Positions 1 to 51,622 of a stretch of 51,622 nucleotides of DNA are shown here, piece after piece (the first letter of the stretch is position 1; each line of letters opens with the position of its first letter). The translations under genes were made by a program, and so were the position numbers. Origin of the DNA: Psychrobacillus soli (GTDB lineage Bacteria > Bacillota > Bacilli > Bacillales_A > Planococcaceae); NCBI RefSeq assembly GCF_006861775.1, contig NZ_VDGG01000027.1, forward strand, positions 1-51,622, given 5' to 3'. The notes below the pieces were generated by a model. It had not been told where the DNA came from. It made no database searches and saw only the letters and a program-made list of their open reading frames with translations.

Positions 1-126
1 ACATCGTGTGGAGGTTATTCACATGGAGGGAGACAGCTATCGCATGAAAAACAGGCAGCACGTATTTTAAGCAAAAGTGTTCATTTCAAACGAGCAAAAA
101 CTGTATGTTTTCACTTGACGGTTACA
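1..126 (+). mobile_element. Right end of an IS21-family insertion sequence
   Basis: The first 70 bases encode the end of an IstB-type ATPase. They are followed by about 56 bp of non-coding terminal sequence ending in CA at 125-126. From 127 onward the sequence is the inside of an IS66 tnpC gene on the other strand, so the element appears to have inserted there. The TG...CA termini typical of IS21 elements support placing the border at 126, but the other end lies outside the window, so the exact border and target duplication cannot be checked. Confidence 0.6.
2..70 (+). pseudogene. istB: istB C-terminal fragment, IS21 transposition helper ATPase
   Basis: Reading CAT at 2-4 to TAA at 68-70 gives a short tail with the motif HRVEVIHMEGDSYR. 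This matches the C-terminal end of IstB helper proteins, which act with the IstA transposase. The rest of the gene is cut off by the window edge, so it may be intact upstream. A diverged second copy of the same tail lies on the minus strand at 36617-36745, which supports the reading. Confidence 0.65.
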
Positions 127-1549
127 AGATGATGGCACTGGCAGTTGCACCCTTCATTGATTGGGCAAATAGCCATGCTTTTCTACCCATCACGAATGGT
201 TTAATGGAGCGCTCTGCTCTGTTATTATCGAGTTCAAGTCGCCCGTCTTTCATAAAGGCAATGAGCTTTGGCCATTGGTTTAAACTATAATTGATGGCGT
301 CACCTAATTTGCTTTTAGGTGGGACTTGAGGACGTTTGGATTTTAGCCATACTAAATAAGCATCCAACACGGGTTGACTGCGTTTTTGACGTTGTTCTTT
401 CCTTTGTTCTGGGCTACAATTTTCATATTCCTCTTCTATCTGTTTTTCAATTTTAAATAATTGCGTACAGAATTGAAGACCTTCAGCCGCGAGAGTCGTA
501 GATTTGTCTATATTGGTAGGTAACGATTTGAGCGTTTCGTCATATTTTCTTCTAGCATGTGCCCAACAACCAACCAACTCCACGTCCTTCAAATCATGGT
601 ACCCCGCATAGCCATCGACATGAAGGTATCCCGCAAATCCCCTAAGAAATGCTTTCGGGTGCTTACTGTGGCGCGAAGTTTGATAGTCATATAAGACAAT
701 CGGCGCTACATCTCGACTAGATCGGTACAGCCACATATAGGATTTGGAATTTGCCGATTTTCCAGGTTCTGTTAAAATTTGAACTGTTGTTTCGTCTGCG
801 TGCAGACGATCAAGTTGAAGTAGTAACTCGTGCAAGCGATTGTAAAGCGGTGAGAGCCACTTCGTTGCACCATATATTACCCAGTTGGCAACCGTTTGGC
901 GTGATAGAAAGACACCAAGCCGTTCAAATTGTTTTTCAATTCGGTACAATGGCATCCCTTCTACGTATTTTTGATTCATTATATATGCCATTGAAGAAGG
1001 CGAAGCGAGACTTTTTGGAAAAACTGCCGCAGGCATTTTAGCTGTAATAATTGGCGTTTCTATACCTTCCCGTTCACATTGACGGCAACTGAAAATATGT
1101 TGAACATGTTCAATGACTGTCACTTGAGCGGGAACGATTTTTAATTCGCGTCTCTTTTCTGTGCTCATTTCGTGAACGGCTTCGCCGCAACACAAACAGA
1201 CCTGCTCTTTATCAGGTAAACGATAATGGATCGTTTCCGTAGGCAGGTTTTCAAGTTTCGCATCTCGTTGTCCGACATACTTTTTTCGCTGGTAAGTAAT
1301 CGATTCAAGTGTGGGTTCTTCGACCTTTTCATCCACTGATAGTTCAGCTTCATTAAAAAGGAGAAGTTCGATTTGATTTGGATTTGATTTTTCACTGGAA
1401 GCCCCAAATTTCTTTTGTTGGCTAAGTCGGAACTGTTCTTCCAACCATTTAATTTTTGCCTCTAGGACTTCTTTTTGTTTTTCTAAATCCGCATTTTTCG
1501 CTGCGAGTTCTTCAATTGTTTCTTGTAGTTGAGTCGTATTTTTTTCCAT
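122..1549 (-). CDS. tnpC: IS66 transposase TnpC, truncated at the C-terminus
   Basis: This is the catalytic DDE transposase of an IS66 element, 475 residues. It has an N-terminal coiled coil (about residues 5-45). A zinc-finger-like CxxC...CxxC stretch lies at about 118-160, including VCLCCGEA and FSCRQCE. The DDE core shows the LHADETTVQ motif, HVDGYAGY, a CWAHARRKY block and the late [12 protein letters not shown] motif that carries the catalytic Glu. Family members continue for a few dozen residues past the point where this one stops; here the frame runs out of IS66 sequence at about 127 and ends in an IS21-derived TAA. The ATG at 1549 begins just before the coiled coil. Probably inactive. 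Confidence 0.9.
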
Positions 1550-1596
1550 GAGAATATAGTACCATAAAGAGAGAAGACATGGGATGTCAATTCTCT

Positions 1597-1953
1597 CTAA
1601 ATTATAAATTTTGCATCAATTTTTGGGTGGGCTTGTTTTTGTTCCATTGGAAGCCCATCGAGTAACCAATTTAATTGCCGTTGGCTAATTTTTAGTGGAC
1701 TTGACGTTTGTGATTCAGGCCAATGGAACAGCCCTTCATCCAAACGGCGATAGTACAGCCAAAATCCATTGTGATCCCAGTGTAAGATTTTTAATTTATC
1801 CCGTTTGCGATTGCAGAACACAAAGAGATTAGATGAAAAGGGATCTAGTTGAAAACTCAATTGAACAATTGCCGCTAATCCATCAACCGACTTTCTCAAA
1901 TCCGTTGGACCGCAAGCCAAGTAAACCTGATCAATTGGGGCTTTACTTAACAT
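1597..1953 (-). CDS. tnpB: IS66 accessory protein TnpB
   Basis: A protein of about 118 residues of the IS66 Orf2 family, needed with TnpA and TnpC for transposition of IS66 elements; its biochemical role is unclear. The diagnostic signature is [13 protein letters not shown] near the start, then [18 protein letters not shown]. The ATG at 1951-1953 (MLSKAPIDQ) was chosen because it gives the normal family length; a longer reading to 2025 would add residues overlapping tnpA. The start overlaps the end of tnpA by 11 nt, suggesting translational coupling. Confidence 0.9.
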
Positions 1954-2269
1954 GATGTTGAAGGATTTCAAGCACTTCTTGGAAAAGTGCGCGATTAAAA
2001 TCGTCTTGAATCTCAATAGAAACATTGCCTATTTGGATGCGAAGGGATGAGTTTGAATCGGAGTGTGAGTCAGACTCACTTAGTGCCATCCATTGTGTTG
2101 CAGATTGAACATCGATACTTGATTCTGAATTAAGTCTTTTCATCCATTGATACATACTTTGAAGACCAATTTGGTTGTGTTGACACCAGGCTTTTACATT
2201 GGGTTCATCACTTGCCTTGTAGGCATCGATCCGTTGCTGCCATAGTTGTTTTCGTTCCTCTGGGGACAT
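1943..2269 (-). CDS. tnpA: IS66 protein TnpA (HTH, Orf1 type)
   Basis: A protein of about 108 residues starting MSPEERKQLWQQRI. The N-terminal half resembles the helix-turn-helix part of IS66 TnpA (AWCQHNQIGLQSMYQWMKRL), likely binding the element ends. The C-terminal part has the usual IQIGNVSIEI strand and an FNRALFQEVLEIL helix. The start at 2269 is preferred over 2314 on the basis of family length. Its last codons overlap tnpB. Confidence 0.85.
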   Translation of the reverse strand: MSPEERKQLWQQRIDAYKASDEPNVKAWCQHNQIGLQSMYQWMKRLNSESSIDVQSATQWMALSESDSHSDSNSSLRIQIGNVSIEIQDDFNRALFQEVLEILQHHVK

Positions 2270-2358
2270 GGAAAAATAAAACCTCCTAACATTTGATGTT
2301 ATTGTGATTATCACAAAACATCGGAGATGTTAGAAGGTGTGGGTTATTTGACGCTTAC

Positions 2359-2397
2359 GTAGAAACAGCATGGAAATCGCATTCAAGCCGTATATAA
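2359..2397 (+). pseudogene. Possible C-terminal stub of a gene cut by IS66
   Basis: Directly outside the IS66 end, one frame reads VETAWKSHSSRI and then two stops. It is followed at once by a terminator hairpin. The arrangement suggests the 3' tail of a + strand gene whose body lay where IS66 is now, or beyond it. At twelve codons this is an inference only; the family cannot be named. Confidence 0.25.
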
Positions 2398-2398
2398 T

Positions 2399-2443
2399 AA
2401 TAAGTCGTTCTAGTTCAATTAACTGGAATGGCTTATTTTTTTC
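2399..2443 (+). terminator. Rho-independent terminator
   Basis: Arms at 2399-2415 and 2421-2437 pair over 17 bp (three G-U pairs) around a 5-nt loop and are followed by a T run. It lies 3' of the gene stub at 2359-2397 and isolates the S-layer-like gene from IS66. Confidence 0.7.
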
Positions 2444-2537
2444 TATATCAAATTGGTGGATGTAGAATAATTAAATTAATAATGAAAATAAATTGAAAAT
2501 AATAGTAAGTAGTCCACATTTTTGTAATGTTATTTTG

Positions 2538-2543
2538 TATAAT
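2538..2543 (+). promoter_or_regulatory. Probable -10 box of the S-layer-like gene
   Basis: A TATAAT hexamer lies about 45 nt upstream of the ATG at 2588, in a very AT-rich stretch. No good -35 hexamer is visible at 17 bp spacing (CACATT). A strong ribosome site (AAAGGGGGAG, 2571-2580) follows. Confidence 0.4.
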
Positions 2544-2587
2544 TAAGTATAAGTCAAAGGGTATTGAAAAAAAGGGGGAGAATTTTC

Positions 2588-4843
2588 ATGAACAATAAAA
2601 CAACTAAGATAATCATAGCTTCAGCAATAGCTACATCAGCATTTGTTGCAACAATACCAAATCAAAAAGCAGATGCTTCAACAAATATTGAAAAATTAGT
2701 AAGTGATGCACAAAAAGCAGGAACTGTTTTGAAATGGGCAATTTCAATTGAGGGGTCTGCAGATGGAATAACGCAGCCATGGACTGAATTTAATGCGGCA
2801 AAAACGGCTATTGCAAAAGTCAAAGAAGCTATGAATGGAGTAAGTTATTCGGATAAATTAAAGTTTGAAGCTCAATTAATTGAGCCAAAAACTCAGCTAC
2901 AACGAGCACAAGGGTATCTCGATGCAATTACGGCAAGTACTAAGATAGAAGAAAAGAAGACTGCACTTTCACAAGCTGTTGTTACAAATAATTTAGAACA
3001 GGTTGAAAGTGCATATCATGAAATGACTGCGGAATTCCGTAAGCAAACGATTTTATTGGATCGTGTATATGGTCAATCAACACGGGATAAAATTCGAAAT
3101 GTAGTAAAAGGACCAGCAGAACAATTAATCAATTATGTAAAGAACGATGTCACTGTACATATGTATACGAAGGCTGCTGCTGCAGACATCCGAGCTGGTA
3201 AGTATGAAGAAGCTGCAAAAAAAGTTGCCGAAAGTCAAGTGATCCTTAACTCCAATATCATGGTTTGGGAAAATATTTTGAAAAATAATCTCGACGTTGT
3301 AACTAATTCTCTACCTGTTCAAATTGTTTCTATTTCTAGAGTGGATAACAATACTGTATCAATAAAATTGACTAAAGCAGTTTCTACAATTCATCTTTCA
3401 GAGTTTTCATTTGATAATTCTTTGACAGTTACGAATGCATCCTTAAGTAAAGATGGAACAGTGGTTACGTTAACGACAACTACCCAAAGTCCAGGGATAA
3501 AATATACGGCTAAGTATAAAGGGAATTCTGCTAGTTTTACAGCTCCAGGTAGCGTAGTACCAATTCAAGTAGGAAACCAAACGACTCAACATAGAGAGAC
3601 ATCCGAAGTGCTTACTATGGCAGCAAACTTTACAGAGTCAAATAGCCAGCCTTCTAAATCTACAGTTCGGATCGATATTCCAGCAGGGATCAAGTTAGTT
3701 TCAATAAATGGTATTGAGAATAATATTGTAGGAGCGAAAAGTATCAATGTAACGCCAGATAAAAATGGCACGGTAACAATTGCTTTTACTGCAAAAGATG
3801 TTAACGTTGCTGCAATTGATAATGTCATTACATTTAACAAAATGGAGAGCAATAAAGTAGCAGAAACGAAAACTTCAGCAAAATTAAACTTTTATGCTCC
3901 TGCTAAAGCTGGCTCTTTCTCCAATAAGAAAATATTTTATGTAGACATTTATAATAATTACTTCGTTACTACGGATGGATTGAAATACAATGTAAAAACT
4001 TCTGGTGACGTTTATAAGAATGAAGGAATCGCAGTCTCTTACGATTCATTTAAATCAGCGCTGGACATCGAAGATACAGTAAATGGAACATACCAACCAA
4101 CAGCAACTTCGACGTTTGAAATTACGACAAATTTCTATTTTGTCGATCTTTTACTCGACTCTAAATTTGCATATAAACCTGGAACTGCTGGATACCGTAT
4201 GGTTGGAAGCCGAATTGATCTAATCGGTACAGCGCAACCAAACTATGAAATATTCCTTTTCAAAAACTCGGGCACATACGTTGGAAAAACAAGAGTGAAT
4301 GCAAACGGAGCATGGAGTTATTCAACAAACGTGGACCAAAATGCAATAACAGATTATTCATTTGTTCAACAGGTAGCTGGTAAAGCGACGCCTACAAGCG
4401 TTGGATGGGATGCTAAAACATTGAGAGTGGTAGAAGGAACTTTTGATCTTTTATCTATCAGCAATGGAACATCACTAGACAATGATTTGTCTAACGAAGA
4501 ATTGACATTTACAATAGCTCCATTAAGTAATAAAAGTGGCTTAGTCTTAGCTCAAGATCAAGCAGTTACCGCATCCAATGCGACAATCATCGTTCAGGAT
4601 GCAGATGGCACAAAAGTTAAATTCGCAAACAATCAGGATAACACCAGATTCAACCCAGTCAACAATGGCTTCCAAGTTAAATTCGGCACAATCGATACGA
4701 CGAAAGGAACTGCTGTTATTATGACTAAAGGAAATGATGGATTATTAACAGGCGATTTAAAAGTTATTTCCATTGAAGGTGTTACTAATGCTTATGGATT
4801 GAATCTGAAAGTAAATGCAGGATTTGAGATTAAAGGATACTAA
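2588..4843 (+). CDS. Secreted S-layer-like protein with SbsC-type N-terminal domain
   Basis: A 751-residue exported protein. The signal peptide runs to about residue 30 (hydrophobic IIIASAIATSAFVATI, then QKADA). Residues about 32-240 form a charged helical domain like the wall-polymer-binding N-terminal region of Geobacillus SbsC. The rest is Thr/Ser/Asn-rich beta-sandwich-like sequence, including VQIVSISRVDNNTVSIKLTK, a pattern common in S-layer repeat domains. There are no SLH motifs, so anchoring would be through the helical domain. The ATG at 2588 was chosen for its ideal ribosome site; a TTG 24 nt upstream lacks one. The helical domain is clearly related to that of the protein at 6675-7859. 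It could be the S-layer subunit or a non-lattice surface protein. Confidence 0.7.
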   Translation: MNNKTTKIIIASAIATSAFVATIPNQKADASTNIEKLVSDAQKAGTVLKWAISIEGSADGITQPWTEFNAAKTAIAKVKEAMNGVSYSDKLKFEAQLIEPKTQLQRAQGYLDAITASTKIEEKKTALSQAVVTNNLEQVESAYHEMTAEFRKQTILLDRVYGQSTRDKIRNVVKGPAEQLINYVKNDVTVHMYTKAAAADIRAGKYEEAAKKVAESQVILNSNIMVWENILKNNLDVVTNSLPVQIVSISRVDNNTVSIKLTKAVSTIHLSEFSFDNSLTVTNASLSKDGTVVTLTTTTQSPGIKYTAKYKGNSASFTAPGSVVPIQVGNQTTQHRETSEVLTMAANFTESNSQPSKSTVRIDIPAGIKLVSINGIENNIVGAKSINVTPDKNGTVTIAFTAKDVNVAAIDNVITFNKMESNKVAETKTSAKLNFYAPAKAGSFSNKKIFYVDIYNNYFVTTDGLKYNVKTSGDVYKNEGIAVSYDSFKSALDIEDTVNGTYQPTATSTFEITTNFYFVDLLLDSKFAYKPGTAGYRMVGSRIDLIGTAQPNYEIFLFKNSGTYVGKTRVNANGAWSYSTNVDQNAITDYSFVQQVAGKATPTSVGWDAKTLRVVEGTFDLLSISNGTSLDNDLSNEELTFTIAPLSNKSGLVLAQDQAVTASNATIIVQDADGTKVKFANNQDNTRFNPVNNGFQVKFGTIDTTKGTAVIMTKGNDGLLTGDLKVISIEGVTNAYGLNLKVNAGFEIKGY

Positions 4844-4860
4844 TTTTAGAAAAAGTGATA

Positions 4861-4891
4861 GCCGTTAAAGTGAGACTCTTTAACGGCTTTT
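4861..4891 (+). terminator. Rho-independent terminator after the S-layer-like gene
   Basis: A perfect 10-bp stem (GCCGTTAAAG, 4861-4870, with CTTTAACGGC, 4878-4887), a 7-nt loop and TTTT. It separates the large surface-protein gene from the small secreted protein downstream. Confidence 0.85.
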
Positions 4892-4917
4892 AGTACATAT
4901 TGATGAAGGAGTTAAAA

Positions 4918-5316
4918 ATGTTTACAAAAATATCTAAAATAAGTCTACCAATACTAATAACCTTAGGATTATTGATTACGATTCCAATAAATACGGCAGC
5001 AGCAACTAAAGTAATGTGGGGCAAAACCGAATTAAAGATTGGGCAAATTGGAAAGGTAACGATTCTACAAGACACACCACTTGTGAAAATAGAAAGCAAT
5101 GGTTCTTTAACGATCGTTCGTATGTTAAAAAAAGACGAGGAGTTCCGTGTATATAGTTATAAAGGGCAAAATAGTGGGCTATATGGTGTAGGTGGGGGGA
5201 GTTTCATTCAAAAAAATACCGCTAAAGTAAAATATGAAACACCTTCAAAAGCAAAATTAGCGCTTGTATCTGGAATAAAGGATAATACAGCACTAGAGGT
5301 AGTGGATATACAATAG
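4918..5316 (+). CDS. Small secreted protein of unknown function
   Basis: 132 residues with a clear signal peptide (IPILITLGLLITIPINTAAA region, cleavage near residue 27). The mature part is beta-rich: WGKTELKIGQIGKVTIL, a variable middle, then YRVYSYKG-like and GLYGVGGGSFIQ segments. This suggests an SH3-like or small wall-associated fold, though no family was firmly recognised. The ATG at 4918 follows AAGGAG (4906-4911); an in-frame upstream start at 4900 would overlap that site. It sits between two terminators, so it is probably transcribed alone or by read-through from the S-layer-like gene. Confidence 0.6.
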   Translation: MFTKISKISLPILITLGLLITIPINTAAATKVMWGKTELKIGQIGKVTILQDTPLVKIESNGSLTIVRMLKKDEEFRVYSYKGQNSGLYGVGGGSFIQKNTAKVKYETPSKAKLALVSGIKDNTALEVVDIQ

Positions 5317-5341
5317 ATTATGCCGCTGTTTCCAAAAACAA

Positions 5342-5373
5342 AAGCAGTTAAAGAGAAAACTCTTTAACTGCTT
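5342..5373. terminator. Bidirectional terminator between convergent genes
   Basis: A perfect 14-bp stem (AAGCAGTTAAAGAG with its complement) and an AAAA loop, between the converging genes ending at 5316 and 5383. It can serve both. Confidence 0.8.
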
Positions 5374-5382
5374 ACTATTGTA

Positions 5383-6207
5383 TTACAAAGTTTGAGGAAT
5401 CATTTCAATTTTCCAAGAACTAAAATCTGGATTTTCTTTCATGAACACTTCTTTAGAGAACGATAAGCTAAGTGGGCGCGCTTGTTTGGAAGCAATTTCG
5501 AATTGGCCAATTGGGAATCCAAGTTTACATACCATATCACCAGTTGCATCAAACAATTGAATCGGAAGGTTTTCAATTGTTAATGATTCAGAAAATGCAT
5601 TACGAATGATCACATAAACATTGACTGCTTCTTCTGATTCATGGAAATGGAATCCGACAACCGAGAGTTCGTTTTCTTTAATAGGTTCCAATGAAGCAAC
5701 CAAATTGTGCACATATCCCTGTTGATCTTCTGTAAGACCATTCGACCAATTTTCATCTAAATATAGTTCGAAATCTTTTACTACTTTTTCGTAATATTCG
5801 AATGCCATTTCGAAATCCATTTCGTTTACTATCTCTTCGTAAGGAACTAGTAGATCATCGGTTTCAAATAGGAAGTTCCATGGTCTTGCGGTACATGGCT
5901 CTAACACTCCGAACAATTCCATATCAAATTGTTTTTTTGCTATTTCCTTACCTTCTTTATCTTTCACGATTAGCACTACTTGTTCAAGAAGTAATTTCTT
6001 CGGTAAAGAGTGTCTAATAATAGCCGTAACAATGATTCCAGTATCTACAGTATATAATTTTACTCCATGTACATGCAGTTTGTTGGCTTCTAAATCTTCT
6101 AATTGTTGATGGAAATATTGAAAAATATATTTCTCCTGTGCAGGTATTTCCCAGTCCGTAGAAAAATCTATTTCTGTTTTATATGTTTTAGGTGTATTTG
6201 TCATCAT
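5383..6207 (-). CDS. slaP: Accessory Sec S-layer assembly protein, SlaP-like (two SLAP domains)
   Basis: A 274-residue soluble protein without signal peptide or membrane segment. Two related halves are visible, each with a strand pattern ending in a phenylalanine-rich edge. The first, about 35-115, contains HVHGVKLYTVDTGIIVTAIIR and ARPWNFLF. The second, about 175-270, contains LSVVGFHFHESEEAVNVYVIIR and ARPLSLSF. This duplicated layout is that of SLAP-domain proteins; in Bacillus anthracis SlaP works with SecA2 to secrete S-layer proteins. Its position between two SbsC-like secreted proteins fits that job. No secA2 is in the window. The SlaP assignment rests on my recognition of the duplicated domain and on context. 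Confidence 0.65.
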   Translation of the reverse strand: MMTNTPKTYKTEIDFSTDWEIPAQEKYIFQYFHQQLEDLEANKLHVHGVKLYTVDTGIIVTAIIRHSLPKKLLLEQVVLIVKDKEGKEIAKKQFDMELFGVLEPCTARPWNFLFETDDLLVPYEEIVNEMDFEMAFEYYEKVVKDFELYLDENWSNGLTEDQQGYVHNLVASLEPIKENELSVVGFHFHESEEAVNVYVIIRNAFSESLTIENLPIQLFDATGDMVCKLGFPIGQFEIASKQARPLSLSFSKEVFMKENPDFSSWKIEMIPQTL

Positions 6208-6293
6208 CTAATTCCTTTCGTTTCAAAATACCTTACCGATAGTATAGCACATTTATTTATAACTTATCTTGCTGTGAAGGATATACAAACTGG

Positions 6294-6446
6294 ATGAATT
6301 TAGAAGGGCAACTTCTTTTGGGAATCGTTTATAGAAAAAATCGACTCGATTTTAGAAAACATAGATACATAGTAGTTTTAGACAATATTCATGATGTAGC
6401 AGTAAAAAGTAATATTATTGAATTTTTAGTAGATATGGACGGATAA
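6294..6446 (+). CDS. Possible small protein or gene remnant
   Basis: A 50-codon frame (ATG at 6294, TAA at 6444-6446) reads a protein-like mix including YIVVLDNIHDVAVKSN and ends EFLVDMDG. A weak purine-rich site (GAAGGA) lies about 12 nt upstream. No signal peptide or known motif is seen. It may be a real small gene or the end of a lost one. Confidence 0.25.
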   Translation: MNLEGQLLLGIVYRKNRLDFRKHRYIVVLDNIHDVAVKSNIIEFLVDMDG

Positions 6447-6487
6447 TGTTTTTTGTTTTCTCGTTATAAGACAAAACTCATCTCTTC

Positions 6488-6542
6488 AAATATTACAATA
6501 GTATTACTGGTACCTGGCACCAGTAATACTATTGTAATATTT
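6488..6542. repeat. Long perfect inverted repeat (24-bp arms)
   Basis: Arms at 6488-6511 and 6519-6542 are exact complements (AAATATTACAATAGTATTAC and its continuation CTGG-T). They are separated by the 7-nt spacer ACCTGGC. The T-rich 3' flank (TTTCCTTTTTAG) allows terminator function. The arms are much longer than those of the ordinary terminators here, and no gene ends nearby except the doubtful small frame at 6446, so a palindromic intergenic repeat is an alternative. Confidence 0.7.
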
Positions 6543-6674
6543 CCTTTTTAGTAATGAATACATTTAGTGCAATAAATTTGAAGTTGTATAGTTTCCAGTT
6601 AAATAGTATTATTAAATTGTTGAAATATATTGGAAATTAATCAACAAATTATCCCAATAATGAGGAGGAGAAAA

Positions 6675-7859
6675 ATGAACAAACGTTTATTAAAACAAAC
6701 AGCAGCTGCGGTATTATTAACGTCATCAGTACTAGCGTTTTCACCGGTAGCGCTAGGGGCAACAACAGTTGACCAATCATTTGACAAGGTGAAGGCAGAG
6801 TTGAATAAAGCTACAACTCTTTATGTCTATCCATCACTGGAAGGGGAACTTGTTCCAAGTAGTTCACTTTATGCAACTTTAAACAGTGCTAAGAAAAGCT
6901 ATAACGAAGTGACTAAAGCTATTAAAGCATCTAAACTTTCAGAAAAAGAAAAACAAGCAAAACTGAAGGAACTGGATGCATTGTACACGGAGAAAATTAC
7001 AAAGGGTCTTGTTCCATATATTGATGCGTATAACTATGCAACGAAATATCTTGATCCAATCATGAAAGAAATTAAAGAAGCAGAAGCGAAAAATGATTTA
7101 GCAGCAGTTGAGAAAGCGTATCATAAATTATCTGTTCAACTAAAATCTAGAACTTCTATACTTTATCGTTTTTCTGGTAAGGCATCTCGTGACCTACTAC
7201 TAGAAAAGTATAAATTACCAGCAGATGATAAACGAGAAGAATTAATGGTACCAGTTACGATTTATATGAAAGTAACAGAGGCTGCAAAGTTAACGGCTGA
7301 AGGAAAGACAGAAGCAGCACAAAAAGTATTAGATAGTATTCCCGCTTTAATCGAAAGACTTCCAAATCCAGATAAAAGCTCTTTCCTTAAAGAACTTATA
7401 AAAGAAGTTGAGAAAGTAGTAGCAGAAGTTAAACCAACTACACCACCAGTAGCTGGCGGAGGCGGTGGCGGTGGAAGCAGTGAAAATACACCAACACCTC
7501 AACAAACGTTAAATACGAAAATTACAGGTTTAGCAACTGAAGTTAACAAAATTTCAAGTAACATTGCTACAGCTGAAAGAACTGCTTCTAATACTTTAAC
7601 TGTTACAGTAGTTAATGCAAATGCAACAATTGCAGAATTTTTAGGACAAGGGTTCTATCCAATGTTTACTAATCAACTAGGAGTTACTAAAGTGGATGGT
7701 CATGATGCATTATCGGCAGAGGCAGTAGCTTATATTGCATCTACAATCTCTTCTGATGCAACTACGCTTGCTGATTTGAAAGGTAAAACAATTAACCTAC
7801 CTATCACAGTAAATAATGGTTCAGAACTAGCTGTAACCTTCTCACTTATATTTAAATAA
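6675..7859 (+). CDS. Secreted protein with SbsC-like helical domain and Gly-rich linker
   Basis: 394 residues. The signal peptide (AAAVLLTSSVLAFSPVALGA) is cleaved near residue 29. Residues about 33-255 are a charged alpha-helical domain related to that of the 2588-4843 protein: both have an E-x-AYH block, then an aromatic/SRD or TRD turn, then a VTIYM/VTVHM segment and an AAK...EEAAKK/EAAQK helix. A poly-glycine linker (PVAGGGGGGGSS, about 269-280) joins it to a beta-type C-terminal domain of about 110 residues. The ATG at 6675 follows GAGGAGGAG. It is probably wall-polymer-bound; no enzymatic motif is visible. Confidence 0.65.
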   Translation: MNKRLLKQTAAAVLLTSSVLAFSPVALGATTVDQSFDKVKAELNKATTLYVYPSLEGELVPSSSLYATLNSAKKSYNEVTKAIKASKLSEKEKQAKLKELDALYTEKITKGLVPYIDAYNYATKYLDPIMKEIKEAEAKNDLAAVEKAYHKLSVQLKSRTSILYRFSGKASRDLLLEKYKLPADDKREELMVPVTIYMKVTEAAKLTAEGKTEAAQKVLDSIPALIERLPNPDKSSFLKELIKEVEKVVAEVKPTTPPVAGGGGGGGSSENTPTPQQTLNTKITGLATEVNKISSNIATAERTASNTLTVTVVNANATIAEFLGQGFYPMFTNQLGVTKVDGHDALSAEAVAYIASTISSDATTLADLKGKTINLPITVNNGSELAVTFSLIFK

Positions 7860-7862
7860 GCA

Positions 7863-7899
7863 AAAATCCCTTCACATCGACAACATGTGAAGGGATTTT
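7863..7899 (+). terminator. Rho-independent terminator
   Basis: A 15-bp stem (AAAATCCCTTCACAT with ATGTGAAGGGATTTT) and a 7-nt loop, right after the stop at 7859. Confidence 0.85.
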
Positions 7900-7980
7900 C
7901 TGCATTATCTGACTATATTCTCTACTCTTCTATTATTCTTCGTGCTAAACTAATGATATATATTGGTAAAGGAGAATTTT

Positions 7981-8643
7981 ATGAAGAAACTTAAAATCTT
8001 TTTAATAGTAGCTTTAGTAATAATACTTGGAGCGGGGGGGTACTTGCTCTATATGTTTAAATTTAAAGAATATGATGTGGCAGATAAAGAAGTGAGTGAG
8101 ATTGTTGGGGATCCATATAAAGTGGAACTGCCAGATGGAAGCACGCTTGTCATCGATGAAAAAGGAGAGATTGTCGAAGAGACTGCAACCTCTGAAGTAA
8201 ATACAGTTGCGACAAGTGGCGAAAAGTTAGATGGAAAGACTGCTGAACCTGGCACCGATTCCACAACAAACACATCCTCTACTGAAAAACCAACAGTTGC
8301 ATCGATAAAAGACAAATATAGACCGGCACTTGAAGGACTAGAAGCCCAAGCAGATTCCAAAATCAATGCTCTCATTGGACGAGCAGTAAGCGAATATAGC
8401 GGAAAGAAAGCAGATGGAGAAAAAGTAGATTTCGGCTATTTTTACAATAAATATACGGCGGCAGCAGGAGATTTGGAAGCGAGCACGGATACAGTTTTCC
8501 ACGCAGTGCTTAAAGCGGTAGAAAAAGATCTTGCTGTAAATGGCTATGATAAGACGTACGCACAAAGCTTCAAAGATGAATATGAAGCGACCAAAAAAGC
8601 ACGACGTGACGGTATACTAAAAAAAGCACTTGACAATAGATGA
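7981..8643 (+). CDS. Membrane-anchored protein of unknown function
   Basis: 220 residues with one N-terminal membrane segment (about 5-27, FLIVALVIILGAGGYLLYM) and no lipobox. After a short acidic stretch with a PDGSTLVIDEKG hairpin comes a Thr/Ser-rich linker (about 70-108) and then a helical domain of about 110 residues rich in Lys, Asp and Ala. It is probably an outward-facing sensor or wall-spanning protein. The ATG at 7981 follows AAAGGAG; a TTG at 7963 is less likely. It stands alone between two terminators. Confidence 0.55.
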   Translation: MKKLKIFLIVALVIILGAGGYLLYMFKFKEYDVADKEVSEIVGDPYKVELPDGSTLVIDEKGEIVEETATSEVNTVATSGEKLDGKTAEPGTDSTTNTSSTEKPTVASIKDKYRPALEGLEAQADSKINALIGRAVSEYSGKKADGEKVDFGYFYNKYTAAAGDLEASTDTVFHAVLKAVEKDLAVNGYDKTYAQSFKDEYEATKKARRDGILKKALDNR

Positions 8644-8650
8644 TCAACTT

Positions 8651-8688
8651 AAAATCCCCACAGCTACACGTAGTAGTGAGGGGATTTT
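8651..8688. terminator. Terminator shared by convergent genes
   Basis: AAAATCCCC at 8651-8659 pairs with GGGGATTTT at 8680-8688 around an imperfect inner stem. It lies between the stop at 8643 (+) and the stop at 8692 (-). Confidence 0.7.
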
Positions 8689-8691
8689 GTA

Positions 8692-9510
8692 TTATTTGCC
8701 CGTAAAATAAGTAATCAGTGAGGAAGCCCAAGCTTTAGCTCCTTCACTATTCGGACTGTTGTCTTCAGTTAGAAAATTATCCAGTGCAGGGTCAGTGGTA
8801 GCTGGCCAAGCAGTCCAATGATTAATATAAGGATATCCTCTACGTGCGGCAAATTTCTCCAGTGAGTCAATCTGTATTAAGTAAAAATTGGCCTGGAAAA
8901 AAGGGTGTGAAGGTTGAAGAATCACAATTGCATCTGGCACTTCCTCTAACACTTTCTGTTCAAAAGCTTGGATATGTCTATGTTCATCTTCAATGATCAC
9001 TTTCCCATTATTATGAAGCGTGAATGGTTCTAAAAGGACGAGATCGTATCCAATTGTCCAATCGATGTCTAGCATCTTTTCCTCTATAAATTGTTTGGAT
9101 GTACCGTCAAACGGTAAAGCATCCGTTTCGATAAAGTCACCATATGTATCTGTTAAAGCATTTGTAAGTAATGTCGCGTAACCTGGTGCTCCGTCTTCCA
9201 TCGAATTAGAGCCAACGATGAGAAGCTGAACTTTTTGTTTTGAATAAAATCGATTCAATACTAAGTTTTGTACATTTTCATCTGCGTTTTTTAGTGCACC
9301 CTCGACAGTTGTTCTACTTAATGAATCAGATCTATCTTTTGTAGGTGATACAATATCCTTTGTTTCTACTAGTTCATTTTGGGTAGAATCGATTATTTTT
9401 GCCCCTGCTTTGACATTATCTATTTTTGATTTCCACGTTAAAAAACTGAAAATAAGCAAAATAATACAAATAACGGAAATAACTATTGCGATAATTCGCT
9501 TATAATTCAC
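8692..9510 (-). CDS. Membrane-anchored SGNH-hydrolase-like protein
   Basis: 272 residues. The N-terminal membrane segment (about 5-25, IIAIVISVICIILLIFSFL) is followed by a linker and an SGNH-like alpha/beta domain from about residue 92. Block I reads LLIVGSNSMEDG in place of the usual GDS motif. LVLLEPFTLHNNG and VILQPSHPFF resemble the later blocks. The final block reads EDNSPNSEG where active enzymes have D-x-x-H-P-N. Such proteins are found beside exopolysaccharide genes and may bind or deacylate polymer. The start is GTG at 9510, with AAGGAGGGG upstream. It is divergent from the polysaccharide operon. Confidence 0.6.
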   Translation of the reverse strand: MNYKRIIAIVISVICIILLIFSFLTWKSKIDNVKAGAKIIDSTQNELVETKDIVSPTKDRSDSLSRTTVEGALKNADENVQNLVLNRFYSKQKVQLLIVGSNSMEDGAPGYATLLTNALTDTYGDFIETDALPFDGTSKQFIEEKMLDIDWTIGYDLVLLEPFTLHNNGKVIIEDEHRHIQAFEQKVLEEVPDAIVILQPSHPFFQANFYLIQIDSLEKFAARRGYPYINHWTAWPATTDPALDNFLTEDNSPNSEGAKAWASSLITYFTGK

Positions 9511-9617
9511 TTAAACCCCTCCTTAACACCTATTTTGCTAATCTTACAAATCTTGTGGTTATATTATACTTCTCCTATGATAGAATAATAAAGGTAAAGG
9601 CGCAAAATGCCAATGTA

Positions 9618-9626
9618 TGCTATACT
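9618..9626 (+). promoter_or_regulatory. Extended -10 promoter of the polysaccharide operon
   Basis: TGCTATACT matches the extended -10 form TGnTATAAT, about 45 nt before the ywqC-like start. No -35 box stands out, as is common with extended -10 promoters. Confidence 0.5.
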
Positions 9627-9670
9627 ATGTCGAAAGTAATAGAATTGATATTAAAGGAGTTTTAAATTTA

Positions 9671-10396
9671 ATGGAAGAGACAATAAGCCTCCAAGATCTG
9701 TTTAAAACGTTGAAAAAAAGATTACTATTAATCATACTGACAACCGTAGTCGCAATTACGGCAAGTGGGGTAGTTAGCTTTCTTTTCTTAACACCGATTT
9801 ACCAGTCTTCTACACAAATATTAGTCAATCAAGAAAAAACAGATATTAGTACATTCAACGCACAAGACATACAAACAAACTTGCAACTTATCAATACATA
9901 CAATGTAATTATTAAGAGTCCTGCTATATTAAGTAAAGTAATTGAACAATTAGATCTAAACACAACACCAGCTGCATTAACCAATCAAATTACAGTAAAA
10001 AATGAACAAAACTCACAGGTAGTCAATATAACTGTACATGATGCAAACCCTAATGTAGCAGTTGATATTGCCAACACAACAGCTACTGTTTTCCAAAATG
10101 AAATTATAAAATTAATGAAGGTAGACAATGTAAGCATATTAACACCAGCTCTAATTGGAGAAAATCCATCACCAGTCAAACCGGATCCTATGCTCAATAT
10201 GGCTATCGCAGCTGTTATCGGTTTAATGCTCGGAGTAGGGATCGCATTTCTATTAGAGTATTTAGATACGACAGTGAAAAACGAACAAGACGTGGAAGAA
10301 CTTTTAAATCTACCTATTATAGGTTTAATCAGTCCAATTTCGGATCAAGAAATTCTAGATACAAAAGTACAAGTGACACAAAGAAGAAAGAGGTAA
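9671..10396 (+). CDS. ywqC: Polysaccharide chain-length / tyrosine kinase modulator (Wzz family)
   Basis: 241 residues of the Wzz/YveK type. Membrane segments lie at about 21-42 (LLLIILTTVVAITASGVVSFLF) and 177-200 (MLNMAIAAVIGLMLGVGIAFLL) and flank an extracellular loop. The PxxP-like region before the second segment (GENPSPVKPDP) is typical. The cytoplasmic tail activates the partner BY-kinase, which begins 4 nt downstream. The pair controls chain length and flux in Wzx/Wzy systems. The ATG at 9671 (MEETISLQDL) has AAAGGAG about 12 nt upstream; the longer upstream reading lacks a site. Confidence 0.85.
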   Translation: MEETISLQDLFKTLKKRLLLIILTTVVAITASGVVSFLFLTPIYQSSTQILVNQEKTDISTFNAQDIQTNLQLINTYNVIIKSPAILSKVIEQLDLNTTPAALTNQITVKNEQNSQVVNITVHDANPNVAVDIANTTATVFQNEIIKLMKVDNVSILTPALIGENPSPVKPDPMLNMAIAAVIGLMLGVGIAFLLEYLDTTVKNEQDVEELLNLPIIGLISPISDQEILDTKVQVTQRRKR

Positions 10397-10400
10397 TAAT

Positions 10401-11111
10401 ATGGCAAGAAAAAAAAGCAAAAAACATATTATTCAAAATGCTGCACGTAAACTTGTAACTAGTGCAAATACAAAATCTATTGTCTCGGAGCAATTCCGAA
10501 CGCTACGGACGAACATTAACTTTTCTATGCCAGATAAAGAATTGAAAACATTTCTTATTACTTCTTCTTCTCCAGGAGAAGGGAAGTCAACCGTTTCAGC
10601 CAATACGGCTGTTGTATTTGCACAGCAAGGAAAACGTGTCCTCTTAGTGGATTCAGACATGCGTAAACCAACCGTTCACTATACGTTTCATCTGACAAAT
10701 ACATTAGGTTTATCCAATCTCCTAACACGGCAAGCTACTGTAGCGGAAGTAGTAAAAACGAGTGAGATTGAAAATTTACATATCATTACATGTGGTCCGA
10801 TTCCTCCTAACCCAGCAGAATTACTAAGTTCTCAAACAATGAACAAAGTAATAGAGGAAATGAAAGAAAGTTACGACATTATCATTTTTGATGCACCACC
10901 ACTACTCTCGGTAACAGATGCTCAAATACTTTCCAATAAATGTGATGGTACAATATTAATTCTAAGTGCGGGAGAAACAGAAAAAGAAGGGATACTAAGA
11001 GCGAAAGAAGCTCTGGTTTCTTCTAAAGCAAACATTATTGGGGTAGTCATGAATAACTTCCAATTACATAAGGACCATTATTACTATCAATATTACGGAA
11101 GTGCTGAATGA
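10401..11111 (+). CDS. ywqD: BY-family tyrosine kinase (CpsD/YwqD type)
   Basis: A 236-residue cytoplasmic bacterial tyrosine kinase. Walker A is SSPGEGKST (residues 56-64), Walker A' is LLVDSDMRKP (81-90) and Walker B is IIIFDAPPLL. The C-terminal tyrosine cluster (HYYYQYYGSAE) is the autophosphorylation tail. An N-terminal EQFRTLRTNI segment matches the oligomerisation motif of the family. It works with the adjacent Wzz-type modulator and is reversed by the PHP phosphatase encoded next. Confidence 0.93.
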   Translation: MARKKSKKHIIQNAARKLVTSANTKSIVSEQFRTLRTNINFSMPDKELKTFLITSSSPGEGKSTVSANTAVVFAQQGKRVLLVDSDMRKPTVHYTFHLTNTLGLSNLLTRQATVAEVVKTSEIENLHIITCGPIPPNPAELLSSQTMNKVIEEMKESYDIIIFDAPPLLSVTDAQILSNKCDGTILILSAGETEKEGILRAKEALVSSKANIIGVVMNNFQLHKDHYYYQYYGSAE

Positions 11112-11142
11112 ATAGGTAGTTATGCCTATTCGTTCTTTTTTT
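11107..11142 (+). terminator. Terminator between kinase and phosphatase genes
   Basis: AATGAATAGG (11107-11116) pairs with CCTATTCGTT (11125-11134) with one G-T pair and is followed by a run of eight or more T. The first arm overlaps the kinase stop codon. It probably lowers expression of the downstream phosphatase rather than ending the operon. Confidence 0.65.
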
Positions 11143-11174
11143 TGATTAACCTATAGGAAAAAGGGGTAATAATA

Positions 11175-11942
11175 ATGATTGATATACATGCACATATTCT
11201 CCCAGGAGTAGATGATGGAGCCCAAACGTTAGCAGAATCGATGAAGCTATTGGAGCAGGCCGTAAAGGAGGGTATTACGGATATTATTGCCACACCGCAT
11301 GCTTATAACCCTCACTTTGATGTACCGCAAAGTATCGTTTTAGAAAAAGTAGAATTATTAAATGCAGAGATAAAAAAACAAAATTTACCGATCAACATCC
11401 ATTCAGGACAAGAAATAAGAGTACAAGACTCCACTATAGAAAAGTTAGCATCCGGAGAAGCACTTACGCTTGCAGATTCGAAATATGTCTTACTCGAGTT
11501 GCCAACTGCGAATATACCAGCTTACACGGTTCAAATCATTCAAGGTATCTTAAATTTAGATAAAGTGCCAATAATTGCTCACCCCGAAAGAAATCGAGCA
11601 ATTGCAGAAAAACCAAGTAGACTATTGAAACTAATAAACCACGGGGCACTAGCTCAAATCACTGCCGGTAGTTTAGCGGGTCATTTCGGTAGAAATATTC
11701 AAAAACAATCACTTCAACTGGTAGATGCTAATTTGGTGCATACATATGGTTCTGACGTTCATCATGCGAAAACACGTCCCTTTCTATTTGACGCTGGACT
11801 CCGTTATTTGGAAAAGCATAAAAGACTCGATGCTGTCGACATTTTTCTAGAAAACAATGCAAGAATAGTAGAAAACATTGAAGTAATAATTTTAGAGCCA
11901 AAAGAACTAGAAAAGGCTAAATGGTGGAGATTATTTGCGTAA
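11175..11942 (+). CDS. ywqE: PHP-type tyrosine phosphatase (CpsB/YwqE type)
   Basis: 255 residues; a metal-dependent phosphotyrosine phosphatase that resets the BY-kinase. The PHP signature begins at once: DIHAHILPGVDDG (metal ligands His5 and His7). It continues with ATPHAYNPHF, SGQEIRV, PIIAHPERNR and YGSDVHH, the conserved metal-binding blocks. Length is normal for the family. It lies 63 nt after the kinase gene, beyond a terminator-like hairpin. Confidence 0.93.
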   Translation: MIDIHAHILPGVDDGAQTLAESMKLLEQAVKEGITDIIATPHAYNPHFDVPQSIVLEKVELLNAEIKKQNLPINIHSGQEIRVQDSTIEKLASGEALTLADSKYVLLELPTANIPAYTVQIIQGILNLDKVPIIAHPERNRAIAEKPSRLLKLINHGALAQITAGSLAGHFGRNIQKQSLQLVDANLVHTYGSDVHHAKTRPFLFDAGLRYLEKHKRLDAVDIFLENNARIVENIEVIILEPKELEKAKWWRLFA

Positions 11943-12101
11943 TTTTATAAGAATTAATAGATTTATCTGATATTGATAAAAAATAGATAAGGTTAAATCA
12001 ATACAAAACGTGAAAGAAGTTACAACGAAGATACTTTTGAACTATTCAATTTCCATTTTTAAATAATGCACTAAATAAAATAAACCAACCAATTTTAAAA
12101 G

Positions 12102-12110
12102 TGCTATAAT
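12102..12110 (+). promoter_or_regulatory. Extended -10 promoter of the main glycan operon
   Basis: TGCTATAAT is a perfect extended -10, about 51 nt before the capD-like ATG, in a 218-bp gap otherwise without features. It provides a second start point for the genes from 12161 onward. Confidence 0.6.
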
Positions 12111-12160
12111 CATTTATGGAAACTAATATACAAATTGTATAAAGAATAGGTGGGTGTTAG

Positions 12161-13999
12161 ATGTCGTTGAGAAAAAGAATGTCGATGTTAGTATTGGTCG
12201 ATTCTTGTATAGTATTATTTTCTATTTATATAGGATACTTTTTACTGCATCCAATAGACAATCCTTTTACGGATACTTTTTTGTTGATAAGTTCACTTAC
12301 TATATTTTTAGCACATCATGGTTTTGCAATGCATTATGGACTTTATCGAAAAGTATGGGAATATGCATCAGTAAGAGAGTTAGTATCGATTTTTAAAGCA
12401 GTATCATTATCTATCATAGCAGTTGCACTTATTCAATTTATCGTAAAAGGGGACATCCTGTATCGTGCATTATCCATTACATGGATGCTTCATATTCTAC
12501 TTATTGGTGGCACAAGGCTTTCATGGAGAGTTTTCCGTGATACATATATATCTAGCGATCAATTCGACAAGAAACAAAAGCGAACCCTCATCATAGGAGC
12601 GGGTTCAGCAGGAACAATGATTGCCCGCCAGTTGTTGAAAAATATCGAATCTCCACTAAAACCAATCGCTTTTTTAGATGATGATGCACAGAAAAAAGGA
12701 TTAGAAATCTTTAATATGCGCGTATTAGGTGGAGCAGATATTATGGCAGATGCAGTAAAAGACTTAAGTATAGAACACATCATCATAGCAATCCCCTCAC
12801 TCGATAAACAAACAAGTGCAATGCTCATGCAACAATGCATAGACACTGGCATTCGAACACAAATAATGCCACTTATAGAAGACTTACTGACGGGCAAAGT
12901 ATCTATCAATGAAATCAGAGATGTAAGAATAGAAGATTTACTCGGAAGGGAAGAAGTGGAACTAGATTTGGAGTCGATTTCTATAAAACTGACAAATAAA
13001 AAGATTCTTATAACAGGAGCTGGCGGCTCAATTGGTTCAGAGATTTGTCGCCAAGTAGCAAGATTCGACCCAAAACAGCTTATTCTACTCGGTCACGGTG
13101 AAAATTCTATCTATACTATAGACATGGAATTGCGCCAAAAGGTTTCACAAAGTACAGAAATAATTCCAATTATCGCGGATATCCAGGATCGTAACCGCAT
13201 TTTCGATATCGTATCCGAATTTAAACCAGACGTGATTTATCACGCTGCAGCACACAAACATGTACCATTAATGGAATACAATCCAATGGAAGCAGTCAAA
13301 AATAATATCTTCGGTACAAAAAATGTTGCAGAAGCAGCTGATATGTTTGGGATTGGCTACTTCGTTATGATTTCAACCGACAAAGCAGTGAATCCACCGA
13401 ACGTGATGGGTGCGACGAAGCGTTTTGCTGAGATGATTGTTCAGAATCTTGCGAGAAAAAGTGAAACGAAGTTTGCAGCAGTACGTTTTGGTAATGTACT
13501 AGGATCTAGGGGTAGTGTTGTACCACTATTTAAGAAACAAATAATGGCTGGTGGGCCAGTGACAATAACGGATGAGCGTATGACAAGATACTTCATGACC
13601 ATCCCGGAAGCTTCAAGACTAGTTATTCAAGCTGGAACACTTGCAAATGGAGGGGAAGTATTCGTCCTCGATATGGGAGAACCAGTGAAAATTGTCGATT
13701 TAGCTAATAATCTGATTCGATTGTCTGGTTACGCAAAAGGCGAGATTGAAGTGAAAGAAACAGGAATTAGACCAGGTGAAAAATTATACGAAGAATTGAT
13801 GAATGAAAATGAAAGACAGAGTGAGGTTGTGTTTCCGAAGATTTATATCGGGAAGGCTACGCCGATTACGAATATAGAATTAGATCATCTATTAGATACG
13901 ATTCCTACACTTTCAATAGATGAGTTAAAGGATACTTTAGTAGGTATAGCTAATAAGAAAAACCTTGAAGTAAATAAACAAAGGGTAGTAAGTATGTAA
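12161..13999 (+). CDS. Membrane-bound nucleotide-sugar 4,6-dehydratase (CapD/FlaA1 family)
   Basis: 612 residues. About four membrane segments occupy residues 8-115. A CoA-binding-type Rossmann domain follows (LIIGAGSAGTMIARQLL, about 143-160), then a second NAD(P)-binding domain with ITGAGGSIGSE (about 284-294). The catalytic region reads STDKAVNPPNVMGATKR: Met replaces the usual active-site Tyr, as in FlaA1-type dehydratases. The likely reaction is UDP-GlcNAc to a UDP-4-keto-6-deoxy sugar, feeding the initiating transferase and reductase at 16403-17877, or the nonulosonate branch. The start has AGGTGGG upstream. Confidence 0.88.
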   Translation: MSLRKRMSMLVLVDSCIVLFSIYIGYFLLHPIDNPFTDTFLLISSLTIFLAHHGFAMHYGLYRKVWEYASVRELVSIFKAVSLSIIAVALIQFIVKGDILYRALSITWMLHILLIGGTRLSWRVFRDTYISSDQFDKKQKRTLIIGAGSAGTMIARQLLKNIESPLKPIAFLDDDAQKKGLEIFNMRVLGGADIMADAVKDLSIEHIIIAIPSLDKQTSAMLMQQCIDTGIRTQIMPLIEDLLTGKVSINEIRDVRIEDLLGREEVELDLESISIKLTNKKILITGAGGSIGSEICRQVARFDPKQLILLGHGENSIYTIDMELRQKVSQSTEIIPIIADIQDRNRIFDIVSEFKPDVIYHAAAHKHVPLMEYNPMEAVKNNIFGTKNVAEAADMFGIGYFVMISTDKAVNPPNVMGATKRFAEMIVQNLARKSETKFAAVRFGNVLGSRGSVVPLFKKQIMAGGPVTITDERMTRYFMTIPEASRLVIQAGTLANGGEVFVLDMGEPVKIVDLANNLIRLSGYAKGEIEVKETGIRPGEKLYEELMNENERQSEVVFPKIYIGKATPITNIELDHLLDTIPTLSIDELKDTLVGIANKKNLEVNKQRVVSM

Positions 14000-14056
14000 C
14001 ATATAACTGCATGTTAATTCGGTACTGAAAACCTGTATTTTAGATTGGAGAATAAG

Positions 14057-15361
14057 ATGAGTACATTAAAGTTACAAACAAACTATTTAAAGTCTTATAT
14101 TCAACAGGATGAATTACTGTTATTAAATGAGTCAGTTAAAAGTATTCATGATGACATGCATAATAAAAGCTCCATAGGAAACGAGTTTTTAGGGTGGTTA
14201 GATTACCCGCTAGAAAACCATGAATCTCCAATAGAAGAGATGTTGGAAATAGCTAAAGAAGTGCGAAATAATGCGAAAGTATTTGTAGTCATTGGAATTG
14301 GCGGATCTTATTTAGGGTCTAAAGCAATTCAAGACGCACTAAGTCCTTACTTCCCAGTGGATGATACGTTCCCAGAAGTAATTTATGCAGGCCAAAATTT
14401 GAGCGGTCGCTATTTGAATCAATTATTACAGTTTCTCCAATATAAAGATGTGTATATAAATGTTATTTCCAAATCAGGTACTACGACTGAACCTGCAATT
14501 GCTTTTCGTATTTTAAGAAAATACATGGAAGAAAAGTACGGAGAAAAAGCAAATGAACGAATCATTGTCACGACGGATAGTGAAAAAGGAGCCCTTCGCG
14601 AATTAGCGAATGAAAAAGGCTATCGCTCATTTATCATCGAAGAGACAATCGGTGGCCGCTATTCTGTTTTTACTCCAGCGGGATTATTACCACTTGCGGT
14701 CCAAGGATATGATATTCAAGCATTAATGAGTGGAGCAAAAAAAGCAGCGATTGATTTACAAGCAAATGATATTTTTACAAACCAAGCTTATCGATACGCG
14801 GCAACTCGTCAACTACTGCTTTCAAAAGGGTATGAAGTGGAAGTTTTAGCTTCATTTGAACCAGCATTGAAAAACCTTCACGAGTGGTGGAAACAATTAT
14901 TTGGAGAAAGTGAAGGGAAAGGGCATGACGGAATATTCCCCGCAGCGGTCTCCTTTTCCACAGATCTTCACTCGATTGGACAATATATTCAAGATGGAAA
15001 ACGTTTCTTATTTGAAACATTATTACACTTCCACGAGGTAGAGGAAGATTGTGAAGTTCCATATGACAGTCAAAATAAAGATCAGTTGAACTATTTAAGT
15101 GATAAAACACTAAATACCATCAACGATATTGCAACTCAAGGTACAGCAATGGCCCATGTAGAGGGCGGTGTACCTGTCATTAGTATCGAAGTTGAAAGAT
15201 TGGACGAGTACCATCTAGGTTATCTCATGTTCTTTTTCATGAAAGCCTGCGCAATGAGTGCTTACTTACAAGGTGTTAATCCATTTGACCAACCTGGTGT
15301 AGAAGCGTATAAATCGAAGATGTTTGAATTACTTGGGAAGAATATTAAAATAGTAAAATAA
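14057..15361 (+). CDS. pgi: Glucose-6-phosphate isomerase
   Basis: 434 residues; interconverts glucose-6-phosphate and fructose-6-phosphate in the cytoplasm. Motifs: VIGIGGSYLGSKAI (about 79-92), VISKSGTTTEPAIAFR, IGGRYSVFTPAGLLPLA and the C-terminal GVEAYKSKMFELLG with the catalytic Lys. The ATG at 14057 has GGAG 7 nt upstream; an upstream TTG at 14045 is part of that site. Sitting beside galU inside the glycan locus, it links central sugars to nucleotide-sugar supply. Confidence 0.95.
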   Translation: MSTLKLQTNYLKSYIQQDELLLLNESVKSIHDDMHNKSSIGNEFLGWLDYPLENHESPIEEMLEIAKEVRNNAKVFVVIGIGGSYLGSKAIQDALSPYFPVDDTFPEVIYAGQNLSGRYLNQLLQFLQYKDVYINVISKSGTTTEPAIAFRILRKYMEEKYGEKANERIIVTTDSEKGALRELANEKGYRSFIIEETIGGRYSVFTPAGLLPLAVQGYDIQALMSGAKKAAIDLQANDIFTNQAYRYAATRQLLLSKGYEVEVLASFEPALKNLHEWWKQLFGESEGKGHDGIFPAAVSFSTDLHSIGQYIQDGKRFLFETLLHFHEVEEDCEVPYDSQNKDQLNYLSDKTLNTINDIATQGTAMAHVEGGVPVISIEVERLDEYHLGYLMFFFMKACAMSAYLQGVNPFDQPGVEAYKSKMFELLGKNIKIVK

Positions 15362-15383
15362 ATCGGGCAATAGGTGATGACAA

Positions 15384-16262
15384 ATGAAAAAAGTGAGAAA
15401 AGCTATTATTCCAGCTGCTGGATTAGGAACACGCTTCCTTCCTGCGACAAAAGCAATGCCGAAAGAGATGCTGCCGATTGTGGATAGACCTACTATTGAA
15501 TATATTGTGGAAGAAGCAATCGCATCTGGCATAGAAGATATTATTATTGTTACGGGAAAAGGAAAACGTGCGATAGAAGATCATTTTGATCGTAATTTAG
15601 AGTTGGAAGAAAACTTGATGGAAAAAGGCAAGTTTGACCTACTAGAAAAAGTAAATCAATCTTCTAAAGTTGAAATCCACTACATACGCCAAAAAGAACC
15701 TAAAGGATTAGGACATGCCGTATGGTGTGCACGTAACTTTATCGGGGATGAGCCATTTGCTGTATTACTAGGTGATGATATCGTACAAGCTGAAAAACCT
15801 TGTCTTAAACAATTGATCGAACAATATGATGAAACTGGATCATCCGTAATTGGTGTTCAAACAGTTGCGAATGAAAATACGCATCGATATGGGATTATTG
15901 ATCCGAGTTCAAAAGAAGGTAGACGTTATCAAGTTAGTAATTTTGTGGAGAAACCGGAACAGGGTACTGCACCTTCTAATTTGGCTATTATGGGTCGGTA
16001 TATTTTGACTCCTGAGATTTTTGAGTTTCTGGAAAAGCAGGAAACGGGTGCTGGTGGAGAGATTCAGTTGACGGATGCAATTCAACATCTTAACCAAGTG
16101 CAGGATGTGTATGCTTTTGATTTTGAGGGTAAGCGGTATGATGTTGGAGAGAAGTTAGGATTTATACAGACTACTATTGAGATGGCTTTGCAGGATGAAG
16201 GGTTGAGAGATGAGTTGTTGGTTTATTTGGATGAGCTGATGACTGGGCGGTTGGTCGTTTAG
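15384..16262 (+). CDS. galU: UTP-glucose-1-phosphate uridylyltransferase
   Basis: 292 residues; makes UDP-glucose from UTP and glucose-1-phosphate. Motifs: [23 protein letters not shown] at the N-terminus (nucleotide binding and catalytic Arg/Lys), [10 protein letters not shown] (metal-binding Asp) and [19 protein letters not shown] near the end. Length and order match GtaB/GalU. It is followed by galE downstream of the variable region, giving UDP-Glc and UDP-Gal. Codon choice becomes G-rich in the last third (from about 15940). Confidence 0.95.
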
Positions 16263-16402
16263 GGGATAGAAAATCTGGGCCAATTGATTAGGCTTAGTGG
16301 TTTTAATATAGGATGAATGTCTTGGTTATTTATTACTAAATTGGATTAATTGGAATCGAATTATGGAGTAAATTACTAAAGAAACCAAGGAGTGAAACAA
16401 AG

Positions 16403-17032
16403 ATGTATATGAAAATTAAAAGATTGATAGATATTATTCTTTCATTAATTGGTCTTATTATTCTATCGCCAGTATTCTTAATTGTAATTATAGCAATCAA
16501 ATTGGAATCCAGAGGTCCAGTGCTTTTTAAACAAAAAAGAATTGGCATCTATAAAACGCATTTCAATATATTAAAGTTTCGTACTATGAGAATAGATACG
16601 CCAATGGACACTCCTACACATTTACTTACTAACCCGGAGCAATACATAACAAAAACAGGCAAGTTTTTAAGGAAAACTAGTTTAGATGAGTTGCCTCAAA
16701 TATGGAATATCATTGTTGGACAGATGAGTATTATCGGACCAAGACCAGCTCTTTGGAACCAGTATGATTTAATAAAAGAAAGAGATAAATATGATGCGAA
16801 TGATGTGCTGCCGGGACTGACAGGATGGGCTCAGATTAATGGTCGGGATGAGTTGCCTATTGATGTTAAGGCTAAGTTAGATGGGGAGTATGTTAAGAAA
16901 ATCAGTTTTTGGATGGATGTTAAGTGCTTCTTTGGGACAATTGTAAGTGTTGTTAAGAGTGATGGGGTTATTGAAGGCGGGATTGGAGATCAGAAGAAGG
17001 TTTCGGGTACTAAGGAGAGTATTTTAAAATGA
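16403..17032 (+). CDS. Initiating sugar-phosphate transferase (PglC/WcaJ family)
   Basis: 209 residues; a polyprenyl-phosphate glycosyl-1-phosphate transferase that puts the first sugar on undecaprenyl phosphate. An N-terminal membrane hairpin (about 8-35) is followed by the conserved blocks ESRGPVLFKQKRIG, KFRTMR, RKTSLDELPQIWNI, MSIIGPRPAL and LPGLTGWAQINGRDELP. This is the short PglC-like core without the large N-terminal domain of WbaP. It starts at ATG 16403 with AAGGAG upstream and overlaps the next gene by 4 nt, so the two are translationally coupled. Confidence 0.9.
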   Translation: MYMKIKRLIDIILSLIGLIILSPVFLIVIIAIKLESRGPVLFKQKRIGIYKTHFNILKFRTMRIDTPMDTPTHLLTNPEQYITKTGKFLRKTSLDELPQIWNIIVGQMSIIGPRPALWNQYDLIKERDKYDANDVLPGLTGWAQINGRDELPIDVKAKLDGEYVKKISFWMDVKCFFGTIVSVVKSDGVIEGGIGDQKKVSGTKESILK

Positions 17033-17877
17033 AAAAAATACTAATAACAGGAGCAAGTAGTTATGTAGGCACAAGCCTAGAGAAATGGCTGGAAAATTCT
17101 CCAGAACAATATTCTGTAGATTCCATTAGTTTAAGGCACGAATCCTGGAAAGGAAAAAACTTTTCGTTGTACGATGCTGTAGTACATGTGGCTGGAATAG
17201 CGCACATTAAGGAAACAAAAGACAATGCAAAATTTTATTATAGTGTGAATCGTGATTTGGCATATGAAACTGCTAATAAGGCAAAAAACGATGGTGTTAA
17301 GCAATTTATATTCTTAAGTTCGATGAGTGTTTATGGGGTAGAAAACGGAGTTATAAGTAAGGATACTCCACTTAAGCCCAAAAGTAATTATGGAAAGTCA
17401 AAGTTTCAAGCAGAAGAATTAATTTGTACTTTGAGAGATGATTCATTTAAAGTAGCTGTTCTTCGACCGCCGATGATTTACGGTAATGACTGTAAAGGAA
17501 ATTATACTAGATTGGCAGGTCTGGCTCTCAAAACACCGGTGTTTCCTAATATAGAGAATAGAAGAAGCATGATTTATATAGATAATCTAACTGAATTTAT
17601 TAAACTTCTAATTGATGATTGTAGAAACGGCTTATTCTTCCCGCAAAATAGTGAGTATTTAAAAACAAGTGAGATGGTTAGGCTGATTGCTGAAGAACAT
17701 GGGAAAAAGATTAAGATGATAAAGTTTTTTAATCCCTTATTAAGATTGCTCAAAATTGGTACGGTTAATAAAGTGTTTGGTGACTTAGTGTACGATAAAT
17801 ATATGTCTGAATACAGGATTTCATATGATGTATGCGATTTTAAGTCTTCGATTCTTTTAACTGAAAGGGGACGTTAA
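17029..17877 (+). CDS. SDR-type nucleotide-sugar epimerase/reductase
   Basis: 282 residues with an N-terminal Rossmann motif (ITGASSYVGTSL) and an extended-SDR active site: SSMSVYG and YGKSKFQAEE (Tyr-x-x-x-Lys). RPPMIYG and RRSMIYIDN are typical of the WbpV/WreQ-like 4-ketoreductase group. Coupled by a 4-nt overlap to the initiating transferase, it probably reduces the 4-keto-6-deoxy-HexNAc (free or lipid-linked) made by the CapD-like enzyme, giving QuiNAc or FucNAc. The substrate assignment is inferred from context. Confidence 0.75.
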   Translation: MKKILITGASSYVGTSLEKWLENSPEQYSVDSISLRHESWKGKNFSLYDAVVHVAGIAHIKETKDNAKFYYSVNRDLAYETANKAKNDGVKQFIFLSSMSVYGVENGVISKDTPLKPKSNYGKSKFQAEELICTLRDDSFKVAVLRPPMIYGNDCKGNYTRLAGLALKTPVFPNIENRRSMIYIDNLTEFIKLLIDDCRNGLFFPQNSEYLKTSEMVRLIAEEHGKKIKMIKFFNPLLRLLKIGTVNKVFGDLVYDKYMSEYRISYDVCDFKSSILLTERGR

Positions 17878-17878
17878 T

Positions 17879-18661
17879 ATGAAATATTTAAATAAAGAAG
17901 AGACTTTAGTAAGTATTATAATGCCTGCATATAACTGTGAAATGTATATAGAAGAAGCAATTAATTCTGTTATCGAGCAGACATATCAATTATGGGAACT
18001 AATAGTAATAGATGACGAGTCAAGTGATAAAACGGTAGAAATTTTAGAAAAACTGTCAATCAAAGATGAACGTATACAGTTTTATATTAATGAGAAGAAT
18101 CAAGGTGTATCAGCTACTAGAAATAGAGGAATATCGCTTGCTAATGGTGACTGGATCGCATTTTTAGATAGTGATGACATGTGGGATAAAACTAAATTAC
18201 ATAAACAGATAGCACATGCAGAAATAAGAGCTGCTGAATTTATATTTACAGGTTCATCTTATATAAATGAAAATGGGATAGATTATCAAGGCGTTTTTGA
18301 AGTTCCTAATAAGGTAACTTATAAGAACTTGAGAACACATAATGTTATTTCGTGTTCATCAGTACTGATAAAGAAGGAATTTTTCAGAAATATAAAAATG
18401 GAAAATGATGATATGCATGAAGACTATGCTGTTTGGTTAAGAGTTTTAAATACTGGAGTTTGTGCTTATGGTATAAATGAACCTCTGCTTATATATAGAA
18501 TTTCACGAAATTCTAAGTCGGGAAATAAAGTAAAGACGATTAAAATGACGTACAAAGTGTTTAGATTTATTGGTTTGAATCCGATTAGTTCAATATATTT
18601 TATGACAAGTCATATACTGAAATCAGTAAAAAAGTATAGAAAGATAAAGTTTGTAAACTAG
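17879..18661 (+). CDS. Glycosyltransferase family 2
   Basis: 260 residues; a cytoplasmic GT-A fold enzyme that adds a sugar to the lipid-linked repeat unit. It begins with VSIIMPAYNCEMYIEEAI, then LIVIDDESSDKT, then RNRGISLANGDWIAFLDSDD with the DxDD metal site. The acceptor half has the MHEDYAVWLRVL block. It lies 1 nt after the preceding gene, with GAAAGGGGAC as ribosome site. Donor and acceptor cannot be read from sequence. Confidence 0.88.
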   Translation: MKYLNKEETLVSIIMPAYNCEMYIEEAINSVIEQTYQLWELIVIDDESSDKTVEILEKLSIKDERIQFYINEKNQGVSATRNRGISLANGDWIAFLDSDDMWDKTKLHKQIAHAEIRAAEFIFTGSSYINENGIDYQGVFEVPNKVTYKNLRTHNVISCSSVLIKKEFFRNIKMENDDMHEDYAVWLRVLNTGVCAYGINEPLLIYRISRNSKSGNKVKTIKMTYKVFRFIGLNPISSIYFMTSHILKSVKKYRKIKFVN

Positions 18662-18691
18662 TTACTTTTGGAGATATAAGGGGAGGCTATT

Positions 18692-19468
18692 ATGAACCTA
18701 CAAGTTTTAGTATCAACTATGTATCAAGATGATCATAGTTTACTTGAAAAAATGAATATTCAATCGGATGCCATATTTATTAATCAATGCAATAAGAACG
18801 ATTTTCAAAATTTTGTATATAAAGGAAATGAAATAAAATTTTTATCTTTTGCTGAGCGTGGAATTGGCTTAAGTAGAAATAATGCGCTTATGAGAGCTAC
18901 AGCTGATATATGTTTATTTGCGGATGATGATGTTACTTATGTCGACAATTATAAAGATATAATAATAAATGCCTTCAAAAGTAACCCTAAAGCAAACATT
19001 ATTGTTTTTAATGTCCAAAGTACGAATCCTGAGCGAGAAGAATATATTATACATGATGAAAAAAGATTAAGATTTTATAATTGTTTAAGATATGGAACTT
19101 TTAGGGTAGCAATAAGAACGGAAAGTCTACGAAAGAAGAATATATATTTTTCACTTCTATTTGGTGGAGGAGCAAAATATGGAAGTGGGGAAGATAGTAT
19201 ATTAATAATGGATAGCTTAAAAAAAGGATTGAAAATTTATGCATCCCCTGAAAAAATAGGTACTGTAACCCATAAGGAATCTACTTGGTTTAATGGCTAT
19301 ACAGATAAGTTTTTTATAGATAAAGGCGCTTTGTTTTATAACATTTCGAGAAGGTGGGCAAGTCTGCTATCTTTACAATTTGTTATTAGAAAACGCAGTC
19401 TTTTTAAAGATGATAAGAAAATATTAGAAGCATTTAAATTACTAATTAAAGGTATTAGAAACTATTAG
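18692..19468 (+). CDS. Glycosyltransferase family 2-like protein
   Basis: 258 residues. The start (LQVLVSTMYQDD) and CLFADDDVTYVDN with a DDD metal site mark a GT-A enzyme of the short, atypical family 2 branch. FGGGAKYGSGEDSILI with the catalytic acidic pair follows, and the C-terminus is basic. The usual strand-two DDxS motif is replaced by a diverged DAIFINQCN stretch. It probably adds one residue of the repeat unit. Confidence 0.75.
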   Translation: MNLQVLVSTMYQDDHSLLEKMNIQSDAIFINQCNKNDFQNFVYKGNEIKFLSFAERGIGLSRNNALMRATADICLFADDDVTYVDNYKDIIINAFKSNPKANIIVFNVQSTNPEREEYIIHDEKRLRFYNCLRYGTFRVAIRTESLRKKNIYFSLLFGGGAKYGSGEDSILIMDSLKKGLKIYASPEKIGTVTHKESTWFNGYTDKFFIDKGALFYNISRRWASLLSLQFVIRKRSLFKDDKKILEAFKLLIKGIRNY

Positions 19469-19715
19469 AGTTGAATATTAACATGTATATTATGTACTAA
19501 ATTAGGTTCTATTGAGCAACAAAACATTGATTCTAAGTGGAGTAACAAGAAATATAGCATAAATTAGTAATATAATAAGGCAAAGAAAGAGTAATAATTC
19601 ATTTTTAAAAGGATGCTAACAAAAGAAGAAGTTCTACCGATTGTTTAAAAGCTATAGAGGTCTATTTAAAATAGTGCCAAAGGTTTTAAATTAAAAAAGA
19701 ATTAGGGGGCAAGTA

Positions 19716-20864
19716 GTGAAACGTTTACATTTTTTCTTTTATTCACAATTGATTGAAGGGTTTGGAGGCGTTGAAACTTGGGCTGATTATTTCTTTCCAA
19801 TTCTTTCTGAGAATAAAAATATAGAAATTAATATTTACTATGTTCATGACGATAATAACGTGAATAAAAAATTAGTTACAAAGTGGTCAAACGACAAGAT
19901 TAGAGCGAAATTAAAACCAATAAAAATTAATAGTCCTGAAAAGAGATTCTTTTTATTAAACTATATTGCATACTCTGAACAAGTAGAAAAATACATATCA
20001 AATAAAGATATATCAAATGATTATTTTATATTTATTGGATCTATAATGGGATCTTTTTGTAATAGTTATCTTAGTTGGAAAAATATAAATTATAAAAGTT
20101 CGAAAAAAATAGTATGGATTAGAAGTAAGAGTGTTGGTGAAGTAGGAAACGCGTTATTTGGGATTAAAAAAAGAATAGCGGGATTCTTAGAAAAGAGCTT
20201 ATTGAAAAAGAGTACTAAAATTATAACCAATGGTTATGACACCAAACAATTTTATGAAATGATGTATCCAGAGATTGCTAATAAAATATTATGTATTCCT
20301 AATGCAATTCCACATAATTTTAATTATCTAGCTATTAATACTGATCGACTAAAAAAACAGTATACAATTGTATATGCAGGGAGACTTCATGAAAGTAAGG
20401 GCTTTTCTTATTTTGAAAGAGTTTCTCAGCAAAGTAGTATAAATAAAAAGTTTATTGCATACGGGGATGATACGCATTTACAGAAAAGATTACCTACAAT
20501 TAATTATCAGGGAAAGTATAAATTTACCGATCTAGAATCGATATTTCAAACAGGAGATATCTTCTTGTTTTTAAATATCTCTTCTATGGCTGGAGGCTTA
20601 TCACATAGTTTATTAGAAGCGATGTCAGCTGGAAAAATCATAGTTGCTTGGAACAATGACGTACATAAACAAGTATTAAATGACTCGAATTCTTGGTTAG
20701 TAGAAGAAGGTAATAGTAAGAAATTAATTGAAGTGATAGAAAAAATATGCGTTTACTCACATGAAGGAAATGGAATTATAGACGACAAAAGGAGACAAGC
20801 GAGAAATAACAGCTTAGAATTTAATCCAAACTTTCACGTGGATAAATTTATCGAAATATTATAA
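19716..20864 (+). CDS. Glycosyltransferase family 4
   Basis: 382 residues; GT-B fold. The C-terminal half has IPNAIPHN, IVYAGRLHESKGF, a GKYKFTD block and SSMAGGLSHSLLEAMSAGKIIVAWN, where the GLSHSLLEAMS segment is the E-x7-E-like donor site. The N-terminal part carries EGFGGVETWADYFFP. GTG start at 19716 after AGGGGGC. The 247-bp gap before it holds only AT-rich sequence with stops in all frames and no recognisable gene. Confidence 0.87.
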   Translation: MKRLHFFFYSQLIEGFGGVETWADYFFPILSENKNIEINIYYVHDDNNVNKKLVTKWSNDKIRAKLKPIKINSPEKRFFLLNYIAYSEQVEKYISNKDISNDYFIFIGSIMGSFCNSYLSWKNINYKSSKKIVWIRSKSVGEVGNALFGIKKRIAGFLEKSLLKKSTKIITNGYDTKQFYEMMYPEIANKILCIPNAIPHNFNYLAINTDRLKKQYTIVYAGRLHESKGFSYFERVSQQSSINKKFIAYGDDTHLQKRLPTINYQGKYKFTDLESIFQTGDIFLFLNISSMAGGLSHSLLEAMSAGKIIVAWNNDVHKQVLNDSNSWLVEEGNSKKLIEVIEKICVYSHEGNGIIDDKRRQARNNSLEFNPNFHVDKFIEIL

Positions 20865-20940
20865 TTTTAAATTAGAAAAGAAATGAATTCTTGATTGGGG
20901 GAAACATAATTTAGATAGTCTATAAATAAAGGAGATTTTA

Positions 20941-22272
20941 ATGCAAGTGAAAAGTATACAAAAGTTTTTTATCTATTTATTTTTTTTCACAGGACCCTTT
21001 GTAGTGTCTTCTATATATCAAAATGTTTCAGTAATACCTACTAGTTTACTTGTATCAATACTTCTAATAATAACCAGTAGTATTGTAATTTTTAAAAAAG
21101 GCCATTTGAAAATTGATTCATTATCAAAGTCTGTTATAGTTCTCTTTTTTTTACCAATATTTTTATCTACTATTACTATTATTTTGAATATCTTTTTTAT
21201 AGAGGATCTCGATTATAAGTCCTTTTTAGAGACAGATTTTGTGAATAGATTAATAAATGTATTGGTTTATTTCTTTGTAACTTTTTTATTAGTAGACTAT
21301 ATAAATAATGAAAATAAAAACAAAATATTTAAAATGATTAGTCTATATCTATTTGGTTGTATTTTTATGCTAGCGTTTGGGGTTTGGCAATTACTTCATT
21401 TCGTCTTTGGAATTCCATTCTTAGAGTTAGATACACGCTCCTTACTGCATAGTGTTGATGTTTCGATAGCACAGTTTAATTTTCGATTAACATCTTTAGC
21501 TAATGAGCCTAGTTTTTTCGCACCTTTTATCATCGATTCCATTATTTTGAGTTTCTTATTTATCAAGAAAAGTTTATATAGAATATTATTTATTTTATTT
21601 GCAACTATGGTTCTCTTTTTCACTTTTTCAGGAGGTGGTTATGTAAATCTATTGTTAGTAGTTGTTAGTCTTTTAGTTATTCTAAATATAGGTATTTATA
21701 ATAAATTTAAATATAAAACTGTTTTACTTGCCTCATTCCTGACCATTTTATTCTCTATATTAGGTGTTTTTATATTTAATATTTTTAATGTTGGAAAAAT
21801 TTTATACCCTGTATTAGGTAGATTTGATACAATGTTTGATTCAACTGGGTCTGCAAGAACTTATATGGTAACCCAACCCTTTAAGTGGATATTTGAATAT
21901 AAAGTATGGAATATACTATTTGGTTTGGGACCTAATTCTTTTGAATACTTAAAGTATGTAAAAAAATTACCGTCAGGGGAACCTATACATAGTACCTCTA
22001 ACAACCTATTTACTGACTTTACATTTGAAAATGGATTTGTAGGTTTAATATGTGTAATCTCTATATTTATTATTATCATGAGACGAGTTTTAATAAATTT
22101 AAAAATAGAAGTTAATAAATACTCAGTAGTCACATATATGCTTTTAGTACATTTATTTATAACTAGTATGTATAGAGCTGATTATCTTTCACCAAGATTT
22201 TGGATTATTATTCTTATAATTATATACCTAGTAAAAAATTTCAAGGAGTTAAAGTATTTTGAAGATAAATAA
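20941..22272 (+). CDS. wzy: Polysaccharide polymerase (Wzy-like)
   Basis: 443 residues, very hydrophobic, with about 11-12 predicted membrane segments and a large external loop at about 290-370. This architecture is typical of O-antigen/EPS polymerases, which join lipid-linked repeat units outside the membrane. Motif similarity is low, as usual for Wzy; the call rests on topology, length and position between glycosyltransferases and the flippase. AAGGAG lies before the ATG at 20941. Confidence 0.75.
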   Translation: MQVKSIQKFFIYLFFFTGPFVVSSIYQNVSVIPTSLLVSILLIITSSIVIFKKGHLKIDSLSKSVIVLFFLPIFLSTITIILNIFFIEDLDYKSFLETDFVNRLINVLVYFFVTFLLVDYINNENKNKIFKMISLYLFGCIFMLAFGVWQLLHFVFGIPFLELDTRSLLHSVDVSIAQFNFRLTSLANEPSFFAPFIIDSIILSFLFIKKSLYRILFILFATMVLFFTFSGGGYVNLLLVVVSLLVILNIGIYNKFKYKTVLLASFLTILFSILGVFIFNIFNVGKILYPVLGRFDTMFDSTGSARTYMVTQPFKWIFEYKVWNILFGLGPNSFEYLKYVKKLPSGEPIHSTSNNLFTDFTFENGFVGLICVISIFIIIMRRVLINLKIEVNKYSVVTYMLLVHLFITSMYRADYLSPRFWIIILIIIYLVKNFKELKYFEDK

Positions 22273-22408
22273 TTAAATAAATAACACATCAATACTTAGT
22301 ATTATTATCGGCCCTTCTATCATTAGTGAAAAAATATAAGGCGAAAGATAGTTTCAATTTTTGGTTGCTGTATTAAAAGTTATAAAAAAAGGATGGATAT
22401 TTTTGGGA

Positions 22409-23824
22409 ATGAAAAATAACCTTAAAGATATTACTGATTTTATTAAGGATATTGAATTAAAATACAATCTTTTTGAGCATGAAATAGATGGAATATATTT
22501 TTGGAAAATACTTAGATTCCAAGTATACACTATTTTAACTAAAAAACTTGGACTTTATGGCGATCCACATCCAAGTAATAATATTAGTAATCTAAAAAAA
22601 ATTATTGAAGTTACAAAAAAAGAAATTGATATCTATAAATATAATGCTTTAAGATCCAAAGAGAAAAAGGGTATTCTTGTTTTTCAAAGTCCTAGAAAAG
22701 GAAATTATAATGGGAAAAAAACAGATATTTACACATATTTTTTGAGAGATGCGTTTAATGAACTTGACTTTTATGATTACGAATTTCTTGAAGTTGGAAC
22801 TAATAATAAAGAATACTATGATTCTAATTCTACAAAAATTGCCCTTAATTCATTATACAAAATGAAAGTATCCAGTTTTTTTGTCAAAATACGTTTTGGA
22901 GAGCAAGATAAGCAATTAATAGAAAGAATAAAAAGAGAAATATATGAGAGTTTTAATTTGGAAATAGATATATTATTGATGACAAAAAAGAATATTCATA
23001 ATTTTAAGCAAACATATAAATACTATTGCAAATTGTTTGATAGCTGGAAACCCAAAAAAATTATTTTGATTTGTTCTTACGGACAAGAGCCATTGATTGC
23101 TGCTGCCCAAGATAAAGAAATTACAGTAATTGAATTACAACATGGTATAATGACGAATTACCATTTGGGTTATAGCTTTCCTGTAAAGAAAAAGATACCT
23201 TATTTTCCAGATAAAATATTAATTTTCGGAAAGTATTGGAAGGATTCTACTGCTATACCTTTAAAAGAAAAAAATATTAACATTATGGGATATCCATATT
23301 TATCAACCCAGTTGGATAAACTTAAAGATACAAAGAAATCACAAAAGACTATTGCTTTTATTTCGCAAGGAACAATTGCAAAGGAATTAATTCATATTGC
23401 ATATGAATTTGCAAGGGATAATATAGATTACAAAGTAAAATATAAGCTGCACCCCAGTGAATATAAACTATGGAGAGAAATATATCCTGAATTAATACAA
23501 GCAGATGGTTTGGAAAATTTCACAATTATTGATAACAACAAAAGAAACTTATATCAAATATTAGCGGAATCAGAATTTCAAGTTGGTGTATACTCTACTG
23601 CCATTTATGAGGGAATAGTATTGAATTGTAAAACTGTATTAATTAATTTCTCTGGGATAGAAGAAATGGAATTTTTAATAGAAAAAGGTGTTGTCATGTT
23701 AGCAAAAAATGTCGAAGAATTAGAAGATTGTATAAAGAACTTTAAAACTATTTCATATTCTACTAGCGATTTTTTTGCAGATAATGTTAACAGAATAGAA
23801 ATAATTACGCCTTTGCTAAATTAA
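22409..23824 (+). CDS. Capsule-synthesis / GT-B-like glycosyltransferase
   Basis: About 472 residues, no membrane segments. The middle contains VIELQHGIMTNYHLGYSFP, a pattern shared by capsule synthesis (KpsC/S-like) and CDP-glycerol transferase-like GT-B proteins. Later blocks are KYKLHPSEY and VGVYSTAIYEGI, again as in that superfamily (the H-P-x-E and STA-x-E-G donor site). It may transfer the nonulosonate or a polyol phosphate. The start is uncertain: ATG 22409, or TTG 22403, which is better spaced from AAAGGATGG. Confidence 0.6.
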   Translation: MKNNLKDITDFIKDIELKYNLFEHEIDGIYFWKILRFQVYTILTKKLGLYGDPHPSNNISNLKKIIEVTKKEIDIYKYNALRSKEKKGILVFQSPRKGNYNGKKTDIYTYFLRDAFNELDFYDYEFLEVGTNNKEYYDSNSTKIALNSLYKMKVSSFFVKIRFGEQDKQLIERIKREIYESFNLEIDILLMTKKNIHNFKQTYKYYCKLFDSWKPKKIILICSYGQEPLIAAAQDKEITVIELQHGIMTNYHLGYSFPVKKKIPYFPDKILIFGKYWKDSTAIPLKEKNINIMGYPYLSTQLDKLKDTKKSQKTIAFISQGTIAKELIHIAYEFARDNIDYKVKYKLHPSEYKLWREIYPELIQADGLENFTIIDNNKRNLYQILAESEFQVGVYSTAIYEGIVLNCKTVLINFSGIEEMEFLIEKGVVMLAKNVEELEDCIKNFKTISYSTSDFFADNVNRIEIITPLLN

Positions 23825-24070
23825 GCAAAGTTAGAGATAATATAAAAATTTATAATAAAATGTATCAGAAAAAATGAAAATTCAAATATTCACAATGCCC
23901 CCACTGTTAGGATAGAAGAAGTTGTAAGAGGCTAACATCCTTAACTCGTTGTAAATGACTTGTATAAAGTGTTTTTTTTACATAAAATATAAGTTTTATG
24001 GAATATGATTTTATATATAAATAACTACAAAAAAAGGGTAGTAAAATACCTATAGTAAGTTGGTATAATA

Positions 24071-25321
24071 TTGAATAAAATGCTAAATAATAAAATACTA
24101 ATAAATATTGCATCACTTGGAACTGCAACATTAATTAATGCGGTATTGGCTTTTGTACTTGGAATTGTAACCAGGAATATATTAGGTCCAGAACAATTCG
24201 GTTACTGGTTAACAGTATCACTGATTTTTACTTTTATTCCCTTATTTCAACTTGGAACTTTTAATGCAATGAATAGGGAAATTCCTTTTTTTTTAGTGAG
24301 AAAAGACTATAAAAGAGTCATAGAAATAAGAGAAACTGTATTTTCCTTTATTTTTACTATCCCTCTTTTATTAGTGTTATTGCTGATAGTTAGTAGTTTA
24401 ATTACTTTTTTTACACAAATAAAAATTGAATATAAAATGGGATTATTATTAGGGTCGATTATTAGTGGATTTACATATTTATCTGGTTATGTGGATATGT
24501 ATTATAAATCTGAACAAAACTTCAAGAGAGCTTCAACTTTAATTTCTATCAAAAGTATGTCTCAGACAATTATTACAGTAATCTTGGTCTTTTTTTATGG
24601 ATATATTGGTCTTTATTTAGGAATGCTATTTTCCTTATTAATACATACTTTCATGGGTAAAAAGGTATTTCCTAAAATTAAAAGTTTGCATACTATTTAC
24701 GAGTATAAGCGATTGGTGAAAATTGGATTTCCTATCCTGATTGTTGGAATTATTTGGAGTATAATGATTGCAATTGATCGAATAATTATTTCAATTTTTA
24801 TGACACCAAAGGATTTAGGGAATTATGGTGTAGGGATGATGGTTTTCAGTACAATGATGCTTTTTCCACAGGTTATTAGTCAAGTTATGTATCCAAAAAT
24901 AGTGGAGTTAGTAAGTATTGGAGATTATTCTAAAATCAAAAGATTATATTGGAAAGTCAATACTATATTAGCTATTAGCATGATTTTTGTGATGATAATA
25001 GGGTACATATTATTACCATACTTCATTACTTGGTATATGCCAGAATATAATGATGGAATTAGGGCTGCCCAACTATTATTAATGGGGTTATATCCTTTAA
25101 CTTTAGTAAATTTAGCTGCTGCTTATTTTAATTCAACAGATAATCAAAAAGTATATATGGCAATTCAGGTAGTGAGTATTCTTATTAATATTGCACTAAG
25201 TATAGTTTTTTTGTATTTTAATAAGTCAATTACATCAGTTGCAATTGCAACTTCGATAAGTTTTATCATATATTCGATATTGATGAATACTGTCTTTTTA
25301 TTAAAAATTAAAGGTAAGTAA
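24071..25321 (+). CDS. wzx: Polysaccharide flippase (Wzx-like, MOP superfamily)
   Basis: 416 residues with about 12 membrane segments. The N-terminal pattern ASLGTATLINAVLAFVLGI, then RNILGPEQFGYW, is the hallmark of PST/Wzx exporters; DRIIISIFMTPKDLGNYGVG marks the second half. It flips the undecaprenyl-linked repeat unit outward. Start is TTG 24071 or ATG 24080; neither has a strong ribosome site. The 246 bp before it contain no convincing gene. Confidence 0.85.
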   Translation: MNKMLNNKILINIASLGTATLINAVLAFVLGIVTRNILGPEQFGYWLTVSLIFTFIPLFQLGTFNAMNREIPFFLVRKDYKRVIEIRETVFSFIFTIPLLLVLLLIVSSLITFFTQIKIEYKMGLLLGSIISGFTYLSGYVDMYYKSEQNFKRASTLISIKSMSQTIITVILVFFYGYIGLYLGMLFSLLIHTFMGKKVFPKIKSLHTIYEYKRLVKIGFPILIVGIIWSIMIAIDRIIISIFMTPKDLGNYGVGMMVFSTMMLFPQVISQVMYPKIVELVSIGDYSKIKRLYWKVNTILAISMIFVMIIGYILLPYFITWYMPEYNDGIRAAQLLLMGLYPLTLVNLAAAYFNSTDNQKVYMAIQVVSILINIALSIVFLYFNKSITSVAIATSISFIIYSILMNTVFLLKIKGK

Positions 25322-25428
25322 GGATAATTAGAAATATTAGTAGTATGAATACTAGAAGACTAGCATTAAATATATTACATTAATAAAAAAATCATAATAA
25401 CGATTAAAAATGGATGGTGACTAGTTAA

Positions 25429-27063
25429 TTGGACATATTAGTAATTATACCTGCTCGAGGTGGGTCAAAAGGGATTCCAAGAAAGAATATTAGGCTAATG
25501 TGTGGAAAGCCTTTAATTAGCTATAGTATAGAAAATGCCTTGAATAGTTCATTTAAATTAGATGTCGCTGTATCTACTGATGACGAAGAAATTGAGGGAA
25601 TTGCTGAATTGTATGGCGCAATAGTAATTAAAAGATCTGCTGAGTTGGCAACTGATAAAGTTACATTAGATCCTGTAATCCATCATACTTTATTAGAAAT
25701 GGAAGAAGAGAAGGGTTTTAATTATGATTATGTTATTACGATGCAACCTACTTCACCATTATTAACAACAGCGACGTTAGACGCTGCTATCTCTTATTTC
25801 TCTAATAATGATTTTGATACAGTAATTAGTGGTATTAATCGTCCACATCTTTCTTGGACTGAAAAAGACGGGGAAATTATACCACTTTATAAAGAAAGAC
25901 TTAATCGTCAATACCTTCCTAAAAACTTACATGAAACCGGAGCATTTGTTATTACTAAAAGGGAATTTGTAAATGAACAAAGTAGACTTGGTCCTAATGT
26001 GTCAATCTATGAAGTTCCAGAAAAGGAATGTATTGATATCGACAACCCACAAGATTGGTGGGTAGCCGAAAAGGAACTATCTAAGAAAAGTATTTTAATA
26101 AGAACTGATGGGTATGCAGAGATTGGATTAGGGCATATTTATAGATGTTTACTTCTAGCATATAATCTAATTGATCATGATGTGAGATTTGTTTTATCAA
26201 GTCGTTCAAACATGGGAATAAAAAAAATTCAAGATAGTCATTTCAAATATGACATCATAGAAGATAATTTTGATATTGATGGGCTAGTAGAAGAATATAA
26301 ATGCGATATTCTAATAAACGACATTCTCGATACAACAAAAGAATATGTAAATAATTGTAAGGGATTAGGAGTTCGTGTTGTAAACTTTGAAGATCTTGGA
26401 ACAGGGGCACCTTACGCAGATGCAGTTATTAATGACCTTTATGATAAGAGGAATGAATATCAAAATCATTTTTGGGGAAGCAGTTATTATTGTATAAGAG
26501 ATGAGTTTCTACTTGCAAAACCAGCTGTATTTAATGAAGATGTTAAAGAAATATTGATTATATTTGGAGGAACCGACCCATGTAATCTTACATCTAGAAT
26601 ATTTGAGGCTATAAATTTAATACCTAATAATTATATTCATTACACTTTTATCTTAGGTATGGGTTATAAACACAGTGAGGAATTAATTTCTGCAGCTAAC
26701 GATTCAGATTTAAATATTGATATTGTAAGAGATGTAAAACGTATGACAGAATATATGAGTAAAGCTGATATTGCATTATCGTCTCAAGGAAGAACAATGC
26801 TTGAGCTCGCATCGATGGCAGTCCCTACAATACTTTTAGCCCAAAATGAAAGAGAATTACACCATGAATTTGGATATTTAGAAAATGGGTTTATTAATTT
26901 AGGGCTTGGTAAAAAAGTAGAAGATCGTACAATTAAAGAAACTTTACTTTGGTTAATTAATAGCCCACAAATAAGAAAACAGATGAAAGAGCAAATGTTA
27001 AAAAGAGACCTAAAGAGTGGGGTTCAAAGAGTTATTAATTTAGTACTTGATCGAAATTTGTAA
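25429..27063 (+). CDS. Fused CMP-nonulosonate synthetase and PseG-like protein
   Basis: 544 residues in two domains. Residues 1-220 are an acylneuraminate cytidylyltransferase (NeuA/SpsF): IIPARGGSKGIPRKN, QPTSPLLT, then TGAFVIT and the IDIDNPQDWW-type metal site. Residues 222-544 are PseG/SpsG-like: IRTDGYAEIGLGHIYRCL with the catalytic-type GxGH, IIFGGTDP, and SSQGRTMLELASMAVPTI. In B. subtilis, SpsF and SpsG are separate neighbours. The first half activates a nonulosonic acid with CMP. The second half resembles UDP-sugar hydrolases but could act as a transferase. TTG start at 25429. The next gene, neuB-like, lies 12 nt downstream. Confidence 0.88.
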   Translation: MDILVIIPARGGSKGIPRKNIRLMCGKPLISYSIENALNSSFKLDVAVSTDDEEIEGIAELYGAIVIKRSAELATDKVTLDPVIHHTLLEMEEEKGFNYDYVITMQPTSPLLTTATLDAAISYFSNNDFDTVISGINRPHLSWTEKDGEIIPLYKERLNRQYLPKNLHETGAFVITKREFVNEQSRLGPNVSIYEVPEKECIDIDNPQDWWVAEKELSKKSILIRTDGYAEIGLGHIYRCLLLAYNLIDHDVRFVLSSRSNMGIKKIQDSHFKYDIIEDNFDIDGLVEEYKCDILINDILDTTKEYVNNCKGLGVRVVNFEDLGTGAPYADAVINDLYDKRNEYQNHFWGSSYYCIRDEFLLAKPAVFNEDVKEILIIFGGTDPCNLTSRIFEAINLIPNNYIHYTFILGMGYKHSEELISAANDSDLNIDIVRDVKRMTEYMSKADIALSSQGRTMLELASMAVPTILLAQNERELHHEFGYLENGFINLGLGKKVEDRTIKETLLWLINSPQIRKQMKEQMLKRDLKSGVQRVINLVLDRNL

Positions 27064-27075
27064 TGGAGGGTTAAA

Positions 27076-28149
27076 ATGAAGAGTCGAATTTTAGAAAGAG
27101 CAATGGCAGGGAAATTTGTACTGATTGCAGAAATTGGTGTCAATTATTATGACATCGCTAAAAAATTGAATATAACAACTATGGAAGCCGCAAAATTAAT
27201 GATTAAAGAAGCAAAGGAAGCAGGCATCCATGCTGTTAAATTCCAATCGTATAAGGCAGATACATTAGCAGCTAAAGAGTCACCATCTTATTGGGATACA
27301 AATGAAGAGTCTACAACTTCACAATATGAGCTATTCAAAAAATTTGATAGTTTTTCATATAAGGAATATAAAGAGTTGTTCGAATATTGCGATTACTTAG
27401 GTGTGGAATTTTTATCTACGGCATTTGACATTGAATCTGCTGATTACCTCTCTGATTTGATGGTGGTTTATAAAATTTCTTCATCAGATTTAAATAACCT
27501 TCCATTTGTTGAATATCAAGCAAAAAAGGGGAAACCTATTTTACTTTCTGTTGGAGCTTCAAACGAAGACGAAATCGAAAGAACCCTGCGAGTGATCAGA
27601 GCACATAATAATGAACCAATTGTTTTACTCCATTGTGTTCTGGAGTATCCTACTCCATTCGAACATGCCAACTTAAATAAAATCGTTACACTAAAGAATA
27701 ATTATCCTGATGTTATTATTGGGTATTCCGATCATACAAAACCTGATGTGCACGCAGATATTATTAAAACAGCATATAACTTAGGTGCAATCGTGATAGA
27801 AAAACATTTCACTTTGGATAAAACTTTACCAGGTAATGATCATTACCATGCAATGGATCCAAATGATGCGAGCAAAATCATTAGTGGTATAAGCTTTATT
27901 GAAACAATAAGAGGATCTTACGATATAAAGTGCTTAGATTCAGAAATAGTATCAAGACAAAATGCACGAAGATCTTTAGTAGCAAATTGCGATATTGAAA
28001 AAGGAGATACGATTACCAAAGAGATGCTTACTTTTAAAAGACCAGGTACTGGAATTTCACCATCGGAGATTGATAAAGTACTCGGAAAAGTTGCGAAAGA
28101 AGCTATTACTGAAGATTCTATTTTACAATATGAAATGATTAAAGGATAA
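27076..28149 (+). CDS. neuB: Nonulosonic acid synthase (NeuB/LegI/PseI family)
   Basis: 357 residues; condenses a 6-carbon amino sugar with phosphoenolpyruvate to give a sialic-acid-like sugar. The TIM barrel starts with LIAEIGVNYYD and has KFQSYKADTL, KISSSDLNNLPF, GYSDHT and IEKHFTLDK. The C-terminal SAF domain (about 295-357) contains RRSLVANCDIEKGD and RPGTGISP. Whether the product is neuraminic, legionaminic or pseudaminic acid cannot be told. It is in operon with the cytidylyltransferase fusion. No aminotransferase, acetyltransferase or dedicated UDP-sugar epimerase gene lies in the window. Confidence 0.9.
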   Translation: MKSRILERAMAGKFVLIAEIGVNYYDIAKKLNITTMEAAKLMIKEAKEAGIHAVKFQSYKADTLAAKESPSYWDTNEESTTSQYELFKKFDSFSYKEYKELFEYCDYLGVEFLSTAFDIESADYLSDLMVVYKISSSDLNNLPFVEYQAKKGKPILLSVGASNEDEIERTLRVIRAHNNEPIVLLHCVLEYPTPFEHANLNKIVTLKNNYPDVIIGYSDHTKPDVHADIIKTAYNLGAIVIEKHFTLDKTLPGNDHYHAMDPNDASKIISGISFIETIRGSYDIKCLDSEIVSRQNARRSLVANCDIEKGDTITKEMLTFKRPGTGISPSEIDKVLGKVAKEAITEDSILQYEMIKG

Positions 28150-28207
28150 AATTTCCTTATTGGTGGCTATGCTGTAAAAATAACCGAGGATGCAGCTTAA
28201 ATAAATT

Positions 28208-28267
28208 AAAAAGCGTCTCTCTGCAAGAAGTAATTCCAAGCTATTCTGACAACTAACTATAATTTAT
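28208..28267 (+). repeat. Dispersed intergenic repeat, copy A (diverged)
   Basis: AAAAAGCGTCTCTCTGCAAG...CTATTCTGACAACTAACTATAATTT aligns with the core CGCGTCCCTGTGTTAG...CTATTCTGACAATTTACT of copies B and C. It lies between neuB and galE and ends in a TATAAT that could be the galE -10. No trailing hairpin is seen. Confidence 0.5.
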
Positions 28268-28304
28268 GTTTGATACTGACACTTAATGAAATGGAGGTCA
28301 TCTA

Positions 28305-29336
28305 GTGAATATTCTAGTAACAGGTGGTGCAGGATATATTGGCTCACATACATGTGTAGCTTTGCTAGAGGCTGGCCATTCTGTGATTATTGCAGATAAT
28401 TTATGTAATAGTAGGCGTGAGGCTGTTGAGATAGTTAAGCAAATTGTAGATAAAGAAGTTACCTTTCGTGAGATTGATGTAACGGATGCTGAAGCAGTTG
28501 ATACTTTATTTAAGTCTCACAAGATTGATGGCGTCATTCATTTTGCGGGTTTGAAAGCAGTGGGTGAGTCTGTAGAGAAACCAGATGCTTATTATTTTAA
28601 TAATCTTGTCAGTACTATAATTGTTGCCAAGGCTTGTTTAAAGTATGGTGTTGAGCGATTTGTGTTTAGTTCATCGGCAACCGTGTATGGGGATAATACG
28701 GTACCGTTTATGGAGACAATGGATTTATTACCTACGACGAATCCCTATGGTGAAACGAAAGCAATGTGCGAACGAATATTAACTGATATTGCAAAAGTGA
28801 ATCCGGGTTTTGGTGTTTCACTACTCCGGTATTTTAATCCAGTAGGTGCTCATGAAAGTGGCTTAATCGGTGAAGCACCTAATGGGATTCCAAATAACTT
28901 AATGCCTTATATTACACAAGTGGCAACAGGTAAGCTTTCGAAGTTGAGAGTGTTTGGTGATGATTATCATACTGTGGATGGCACGGGAGTACGTGATTAT
29001 ATTCATGTCGTTGATGTGGCTGAAGGACATGTAGCGGCCCTAGATCATCTAAAAGAAGGTTTACATATTTATAATCTTGGTACGGGTCGAGGAACGAGTG
29101 TACTAGAGTTAGTACATGCTTTCGAAGAAGCGAATGATATTGAAGTACCTTATGATATTGTGGAGCGACGTTCTGGTGATATTGCTTCTTGTTACGCGGA
29201 TGTTTCAAAGGCAGAGCGAGAGTTAGGGTGGGGAGCTAAGCGTGATATTGTGGAGATGTGTCGTGATGCTTGGCGGTTTGAGACGAATTATAGACAGAAA
29301 GAAGAACTTAATAAAACTGTAAAGAGTTCTATCTAG
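28305..29336 (+). CDS. galE: UDP-glucose 4-epimerase
   Basis: 343 residues; interconverts UDP-glucose and UDP-galactose (or the HexNAc forms). NAD-binding VTGGAGYIGSHT at the start, FAGLKAVGES, SSSATVYG with Tyr-x-x-x-Lys at NPYGETKAM, RYFNPVGAHESG and GVRDYIHVVD are all canonical GalE. GTG start at 28305 after GGAGG. It closes the polysaccharide locus and is followed by a terminator. Codon use is less AT-rich than in the glycosyltransferase core. Confidence 0.95.
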   Translation: MNILVTGGAGYIGSHTCVALLEAGHSVIIADNLCNSRREAVEIVKQIVDKEVTFREIDVTDAEAVDTLFKSHKIDGVIHFAGLKAVGESVEKPDAYYFNNLVSTIIVAKACLKYGVERFVFSSSATVYGDNTVPFMETMDLLPTTNPYGETKAMCERILTDIAKVNPGFGVSLLRYFNPVGAHESGLIGEAPNGIPNNLMPYITQVATGKLSKLRVFGDDYHTVDGTGVRDYIHVVDVAEGHVAALDHLKEGLHIYNLGTGRGTSVLELVHAFEEANDIEVPYDIVERRSGDIASCYADVSKAERELGWGAKRDIVEMCRDAWRFETNYRQKEELNKTVKSSI

Positions 29337-29400
29337 GGCATTGAATCTTAATTTTTGGTTTAAGGTGCTAGTTATTTACACAAATCGCTTTAAGAAAGAT

Positions 29401-29443
29401 AAGCTCATTCATAGTTTGACTGAATACTATGAATGGGCTTTCC
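29401..29443 (+). terminator. Rho-independent terminator of the polysaccharide locus
   Basis: AAGCTCATTCATAGT (29401-29415) pairs with ACTATGAATGGGCTT (29426-29440), 15 bp with one G-T pair and a 10-nt loop, followed by TTCCTT. Confidence 0.75.
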
Positions 29444-29600
29444 TTGCGGAAATGAATTTTTTTGTCTTTAATTGACTAAATATTCGTTTCATTTAACTGG
29501 AATGCTAGAATCCGACTCAGCCCCCAATCAAACAACGCATATAAATCACGTAGCACCTCCTGGTACGATACATGTATCAATCTAAGGAGATGCTTTTTTT

Positions 29601-29795
29601 ATGCCACATCAAAAATTAACAATCGTCCCCGTTAAGCTTCATCCAGTTAGTGAAAATTCTTTACCGTTTACTCCCTTGGACTCCCTTTTCCCGAGCATTT
29701 GCACGATTAAAACGGCACATGCAGAAATTTCCTTCTATAGTGGCGTAGATGAACGCATCATCCAAACCGTTATGAGGGAGTTGAGACATCTATGA
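29601..29795 (+). pseudogene. tnpA: IS66 tnpA remnant
   Basis: 64 residues. The second half (AEISFYSGVDERIIQTVMRELRHL-type ending) is like the C-terminal end of IS66 TnpA. The HTH half is absent, so this is a shortened or reduced TnpA. Its stop overlaps the start of the tnpB fragment. Confidence 0.55.
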
Positions 29796-29917
29796 AACAG
29801 GATTATACAAGCGTGAAAAACATCTGCATCGTTTTTGGAAAAACGGATATGCGAAAAGGAATTGATGGATTAGCCACACTAATCCAGGATTCTTTTAAAA
29901 ACGCGTCCCTGTGTTAG
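29792..29917 (+). pseudogene. tnpB: IS66 tnpB N-terminal fragment
   Basis: 41 codons reading MKQDYTSVKNICIVFGKTDM and continuing RKGIDGLATLIQDSFK. This matches the TnpB signature ([12 protein letters not shown] in the element at 127-2358). At SFK the frame enters the CGCGTCCCTGTGTTAG repeat and stops. The remaining two thirds of the gene are missing. Confidence 0.8.
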
Positions 29918-29948
29918 GAACTATTCTGACAATTTACTACAATTCACT
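29897..29948 (+). repeat. Dispersed intergenic repeat, copy B
   Basis: AAACGCGTCCCTGTGTTAG followed by GAACTATTCTGACAATTTAC and TRCAATTCAC. It is almost identical to copy C over about 50 bp. It joins the broken tnpB at its 5' side; the hairpin found in copies C and G is absent here. Confidence 0.8.
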
Positions 29949-30104
29949 ATTAAACAGTAATTAGTAATCATATGTAAGCAAAGGAAAAGCAGTCGAAATT
30001 GAAATCTTGTGCTTCATTTTTTGGGCGATGGTCAATCGAAAGCCCAGTAGTAGTCGGACAGCGAGACCCGAAAAACTCGCCCCTACAATGTGTTAGAAAC
30101 AAAT

Positions 30105-30181
30105 GAAAAAAAGCGAGGTATTCGAGGATTGAATCGTCGAATACCTTGATAAGTTAAACTATCTGGACTTTTTCAGTGCCC
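30105..30181 (-). mobile_element. Remnant end of an IS (IS1182-like), inverted relative to 51498
   Basis: The complement of this stretch starts GGGCACTGAAAAAGTCCAGA and continues through a hairpin region. It matches 51498-51574 with scattered differences. The outer tip faces right (30181); the body would extend left but is gone. The internal hairpin is degenerate here, so this is an old fragment. The family name is a tentative inference. Confidence 0.6.
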
Positions 30182-30198
30182 TCGGCTTAATAGGATAA

Positions 30199-30558
30199 TT
30201 ACTGAAAATCTCTTTCTAGTTGACTTAACCACTCTTCTAACATTCGATATCCAAAGCTTCATAGTTACTGGATAATAGCTTGAATGCACATAATAAATCA
30301 TCTCCTAATTTGAGATGGACACCGCCTCGTAATCTATTTCTAACTCTGATTTTGTTTCTGTTTTCTTTTTGAGATTCGTTTCACAGCATCTTCGGATTTC
30401 TTCGCATTGGTTTCAACTCTTTTTTCAAGTTGTTTCAGTGTGATTGTCGGCATGTGCTCATCACCTTTTTTCCGTTTTTTCATATCCTCAGACCCCATGT
30501 TCTTTTTGTAGACAGTATATGTATCTTGTAGTTTTATTTTCTGAAAACAATTTTCCAA
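30199..30558 (-). pseudogene. Decayed gene of unknown family
   Basis: Minus-strand fragments in different frames look like one broken small gene. A basic lysine-rich start (MPTITLKQLEKRVETNAKK, with AAGGTGA upstream) is followed by LRGGVHLKLGDDLLCAFKLL and, after a further shift, MLEEWLSQLERDFQ. A frame change and a stop separate each part. It abuts the IS end at 30181. No family recognised. Confidence 0.35.
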
Positions 30559-30664
30559 CTATGCAATGTCGTGTACGAGGTTCTCGAACAATTCAGAATT
30601 CAATATGAAGCTGGTACCTTTCGCCATAGCATGAACAATTTTGATCAATATATATGTCAAATTT

Positions 30665-30707
30665 ATCATCAGAAAAGTGTACAGTGCACTTTTACTGATG
30701 ATTTTTT
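30665..30707 (+). terminator. Orphan terminator-like hairpin
   Basis: ATCATCAGAAAAGTG pairs with CACTTTTACTGATGAT (one bulge) and is followed by TTTTTT. No + strand gene ends nearby; it may be left from a deleted gene. Confidence 0.6.
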
Positions 30708-30749
30708 GTTTTATATATTCAGAATAAAAGGAATTATATAAAAATAATA

Positions 30750-30778
30750 TTGAACTGGGATACAGTATGTCATATAAT
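30750..30778 (+). promoter_or_regulatory. Sigma-A promoter with possible operator, GntR-TRAP operon
   Basis: TTGAAC (30750-30755) and TATAAT (30773-30778) are spaced exactly 17 bp. ATACAGTAT at 30760-30768 in the spacer is a perfect inverted repeat around a central A. It is a plausible binding site for the GntR/FCD regulator that follows, whose start is 20 nt past the -10. Confidence 0.7.
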
Positions 30779-30798
30779 TAAAAAAAGGAGATAATGTT

Positions 30799-31494
30799 AT
30801 GAAAATATTAGATAATCCACTCATAAGAGAAAGCGCTTTCAATCAATTACGTAAAATGATCCTTTCGCAAGAAATAAAGCCGGGGGAAAAGCTAAATGAA
30901 AAGGAGGTGGCTGAACAGTTAGGTGTAAGTAGAACTCCTGTTAGAGAAGCGTTACATAAGTTGGAGTTAGAAGGTCTCGTTGAAATTTTTCCCAGAAGAT
31001 ATTGTCTTGTTAAAGGCGTAACACATGAGTGTATAAGAGAAATTCATTTAATAAGGTCACAATTAGAGCCAATTGCTGCATCCATCGCGGTGAATAACCT
31101 GACGAATGAAGATTTGGAACGTCTGGATAACCTGATAAAACTTTCGGTGGAATTTGCATCTAAGGGTAATGTAGAAAAGATCATGGAAGCAAATGATGAA
31201 TTTCACCAGATTATTAATAGAGCATCCAATCTATCAAGAATCATAGCAATTCTTGAAAACATGCATGATTATGTTGAGGCATTCAGGTATTCATTTATGT
31301 CACGAACTGATTTGGTCAAGAGATCGATTGAAGAGCACCAAGAAATTTTGGCTGCATTGCAGACAAGAGATAAAGAATTAGTCAAAAAAATTGTAACCAA
31401 GCATTTGGAAGGCATTACTGAATACGAGGAAGTCATTTTGGAAGATATGAAACAATCACTGAAAGTCTTTGACGATGAGCTTCATAATAAATAG
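30799..31494 (+). CDS. GntR-family regulator, FadR/FCD subfamily
   Basis: 231 residues. The N-terminal winged HTH (about 10-75) has LRKMILSQEIKPGEKLNEKE and LGVSRTPVREALHKLELEGL. A helical FCD ligand-binding domain follows, with an acidic/His metal site suggested by EANDEFHQII and EEHQEI. Such regulators usually repress a neighbouring uptake operon until the substrate or a metabolite binds. It is followed after 17 nt by the TRAP genes, so it is likely autoregulated with them. Confidence 0.9.
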   Translation: MKILDNPLIRESAFNQLRKMILSQEIKPGEKLNEKEVAEQLGVSRTPVREALHKLELEGLVEIFPRRYCLVKGVTHECIREIHLIRSQLEPIAASIAVNNLTNEDLERLDNLIKLSVEFASKGNVEKIMEANDEFHQIINRASNLSRIIAILENMHDYVEAFRYSFMSRTDLVKRSIEEHQEILAALQTRDKELVKKIVTKHLEGITEYEEVILEDMKQSLKVFDDELHNK

Positions 31495-31511
31495 GTAAGG
31501 GAGTAGATAAT

Positions 31512-32531
31512 ATGAAAAAGAAGAGTATAAGTTTGCTAGTTCTTATTCTATTTTTAAGTAGTATTTTGTTGAGTGCCTGTAGTGAAGACAGTAAAGCATC
31601 AGGTGGTAGTAAAAGCATAACAACCTTAAGTTTTGCCTATGAGTTGCCAGACGACCACCCTTGGGGAGAAGGAGCTAAAAAGTTCAAGGAAGTCGTTGAA
31701 GAAAAAACAAATGGTGAAGTGAAAATTGAAATATACGGTAACGGTTCACTGGCTGGTTCAGGTAGAGAAATTCAAGAAGGAGCCAAAATTGGAACAATAG
31801 ATATCGGCATATCATCTACACCAATGTCCTTGATGAATCCGTACCAAGATCTATTTTCACTGCCATATATTTTTAGTAGCCGAGAAAATGCTTGGGAAGT
31901 GCTCGATGGACCAATCGGGGATAAGGTAGGTGAAAAGTTAAGCGCTCATAATTTGACCCATCTAGCATATTGGGAAGATGGATTCAGACAAATTACCAAT
32001 AGTACCCGTCCAATCACGAAAATCGAGGACTTTAAGGGATTAAGGATTCGTGTGCCGGAAAGTGAAGTTAGAATAGAATCTTTTAAAGCATTAGGTTCTA
32101 GTCCACTTCCAATGGCATGGTCTGAAGTGTTTACAGCCCTTCAACAAGGAACCATTGATGGACAGGAAAATCCGTTGTCTGTTATCAATAGCTCATCCTT
32201 TTATGATGTACAAAAATACTTAACCATTTCAAACCATGTGTATTCACCTGCCACATTGTTTATCAATACTTCGAAATGGGATTCATTAAGTAAGGAACAG
32301 AAGGAAATCGTATTAGAGGCGGCTAAAGCAGGTAGGGATTTAAATCGTCAGTTGAATGAAGAACAAGACTCTGAATTGGTAAAAGGACTTGAAGAAAAAG
32401 GGATGGAAGTTACAGTGATTGACGAGAATAAGCCATTCCAAGAAGCTACAAAGTCCGTGTGGGAAAGTGTAGTAAATGACATTGGCGGTGATGCACAGGA
32501 AATCGTTGATGAAATAAATAAGTCACAGTAA
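31512..32531 (+). CDS. dctP: TRAP transporter substrate-binding lipoprotein (DctP)
   Basis: 339 residues. Lipoprotein signal with lipobox LLSAC (Cys23). The DctP domain shows FAYELPDDHPWGEGAKKF, the IRVPESEVRIESFKALG block carrying the carboxylate-binding Arg, PMAWSEVFTALQQGTIDGQENP and QKYLTISNHVYSP. It captures an organic anion outside the membrane and delivers it to the DctQM pair encoded next. The pairing with a proline-racemase-family enzyme hints at a hydroxyproline-like or other cyclic amino acid. Confidence 0.93.
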   Translation: MKKKSISLLVLILFLSSILLSACSEDSKASGGSKSITTLSFAYELPDDHPWGEGAKKFKEVVEEKTNGEVKIEIYGNGSLAGSGREIQEGAKIGTIDIGISSTPMSLMNPYQDLFSLPYIFSSRENAWEVLDGPIGDKVGEKLSAHNLTHLAYWEDGFRQITNSTRPITKIEDFKGLRIRVPESEVRIESFKALGSSPLPMAWSEVFTALQQGTIDGQENPLSVINSSSFYDVQKYLTISNHVYSPATLFINTSKWDSLSKEQKEIVLEAAKAGRDLNRQLNEEQDSELVKGLEEKGMEVTVIDENKPFQEATKSVWESVVNDIGGDAQEIVDEINKSQ

Positions 32532-32545
32532 AAGGTTGAGATTAA

Positions 32546-33058
32546 ATGGAGAAAATTAGGACTTTCATTCATTCAACTATTAAGCGTTTAAATATTTCAG
32601 TCATATTTTTAATGTTTTTGGTTTTAATTATTCAAGTTATAACAAGAAAATTATTTAATGATCCATTACCATGGCCAGAAGAATTGTCATTAATCGCAAT
32701 GATTTGGATTACCTTTTTTGGAGCGTATCAATGCACAATTGAAGAAAATCATCTGAAAATGGATTTCTTACAAAGCAAAATTTCTGAAAAGATGAAGCCT
32801 TTTTTATCCATTGTTGCAAAAGGATTCGTCGTTTGGTTTTTAATTGTCACCTGTTATATGGGATTTTCGTTTATTCAGCAAGCAGGAAATATTAAAATGC
32901 CGGTTTCAGGACTCCCTATGTGGATTCCATATTGGATTATTTGGTCCAGTTTCTTTCTAATGCTGATTGAATTTATTGCCCAAATTATTTTGCATATTAG
33001 GGAAATAGTCAGTCCGTCAAAGCAAAAAGGGGGGGATGAAGAATGCTCCCAATCTTGA
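32546..33058 (+). CDS. dctQ: TRAP transporter small permease (DctQ)
   Basis: 170 residues with four membrane segments (about 15-35, 48-68, 87-110 and 126-150). The DctQ motif PLPWPEELSLIAMIWITFFGA is clear. It forms the membrane complex with DctM and overlaps that gene by 16 nt. Confidence 0.9.
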   Translation: MEKIRTFIHSTIKRLNISVIFLMFLVLIIQVITRKLFNDPLPWPEELSLIAMIWITFFGAYQCTIEENHLKMDFLQSKISEKMKPFLSIVAKGFVVWFLIVTCYMGFSFIQQAGNIKMPVSGLPMWIPYWIIWSSFFLMLIEFIAQIILHIREIVSPSKQKGGDEECSQS

Positions 33059-34323
33059 TGCTCTTGGTTATACTAGTTCTTCTAGCAATTGGGGTGCCTA
33101 TTGCATTCACTTTAGGAATCACAGCTACAGTTTTCTTAATCATATATGCGGATATTCCGATGGTTGTAATTATTCAACAACTTTATTTGGGTACAAACAG
33201 TTTTCCTTTGTTGGCAATTCCGTTATTCATGTTAGCGGGATCATTAATGAACTATGGAGGTATTTCTGTACGTCTTATCAATTTTGCCCTATCCATTATA
33301 GGGATGGTAAAAGGCGGTTTAGGCATGGTCAATGTGGTGGCATCTGTATTTTTCGGAGCCATAACTGGAACTTCAGCAGGTGCTAGTGCTGCTGTAGGTC
33401 AAATCATGATACCTGCAATGAAGGAAAAGGGGTATTCTGCGAGCTTTTCAGCAGCCGTCACCTCTGCTGGTTCATCGCTCGGAATCATCATACCGCCTAG
33501 TGTGCCGATGATTCTTTACGGATCGATATCGGGGCTTTCGGTAGCAACCTTATTTTTTGCGGGAATCCCGATAGGTATTGGCATAGCAATTGGTTTTATG
33601 ATTGTTGTATATATTATTTCTGTCAAAAAGAAATATGATTTTAAAGAACAACCATTCTCTTGGAGACTAGTACTTAAAACGTTTGTTAGCGCAGTGCCGG
33701 CTCTTTTAGTACCAGTCGCAATTATGGGTGGAATTGTAACAGGATTCGCTACACCAACCGAGTCTGCTGCAATTGCCGTTATTTGCGGCATCATTGCAGG
33801 AATTATTTATAAACAGTTAACCTGGAGCGGATTTAAGAAGGCGTTGAATGAAAGCGTCGTGAATACAGCACTGGTAATGTTAATTGTTGCGACAGCCAAA
33901 ATTCTAGGCTTCTCATTTTCAGCACTTGGAATCGGAAGAATGATAATGGAACCGTTAATGGCATATGCTGAAAACCCTATTATCTTGATGCTTTTGGCAA
34001 GTTTGATTCTATTTATTGGAGGTTTCATATTTGACGGTACCGTAATGGTTCTAGTAATCGTGCCATTGTTTCTCCCATTGGTTGAAGCTACCGCGATTGA
34101 TCCCCTACAATTTGCAATGGTAGTCATAATTGTTTGGGCAATCGGTCAGCAAACGCCACCAGTAGCAAGCGGACTTTACATAACAACCGCTATTGCACAA
34201 GTAAGTATGCTTCAAGTAAGCAGATACAATATTTGGTTTATATTAGTGTTCTTTGTGGCTTTAATGGGGATGATTTTCATTCCTGATGTCATGCTTTATA
34301 TTCCAAGAATTATTATTCCATAA
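33043..34323 (+). CDS. dctM: TRAP transporter large permease (DctM)
   Basis: 426 residues, about 12 membrane segments; the Na+-coupled transport subunit. Typical DctM blocks: GVPIAFTLGIT, AIPLFMLAGSLMNYGGIS, FFGAITGTSAGASAAVG, IIIPPSVPMILYG, TESAAIAVI and the late IWAIGQQTPPVASGLYI. It overlaps dctQ and has a GGGGGG-rich ribosome site inside that gene. Confidence 0.93.
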   Translation: MLPILMLLVILVLLAIGVPIAFTLGITATVFLIIYADIPMVVIIQQLYLGTNSFPLLAIPLFMLAGSLMNYGGISVRLINFALSIIGMVKGGLGMVNVVASVFFGAITGTSAGASAAVGQIMIPAMKEKGYSASFSAAVTSAGSSLGIIIPPSVPMILYGSISGLSVATLFFAGIPIGIGIAIGFMIVVYIISVKKKYDFKEQPFSWRLVLKTFVSAVPALLVPVAIMGGIVTGFATPTESAAIAVICGIIAGIIYKQLTWSGFKKALNESVVNTALVMLIVATAKILGFSFSALGIGRMIMEPLMAYAENPIILMLLASLILFIGGFIFDGTVMVLVIVPLFLPLVEATAIDPLQFAMVVIIVWAIGQQTPPVASGLYITTAIAQVSMLQVSRYNIWFILVFFVALMGMIFIPDVMLYIPRIIIP

Positions 34324-34349
34324 TATAACGAGAAGAGGAGAATGAAAAA

Positions 34350-35360
34350 ATGAACTTTACAAACGTTATTCAAACTATTGAGACACACACATTCGGGGAA
34401 CCGACTAGAGTTATAAACGGAGGATTATTGAAATTAAAAGGTAACACAGTAGCAGAACAGCGTGATTATATGAACGAGCACTATCAGTGGTTCCGCAATT
34501 CTCTTATCCAGGAGCCAAGAGGCCACCGAGATATGTTCGGGGCAGTTCTTTTACCGCCATTACAAGAAGGGGTCGATTTTGGGGTTATTTATATGGATAA
34601 TGCGAATTTTTTGAATATGTGTGGACATGCGACAATTGGTGTAGCTACTGCAATTGTAGAAACTGGGCTTGTTCCAATTACGGGTGAAGTAACAGAGCTA
34701 GTCTTAGAGACTCCCGCTGGACTTGTGTATCCACGAGTGAAAGTTGAAAATGGAAGAGTTTCATCAGTCACCTTTAAAAATGTTCCTGGATTCCTTGAGA
34801 AAAGAGATGTAGTAATTAACGCAGGTGAACTAGGAGAAATCAAAGTGGACATTAGCTTTGGTGGGAATTATTTTGCTTGGGTAGACATTGAACAACTGAA
34901 TGAAATTATTCATGTTTCGAATGGTTCAAAACTGAAAGCAATGGCAAAAGTTATTAAAGAAGAAGTCAATAAAGTAGTAAAGGTTCAACATCCTACAAAG
35001 CCTTATATTAATCACATTGATATCGTCACTTTTTACGGTAAACCATCCATTTACCCTGAAGCGACGTATAAAAACGTTCATATATTCAGTGAAAATCAAG
35101 CGGATCGCTCACCAGGCGGTACAGGAACAACAGCTATGGTTTCAAGAATGGTAGGTAGAGGAGAACTTGAAATTGGTGAAGAAGTTATTTGCGAAGGATT
35201 TGTAGGTGGCAGATTCTACGGGAAAGCCATCGAAAAAACACAGCTTGGAGACAAAGAAGCATATGTAACAGAGGTTACAGGCTCTGCTTTTATTACAGGA
35301 TTCAGTAACATACTAATAGATCCAAATGATCCATTCAAACATGGCTTTATGGTTGACTAA
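34350..35360 (+). CDS. Proline racemase-family enzyme with Cys/Gly active site
   Basis: 336 residues, PLP-independent proline racemase/hydroxyproline epimerase superfamily. The first catalytic Cys is present in NMCGHATIG (Cys91). The second half-site reads DRSPGGTGTTA, with Gly256 (GGC at 35115-35117) where racemases and epimerases have Cys and trans-3-hydroxy-L-proline dehydratases have Thr. With only one acid/base thiol, two-base racemisation is unlikely; a dehydratase or other single-base reaction is more plausible. It is the last gene of the GntR-TRAP operon, so its substrate is probably what the transporter brings in. A strong GAGGAG site precedes the ATG. Confidence 0.88.
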   Translation: MNFTNVIQTIETHTFGEPTRVINGGLLKLKGNTVAEQRDYMNEHYQWFRNSLIQEPRGHRDMFGAVLLPPLQEGVDFGVIYMDNANFLNMCGHATIGVATAIVETGLVPITGEVTELVLETPAGLVYPRVKVENGRVSSVTFKNVPGFLEKRDVVINAGELGEIKVDISFGGNYFAWVDIEQLNEIIHVSNGSKLKAMAKVIKEEVNKVVKVQHPTKPYINHIDIVTFYGKPSIYPEATYKNVHIFSENQADRSPGGTGTTAMVSRMVGRGELEIGEEVICEGFVGGRFYGKAIEKTQLGDKEAYVTEVTGSAFITGFSNILIDPNDPFKHGFMVD

Positions 35361-35364
35361 TATC

Positions 35365-35470
35365 AAAACGCGTCCCTGTGTTATGAACTATTCTGACAAT
35401 TTACTGCAATTCACTTGAAAAAGGCAAGCATGAAATAACGCCCACTTAATTAACAAGTGGGCGTTACTTT
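35365..35470 (+). repeat. Dispersed intergenic repeat, copy C, with hairpin
   Basis: AAAACGCGTCCCTGTGTTAT followed by GAACTATTCTGACAATTTAC, then about 25 nt, then a hairpin: TAACGCCCACTT (35436-35447) with AAGTGGGCGTTA (35455-35466). It begins 4 nt after the racemase-family stop. The hairpin lies at the same distance from the core as in copy G and may also end the operon transcript. Confidence 0.8.
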
Positions 35471-35510
35471 GCGTTGAAACAAATAATTCATAACTTTATT
35501 TACTTTCTTT

Positions 35511-35532
35511 AAAATCGCGTCCCTGTGTTAGA
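35511..35532 (+). repeat. Dispersed intergenic repeat, copy D (5' core only)
   Basis: AAAATCGCGTCCCTGTGTTA matches the first 18-20 bp of copies B and C. It then stops and is joined directly to the 5'-truncated permease fragment at 35539. Confidence 0.7.
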
Positions 35533-35538
35533 AATTTA

Positions 35539-35856
35539 ATGGTCATGTCCGTACGTGAGAGGACACGCGAAATTGGCATTCGAAAAGCGCTGGGTGCAAC
35601 AACAGTTGAAATAATGGGTCAGTTTTTCTTTGAAACATTGCTGTTATGTGTCATAGGAGGCGCAGTTGGCATCGGGCTCGGCTATGCATTTATAGAAGTA
35701 TGGAACAGCAACATCGACATATTTGCGCTCGTCTTGCCGATATGGGCAGTGAAGTTAGCTTTATACACATCAATTGGAATTGGAAGCTTGTTTGGGATAT
35801 ACCCAGCATTGAAGGCAGCAAGGATGAATCCGAGTAAGGCACTACGGTTTGAATAG
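35539..35856 (+). pseudogene. C-terminal fragment of a MacB/FtsX-type ABC permease
   Basis: 105 codons carrying the conserved RTREIGIRKALGAT block, two or three membrane segments and the ending GIYPALKAARMNPSKALRFE, which is the usual MacB/FtsX permease C-terminus (full proteins are near 400 residues). The N-terminal three quarters are missing and the ATP-binding partner is absent. It starts right at repeat copy D, so it is a stranded 3' end. Confidence 0.85.
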
Positions 35857-35881
35857 TTAGGATACGACTCGGACTAGCGTA

Positions 35882-35975
35882 GTGTCACGTCGCTTTGTTA
35901 GAAGCAATTCTATACTAATCTGATAATCAACTAGAATTTATAGAGAAAAGTTAACCATGCAATTATTAGTGGTTT
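35882..35975 (+). repeat. Dispersed intergenic repeat, copy E (diverged)
   Basis: CACGTCGCTTTGTTAGAAGC and TAATCTGATAATCAACTAGA align with the core and with copy A. A weak hairpin (AACCA/TGGTT with flanking A/T) follows at about the expected distance. The rest of the gap 35857-36190 shows no gene. Confidence 0.45.
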
Positions 35976-36190
35976 TCTATCTGTCGTAAAGTTTCCAATA
36001 AATAGCACATGCATCACTCTCTCATGTTCTAATTCTGTTCAAGTCCTTTTGATGTCAAATATTTTAATAAATTTATAGATTGCGACTAATTTCGATATTA
36101 TATTTAATGAGTCTTTGTTACAATAACTGGAGATTCTATTATTTATTAATGGATATAACATGTTGTGAAAAACATAGGAGGTATTGTTGC

Positions 36191-36340
36191 ATGACAACGG
36201 CAGAATTACAAGAAGAATTCAAGCGCATTTTAGAATATGGCTATCTTCGAGGTAATGAGAATGATTCGATTAAAACGGATGATATTATTAGAGAGTTATC
36301 CGAGCAGCTGAGAAACTTGCTGGATAAGAATAAAGTTTAA
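36191..36340 (+). CDS. Small hypothetical protein
   Basis: 49 codons with an excellent ribosome site (ATAGGAGG, 8-9 nt before the ATG). The product is charged and helical (TTAELQEEFKRILEYGY...IIRELSEQLRNLL). No family recognised. Codon use and composition look like a real gene, but it is isolated within decayed sequence. Confidence 0.5.
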   Translation: MTTAELQEEFKRILEYGYLRGNENDSIKTDDIIRELSEQLRNLLDKNKV

Positions 36341-36616
36341 TAAGGATGAAATAGAAGAACTAAATCAAGAATGTGTTATAAGATAAAACTTTTAGAAATA
36401 GTGATATCAATGTGTTTAAACCTAAAAGATGGTGGGCGGAAAAGTCTAAACCGGATATTACGTTTAGAGAAGTTGGATTTGTAAGATGTTAAAAACGTGT
36501 ACTTTTTAGTGCAGTCGCTATTTTATGGACAATATAAAATTATCCATTAGCTAGCTGAATTTTTTAACTTGAAGTAACCTGTAGGAGTAAAAAGCCCCAG
36601 TCTTTTTGACAAGGAT
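36341..36616. other. Gene-poor stretch with a possible coding remnant
   Basis: No intact gene is seen. At 36412-36492 one frame reads FKPKRWWAEKSKPDITFREV and ends in GFVRC and a stop, which looks like a protein tail but cannot be assigned. The remainder is AT-rich with stops in all frames. Confidence 0.3.
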
Positions 36617-36745
36617 TTACTTTAAAATATGTGATGTATAAGAGAAAATCTTGCGATAGCTATCGCCATTCATGTGAATTATCTCCACACGATGTAAAAG
36701 ACGTTCAAAAAATCGCGGTAGTGATTTAACAGGTATCTGTGTAAA
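36617..36745 (-). pseudogene. istB: istB C-terminal remnant, IS21 family
   Basis: On the minus strand the frame reads IPVKSLPRFFERLLHRVEII and then HMNGDSYR, close to the istB tail at 2-70 (HRVEVIHMEGDSYR), and stops at 36617-36619. The upstream part of the gene is missing at about 36745, where repeat copy F begins. Confidence 0.7.
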
Positions 36746-36822
36746 AAACTATTCGGATTATGTACTGCAATTTCCAATAAATTTATTGGAATCCTCAACT
36801 AAGAAAGTGTTGGATTCTTTTT
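36730..36822 (+). repeat. Dispersed intergenic repeat, copy F, with hairpin
   Basis: GTATCTGTGTAAAAAACTAT and TCGGATTATGTACTGCAATT align with copies B and C. A hairpin, GAATCCTCAAC (36789-36799) with GTTGGATTC (36809-36817), then TTTTT, follows at the spacing seen in copies C and G. Confidence 0.55.
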
Positions 36823-36881
36823 GTATAAAGATGAAATGTTTAAGTTGTCCTAAATATAAGGATGCCACTCACCTTAGGCAT

Positions 36882-36930
36882 AAAAAAAAGCAAGCTTCGA
36901 AATCACATGACTTCGAAGCTTGCTTTTTTT
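36882..36930. terminator. Terminator overlapping the end of the LysR gene
   Basis: A perfect 19-bp stem (36883-36901 with 36912-36930, including GCAAGCTTCGAA) and a 10-nt loop, with A/T runs on both sides so it can act in either direction. The right arm encodes the last residues (KKASFE) of the LysR protein. Confidence 0.8.
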
Positions 36931-37829
36931 AAGATAGAGTCCTTTTCTTTTAGATAATGTTTCATCGTATGGATAAACGTGTTTGTAATGGGTGTGGTAG
37001 TGTTTTTGTTCCAGGTAATGTACAAATCCATTTCTTGCGGGCTACCTTTTAAAGGTTTATAGACAACACCTTTTTTGGGATATTCTTGCTTGGCGGCTTC
37101 CGTCACGAGCGTTACGCCGATTCCTGCGGAAACTAGTGAAAGGATATGGGTAACTCCTTCAGCTTCCTGATAGATCACAGGGCTCATACCTCCGTTTAGG
37201 CATATAGAAATAATCATGTCATAATAGCCGGGTTCCAATCTCCGAGGTGCCATAATAAACGGTTCATTCTTTAATTCTTTGATTTCAATAGGTCCTGACC
37301 TGGAAGCTAAAGGATGATTTATTGGTAAAGCCGCCACAAACCGAGCGCTGTATATATGCTGAAAACCTAAAGAAGGATTGGTGATAGGCGGACAGAGAAA
37401 TCCGAAATGGATTTCTTTATTAGTAAGGGCCTTTAATTGATCTGTGCTTGACATAGGATGCAAAGTCACTTTGACGTCGGGATAGCTTTCGCGATGCAGG
37501 TTGATTATCTGAATCAGGTATGAGTTCAAGGAGCCAGTAAAAGCAACTTTCAAGGTTCCAGCCTCTCCCATGTATATTTTTTGAGTATCCTCCACGCTTG
37601 ATTTGACTTTTGCGAGTATTTCATAAACTTCCTCTAAAAAATACTTGCCCGCCTGCGTTAACTGGACTGATCGGTTTGTTCGTTGAAAAAGTTTGACGCC
37701 CATTTCTTTTTCCAAGTGAATGATCTGCTGGCTAAGAGGTGGTTGGCTAATATTCAAGCGGTTCGCTGCTTTTCCGAAATGCAGTTCTTCTGCCACTGCT
37801 ACAAAGTAATGAAAATGTCGAAGTTCCAT
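36903..37829 (-). CDS. LysR-family transcriptional regulator
   Basis: 308 residues. N-terminal winged HTH: MELRHFHYFVAVAEELHFGK, then AANRLNISQPPLSQQIIHLE. The effector domain is of the usual length, with VAFTGSLNSYLIQI and a VSAGIGVTLVTEA hinge. Transcribed divergently from the acyl-CoA synthetase operon with 155 bp between the starts, so it most likely activates that operon in response to the imported acid or a CoA intermediate. GAGGAGG ribosome site. Confidence 0.93.
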   Translation of the reverse strand: MELRHFHYFVAVAEELHFGKAANRLNISQPPLSQQIIHLEKEMGVKLFQRTNRSVQLTQAGKYFLEEVYEILAKVKSSVEDTQKIYMGEAGTLKVAFTGSLNSYLIQIINLHRESYPDVKVTLHPMSSTDQLKALTNKEIHFGFLCPPITNPSLGFQHIYSARFVAALPINHPLASRSGPIEIKELKNEPFIMAPRRLEPGYYDMIISICLNGGMSPVIYQEAEGVTHILSLVSAGIGVTLVTEAAKQEYPKKGVVYKPLKGSPQEMDLYITWNKNTTTPITNTFIHTMKHYLKEKDSILKKASFEVM

Positions 37830-37984
37830 TACAATTCCTCCTCAAATGGATTAAGACGTTAAAGATCTCAATCGGTTTCTTTTATATATTAGACTAAATT
37901 AAGTTCCGTTGATAGTATTTTCTTAATAATTAGATTAATTTGAAATAATGAAAGAAAGCGCATTCATAAAATGGAGGATTAGAT

Positions 37985-39550
37985 ATGAATTTAACTTCAC
38001 TTGTATTAAATGAACTGGTTAAAAACAGTTTAAAGAATAATGCTGGCAAAAAAGCACTGCATGTCAACGGGTCTAGTTTTACTTATAAAGAATTGCATAC
38101 TGCTGCGAACCATACGGCACAGGCTTTAAGAAAAAAAGGTATTGTTCAACAATCACGCGTCGCATTATTACTTCCCAATTGTTACGAGTATGTGGTAAGT
38201 GAAATAGCGATTTATTATCTAGGAGCGACGAAAATCGCTCTTAACTCGATGGTCAGTGAATCGGATGTCCGCTATATCCTAGAAGATGCAGAAGCGGAGT
38301 TATTAATCGTAGAAAATCGCTTCCTGCCAATGATTAAAAAAATTAAATCTCAGTTGCCCAAACTCCATACGGTTATCGTGCTCGGTGCAGAAGAGACTGA
38401 GTTCGATGAATTGATATGTTGGGAAGATTTTCAAGAGGGTGGTTCAGATGAAGAAGTTTATGTTAAAAGTGCGCCATCAGATTTTTCTTTTATCTTATAT
38501 ACGGGTGGAACCACAGGCAAGCCAAAAGGTGTCGTTCATACCTATGAAACTACTAGCTTGACGTTCATCTCAATCATCATCGAAGCGAATATTCAAAGCG
38601 ATGAGAAAATTCTTGTGACTACTCCTTTGCCTCATGCAGCTGGCCTGTATTTGTTTGCTGGATTAATAAAAGGTGCTGAAATCTTTATTGAAGACAAGTT
38701 TGAAATAGAAACGGTGGTTAGGCATATTGAAGAAAACCGTATCACTTACTTGAGCTTGGTGCCAACAATTTTATACAGAATGCTAGATTACTTAGAACGA
38801 AAAGAGGTGGACGTTACTTCGATCCGGACAATTCAATACGGAACAGCTCCTATAACTGCTGAGCGCTTGAAACAAGGCTTGTCAATTTTCGGACAGGTGT
38901 TTTTACAAATTTATGGACTGACAGAAACACAAAGTGCAGCAACTTGGATGAAGAAAGAGTTTCATAGTATCGAAGAAGGATCCTTACATTTATTGAAGAG
39001 CTGTGGAAGGTCTACGATTTTCTCTCAAGTAAAAGTTGTAGATGCCAACGGAAAGGAAGTTGCTGTTGGTATGGAAGGAGAGGTTGTGGTAAAGGCGTTT
39101 ACAAATATGATTTGCTACCTTAATCAGCCAGAAAAGACAGCGGAGGCACTGAAAGACGGTTGGCTGTACACGGGAGACATTGGCACGATGGACGAACAGG
39201 GATTCCTGTATCTTCTCGACAGAGCCAAAGATATGATTATCAGCGGAGGAATGAACGTTTATTCGTCAGAAGTCGAAAATGTTATTCAAGAACATCCTGG
39301 AGTAGGACAGGTGGCGGTTATAGGCGTGCCTGATCCCGACTGGGGAGAAGCCGTCACAGCATTTTTAACAACGAAAGTTGAAAACTTGGAAATTGCCGAA
39401 GTAATGGCTATTTGCAAATCGAAACTTTCTAAATATAAGAACCCAAAAGAGATTCATATTGTAGAAGCTCTTCCGTTGACGTCTTACGGAAAAGTAGACA
39501 AGAAAAAGCTGCGTGAACCTTTTTGGGAATTGGCTGAACGACAAATTTGA
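37985..39550 (+). CDS. Acyl-CoA synthetase (AMP-forming)
   Basis: 521 residues, ANL superfamily; activates a carboxylic acid to its CoA thioester using ATP. Motifs: FILYTGGTTGKPKGVVHTY (P-loop-like A3, about 165-183), IYGLTETQS (A5), DGWLYTGDIG (A7), DRAKDMIISGGMNVYSSEVE (A8) and the catalytic Lys in TSYGKVDKKKL (A10). The substrate pocket cannot be read reliably; a benzoate-, cyclohexane- or carnitine-like acid brought in by the TRAP transporter downstream is possible. First gene of the LysR-linked operon. Confidence 0.92.
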   Translation: MNLTSLVLNELVKNSLKNNAGKKALHVNGSSFTYKELHTAANHTAQALRKKGIVQQSRVALLLPNCYEYVVSEIAIYYLGATKIALNSMVSESDVRYILEDAEAELLIVENRFLPMIKKIKSQLPKLHTVIVLGAEETEFDELICWEDFQEGGSDEEVYVKSAPSDFSFILYTGGTTGKPKGVVHTYETTSLTFISIIIEANIQSDEKILVTTPLPHAAGLYLFAGLIKGAEIFIEDKFEIETVVRHIEENRITYLSLVPTILYRMLDYLERKEVDVTSIRTIQYGTAPITAERLKQGLSIFGQVFLQIYGLTETQSAATWMKKEFHSIEEGSLHLLKSCGRSTIFSQVKVVDANGKEVAVGMEGEVVVKAFTNMICYLNQPEKTAEALKDGWLYTGDIGTMDEQGFLYLLDRAKDMIISGGMNVYSSEVENVIQEHPGVGQVAVIGVPDPDWGEAVTAFLTTKVENLEIAEVMAICKSKLSKYKNPKEIHIVEALPLTSYGKVDKKKLREPFWELAERQI

Positions 39551-39580
39551 CAGCATGATAGAGAGAAAGGAGTGCGCTAT

Positions 39581-40366
39581 ATGAAGAAGTATGAAACCTT
39601 GATTGTCGAATATGTAGAACCAACACTTTCTATTACATTTAACCGTCTCGACAAAGCAAATGCGATGAACTATCAAATGGATCAAGAATTAAATGAATTA
39701 ATTTCAGAAGTCAGTTCAGATAAAAAATATAAATTTATTATTTTCACAGGAGCAGGAAAGGTTTTTTCGGCGGGAGCAGATATCAAAGAAGTTGGAAAAA
39801 GTATAGAAGAAAATGAGGAAGATTCTTCTTGGATACGAAAAGATCAAATTAGCCGACAGGAATTTCTAAGAAAGTTAGATGCTCTTGACCAAATTACCAT
39901 CGCCGCTATCAATGGACCCGCTTTCGGCGCCGGACTGGCCCTTGCGATGTCTTGCGATTTTCGAATCATTGCCGACGATGCGACACTGAGCTTGCCTGAG
40001 ATTGACCGGGGTATGTTTTTTTCCGGAGGGGGAACCCCACGTTTAGTGAATTTGATTGGTGCTTCGAAAGCGAAAGAGCTTATCATGCTAGGCGATATCA
40101 TTACGGCAAAAGAAGCGAAAGATATTGGGTTGGTAACGAAAGTGGTGGCAAGGGAAGAACTTTCCACTACGGTGGATGAGTTCCTAAAGAAACTAATAAA
40201 GAAGCCATTTGATCCTTTACGAATTACCAAGAAAATCGTCCATGCCTCTGTTCCAAGATTTGAAAATCTGCTCTATTATGAAGCAGAATTGCAAGAGCAA
40301 ATGCTGCTTGGGGGCGGAACGCTTGAAAAGATAAAGGAGTTTGTCGGTAAGACAAAAGAAGGCTGA
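39581..40366 (+). CDS. Enoyl-CoA hydratase/isomerase family protein
   Basis: 261 residues, crotonase fold. Oxyanion-hole segment GKVFSAGADIKEVG and the second loop GPAFGAGLALAMSCDFRIIA are present, with a catalytic-type Glu in LPEIDRGMFFSGGG. It hydrates or otherwise processes the enoyl-CoA formed from the product of the preceding ligase. The ATG at 39581 fits AAAGGAG; the GTG at 39572 lies too close to that site. Confidence 0.9.
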   Translation: MKKYETLIVEYVEPTLSITFNRLDKANAMNYQMDQELNELISEVSSDKKYKFIIFTGAGKVFSAGADIKEVGKSIEENEEDSSWIRKDQISRQEFLRKLDALDQITIAAINGPAFGAGLALAMSCDFRIIADDATLSLPEIDRGMFFSGGGTPRLVNLIGASKAKELIMLGDIITAKEAKDIGLVTKVVAREELSTTVDEFLKKLIKKPFDPLRITKKIVHASVPRFENLLYYEAELQEQMLLGGGTLEKIKEFVGKTKEG

Positions 40367-40430
40367 ATAGAAGAATGAATTTGGAAGGTTTACGTAGCCA
40401 GCTAGATAAGATGAAAAGGGGATGAGTCGT

Positions 40431-41492
40431 ATGAAGAAAAGAAAAATGGTGAAATGGTCCTTATTAGCGGGAGTTACATTGTTGTTGACAGCCTGCGGTA
40501 GCGGTGAAGCGACAAATAAAGATAGCGTATACGAACTGAGTTTTAATATCCAAGTACCATCGACTCACAAATTCCATACGGAAGTAGTGGAGCCCTGGGC
40601 AAAGCTTGTCGAGGAAGAGACAGAAGGAAAAGTGAAAGTGAATATTTATAATAGTGGAGCCCTTGGAACCTTGAGTACAGCTTACGAAGATATACAGGGG
40701 GGCGTTTACGATATTGGATATGTTAGTCCGAGCTTGCATCCAGATACAGAGTTATTCCCATTATCAATCGGAGACTTGCCTTTTGGAATATCGGATCCAT
40801 TCGACAGCACAGCTGTCTTGAAGCCTTTTATGGAAAAGTATATGGCTGAGTCTCTCGAAGAAGTGATTCCGGTCGGGATATCTGGGACTGATTCATACCA
40901 GTTATATAGTGAAGATCCTGTTGAAACGATTCATGACGTGAAAAACAAAAAAATCATTGCTTCTGGTTACCAACGTGTAGATTTAATTGAATTATGGGGA
41001 GGGGTTCCGGTTTCCTTGGGGCTAGAAGAAATCTATACTTCGCTCGACCGTAATACCGTAAACCAAGCTACTTACACATCGATTGGTGCAGTGGGATTGA
41101 AATTATATGAAGTGTCTCCTTACCTAACAAAAATCGATATGGGAAATACGGCACTTCTTTTCTTAATGAACAAAAATTCGTTTAAATCTCTACCAGCAGA
41201 TCTTCAAAAACTGTTTGAAGATGAACTAGGACCGAAATTCGAAACTATGAACAGTGAGTTGTACAGCAGTGCATCAGAAAATGCGATAAATGAATTTGAT
41301 AAAGCCGTGTCAGAAGACGGTGGACGTGTTATTACTCTAAGTGAAAAAGATCTGCAGTCATTTAAAGAGCCTGCGAAGGTAGTTTGGGATGATTGGGTTA
41401 AACTAGCGAATGATAAAGGATTTGATGGCCAAGAAATGATGGACTTCTTTACGAAGACCTTAGAAGAAGAAGGGTTGACTCTACCTTATTAA
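40431..41492 (+). CDS. dctP: TRAP transporter substrate-binding lipoprotein (second DctP)
   Basis: 353 residues. Lipobox LLTAC (Cys22). DctP-type start FNIQVPSTHKFHTEVVEPWA and the ELWGGVPVSLGLEEIYTSLD block. It diverges strongly from the DctP at 31512, and the Arg-containing ligand segment reads KKIIASGYQRVDLIELWGG, suggesting a different ligand. The ATG at 40431 is 9 nt after AAAAGGGG; the ATG at 40422 touches that site. Confidence 0.9.
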   Translation: MKKRKMVKWSLLAGVTLLLTACGSGEATNKDSVYELSFNIQVPSTHKFHTEVVEPWAKLVEEETEGKVKVNIYNSGALGTLSTAYEDIQGGVYDIGYVSPSLHPDTELFPLSIGDLPFGISDPFDSTAVLKPFMEKYMAESLEEVIPVGISGTDSYQLYSEDPVETIHDVKNKKIIASGYQRVDLIELWGGVPVSLGLEEIYTSLDRNTVNQATYTSIGAVGLKLYEVSPYLTKIDMGNTALLFLMNKNSFKSLPADLQKLFEDELGPKFETMNSELYSSASENAINEFDKAVSEDGGRVITLSEKDLQSFKEPAKVVWDDWVKLANDKGFDGQEMMDFFTKTLEEEGLTLPY

Positions 41493-41518
41493 TCTCTTAT
41501 GTGAAAGTAGGTGGAAAT

Positions 41519-42004
41519 GTGAAGTATTTTACTTGGATTGTTAGAACTATAACCAATTTGACGAAATGGATTTCGTTTTTCATGTTAATCATTTTGGTTC
41601 CATTAGTAACATTTTTTTCAATATCTCGGAGCTTTGGCGTTCCAATTCTCGGCGATATCGAACTCGTTCAATTTAGTATGGTTGTTTTAATTATGGGTTC
41701 GTTAGCATATACCGAAGCAACGAATTCTCATATCTCCATTGGACTACTGGTTGATAAGTTCCCTGCTAAAGTACAAATTGTATTGGATTTTATAGCCCAA
41801 CTTTGTACAATCGTCTTTGCCTTTATCGTTTGTTGGGCTTTCACTACAAAAATAAATTTGACGCAAATGTCCGATATGCTAAATATTTCGTTTGTGCCTT
41901 TTAAAATTTTCTTAGTGATTTGCTTTATCGGCTGGGCACTGGAAGCTCTATTGAAATTTATAGGAATTGTGGCGAATTACAGGACAGCTGAGAAAAGTGA
42001 GTAA
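41519..42004 (+). CDS. dctQ: TRAP transporter small permease (second DctQ)
   Basis: 161 residues, four membrane segments, with DIELVQFSMVVLIMGSLAYT and a following NSHISIGLL as in DctQ proteins. GTG at 41519 with AGGTGG in front; a longer reading from GTG 41501 lacks a site. Works with the DctM encoded next. Confidence 0.87.
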   Translation: MKYFTWIVRTITNLTKWISFFMLIILVPLVTFFSISRSFGVPILGDIELVQFSMVVLIMGSLAYTEATNSHISIGLLVDKFPAKVQIVLDFIAQLCTIVFAFIVCWAFTTKINLTQMSDMLNISFVPFKIFLVICFIGWALEALLKFIGIVANYRTAEKSE

Positions 42005-42019
42005 AGTGAGGGGAAGACT

Positions 42020-43327
42020 TTGTCTAATGAAATGATAGGCGTTTTAGTTATTATTACAGTGTTTGTACTTATGTTTTTACGTGTTCCCATCGCCATCTCG
42101 ATGGTTATACCAGCAAGCATCGGAATCATCTACCTCAAAGGGTGGGATACATTATTAACTGCTATCAATAGTGTGGTTTGGAGCCAGAGCTACCATTATA
42201 CGTTAAGTACAATCCCGCTATTTGTGCTAATGGGACAATTGTTATTTTATTCAGGAGTTACAGATGATTTGTTTAAAACCTTTAAGAACTGGTTTGGTAA
42301 CATGAAAGGCGGTCTAGGGATTGCTACAATTGGAGCTTCGGCAATGTTTGCGACTGCTTCTGGATCTAGTGTAGCGACTACTGGTACGATGGGCGTTATT
42401 GCCACAAAGGAAATGCTGAAGGCTGGATATAGCAAAAGCTTAACTGGTGGTTCTATTGTAGCCGGAGGGGCATTGGGAATTCTGATTCCGCCAAGTACAA
42501 CCTTCATCATCTATGGAATGATCACCGAGCAATCCGTGGGGAAATTGTTGGCAGCTGGAATCGTACCTGGAATTATCCTGACTTTATTTTTTATGCTGAC
42601 GATTTATATTTGTATCTTGATTAAACCGAGTTTGATCTCAGCTCCTACTAATTACGTAGTGAGCTGGAAAGAGCGATTTTCTTCATTAAGCTCAAATATT
42701 TGGATTATTTCATTATTCCTCTTAGTGATGGGCGGTATTTACCTAGGATATTTTACTGCCACTGAATCTGCAGGAGTAGGTGCATTCGGCGCATTTATCA
42801 TTGGTATAGTTCGCCGCCGTTTAACCTTAGAGAATTTTAAAGATGCCGTTATGGGGACTTTAAGAACAACAGGATTTCTATTTGCGATTGTATTAGGGGC
42901 TTTCATCCTTAATTATGTCCTTGTTTTGACGAGAGTTCCTAATTTGCTGGCAGAATTCTTCATAACATCGAATTTATCCACCACGACAATTTTCATCTTA
43001 ATCGTCTGCCTCTTCATCTTGCTCGGAGCGATTATGGATTCCCTGGCGATGATGGTTGTTACTATACCAATCTTGTTACCGATCCTAGAAATTCAGAACT
43101 TTGACTTAGTATGGTTCGGCGTCATAATCGTATTAGTGGTGGAACTCGCTTTAATCTCACCTCCTATTGGTATGAATGTATTTGTCTTAAAGGGGGTAAC
43201 GAATGAATTGGAACTTGTTGATATTTTCAAAGGAGCTGTGATTTTTATCATTCCGATTCTTGCCCTCGTCACGCTTCTTTATATTTTTCCAGATATCGCG
43301 ATGTTCTTACCAAATTCGATGGACTAG
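42020..43327 (+). CDS. dctM: TRAP transporter large permease (second DctM)
   Basis: 435 residues, about 12 membrane segments. Conserved DctM blocks: RVPIAISMVIPASIG, TIPLFVLMGQLLFYSG, GILIPPSTTFIIYG, ATESAGVGAFGAF and the late LISPPIGMNVFVLKG. TTG start 6 nt after GAGGGG. Completes the second DctPQM system. Confidence 0.92.
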   Translation: MSNEMIGVLVIITVFVLMFLRVPIAISMVIPASIGIIYLKGWDTLLTAINSVVWSQSYHYTLSTIPLFVLMGQLLFYSGVTDDLFKTFKNWFGNMKGGLGIATIGASAMFATASGSSVATTGTMGVIATKEMLKAGYSKSLTGGSIVAGGALGILIPPSTTFIIYGMITEQSVGKLLAAGIVPGIILTLFFMLTIYICILIKPSLISAPTNYVVSWKERFSSLSSNIWIISLFLLVMGGIYLGYFTATESAGVGAFGAFIIGIVRRRLTLENFKDAVMGTLRTTGFLFAIVLGAFILNYVLVLTRVPNLLAEFFITSNLSTTTIFILIVCLFILLGAIMDSLAMMVVTIPILLPILEIQNFDLVWFGVIIVLVVELALISPPIGMNVFVLKGVTNELELVDIFKGAVIFIIPILALVTLLYIFPDIAMFLPNSMD

Positions 43328-43365
43328 GCAATTAAAATAAAAAAACAGAATGGAGAATACTAAAT

Positions 43366-44034
43366 ATGAACCTAACAGAAAACAAAAACCTATACGAGAA
43401 AAATAACTTCGCTCGCCTTCCTGAATTTGGAAAGATTGCTCCAGAAGTATTTAAAGCTTTTGTCCAATTTGATAAGATTGCACTGAAGGAAAAAGCACTA
43501 TCCGCAAAACTGAAGGAGCTGATCGCGGTAGCGGTAGCACATACAACCGGTTGCCCGTACTGCATTGACCTTCATGTCAAAAATGTCAAAAAGCTTAATG
43601 CCACAAAAGAAGAAATGGCCGAGAGCATAATGGTGGCGACCGCTTTAAAAGCTGGCTCAGCCCTGGCCCATGGGGTCAATGCCTTAAATGCATATGACGA
43701 AACAGCGGATGAAGAACTCTATAAAGAAGTTTACTTTAACCGCCTATCGGAATTCTCAAAGCTTAACGGAGAAGTATTCAGCGCTTTCATCAACTTCGAT
43801 ACTTTATCGCTAAAAGAAGGACTCTTATCAGTGAAAGAAAAAGAACTAATTGCAATCGCTGTTGCTCATACCACTGGCTGCCCATACTGCATCGCTTTGC
43901 ACGTGAAAGCCGCAAAGAAAAAAGGAGCTACTAAAGAAGAAGTGGCCGAATCTATCTTTGTTGCCACAGCCTTAAAAGCTGGCTCAGCTTTAGCCCATGG
44001 GGTCAATGCTTTGAATGCATTTGATGAAGTTTGA
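43366..44034 (+). CDS. Tandem-duplicated AhpD-like (carboxymuconolactone decarboxylase fold) protein
   Basis: 222 residues made of two very similar halves (about 1-111 and 112-222). Each contains AHTTGCPYCI with the redox CxxC pair (Cys63/66 and Cys172/175) and a following His (70 and 179), then VATALKAGSALAHGVNALNA. Single-domain AhpD-like proteins are usually about 110-150 residues and assemble as oligomers, so this is an internal fusion of two subunits. The likely role is peroxidase or disulphide chemistry, or a decarboxylase-type step. It is last in the LysR-linked operon. Confidence 0.88.
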   Translation: MNLTENKNLYEKNNFARLPEFGKIAPEVFKAFVQFDKIALKEKALSAKLKELIAVAVAHTTGCPYCIDLHVKNVKKLNATKEEMAESIMVATALKAGSALAHGVNALNAYDETADEELYKEVYFNRLSEFSKLNGEVFSAFINFDTLSLKEGLLSVKEKELIAIAVAHTTGCPYCIALHVKAAKKKGATKEEVAESIFVATALKAGSALAHGVNALNAFDEV

Positions 44035-44050
44035 GATAGATAATCTAATG

Positions 44051-44158
44051 GAAACGCGTCCCGGCGTTAGGGGAGATTACACTCTATTATGACAATTAAT
44101 TATTGAAAAGTAAGTGGTAAATAACACCCACCTGATGAAAAGGTGGGTGTTATTTTGT
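44051..44158 (+). repeat. Dispersed intergenic repeat, copy G, with hairpin
   Basis: GAAACGCGTCCCGGCGTTAG, then ACTCTATTATGACAATTAAT, then a perfect 15-bp hairpin: AAATAACACCCACCT (44119-44133) with its complement (44141-44155) and TTG. It starts 17 nt after the stop of the tandem AhpD-like gene. Core-to-hairpin distance equals that of copy C. Confidence 0.75.
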
Positions 44159-44197
44159 CTGAAAATTGAAATTTAATATCTAATTGTAAAAGTAGTG

Positions 44198-44206
44198 TGT
44201 TATAAT
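44198..44206 (+). promoter_or_regulatory. Extended -10 promoter of the sigma-54 activator gene
   Basis: TGTTATAAT is a perfect extended -10 element in the 333-bp gap 44035-44367, about 160 nt before the gene start. No convincing -35 box. The gap otherwise holds only repeat copy G. Confidence 0.5.
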
Positions 44207-44367
44207 TTGATGATATTTAATTAAATATTCTGACTCTTCGAAAGGATATTCTGATCGATTTTATGCTCCCACGTTTCTGTGAAAGCAAACAAACTATTAG
44301 AATCTTTCCAATCTCTATTTAAGTTTAATATTGAATGTAAGGGATAAAGAAAATTGGGGTGTTTACA

Positions 44368-46125
44368 GTGAATTTAATGGATATTCAGCCTGTTGTGCAA
44401 CAAATAGCGGATGCTATAGCAGCTGTTTTGAAAATTGAAGTAGAAATTGCAAACCATCAATTTATTCGAGTTGCAGGTACTGGAGAAAATAAAGTAGGTG
44501 TTCTCCGTAAAATGGAAGGGGATTTCGTTTATCAATCTGCGATTCGTACTGGACAACCAGTAATTATTGAAAATCCAGGATTTGAAAAAGTATGTGAGAG
44601 GTGTACATTTTATAAAAATTGTTCAGAAACTGGAGAAATATGTGCTCCTATTACTTATCAAAATCAAGCAGTAGGCATAATTGGTTTATTGGCATTTGAC
44701 AGTGAACAGAGAATGCGATTGTTCGAGAATACAGATGGGATATTAACTTTTCTAAATAAAATGGCTGAACTTTTAGCAAGTAAATTACATGAACACGAGA
44801 TGATAAAAGAACTTACAAGAAGTTCTGAAAAAATGGTAAAAGTGATCAATCTTGTCGATCAAGGTATTATTGTTTTAAATAGTATAGGAACTCCCCTCGA
44901 GATGAATATAAAAGCCGAATTATTGCTTGGAATTAAGGAAAGGGGCAAGTATCCAGCGCAGATAATAAACTTGTTCTTAGATTTGGTTGAGCAAACAGAT
45001 ACATTAAATCATACATTTACTTTGGAAAATAACAATAAAGAAAGAACGCTTTTTATTACGAAAACAAAGATTGCTATTGTAGGGCAATATCCAGAATATC
45101 TTATTAGTATACAAGATGTAAATGACATTCAAAACTTGGCAGAAAAGGCAACCGAAGAACATAAGAGACCTTTCCAACAAATTATTGGAGTGAGTTCAAA
45201 AATTAATGAAGTGAAAGAATATGCATTTAAAGTTTCTCAATCAAATTCTACTGTATTAATTCAAGGCGAAAGTGGTACAGGGAAAGAAGAATTTGCCAAA
45301 GCTATACATAATGCAAGCTTTAGAAAAGATAAACCGTTTGTAACCGTGAATTGTGGTGCAATTCCAGGAAATTTGCTGGAAAGTGAGTTATTTGGATATG
45401 AAAAAGGTGCGTTTACTGGAGCGAACGATAAAGGAAGAATAGGAAAATTTGAATTGGCCAATAAGGGATCTATATTTTTAGATGAAATCGGAGAAATGCC
45501 AGCCCTTCTACAAGTGAAATTGCTTCGAGTATTACAAGAAAGAGAGATTGAACATCTAGGTGGCAATGGTCCTATTGCTGTAGATGTACGTGTTATAGCC
45601 GCTACAAATAAAGACTTACAACAAATGGTGAAAGACGGAAAGTTTAGAGAGGATTTATACTTTCGCTTAAATGTAATCCCTATTACTATTCCCCCCCTTA
45701 GAAGTAGAAAAGAAGATATTGTAGCTTTAAGTGAGTACTTTATTTCAGAATTTAATAATACTTTTCATTCCAAAGTGTTGGGTCTAGATAAGGGCGTGAA
45801 AGAAATTGTATTAAACTATCCGTGGAAAGGAAATGTTCGCGAATTAAAAAATTTTATAGAATATCTATTCAATTTTATTGATAGTGGTTGGATAACGCTG
45901 GAGGAACATGAAGAGTTAATTATTCGCAAATTAGAAATTAAAAAAACGGATTATTATATAAATCCACCTTCATTTTCCCTCGTAAAAATGGAAGAAGAGT
46001 TGATTAGGAAAGCACTTAATTATGTAAAGGAACATAATTTAAACGTCGAAGATGCTAGTAAATTATTAGAAATAGGAAGAGCAACTTTATTTAGAAAAAT
46101 AAATAAATATCAAATTGATACCTAA
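44368..46125 (+). CDS. Sigma-54-dependent activator, YgeV-like
   Basis: 585 residues. The N-terminal sensor region (about 1-150) has a four-cysteine cluster, Cys76, 79, 85 and 92 ([10 protein letters not shown]...EIC). It is followed by a PAS-like domain (about 155-265). The AAA+ domain (about 275-500) has Walker [16 protein letters not shown], the sigma-54 contact motif GAFTGA, Walker [10 protein letters not shown] and [13 protein letters not shown] Fis-type HTH ends the protein ([16 protein letters not shown]). It faces a -24/-12 promoter 136 nt downstream, ahead of ygeX/ygeY-like genes, mirroring the E. coli ygeV-ygeWXY neighbourhood. GTG 44368 is best spaced from GGGG. Confidence 0.9.
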
Positions 46126-46139
46126 TACCAAATTGATAC
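46111..46139 (+). promoter_or_regulatory. Direct repeat, possible activator binding sites
   Basis: CAAATTGATAC occurs at 46111-46121 and 46129-46139, 18 bp apart, about 120-150 bp upstream of the -24 box. This distance is normal for sigma-54 enhancers. The first copy lies in the last codons of the activator gene. Confidence 0.35.
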
Positions 46140-46175
46140 TTTTGTATTCTAACTATACGCCTCTCAGTTATCTGA

Positions 46176-46230
46176 AAAAATAAAATCCATCTAGTCTCAT
46201 TTAGATACTAGATGGATTTTATTTTTATTG
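46176..46230 (+). terminator. Rho-independent terminator of the activator gene
   Basis: A perfect 20-bp stem (AAAAATAAAATCCATCTAGT, 46176-46195, with 46207-46226) and an 11-nt loop with T-rich 3' arm. It isolates the activator gene from the sigma-54 promoter that follows. Confidence 0.85.
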
Positions 46231-46260
46231 TTAAATGCTATAAATGCTCAGAAAAAAAGT

Positions 46261-46276
46261 TGGCATGGCTCTTGCA
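46261..46276 (+). promoter_or_regulatory. Sigma-54 (-24/-12) promoter
   Basis: TGGCATGGCTCTTGCA matches the consensus TGGCAC-n5-TTGCA with correct spacing: GG at 46262-46263 and GC at 46274-46275, 10 bp between the dinucleotides. It lies about 35 nt before the broken ridA start and directly downstream of a sigma-54 activator gene. Confidence 0.88.
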
Positions 46277-46311
46277 ATATAAATAAGTGTAAACCAAAAG
46301 GAGGGAGAAAT

Positions 46312-46660
46312 TTGATTAAACAAATTCAAGCGACTAAAGCATCAGCTGCTGTCGGACCATATTTGCAAGCTATTAAAGCTAATGGTTTTGCATACTTATC
46401 AGGGATGCTTCCCTTTGGTAGTGAAAGTGGGTAAATGGAAGGAAATACAGCAACTGAGTAATTATGGAAAATATAAAAGGTTTACTTTCGGAGATCAATT
46501 TAAGTCTCATATATATTGTGCAGACGACAATTTTTCTAGACACCATGGATTCATGTCAGAGTGTTCATGATGTAATTGGCACATATTTCACTATACATTA
46601 ACGAGTAAAAAGTTGTGTAGAAGTGCAGCTGTTCCAAAAGAGCTTTAATAGGAATAGAGA
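46312..46660 (+). pseudogene. ridA: ridA-like enamine/imine deaminase, frameshifted
   Basis: A TTG start after AAAGGAGGG opens a RidA reading frame: ASAAVGPYLQAIKANGFAYL, then SGMLPFGSESG and TAA at 46432-46434. The rest of the family sequence is recognisable in shifted frames: MENIKGLLSEINLSLIYIVQ, TTIFLDTMDSCQSV, HDVIGTYFT and SCVEVQLF. Intact RidA is about 125 residues and removes reactive 2-aminoacrylate released by PLP lyases such as the next gene product. Several shifts and stops make a sequencing error an unlikely sole cause. Confidence 0.8.
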
Positions 46661-46691
46661 TAATAACTAAATTTAAATAGGGGGATTGGAT

Positions 46692-47921
46692 ATGCAGAAT
46701 AAAATAGATCGAAATTACATTAAATGGGTTAAAAATAAATTTAAATCAACATTATTCAATGAAGAGGAATTGTCTTTTTTTCAAGAAGAAGAGATCAAAA
46801 AGGTTCTTGCTTTTCAAAAAACACATAGTTTATATACGAATACGCCATTATACAATTTACGAAATCTAGCGGAGTATTTAAACGTCGCAGATATACGAGT
46901 AAAAGATGAATCCTATAGATTTGGGTTAAACGCATTCAAAGTAATGGGAGGTATCTATGCAATTGGAAGATATTTAGCAGAACAATTAGGGGAGAACATG
47001 GAGGATTTATCCTTTGAGAAATTACGCTCTCCTGAAAATAGAAAGAAGCTTGGAGAATTAACTTTTATTTCCGCTACAGATGGAAATCATGGAAGAGGTG
47101 TCGCATGGGCAGCGAGGGAACTTGGCCATCAGTCAAGCATATACATGCCGAAGGGATCATCCATGCAGAGACTTACTTCTATTCGTAATGAAGGAGCGCA
47201 TGCCGAAATTACTGAGTTTAATTATGATGATACTGTACGAATATGTGCAGAATTGGCAAAGAAAAATGGATGGATAATGGTGCAAGACACAGCGTGGGAA
47301 GGCTATGATGATATTCCTCTTTGGATTATGCAAGGATATGCATCAATGGGATTAGAAATTGTGGATCAATTAAAGGAAGCTGATGCAAAGCCACCCACGC
47401 ATATTTTTCTTCAGGCAGGTGTTGGTTCGTTTGCAGCTTCTATTGCTGCATATATGTTTCAACATTATAGGGAGAATCCGCCTATTGTAATTGTAGTGGA
47501 ACCTGAAAAAGCAGAGTGTTTTTATAAATCTTTTTCTACTGAAGATGGACATATAGAAATGGTTGGTGGTGAAATGAACACAATAATGGCGGGGTTAGCT
47601 TGTGGAGAGCCGAACGCTAGGGCATATGGAATACTTCGACAATATGCTAAAGGTGCATTTTCTTGTCATGATAATATTGCTGCACTTGGGATGCGTGTCT
47701 ACGGTAATCCATTAAAAGATGATCCAAAGGTTATTTCGGGAGAATCTGGCGCAGCTACCCTAGGTTTACTTTATTACTTAAGAAGTTTAGAACAAGGTAA
47801 CGAGATGAATGGAAAAATTTCGCTAGATTCAAATTCAAACGTTTTATTAATAAGTACAGAAGGGGACACAGACCCGGAGCATTATAAGAAAATAGTATGG
47901 GAAGGTTCGTATCCTAACTGA
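46692..47921 (+). CDS. ygeX: Diaminopropionate ammonia-lyase (YgeX/DpaL)
   Basis: 409 residues; a PLP enzyme that splits 2,3-diaminopropionate (D or L) to pyruvate and ammonia through 2-aminoacrylate. The PLP lysine is in RFGLNAFKVMGG (Lys83). ISATDGNHGRGVAWAARELG, the substrate loop VQDTAWEGYDDIP, GVGSFAASIAAY and the C-terminal SGESGAATLGLL are characteristic. Start ATG 46692 after AGGGGG. It belongs to the operon behind the sigma-54 promoter. Confidence 0.94.
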   Translation: MQNKIDRNYIKWVKNKFKSTLFNEEELSFFQEEEIKKVLAFQKTHSLYTNTPLYNLRNLAEYLNVADIRVKDESYRFGLNAFKVMGGIYAIGRYLAEQLGENMEDLSFEKLRSPENRKKLGELTFISATDGNHGRGVAWAARELGHQSSIYMPKGSSMQRLTSIRNEGAHAEITEFNYDDTVRICAELAKKNGWIMVQDTAWEGYDDIPLWIMQGYASMGLEIVDQLKEADAKPPTHIFLQAGVGSFAASIAAYMFQHYRENPPIVIVVEPEKAECFYKSFSTEDGHIEMVGGEMNTIMAGLACGEPNARAYGILRQYAKGAFSCHDNIAALGMRVYGNPLKDDPKVISGESGAATLGLLYYLRSLEQGNEMNGKISLDSNSNVLLISTEGDTDPEHYKKIVWEGSYPN

Positions 47922-47967
47922 AACTTACCAAAAAGAAAATGGTAAAGAGGGATTGGAGGAGTTCGAC

Positions 47968-49152
47968 ATGTTGTCAGAAGCAAGAAAAGAAGAGGTTATT
48001 AGTCTTTGTCAATCACTTGTTAGACTAAAAAGTTATTCTGGGGAAGAAAATCTTGTTGCATCTTATATTGAAAACTATGCCAAACGAAACGAGTTTGATG
48101 ATGTAATAGTGGATGAATATGGAAATATCTTATTAATCATGAAAGGAAATGAGGAAGGACCGACAGTAGTTTTTGATGGACATATTGATACGGTACCAGT
48201 TCAACCTAGCCAGTGGGAACTAGATCCATTTTCAGGAGAAATAAAGGATGAAAAGATTTATGGGAGAGGAACATCCGACATGAAAGGCGCTGTGAGTGCA
48301 ATGATTACAGCGGCTATATCTTTTGCTGAGGATACAAATAAATCATTTAGAGGGGAGGTTGTAGTTTCATGTAGTGTTCATGAAGAATGTTTTGAGGGAG
48401 TAGCAACACGAAAAGTAAGTGAACATGTTAAACCAGATTTTGTAGTAATTGGAGAAGCGACAAATTTGAATTTAAATAGAGGCCAAAGAGGCAGAGCAGA
48501 AATAGCGCTTGAAACGTTTGGTAAAACAGCCCACTCTTCTAATCCGGATAAAGGAGTCAATGCCGTATACCAGATGATGAAGTTGTTAACCGCTATTAGG
48601 GAATTACCAATTCCAGAGCATGAAGTGTTAGGTAAAGGAATTCTTGAATTGACGGATATTAAATCATTTCCGTATCCAGGGGCATCTGTTGTTCCTTCTA
48701 ACTGCAAAGTAACTTTAGATCGTCGATTGCTTGTTAATGAAACGAAAGAATCTGTACTTGCACCAATCTTATCCCTTATAGAGCAGATGAAATTGGATGA
48801 CGAGGAGTTTAAGGCAGAAGCAAGTTTTTCAATAGGAGAAGAAAAGTGTTATACAGGTGCTCTTATCAAGGCAGAAAGATTCTTCCCTGGTTGGTTATAT
48901 AGTGAGCAAGAACAATTCGTAGATCAAGTATATAAAAATTTACTAGCTATTAATCCGGATACTAAATTATCACACTACTCATTTTGCACGAATGGCAGCC
49001 ATTTTGCGGGGGAAGCAAACATTCCGACGATTGGATATGGACCTTCTGCAGAAAACCTAGCGCATATTGATAATGAATATATTGAGATTGACCAATTGAC
49101 TAAAGTGACAGAGGGATATATCACAATTATGAAAACGCTTTCTTCATTATAA
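47968..49152 (+). CDS. ygeY: YgeY-family M20 peptidase/deacylase
   Basis: 394 residues; a metal-dependent hydrolase of the ArgE/DapE/M20 family. VVFDGHIDTVPV with the first metal His and Asp, then GRGTSDMKGAVSAM with the bridging Asp, CSVHEECFEG with the catalytic Glu pair, and a late GYGPSAENLAHIDNEYIEI. YgeY proteins are typically encoded next to ygeX, as here. Probably cleaves an N-acyl or carbamoyl amino acid to supply the lyase. ATG 47968 after GGAGGAG. Confidence 0.9.
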   Translation: MLSEARKEEVISLCQSLVRLKSYSGEENLVASYIENYAKRNEFDDVIVDEYGNILLIMKGNEEGPTVVFDGHIDTVPVQPSQWELDPFSGEIKDEKIYGRGTSDMKGAVSAMITAAISFAEDTNKSFRGEVVVSCSVHEECFEGVATRKVSEHVKPDFVVIGEATNLNLNRGQRGRAEIALETFGKTAHSSNPDKGVNAVYQMMKLLTAIRELPIPEHEVLGKGILELTDIKSFPYPGASVVPSNCKVTLDRRLLVNETKESVLAPILSLIEQMKLDDEEFKAEASFSIGEEKCYTGALIKAERFFPGWLYSEQEQFVDQVYKNLLAINPDTKLSHYSFCTNGSHFAGEANIPTIGYGPSAENLAHIDNEYIEIDQLTKVTEGYITIMKTLSSL

Positions 49153-49175
49153 AAAACGAAAAAGGGGATGCATTT

Positions 49176-50795
49176 ATGTTTGATCTACTCATTCGAAATG
49201 GAAAAATAATTGATGGTACGGGGTCACCTTGGTTCTATGGTGATATTGGAGTAAAAGACGGTATCATAAAAAAAATTGGAAAACTAGATACACTTTACGC
49301 TACTGAGGTAATTGATGCTAAACAACAAGTAGTGTCACCTGGATTTATCGATATGCATACTCACTCAGATCTTGTCATTTTAGATGAACCGCTAATTGAA
49401 GCTAAAGTACGTCAAGGAATTACAACAGATCTTCTTGGTCAAGATGGTATCGCGGCTTCTCCTCTCCCGGCTCAATTTGTGTCACCTTGGAGGAAAAATA
49501 TGGCTGGATTAAATGGAACGCCTCCAATTGAATGGGACTGGGAAACAGTTGGAGATTATATTCGTAAAATCGAAGCTAATAATCCTAGTTACAACTTAGC
49601 AGTATTGGTTCCTCATGGGAATATCCGTATGGAAGTGATGGGTCTTGATAATCGTCCCGCTACTGATGAAGAAATTATAAAAATGCAAACTGTACTTCGT
49701 CGTTCTTTAGATGAAGGTGCCGTTGGATTGTCGACAGGTTTAATCTATCCTCCTTGTTGTTTTGCAGAAATGAAAGAGCTAGAGGCTCTATGTCAAGTCA
49801 TTGCGGAATATGGTGTTCCTCTTGTTATTCACCAACGAAGTGAGGGAGATGAAATCTTAGAGTCAATGCAAGAATTGATAGATATGATGAAGAGATGTGG
49901 AGCTCATCTACACTTTTCGCATTTGAAAAACTGCGGAAAAGATAATTGGCATAAGACTCCGGATGTACTAAAGAAAATTGATCTCGCTAGAGAAGATGGT
50001 TTAGAAGTGACTTTTGATCAGTATCCATATACTGCTGGAAGTACAATGTTAAGTGCTACTTTACCTCCATGGGCGCATGATGGTGGAAGTGAAATGATGT
50101 TAGAGCGATTGAAAGATTCAAATTTGCGTAAAAGAATGATTAAGGAAATGTCTTCTGCGTTAAAGGGATGGGATAGTATCTCTAAATGGGCCGGTTGGGA
50201 TGGCATTATTATTACTTCAGTTGACTCTGATGATGCGAAGAAATACGTAGGGAAAACGATTAGAGAAATCGGAGAAATGATAGGAACCACTGATTATGGC
50301 AATCTAGTATTAGATTTAATTTTACAAGAAAAAAATGCAGTAGGTATGATTGATTTTGTGATGAATGAAGAATCGGTTAAAGCAATACTCGCTCATCCAG
50401 CTGGCACTATTGGTAGTGACGGATTATTAGGAGGAGAACCACATCCGCGTGCATACGGTTCTTTTCCAAGAATATTAGGGAAATATGTTCGTGAACATAA
50501 TGTTCTACTATTAGAAGATATGATACGTAGAATGACTTCACAGCCAGCAAGAATTATTGGTCTACAAGATAGAGGGATCTTAAGAGAAGGAATGGCTGCG
50601 GATATTGTCATTTTTAATCCGGATACTATCATAGACCAAGCAACGTTTGAAAAGCCACGCCAATTTAATATAGGGATTGATAAAGTAATTGTAAATGGAC
50701 ATATCGTCATAAATGGACATAATGCATACCGTAAACCTGCAGGGAGAGTGTTTAAAAGATCTTATCCTCAAATTCAATCAGAACTAGTTAAATAG
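49176..50795 (+). CDS. N-acyl-D-amino-acid deacylase / D-aminoacylase
   Basis: 539 residues; amidohydrolase superfamily. GFIDMHTHSDL gives the HxH metal site (His61, His63). FDQYPYTAGSTMLSATLPPW, HLHFSHLKNCGKDNW and IGSDGLLGGEPHPRAYGSFPRIL match D-aminoacylases, which release D-amino acids from N-acyl forms. With the D/L-tolerant YgeX lyase upstream, this suggests a pathway for N-acylated D-amino acids or related peptides. AAAGGGG ribosome site 8 nt ahead of the ATG. Confidence 0.9.
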   Translation: MFDLLIRNGKIIDGTGSPWFYGDIGVKDGIIKKIGKLDTLYATEVIDAKQQVVSPGFIDMHTHSDLVILDEPLIEAKVRQGITTDLLGQDGIAASPLPAQFVSPWRKNMAGLNGTPPIEWDWETVGDYIRKIEANNPSYNLAVLVPHGNIRMEVMGLDNRPATDEEIIKMQTVLRRSLDEGAVGLSTGLIYPPCCFAEMKELEALCQVIAEYGVPLVIHQRSEGDEILESMQELIDMMKRCGAHLHFSHLKNCGKDNWHKTPDVLKKIDLAREDGLEVTFDQYPYTAGSTMLSATLPPWAHDGGSEMMLERLKDSNLRKRMIKEMSSALKGWDSISKWAGWDGIIITSVDSDDAKKYVGKTIREIGEMIGTTDYGNLVLDLILQEKNAVGMIDFVMNEESVKAILAHPAGTIGSDGLLGGEPHPRAYGSFPRILGKYVREHNVLLLEDMIRRMTSQPARIIGLQDRGILREGMAADIVIFNPDTIIDQATFEKPRQFNIGIDKVIVNGHIVINGHNAYRKPAGRVFKRSYPQIQSELVK

Positions 50796-50861
50796 TCACC
50801 TGATATTATTCATCAACTGTATTGTACGAAGGGGCATGTACATTAAAGGGGAGGTAAGAAG

Positions 50862-51506
50862 ATGGGAATAATTTGGACAATAATTGTAGTGTATATGATT
50901 GCGATGATAGGGATTGGGTTTTATGCAAAAACAAAAATTAAAGATTCAAATGATTACCACCTAGCGGGTAGAAGATTAGGGCCGATAATGCTTGCAGGTA
51001 CGCTCGCTGCAACTGAAATAGGTGGAGGAAGTTCAATTGGTGTTGCTTCTAAAGCTTATGGAGAATGGGGACTTTCAGCGGGATGGTATGTTGTTTCAGC
51101 CGGGATTGGAATCATATTGGTATCGTTTATTGCACCATTTATGCGAAAGACAATGGCAACAACTGTCCCGGAAATTATCGGCAGAAGATATGGGAAGAAT
51201 AGTTATGCTATTTCCAGTATTTTATCTCTAATTGCTTCCACTGCTTTGGCAGCGGTTCAAATCACTGCAACAGCTACAATTGTGCATGTTTTAACTGGTT
51301 TTGATTTAACGTGGGCAATCTTAATATCAGGACTTGTAGTTGTTTTCTATACATTTCTTGGTGGAATGTGGAGCGTTACACTTACAGATTTTGTTCAATT
51401 TTTTATCATTGTTTTTGGTTTTGCTATTGCAGTTCCATTTGCACTTTCGAATGCAGGAGGATATGAAACTGTTATAGCCAATATCCCTCCAGAACGAGGG
51501 CACTGA
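50862..51506 (+). pseudogene. Na+/solute symporter (SSS family), cut by an IS
   Basis: The first 208 or so codons encode about five membrane segments of an SSS-family symporter: SNDYHLAGRRLGPIMLAGTL, then ATEIGGGSSIG, then TTVPEIIGRRYG and GGMWSVTLTDFVQFF. Family members have about 480 residues. At about 51495 the frame passes into the terminal sequence of an insertion sequence (PPERGH, stop). It would have been the uptake system of the ygeX operon; the 3' part may continue beyond the IS outside the window. Confidence 0.85.
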
Positions 51507-51622
51507 AAAAGTCCAGATAATTTAACTTAGCGAGGTATTCGACGATTCAATCGTCGAATACCTCGCTTTGTTCATTTATAATAGAATTATTAAATGCAGG
51601 TGGTGTTCCAGATGATTTCAAA
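51498..51622 (+). mobile_element. Left end of an insertion sequence (IS1182-like)
   Basis: It begins GGGCACTGAAAAAGTCCAGA and carries a near-perfect 18-bp palindrome (51530-51547 with 51549-51566) that could block transcription reading in. It ends with a possible transposase start (ATGATTTCAAA, 51612) at the window edge. An inverted, decayed copy of the first 75 bp or so is at 30105-30181. The family name is a tentative recognition; the transposase itself is outside. Confidence 0.6.

Follow-up and report, generated by a model that had tools for sequence, protein, structure and literature searches.

A directional repeat of Psychrobacillus soli that probably represents the solo ends of a RAYT/TIRYT-type element

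Repeat copies in the window and their architecture

The window, a stretch of 51,622 nt from Psychrobacillus soli, carries copies of a repeat, all on the + strand. Two of them are complete, with a core, a middle and a hairpin: copy C (35365..35472), located 5 nt 3' of a proline-racemase-family gene, with its hairpin at 35436..35466 (+ strand, 12-bp stem, TAACGCCCAC arms, weak T run), and copy G (44051..44157), 17 nt 3' of a CMD-family gene, with its hairpin at 44120..44154 (+ strand, AATAACACCCACC arms, T-rich tail). Core and middle are found in copy A (28208..28271), 59 nt 3' of a NeuB-family gene, in copy B (29898..29955), directly 3' of a truncated frame, named by eye as IS66 TnpB-like, and in copy E (35886..35949); the related hairpin was looked for in these three and is not present. 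Copy D (35513..35534) is the core alone and has a fragment of an FtsX-type permease directly 3' of it, while copy F (36736..36783), mostly middle, adjoins an IstB-like fragment (also named by eye).

The core CGCGTCCCTGTGTTAG has five matches at three mismatches or fewer and ACTATTCTGACAATTTACT has three, against 0.04 expected in each case. We searched with R1, a 71-nt model built from 27 copies, which gives A, B, C, E and G (starts 28208, 29898, 35365, 35886 and 44052) at E<=6e-11, with 52.0, 59.4, 49.1 (35365-35421), 49.9 and 38.3 bits (44052-44103), respectively; because these five helped to build the model, they match it partly by construction. D and F, outside the model, reach 17.6 bits (E=1.7e-4) and 17.8 bits (E=1.4e-4). 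The first profile had 14 seeds, from the window B, C and G only; it gives the seeds C (35366-35472) and G 85 and 69 bits, and, among copies that were not seeds, A at E=3e-8, E at E=4e-6 and F at E=0.26. Of the seven copies proposed in the sequence-only reading, five are thus clear, while D amounts to a 22-nt core and F is weak.

The unit has a direction and measures about 70 nt, and repeats of the family span about 70-110 nt. A single unit of about 105 nt had been proposed for all seven copies; the single unit stands, but its full length is confined to C and G. Both of these copies have genuine hairpins, AATAAC begins 51 nt past the TTA in each, and folding of 110-nt units gives z values against shuffles of -2.8 for C and -4.7 for G; the folds of A and B do not stand out from shuffled sequence. 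The hairpin with a T run described for copy F is present, with an ordinary fold (z -1.5). In the regions examined, 16 of 77 units are followed at a comparable distance by a hairpin whose arms are of the AATAAC type and show compensatory pair changes: position 6 of the arm varies on both sides (GC in 6, AT in 7, CG, GT and a mismatch in 1 each, two of these rows being orthologues).

Distribution, orientation and position relative to genes

The search of the source genome and its family relatives for further copies, as had been suggested, shows that the same repeat recurs, in some cases with the hairpin. The model matches in 17 of 19 Psychrobacillus genomes and in 28 of 121 genomes of the family (6 of 19 genera), with few copies per genome (0-28 at E<=0.01). 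The source genome has 21 matches at this threshold; of the 18 listed, five are on the window's contig, six on contig C32 and seven on four other contigs. In five genomes with long contigs most of the matches listed fall in one region, and they are more scattered in G011 and in the source genome. The earlier "small mobile repeat" holds as a unit, since complete core-middle-hairpin copies recur in other genomes, but movement was not borne out: no clean empty site was found among the pairs compared, and in the best indel (G008/G004) both sides retain the core. Outside these genomes, plasmid sequences gave no match, phage sequences a single 24-nt match, shared by two records of the same Pantoea phage, and Rfam, over 28-44.5 kb, a sub-threshold snoRNA match only. 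A 15-mer scan of genome contigs returned 56 stretches from many phyla, three of them Psychrobacillus records; most are single matches that look like chance.

Orientation was measured in regions fetched because several matches lay in each. There, 58 of 60 units (score>=25) lie on the GC-skew leading strand; across ten genomes from other genera, all 44 units with score>=18 do. Two weaker copies against the skew (25.5 and 23.1 bits) lie in G011_C31a, a region outside the set of 60; adding the 25.5-bit copy gives 58 of 61. In G010, at 2.97-3.02 Mb, the three matches listed are all on the - strand, and the measured stretch has negative skew. Of 69 upstream genes, 56 are on +, as is typical of the ORFs there (638/763). 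Further, the unit starts within 25 nt of a stop codon in 24 of 54 cases, against 6.9 expected (maximum 15 in 2000 placements). Terminator-like hairpins are found 3' of 31 of 70 units (window +35..185), with equally many on the other strand; this is more than at random intergenic points (51/194, p=0.007) but similar to unit-free gene ends (73/136, window 0..185, p=0.24). The proposals of an RNA ending in a terminator and of a mobile terminator were therefore not borne out, terminators being no commoner here than at gene ends free of the unit.

Association with one clade of RAYT transposases

R1, which was built without any RAYT locus, matches at E<=0.001 at 5 of 27 Psychrobacillus loci with PF01797 and at 9 of 20 such loci of other genera. 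The unit flanks 14 of the 18 loci of one RAYT clade (IS200-like, HUH; support 100/98, with L272 a long branch of unsure place), and is found beside none of the RAYT genes outside it (0/23 other tree rows, 0/6 loci outside the tree). Of the four clade loci without a unit at this threshold, L262 reaches E=0.03 and L263, L266 and L267 have none. PF01797 scores above its cut-off for the clade loci, so that these are Y1_Tnp (HUH) genes, while the NCBIfam RAYT model NF047646 gives 69 and 77 bits for the two proteins tested, with a cut-off of 80. One repeat family and one RAYT clade occur together in loci of five Gram-positive genera. The clade RAYTs often lie inside unit-rich regions (for example in G009, G012, G014 and G142), and shared location may account for part of the link.

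G009a, G014a and G007c, the last a pseudogene, have a unit and a T-run hairpin upstream of the RAYT frame, and the same order of parts in these three loci supports the reading of the repeat as one unit. G009a and G014a also show, downstream of the gene, a unit end in inverted orientation; inverted ends of this simple form were not seen in G007c, G012a or G006a. Solo units mostly show GTTAG or GTAAG, and the three RAYT-borne upstream ends show GTAGC.

We consider it probable, at roughly three chances in four, that the window copies are solo, mostly decayed (orphan) ends of a small RAYT/TIRYT-type element. An HUH/Y1 enzyme of the clade would have recognised the ends as folded single strands and, during replication, would have moved or copied them on the lagging-strand template; the units would thereby face one way with respect to the fork. 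They would have survived mainly in variable regions, within long intergenic gaps and often just past stop codons, where they may also help to end transcripts. The sole PF01797 match of the source genome belongs to another clade; since this genome lacks a RAYT of the unit clade, its copies would either be fossils or depend on an enzyme supplied in trans. G059 has 12 units yet no PF01797 match.

Alternative readings and known systems

An alternative, which we regard as unlikely, is a cassette array, in which attC-like units delimit interchangeable modules of genes or operons, and a RAYT/HUH enzyme or another recombinase shuffles these modules. The uniform orientation in arrays with changing cargo favours it, as do the modules that G010, G011 and G013 have in common beside different neighbours, and the cargo of G059, where 3 of 10 proteins scanned match candidate defence models. 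In 21 cases homology blocks end within -20..+20 of the unit start (shifted controls: 0.7), and in 39 they resume at +100..+200 (controls: 6.9); these breakpoint histograms are, however, confounded by gap length and coding ends. A first synteny test with unmatched gaps looked strong (7/59 vs 136/276), but the contrast disappeared when gap length was matched: unit-capped gene ends are continuous in 8 of 38 pairs, and unit-free ends in 122 of 299 at gaps of at least 60 (p=0.02 counting pairs, 0.22 counting sites), 53 of 162 at 200 or more (p=0.18) and 22 of 98 at 300 or more (p=1). A chromosomal integron likewise has one-way site arrays behind genes with accessory cargo. Its attC sites carry the boxes RYYYAAC and GTTRRRY, which we did not see by eye in the unit consensus. 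We rejected an integron since no tyrosine integrase lies near or within the arrays among the PF00589 matches listed, and synteny breaks here are not above gap-matched controls. It is similarly doubtful that sites of an HUH single-strand transposase bound one-way arrays of modules, an integrase-free gene capture in Psychrobacillus and at least two related genera; the transposase would then cut modules out and insert them on the lagging-strand template, those captured being metabolic operons and candidate defence genes.

The position past stop codons and the recurrent hairpin could also indicate a 3' UTR or terminator motif of operons, vertically inherited and not mobile. We think this improbable too, given that the leading-strand orientation is held even where the upstream gene is opposite (13/69), that terminators are not enriched over unit-free gene ends, and that the same gene, 93% identical in G011, is followed by a similar core and then by different sequence.

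It is very unlikely that the unit is the end of a resident ordinary IS (IS66, IS21 or IS3): copies B and F do touch IS-like fragments and IS3-like copies sit inside units, but 16 loci around IS-like repeats, including two 100% identical copies of 2473 nt, give no significant unit match (best E=4.6), the single IS66 transposase match of the source genome has GTAAGCGTC as its left end (read by eye), and the IS3-like element (named by eye) has ends of its own and interrupts the core at one point, with all four left ends (three after GTCCC, one after GTTAC) and, clearly, four of six right ends there. Some IS are described as targeting REPs (PMC1525189).

The repeat resembles a known kind, RAYT/TIRYT-linked repeats, so that the earlier statement that no ordinary feature explains it no longer holds. 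As for the known end of a named IS, the reading that would have made the repeat less novel, the unit looks like the end of a RAYT element, and no named one was found (ISfinder excluded). TIRYTs, or TIRtrons, are RAYT-like genes flanked by terminal inverted repeats, according to Di Nocera 2013 (PMC3733652), and their transposases belong to subclass 2.1, with a C-terminal HTH (PMC6006769). Common to both systems are a Y1/HUH gene between inverted repeats and solo repeats of the same kind in moderate abundance, but here the upstream end consists of an asymmetric unit that includes a T-run hairpin, and the solo copies form one-way arrays. The motif GGGGWSAS, given for TIRtrons in PMC3733652, is approximated by AGGGACGC (6 of 8 letters by eye). 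As in REP/RAYT systems (REPtrons), the repeats go with one RAYT clade, are intergenic, often behind genes, and are interrupted by an IS at one point; unlike them, copies are few and the half type is not a short palindrome, although palindromic forms exist in other genomes. REPs have a GTAG/GTGG foot, with which the GTTAG or GTAAG of most solo units and the GTAGC of the RAYT-borne upstream ends can be compared as putative feet. CGTC-tagged REPs have stems of 8-9 bp, loops of 4-5 and no transposase link in PMC3733652. The unit core also begins with CGTC and palindromic forms occur, but the unit, which is long and adjoins genes of a RAYT clade, is not a CGTC REP as there defined.

Tagged REPs are reported mainly from Proteobacteria (PMC3733652). 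In the open-access literature we found no paper bringing together RAYT, REP sequences and Firmicutes, and nothing relevant on Psychrobacillus with palindromic repeats; six 13-nt core strings were absent from the open-access full text searched. The pairing of this repeat with a RAYT clade, together with its strong strand bias, offers a natural test of the spread of RAYT repeats on the lagging-strand template, and the same system also tests what RAYT repeats do behind genes.

The repeat and its spread

The sequence-only reading had counted seven copies in the window; R1, a 71-nt model of the unit aligned from 27 copies, of which five were taken from the window itself, recovers five clearly and two weakly. 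The consensus is approximately AAAA-GCGTCCCTGTGTTAG-AAACAATTCTACACTATTCTGACAATTGACTACAATTCACTATTAAAT, and in 6/27 aligned copies the middle is shortened by ~12 nt or more, as if sequence had been lost between both ATTCT repeats. The hairpin said to lie at a fixed distance in copies C and G does so, AATAAC beginning 51 nt past the TTA in both, and a model search of relatives found the complete unit with hairpin again in other Psychrobacillus regions. The Psychrobacillus regions retrieved contain 77 units scoring ≥18, and 16 of these carry an AAC...GTT-arm hairpin with at least 9/12 pairs, its AAC located 63-90 nt past the unit start; in this set, which includes one orthologous pair (G016 and G006), arm position 6 is GC in 6, AT in 7, CG in 1, GT in 1 and a mismatch in 1. 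Other copies have different hairpins near the same place, some recurring, and in genome G059 (genus g7) the majority of units are one longer form with another hairpin at its end.

R1 matches occur in 17/19 Psychrobacillus genomes (0-28 per genome, 21 in this one; E≤0.01) and, under the stricter filters of the family-wide search, in 28/121 family genomes and 6/19 genera (E≤1e-5). In the five long-contig genomes used for the clustering test, with 52 of their 58 matches listed, the best 80-kb window holds 18/23 (G010), 11/11 (G008), 10/10 (G004), 4/4 (G015) and 4/4 (G012) listed matches, the random means being 1.2-2.9. In G011 and this genome the matches are more dispersed across contigs.

Association with a RAYT clade

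IS200-like HUH/Y1 transposase (RAYT, PF01797) loci number 27 in Psychrobacillus, and a further 20 come from 18 genomes outside the genus that were chosen for having units. At E≤0.001, R1 matches five of the former (L128, L129, L133, L138, L152) and nine of the latter (L261, L264, L265, L268, L269, L270, L272, L274, L275). All 14 fall within one 18-row clade (support 100/98) of a 41-row tree that omits L135, L151, L153, L259, L260 and L273. Clade members without a unit at this threshold are L262 (E=0.03), L263, L266 and L267; none of the 29 loci left over, 23 of them other rows of the tree and six absent from it, has a match at E≤0.001, the strongest being L127 (0.016). The sole PF01797 gene of this genome falls outside the clade.

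Upstream of the RAYT in G009a, G014a and G007c stand, in order, a CCCTGTGTAGCAAACAATTCTGA-like sequence, ACTAYAMT and a hairpin followed by a T run, and downstream in G009a and G014a an inverted end, TGTCAGAATAGTTTCYTACACAGGGACAT. G009 also holds a solo copy with the RAYT-upstream layout. Another palindrome, around TTACTGGTGCCTGGCACCAGTAA, lies upstream of the non-clade RAYTs L130, L131, L136 and L145, with a related one at L134 and L146.

Orientation and neighbouring sequences

With every region turned to positive GC skew, 58/60 units (score ≥25) lie on the + strand in a set that left out region G011_C31a, where two weaker copies (25.5 and 23.1 bits) oppose the skew; in ten genomes of other genera 44/44 units (score ≥18) are on +. 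The neighbouring gene does not set this orientation, since the upstream ORF, where a unit has one (69 units), is on + in 56 cases and on - in 13, and 638/763 ORFs of the same regions are on + anyway. Behind + genes, 24/54 units start ≤25 nt past the stop codon, where random placement within the same gap gives 6.9 expected (maximum 15 in 2000).

An unlikely alternative is that the units are attC-like sites bounding modules: homology blocks end at the unit start and resume beyond its end, and certain modules have differing neighbours between genomes. However, continuity is equal once gaps are matched (≥300 nt), 8/38 pairs being continuous at gene ends capped by a unit and 22/98 among the controls. 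A difference appears only against the control without gap matching (gap ≥60; 122/299), where p is 0.02 when pairs are counted and 0.22 when sites are. The unit-bearing regions are variable as a whole. Cargo among the units of the G059 array (L241/L242) includes GmrSD_N, DUF4839 and DUF7669 proteins; 3/10 scanned proteins match PADLOC candidate defence models.

An element identified by eye as IS3-like, with ends TGTAGTCTAGCCCC / GGGGGTCGACCA and located mainly in G010, interrupts the unit core at one point (L156:8252; L157:16726-18043; L158:6298-7615; L176, minus strand; L117:4623; L248:107), with 4/4 left ends (three after GTCCC, one after GTTAC) and clearly 4/6 right ends there. A CCCACTAGCGTTGCA-like motif occurs just ahead of, or close to, some cores in the L184:14500-14650 area (G005) and at L110 near 7711 (minus), and likewise before some in G011_C31 and G013_C5. 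A different ~145-nt repeat (L167:6092-6237) has dozens of copies across G018 and G001. In the window, an 83-nt repeat (30101-30185), perhaps an IS end, has at least six further copies elsewhere in the genome, some of which lie at the ends of contigs; a ~49-aa frame (36192-36342) lies within a segment (~36038-36366) found also in G010 (twice), G011, G013, G016, G006 and G002, and in several of these it follows a unit; and an IS66 transposase frame (1-2400, minus strand) gives way to other sequence close to the end of the contig.

Proposed mechanism and classification

Quentin et al. relate RAYTs to the IS200/IS605 enzymes, which act on the lagging-strand template, and place most TIRYTs (RAYT-like genes with terminal inverted repeats) in their subclass 2.1, beside whose genes they found no REP-like sequences (PMC6006769). 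Di Nocera et al. describe TIRYTs together with moderately abundant solo repeats (PMC3733652). RAYT action on the lagging-strand template could yield the one-way orientation of the units; it would cover orientation, not their gathering in one region. Because of the genomes with scattered copies, the G011 region outside the orientation set and the six loci absent from the tree, we put at about three in four, and no higher, the probability that the unit copies are solo, mostly decayed ends of a RAYT-type element. By association and anatomy, not by demonstrated movement, the unit is filed as a variant of the TIRYT kind.
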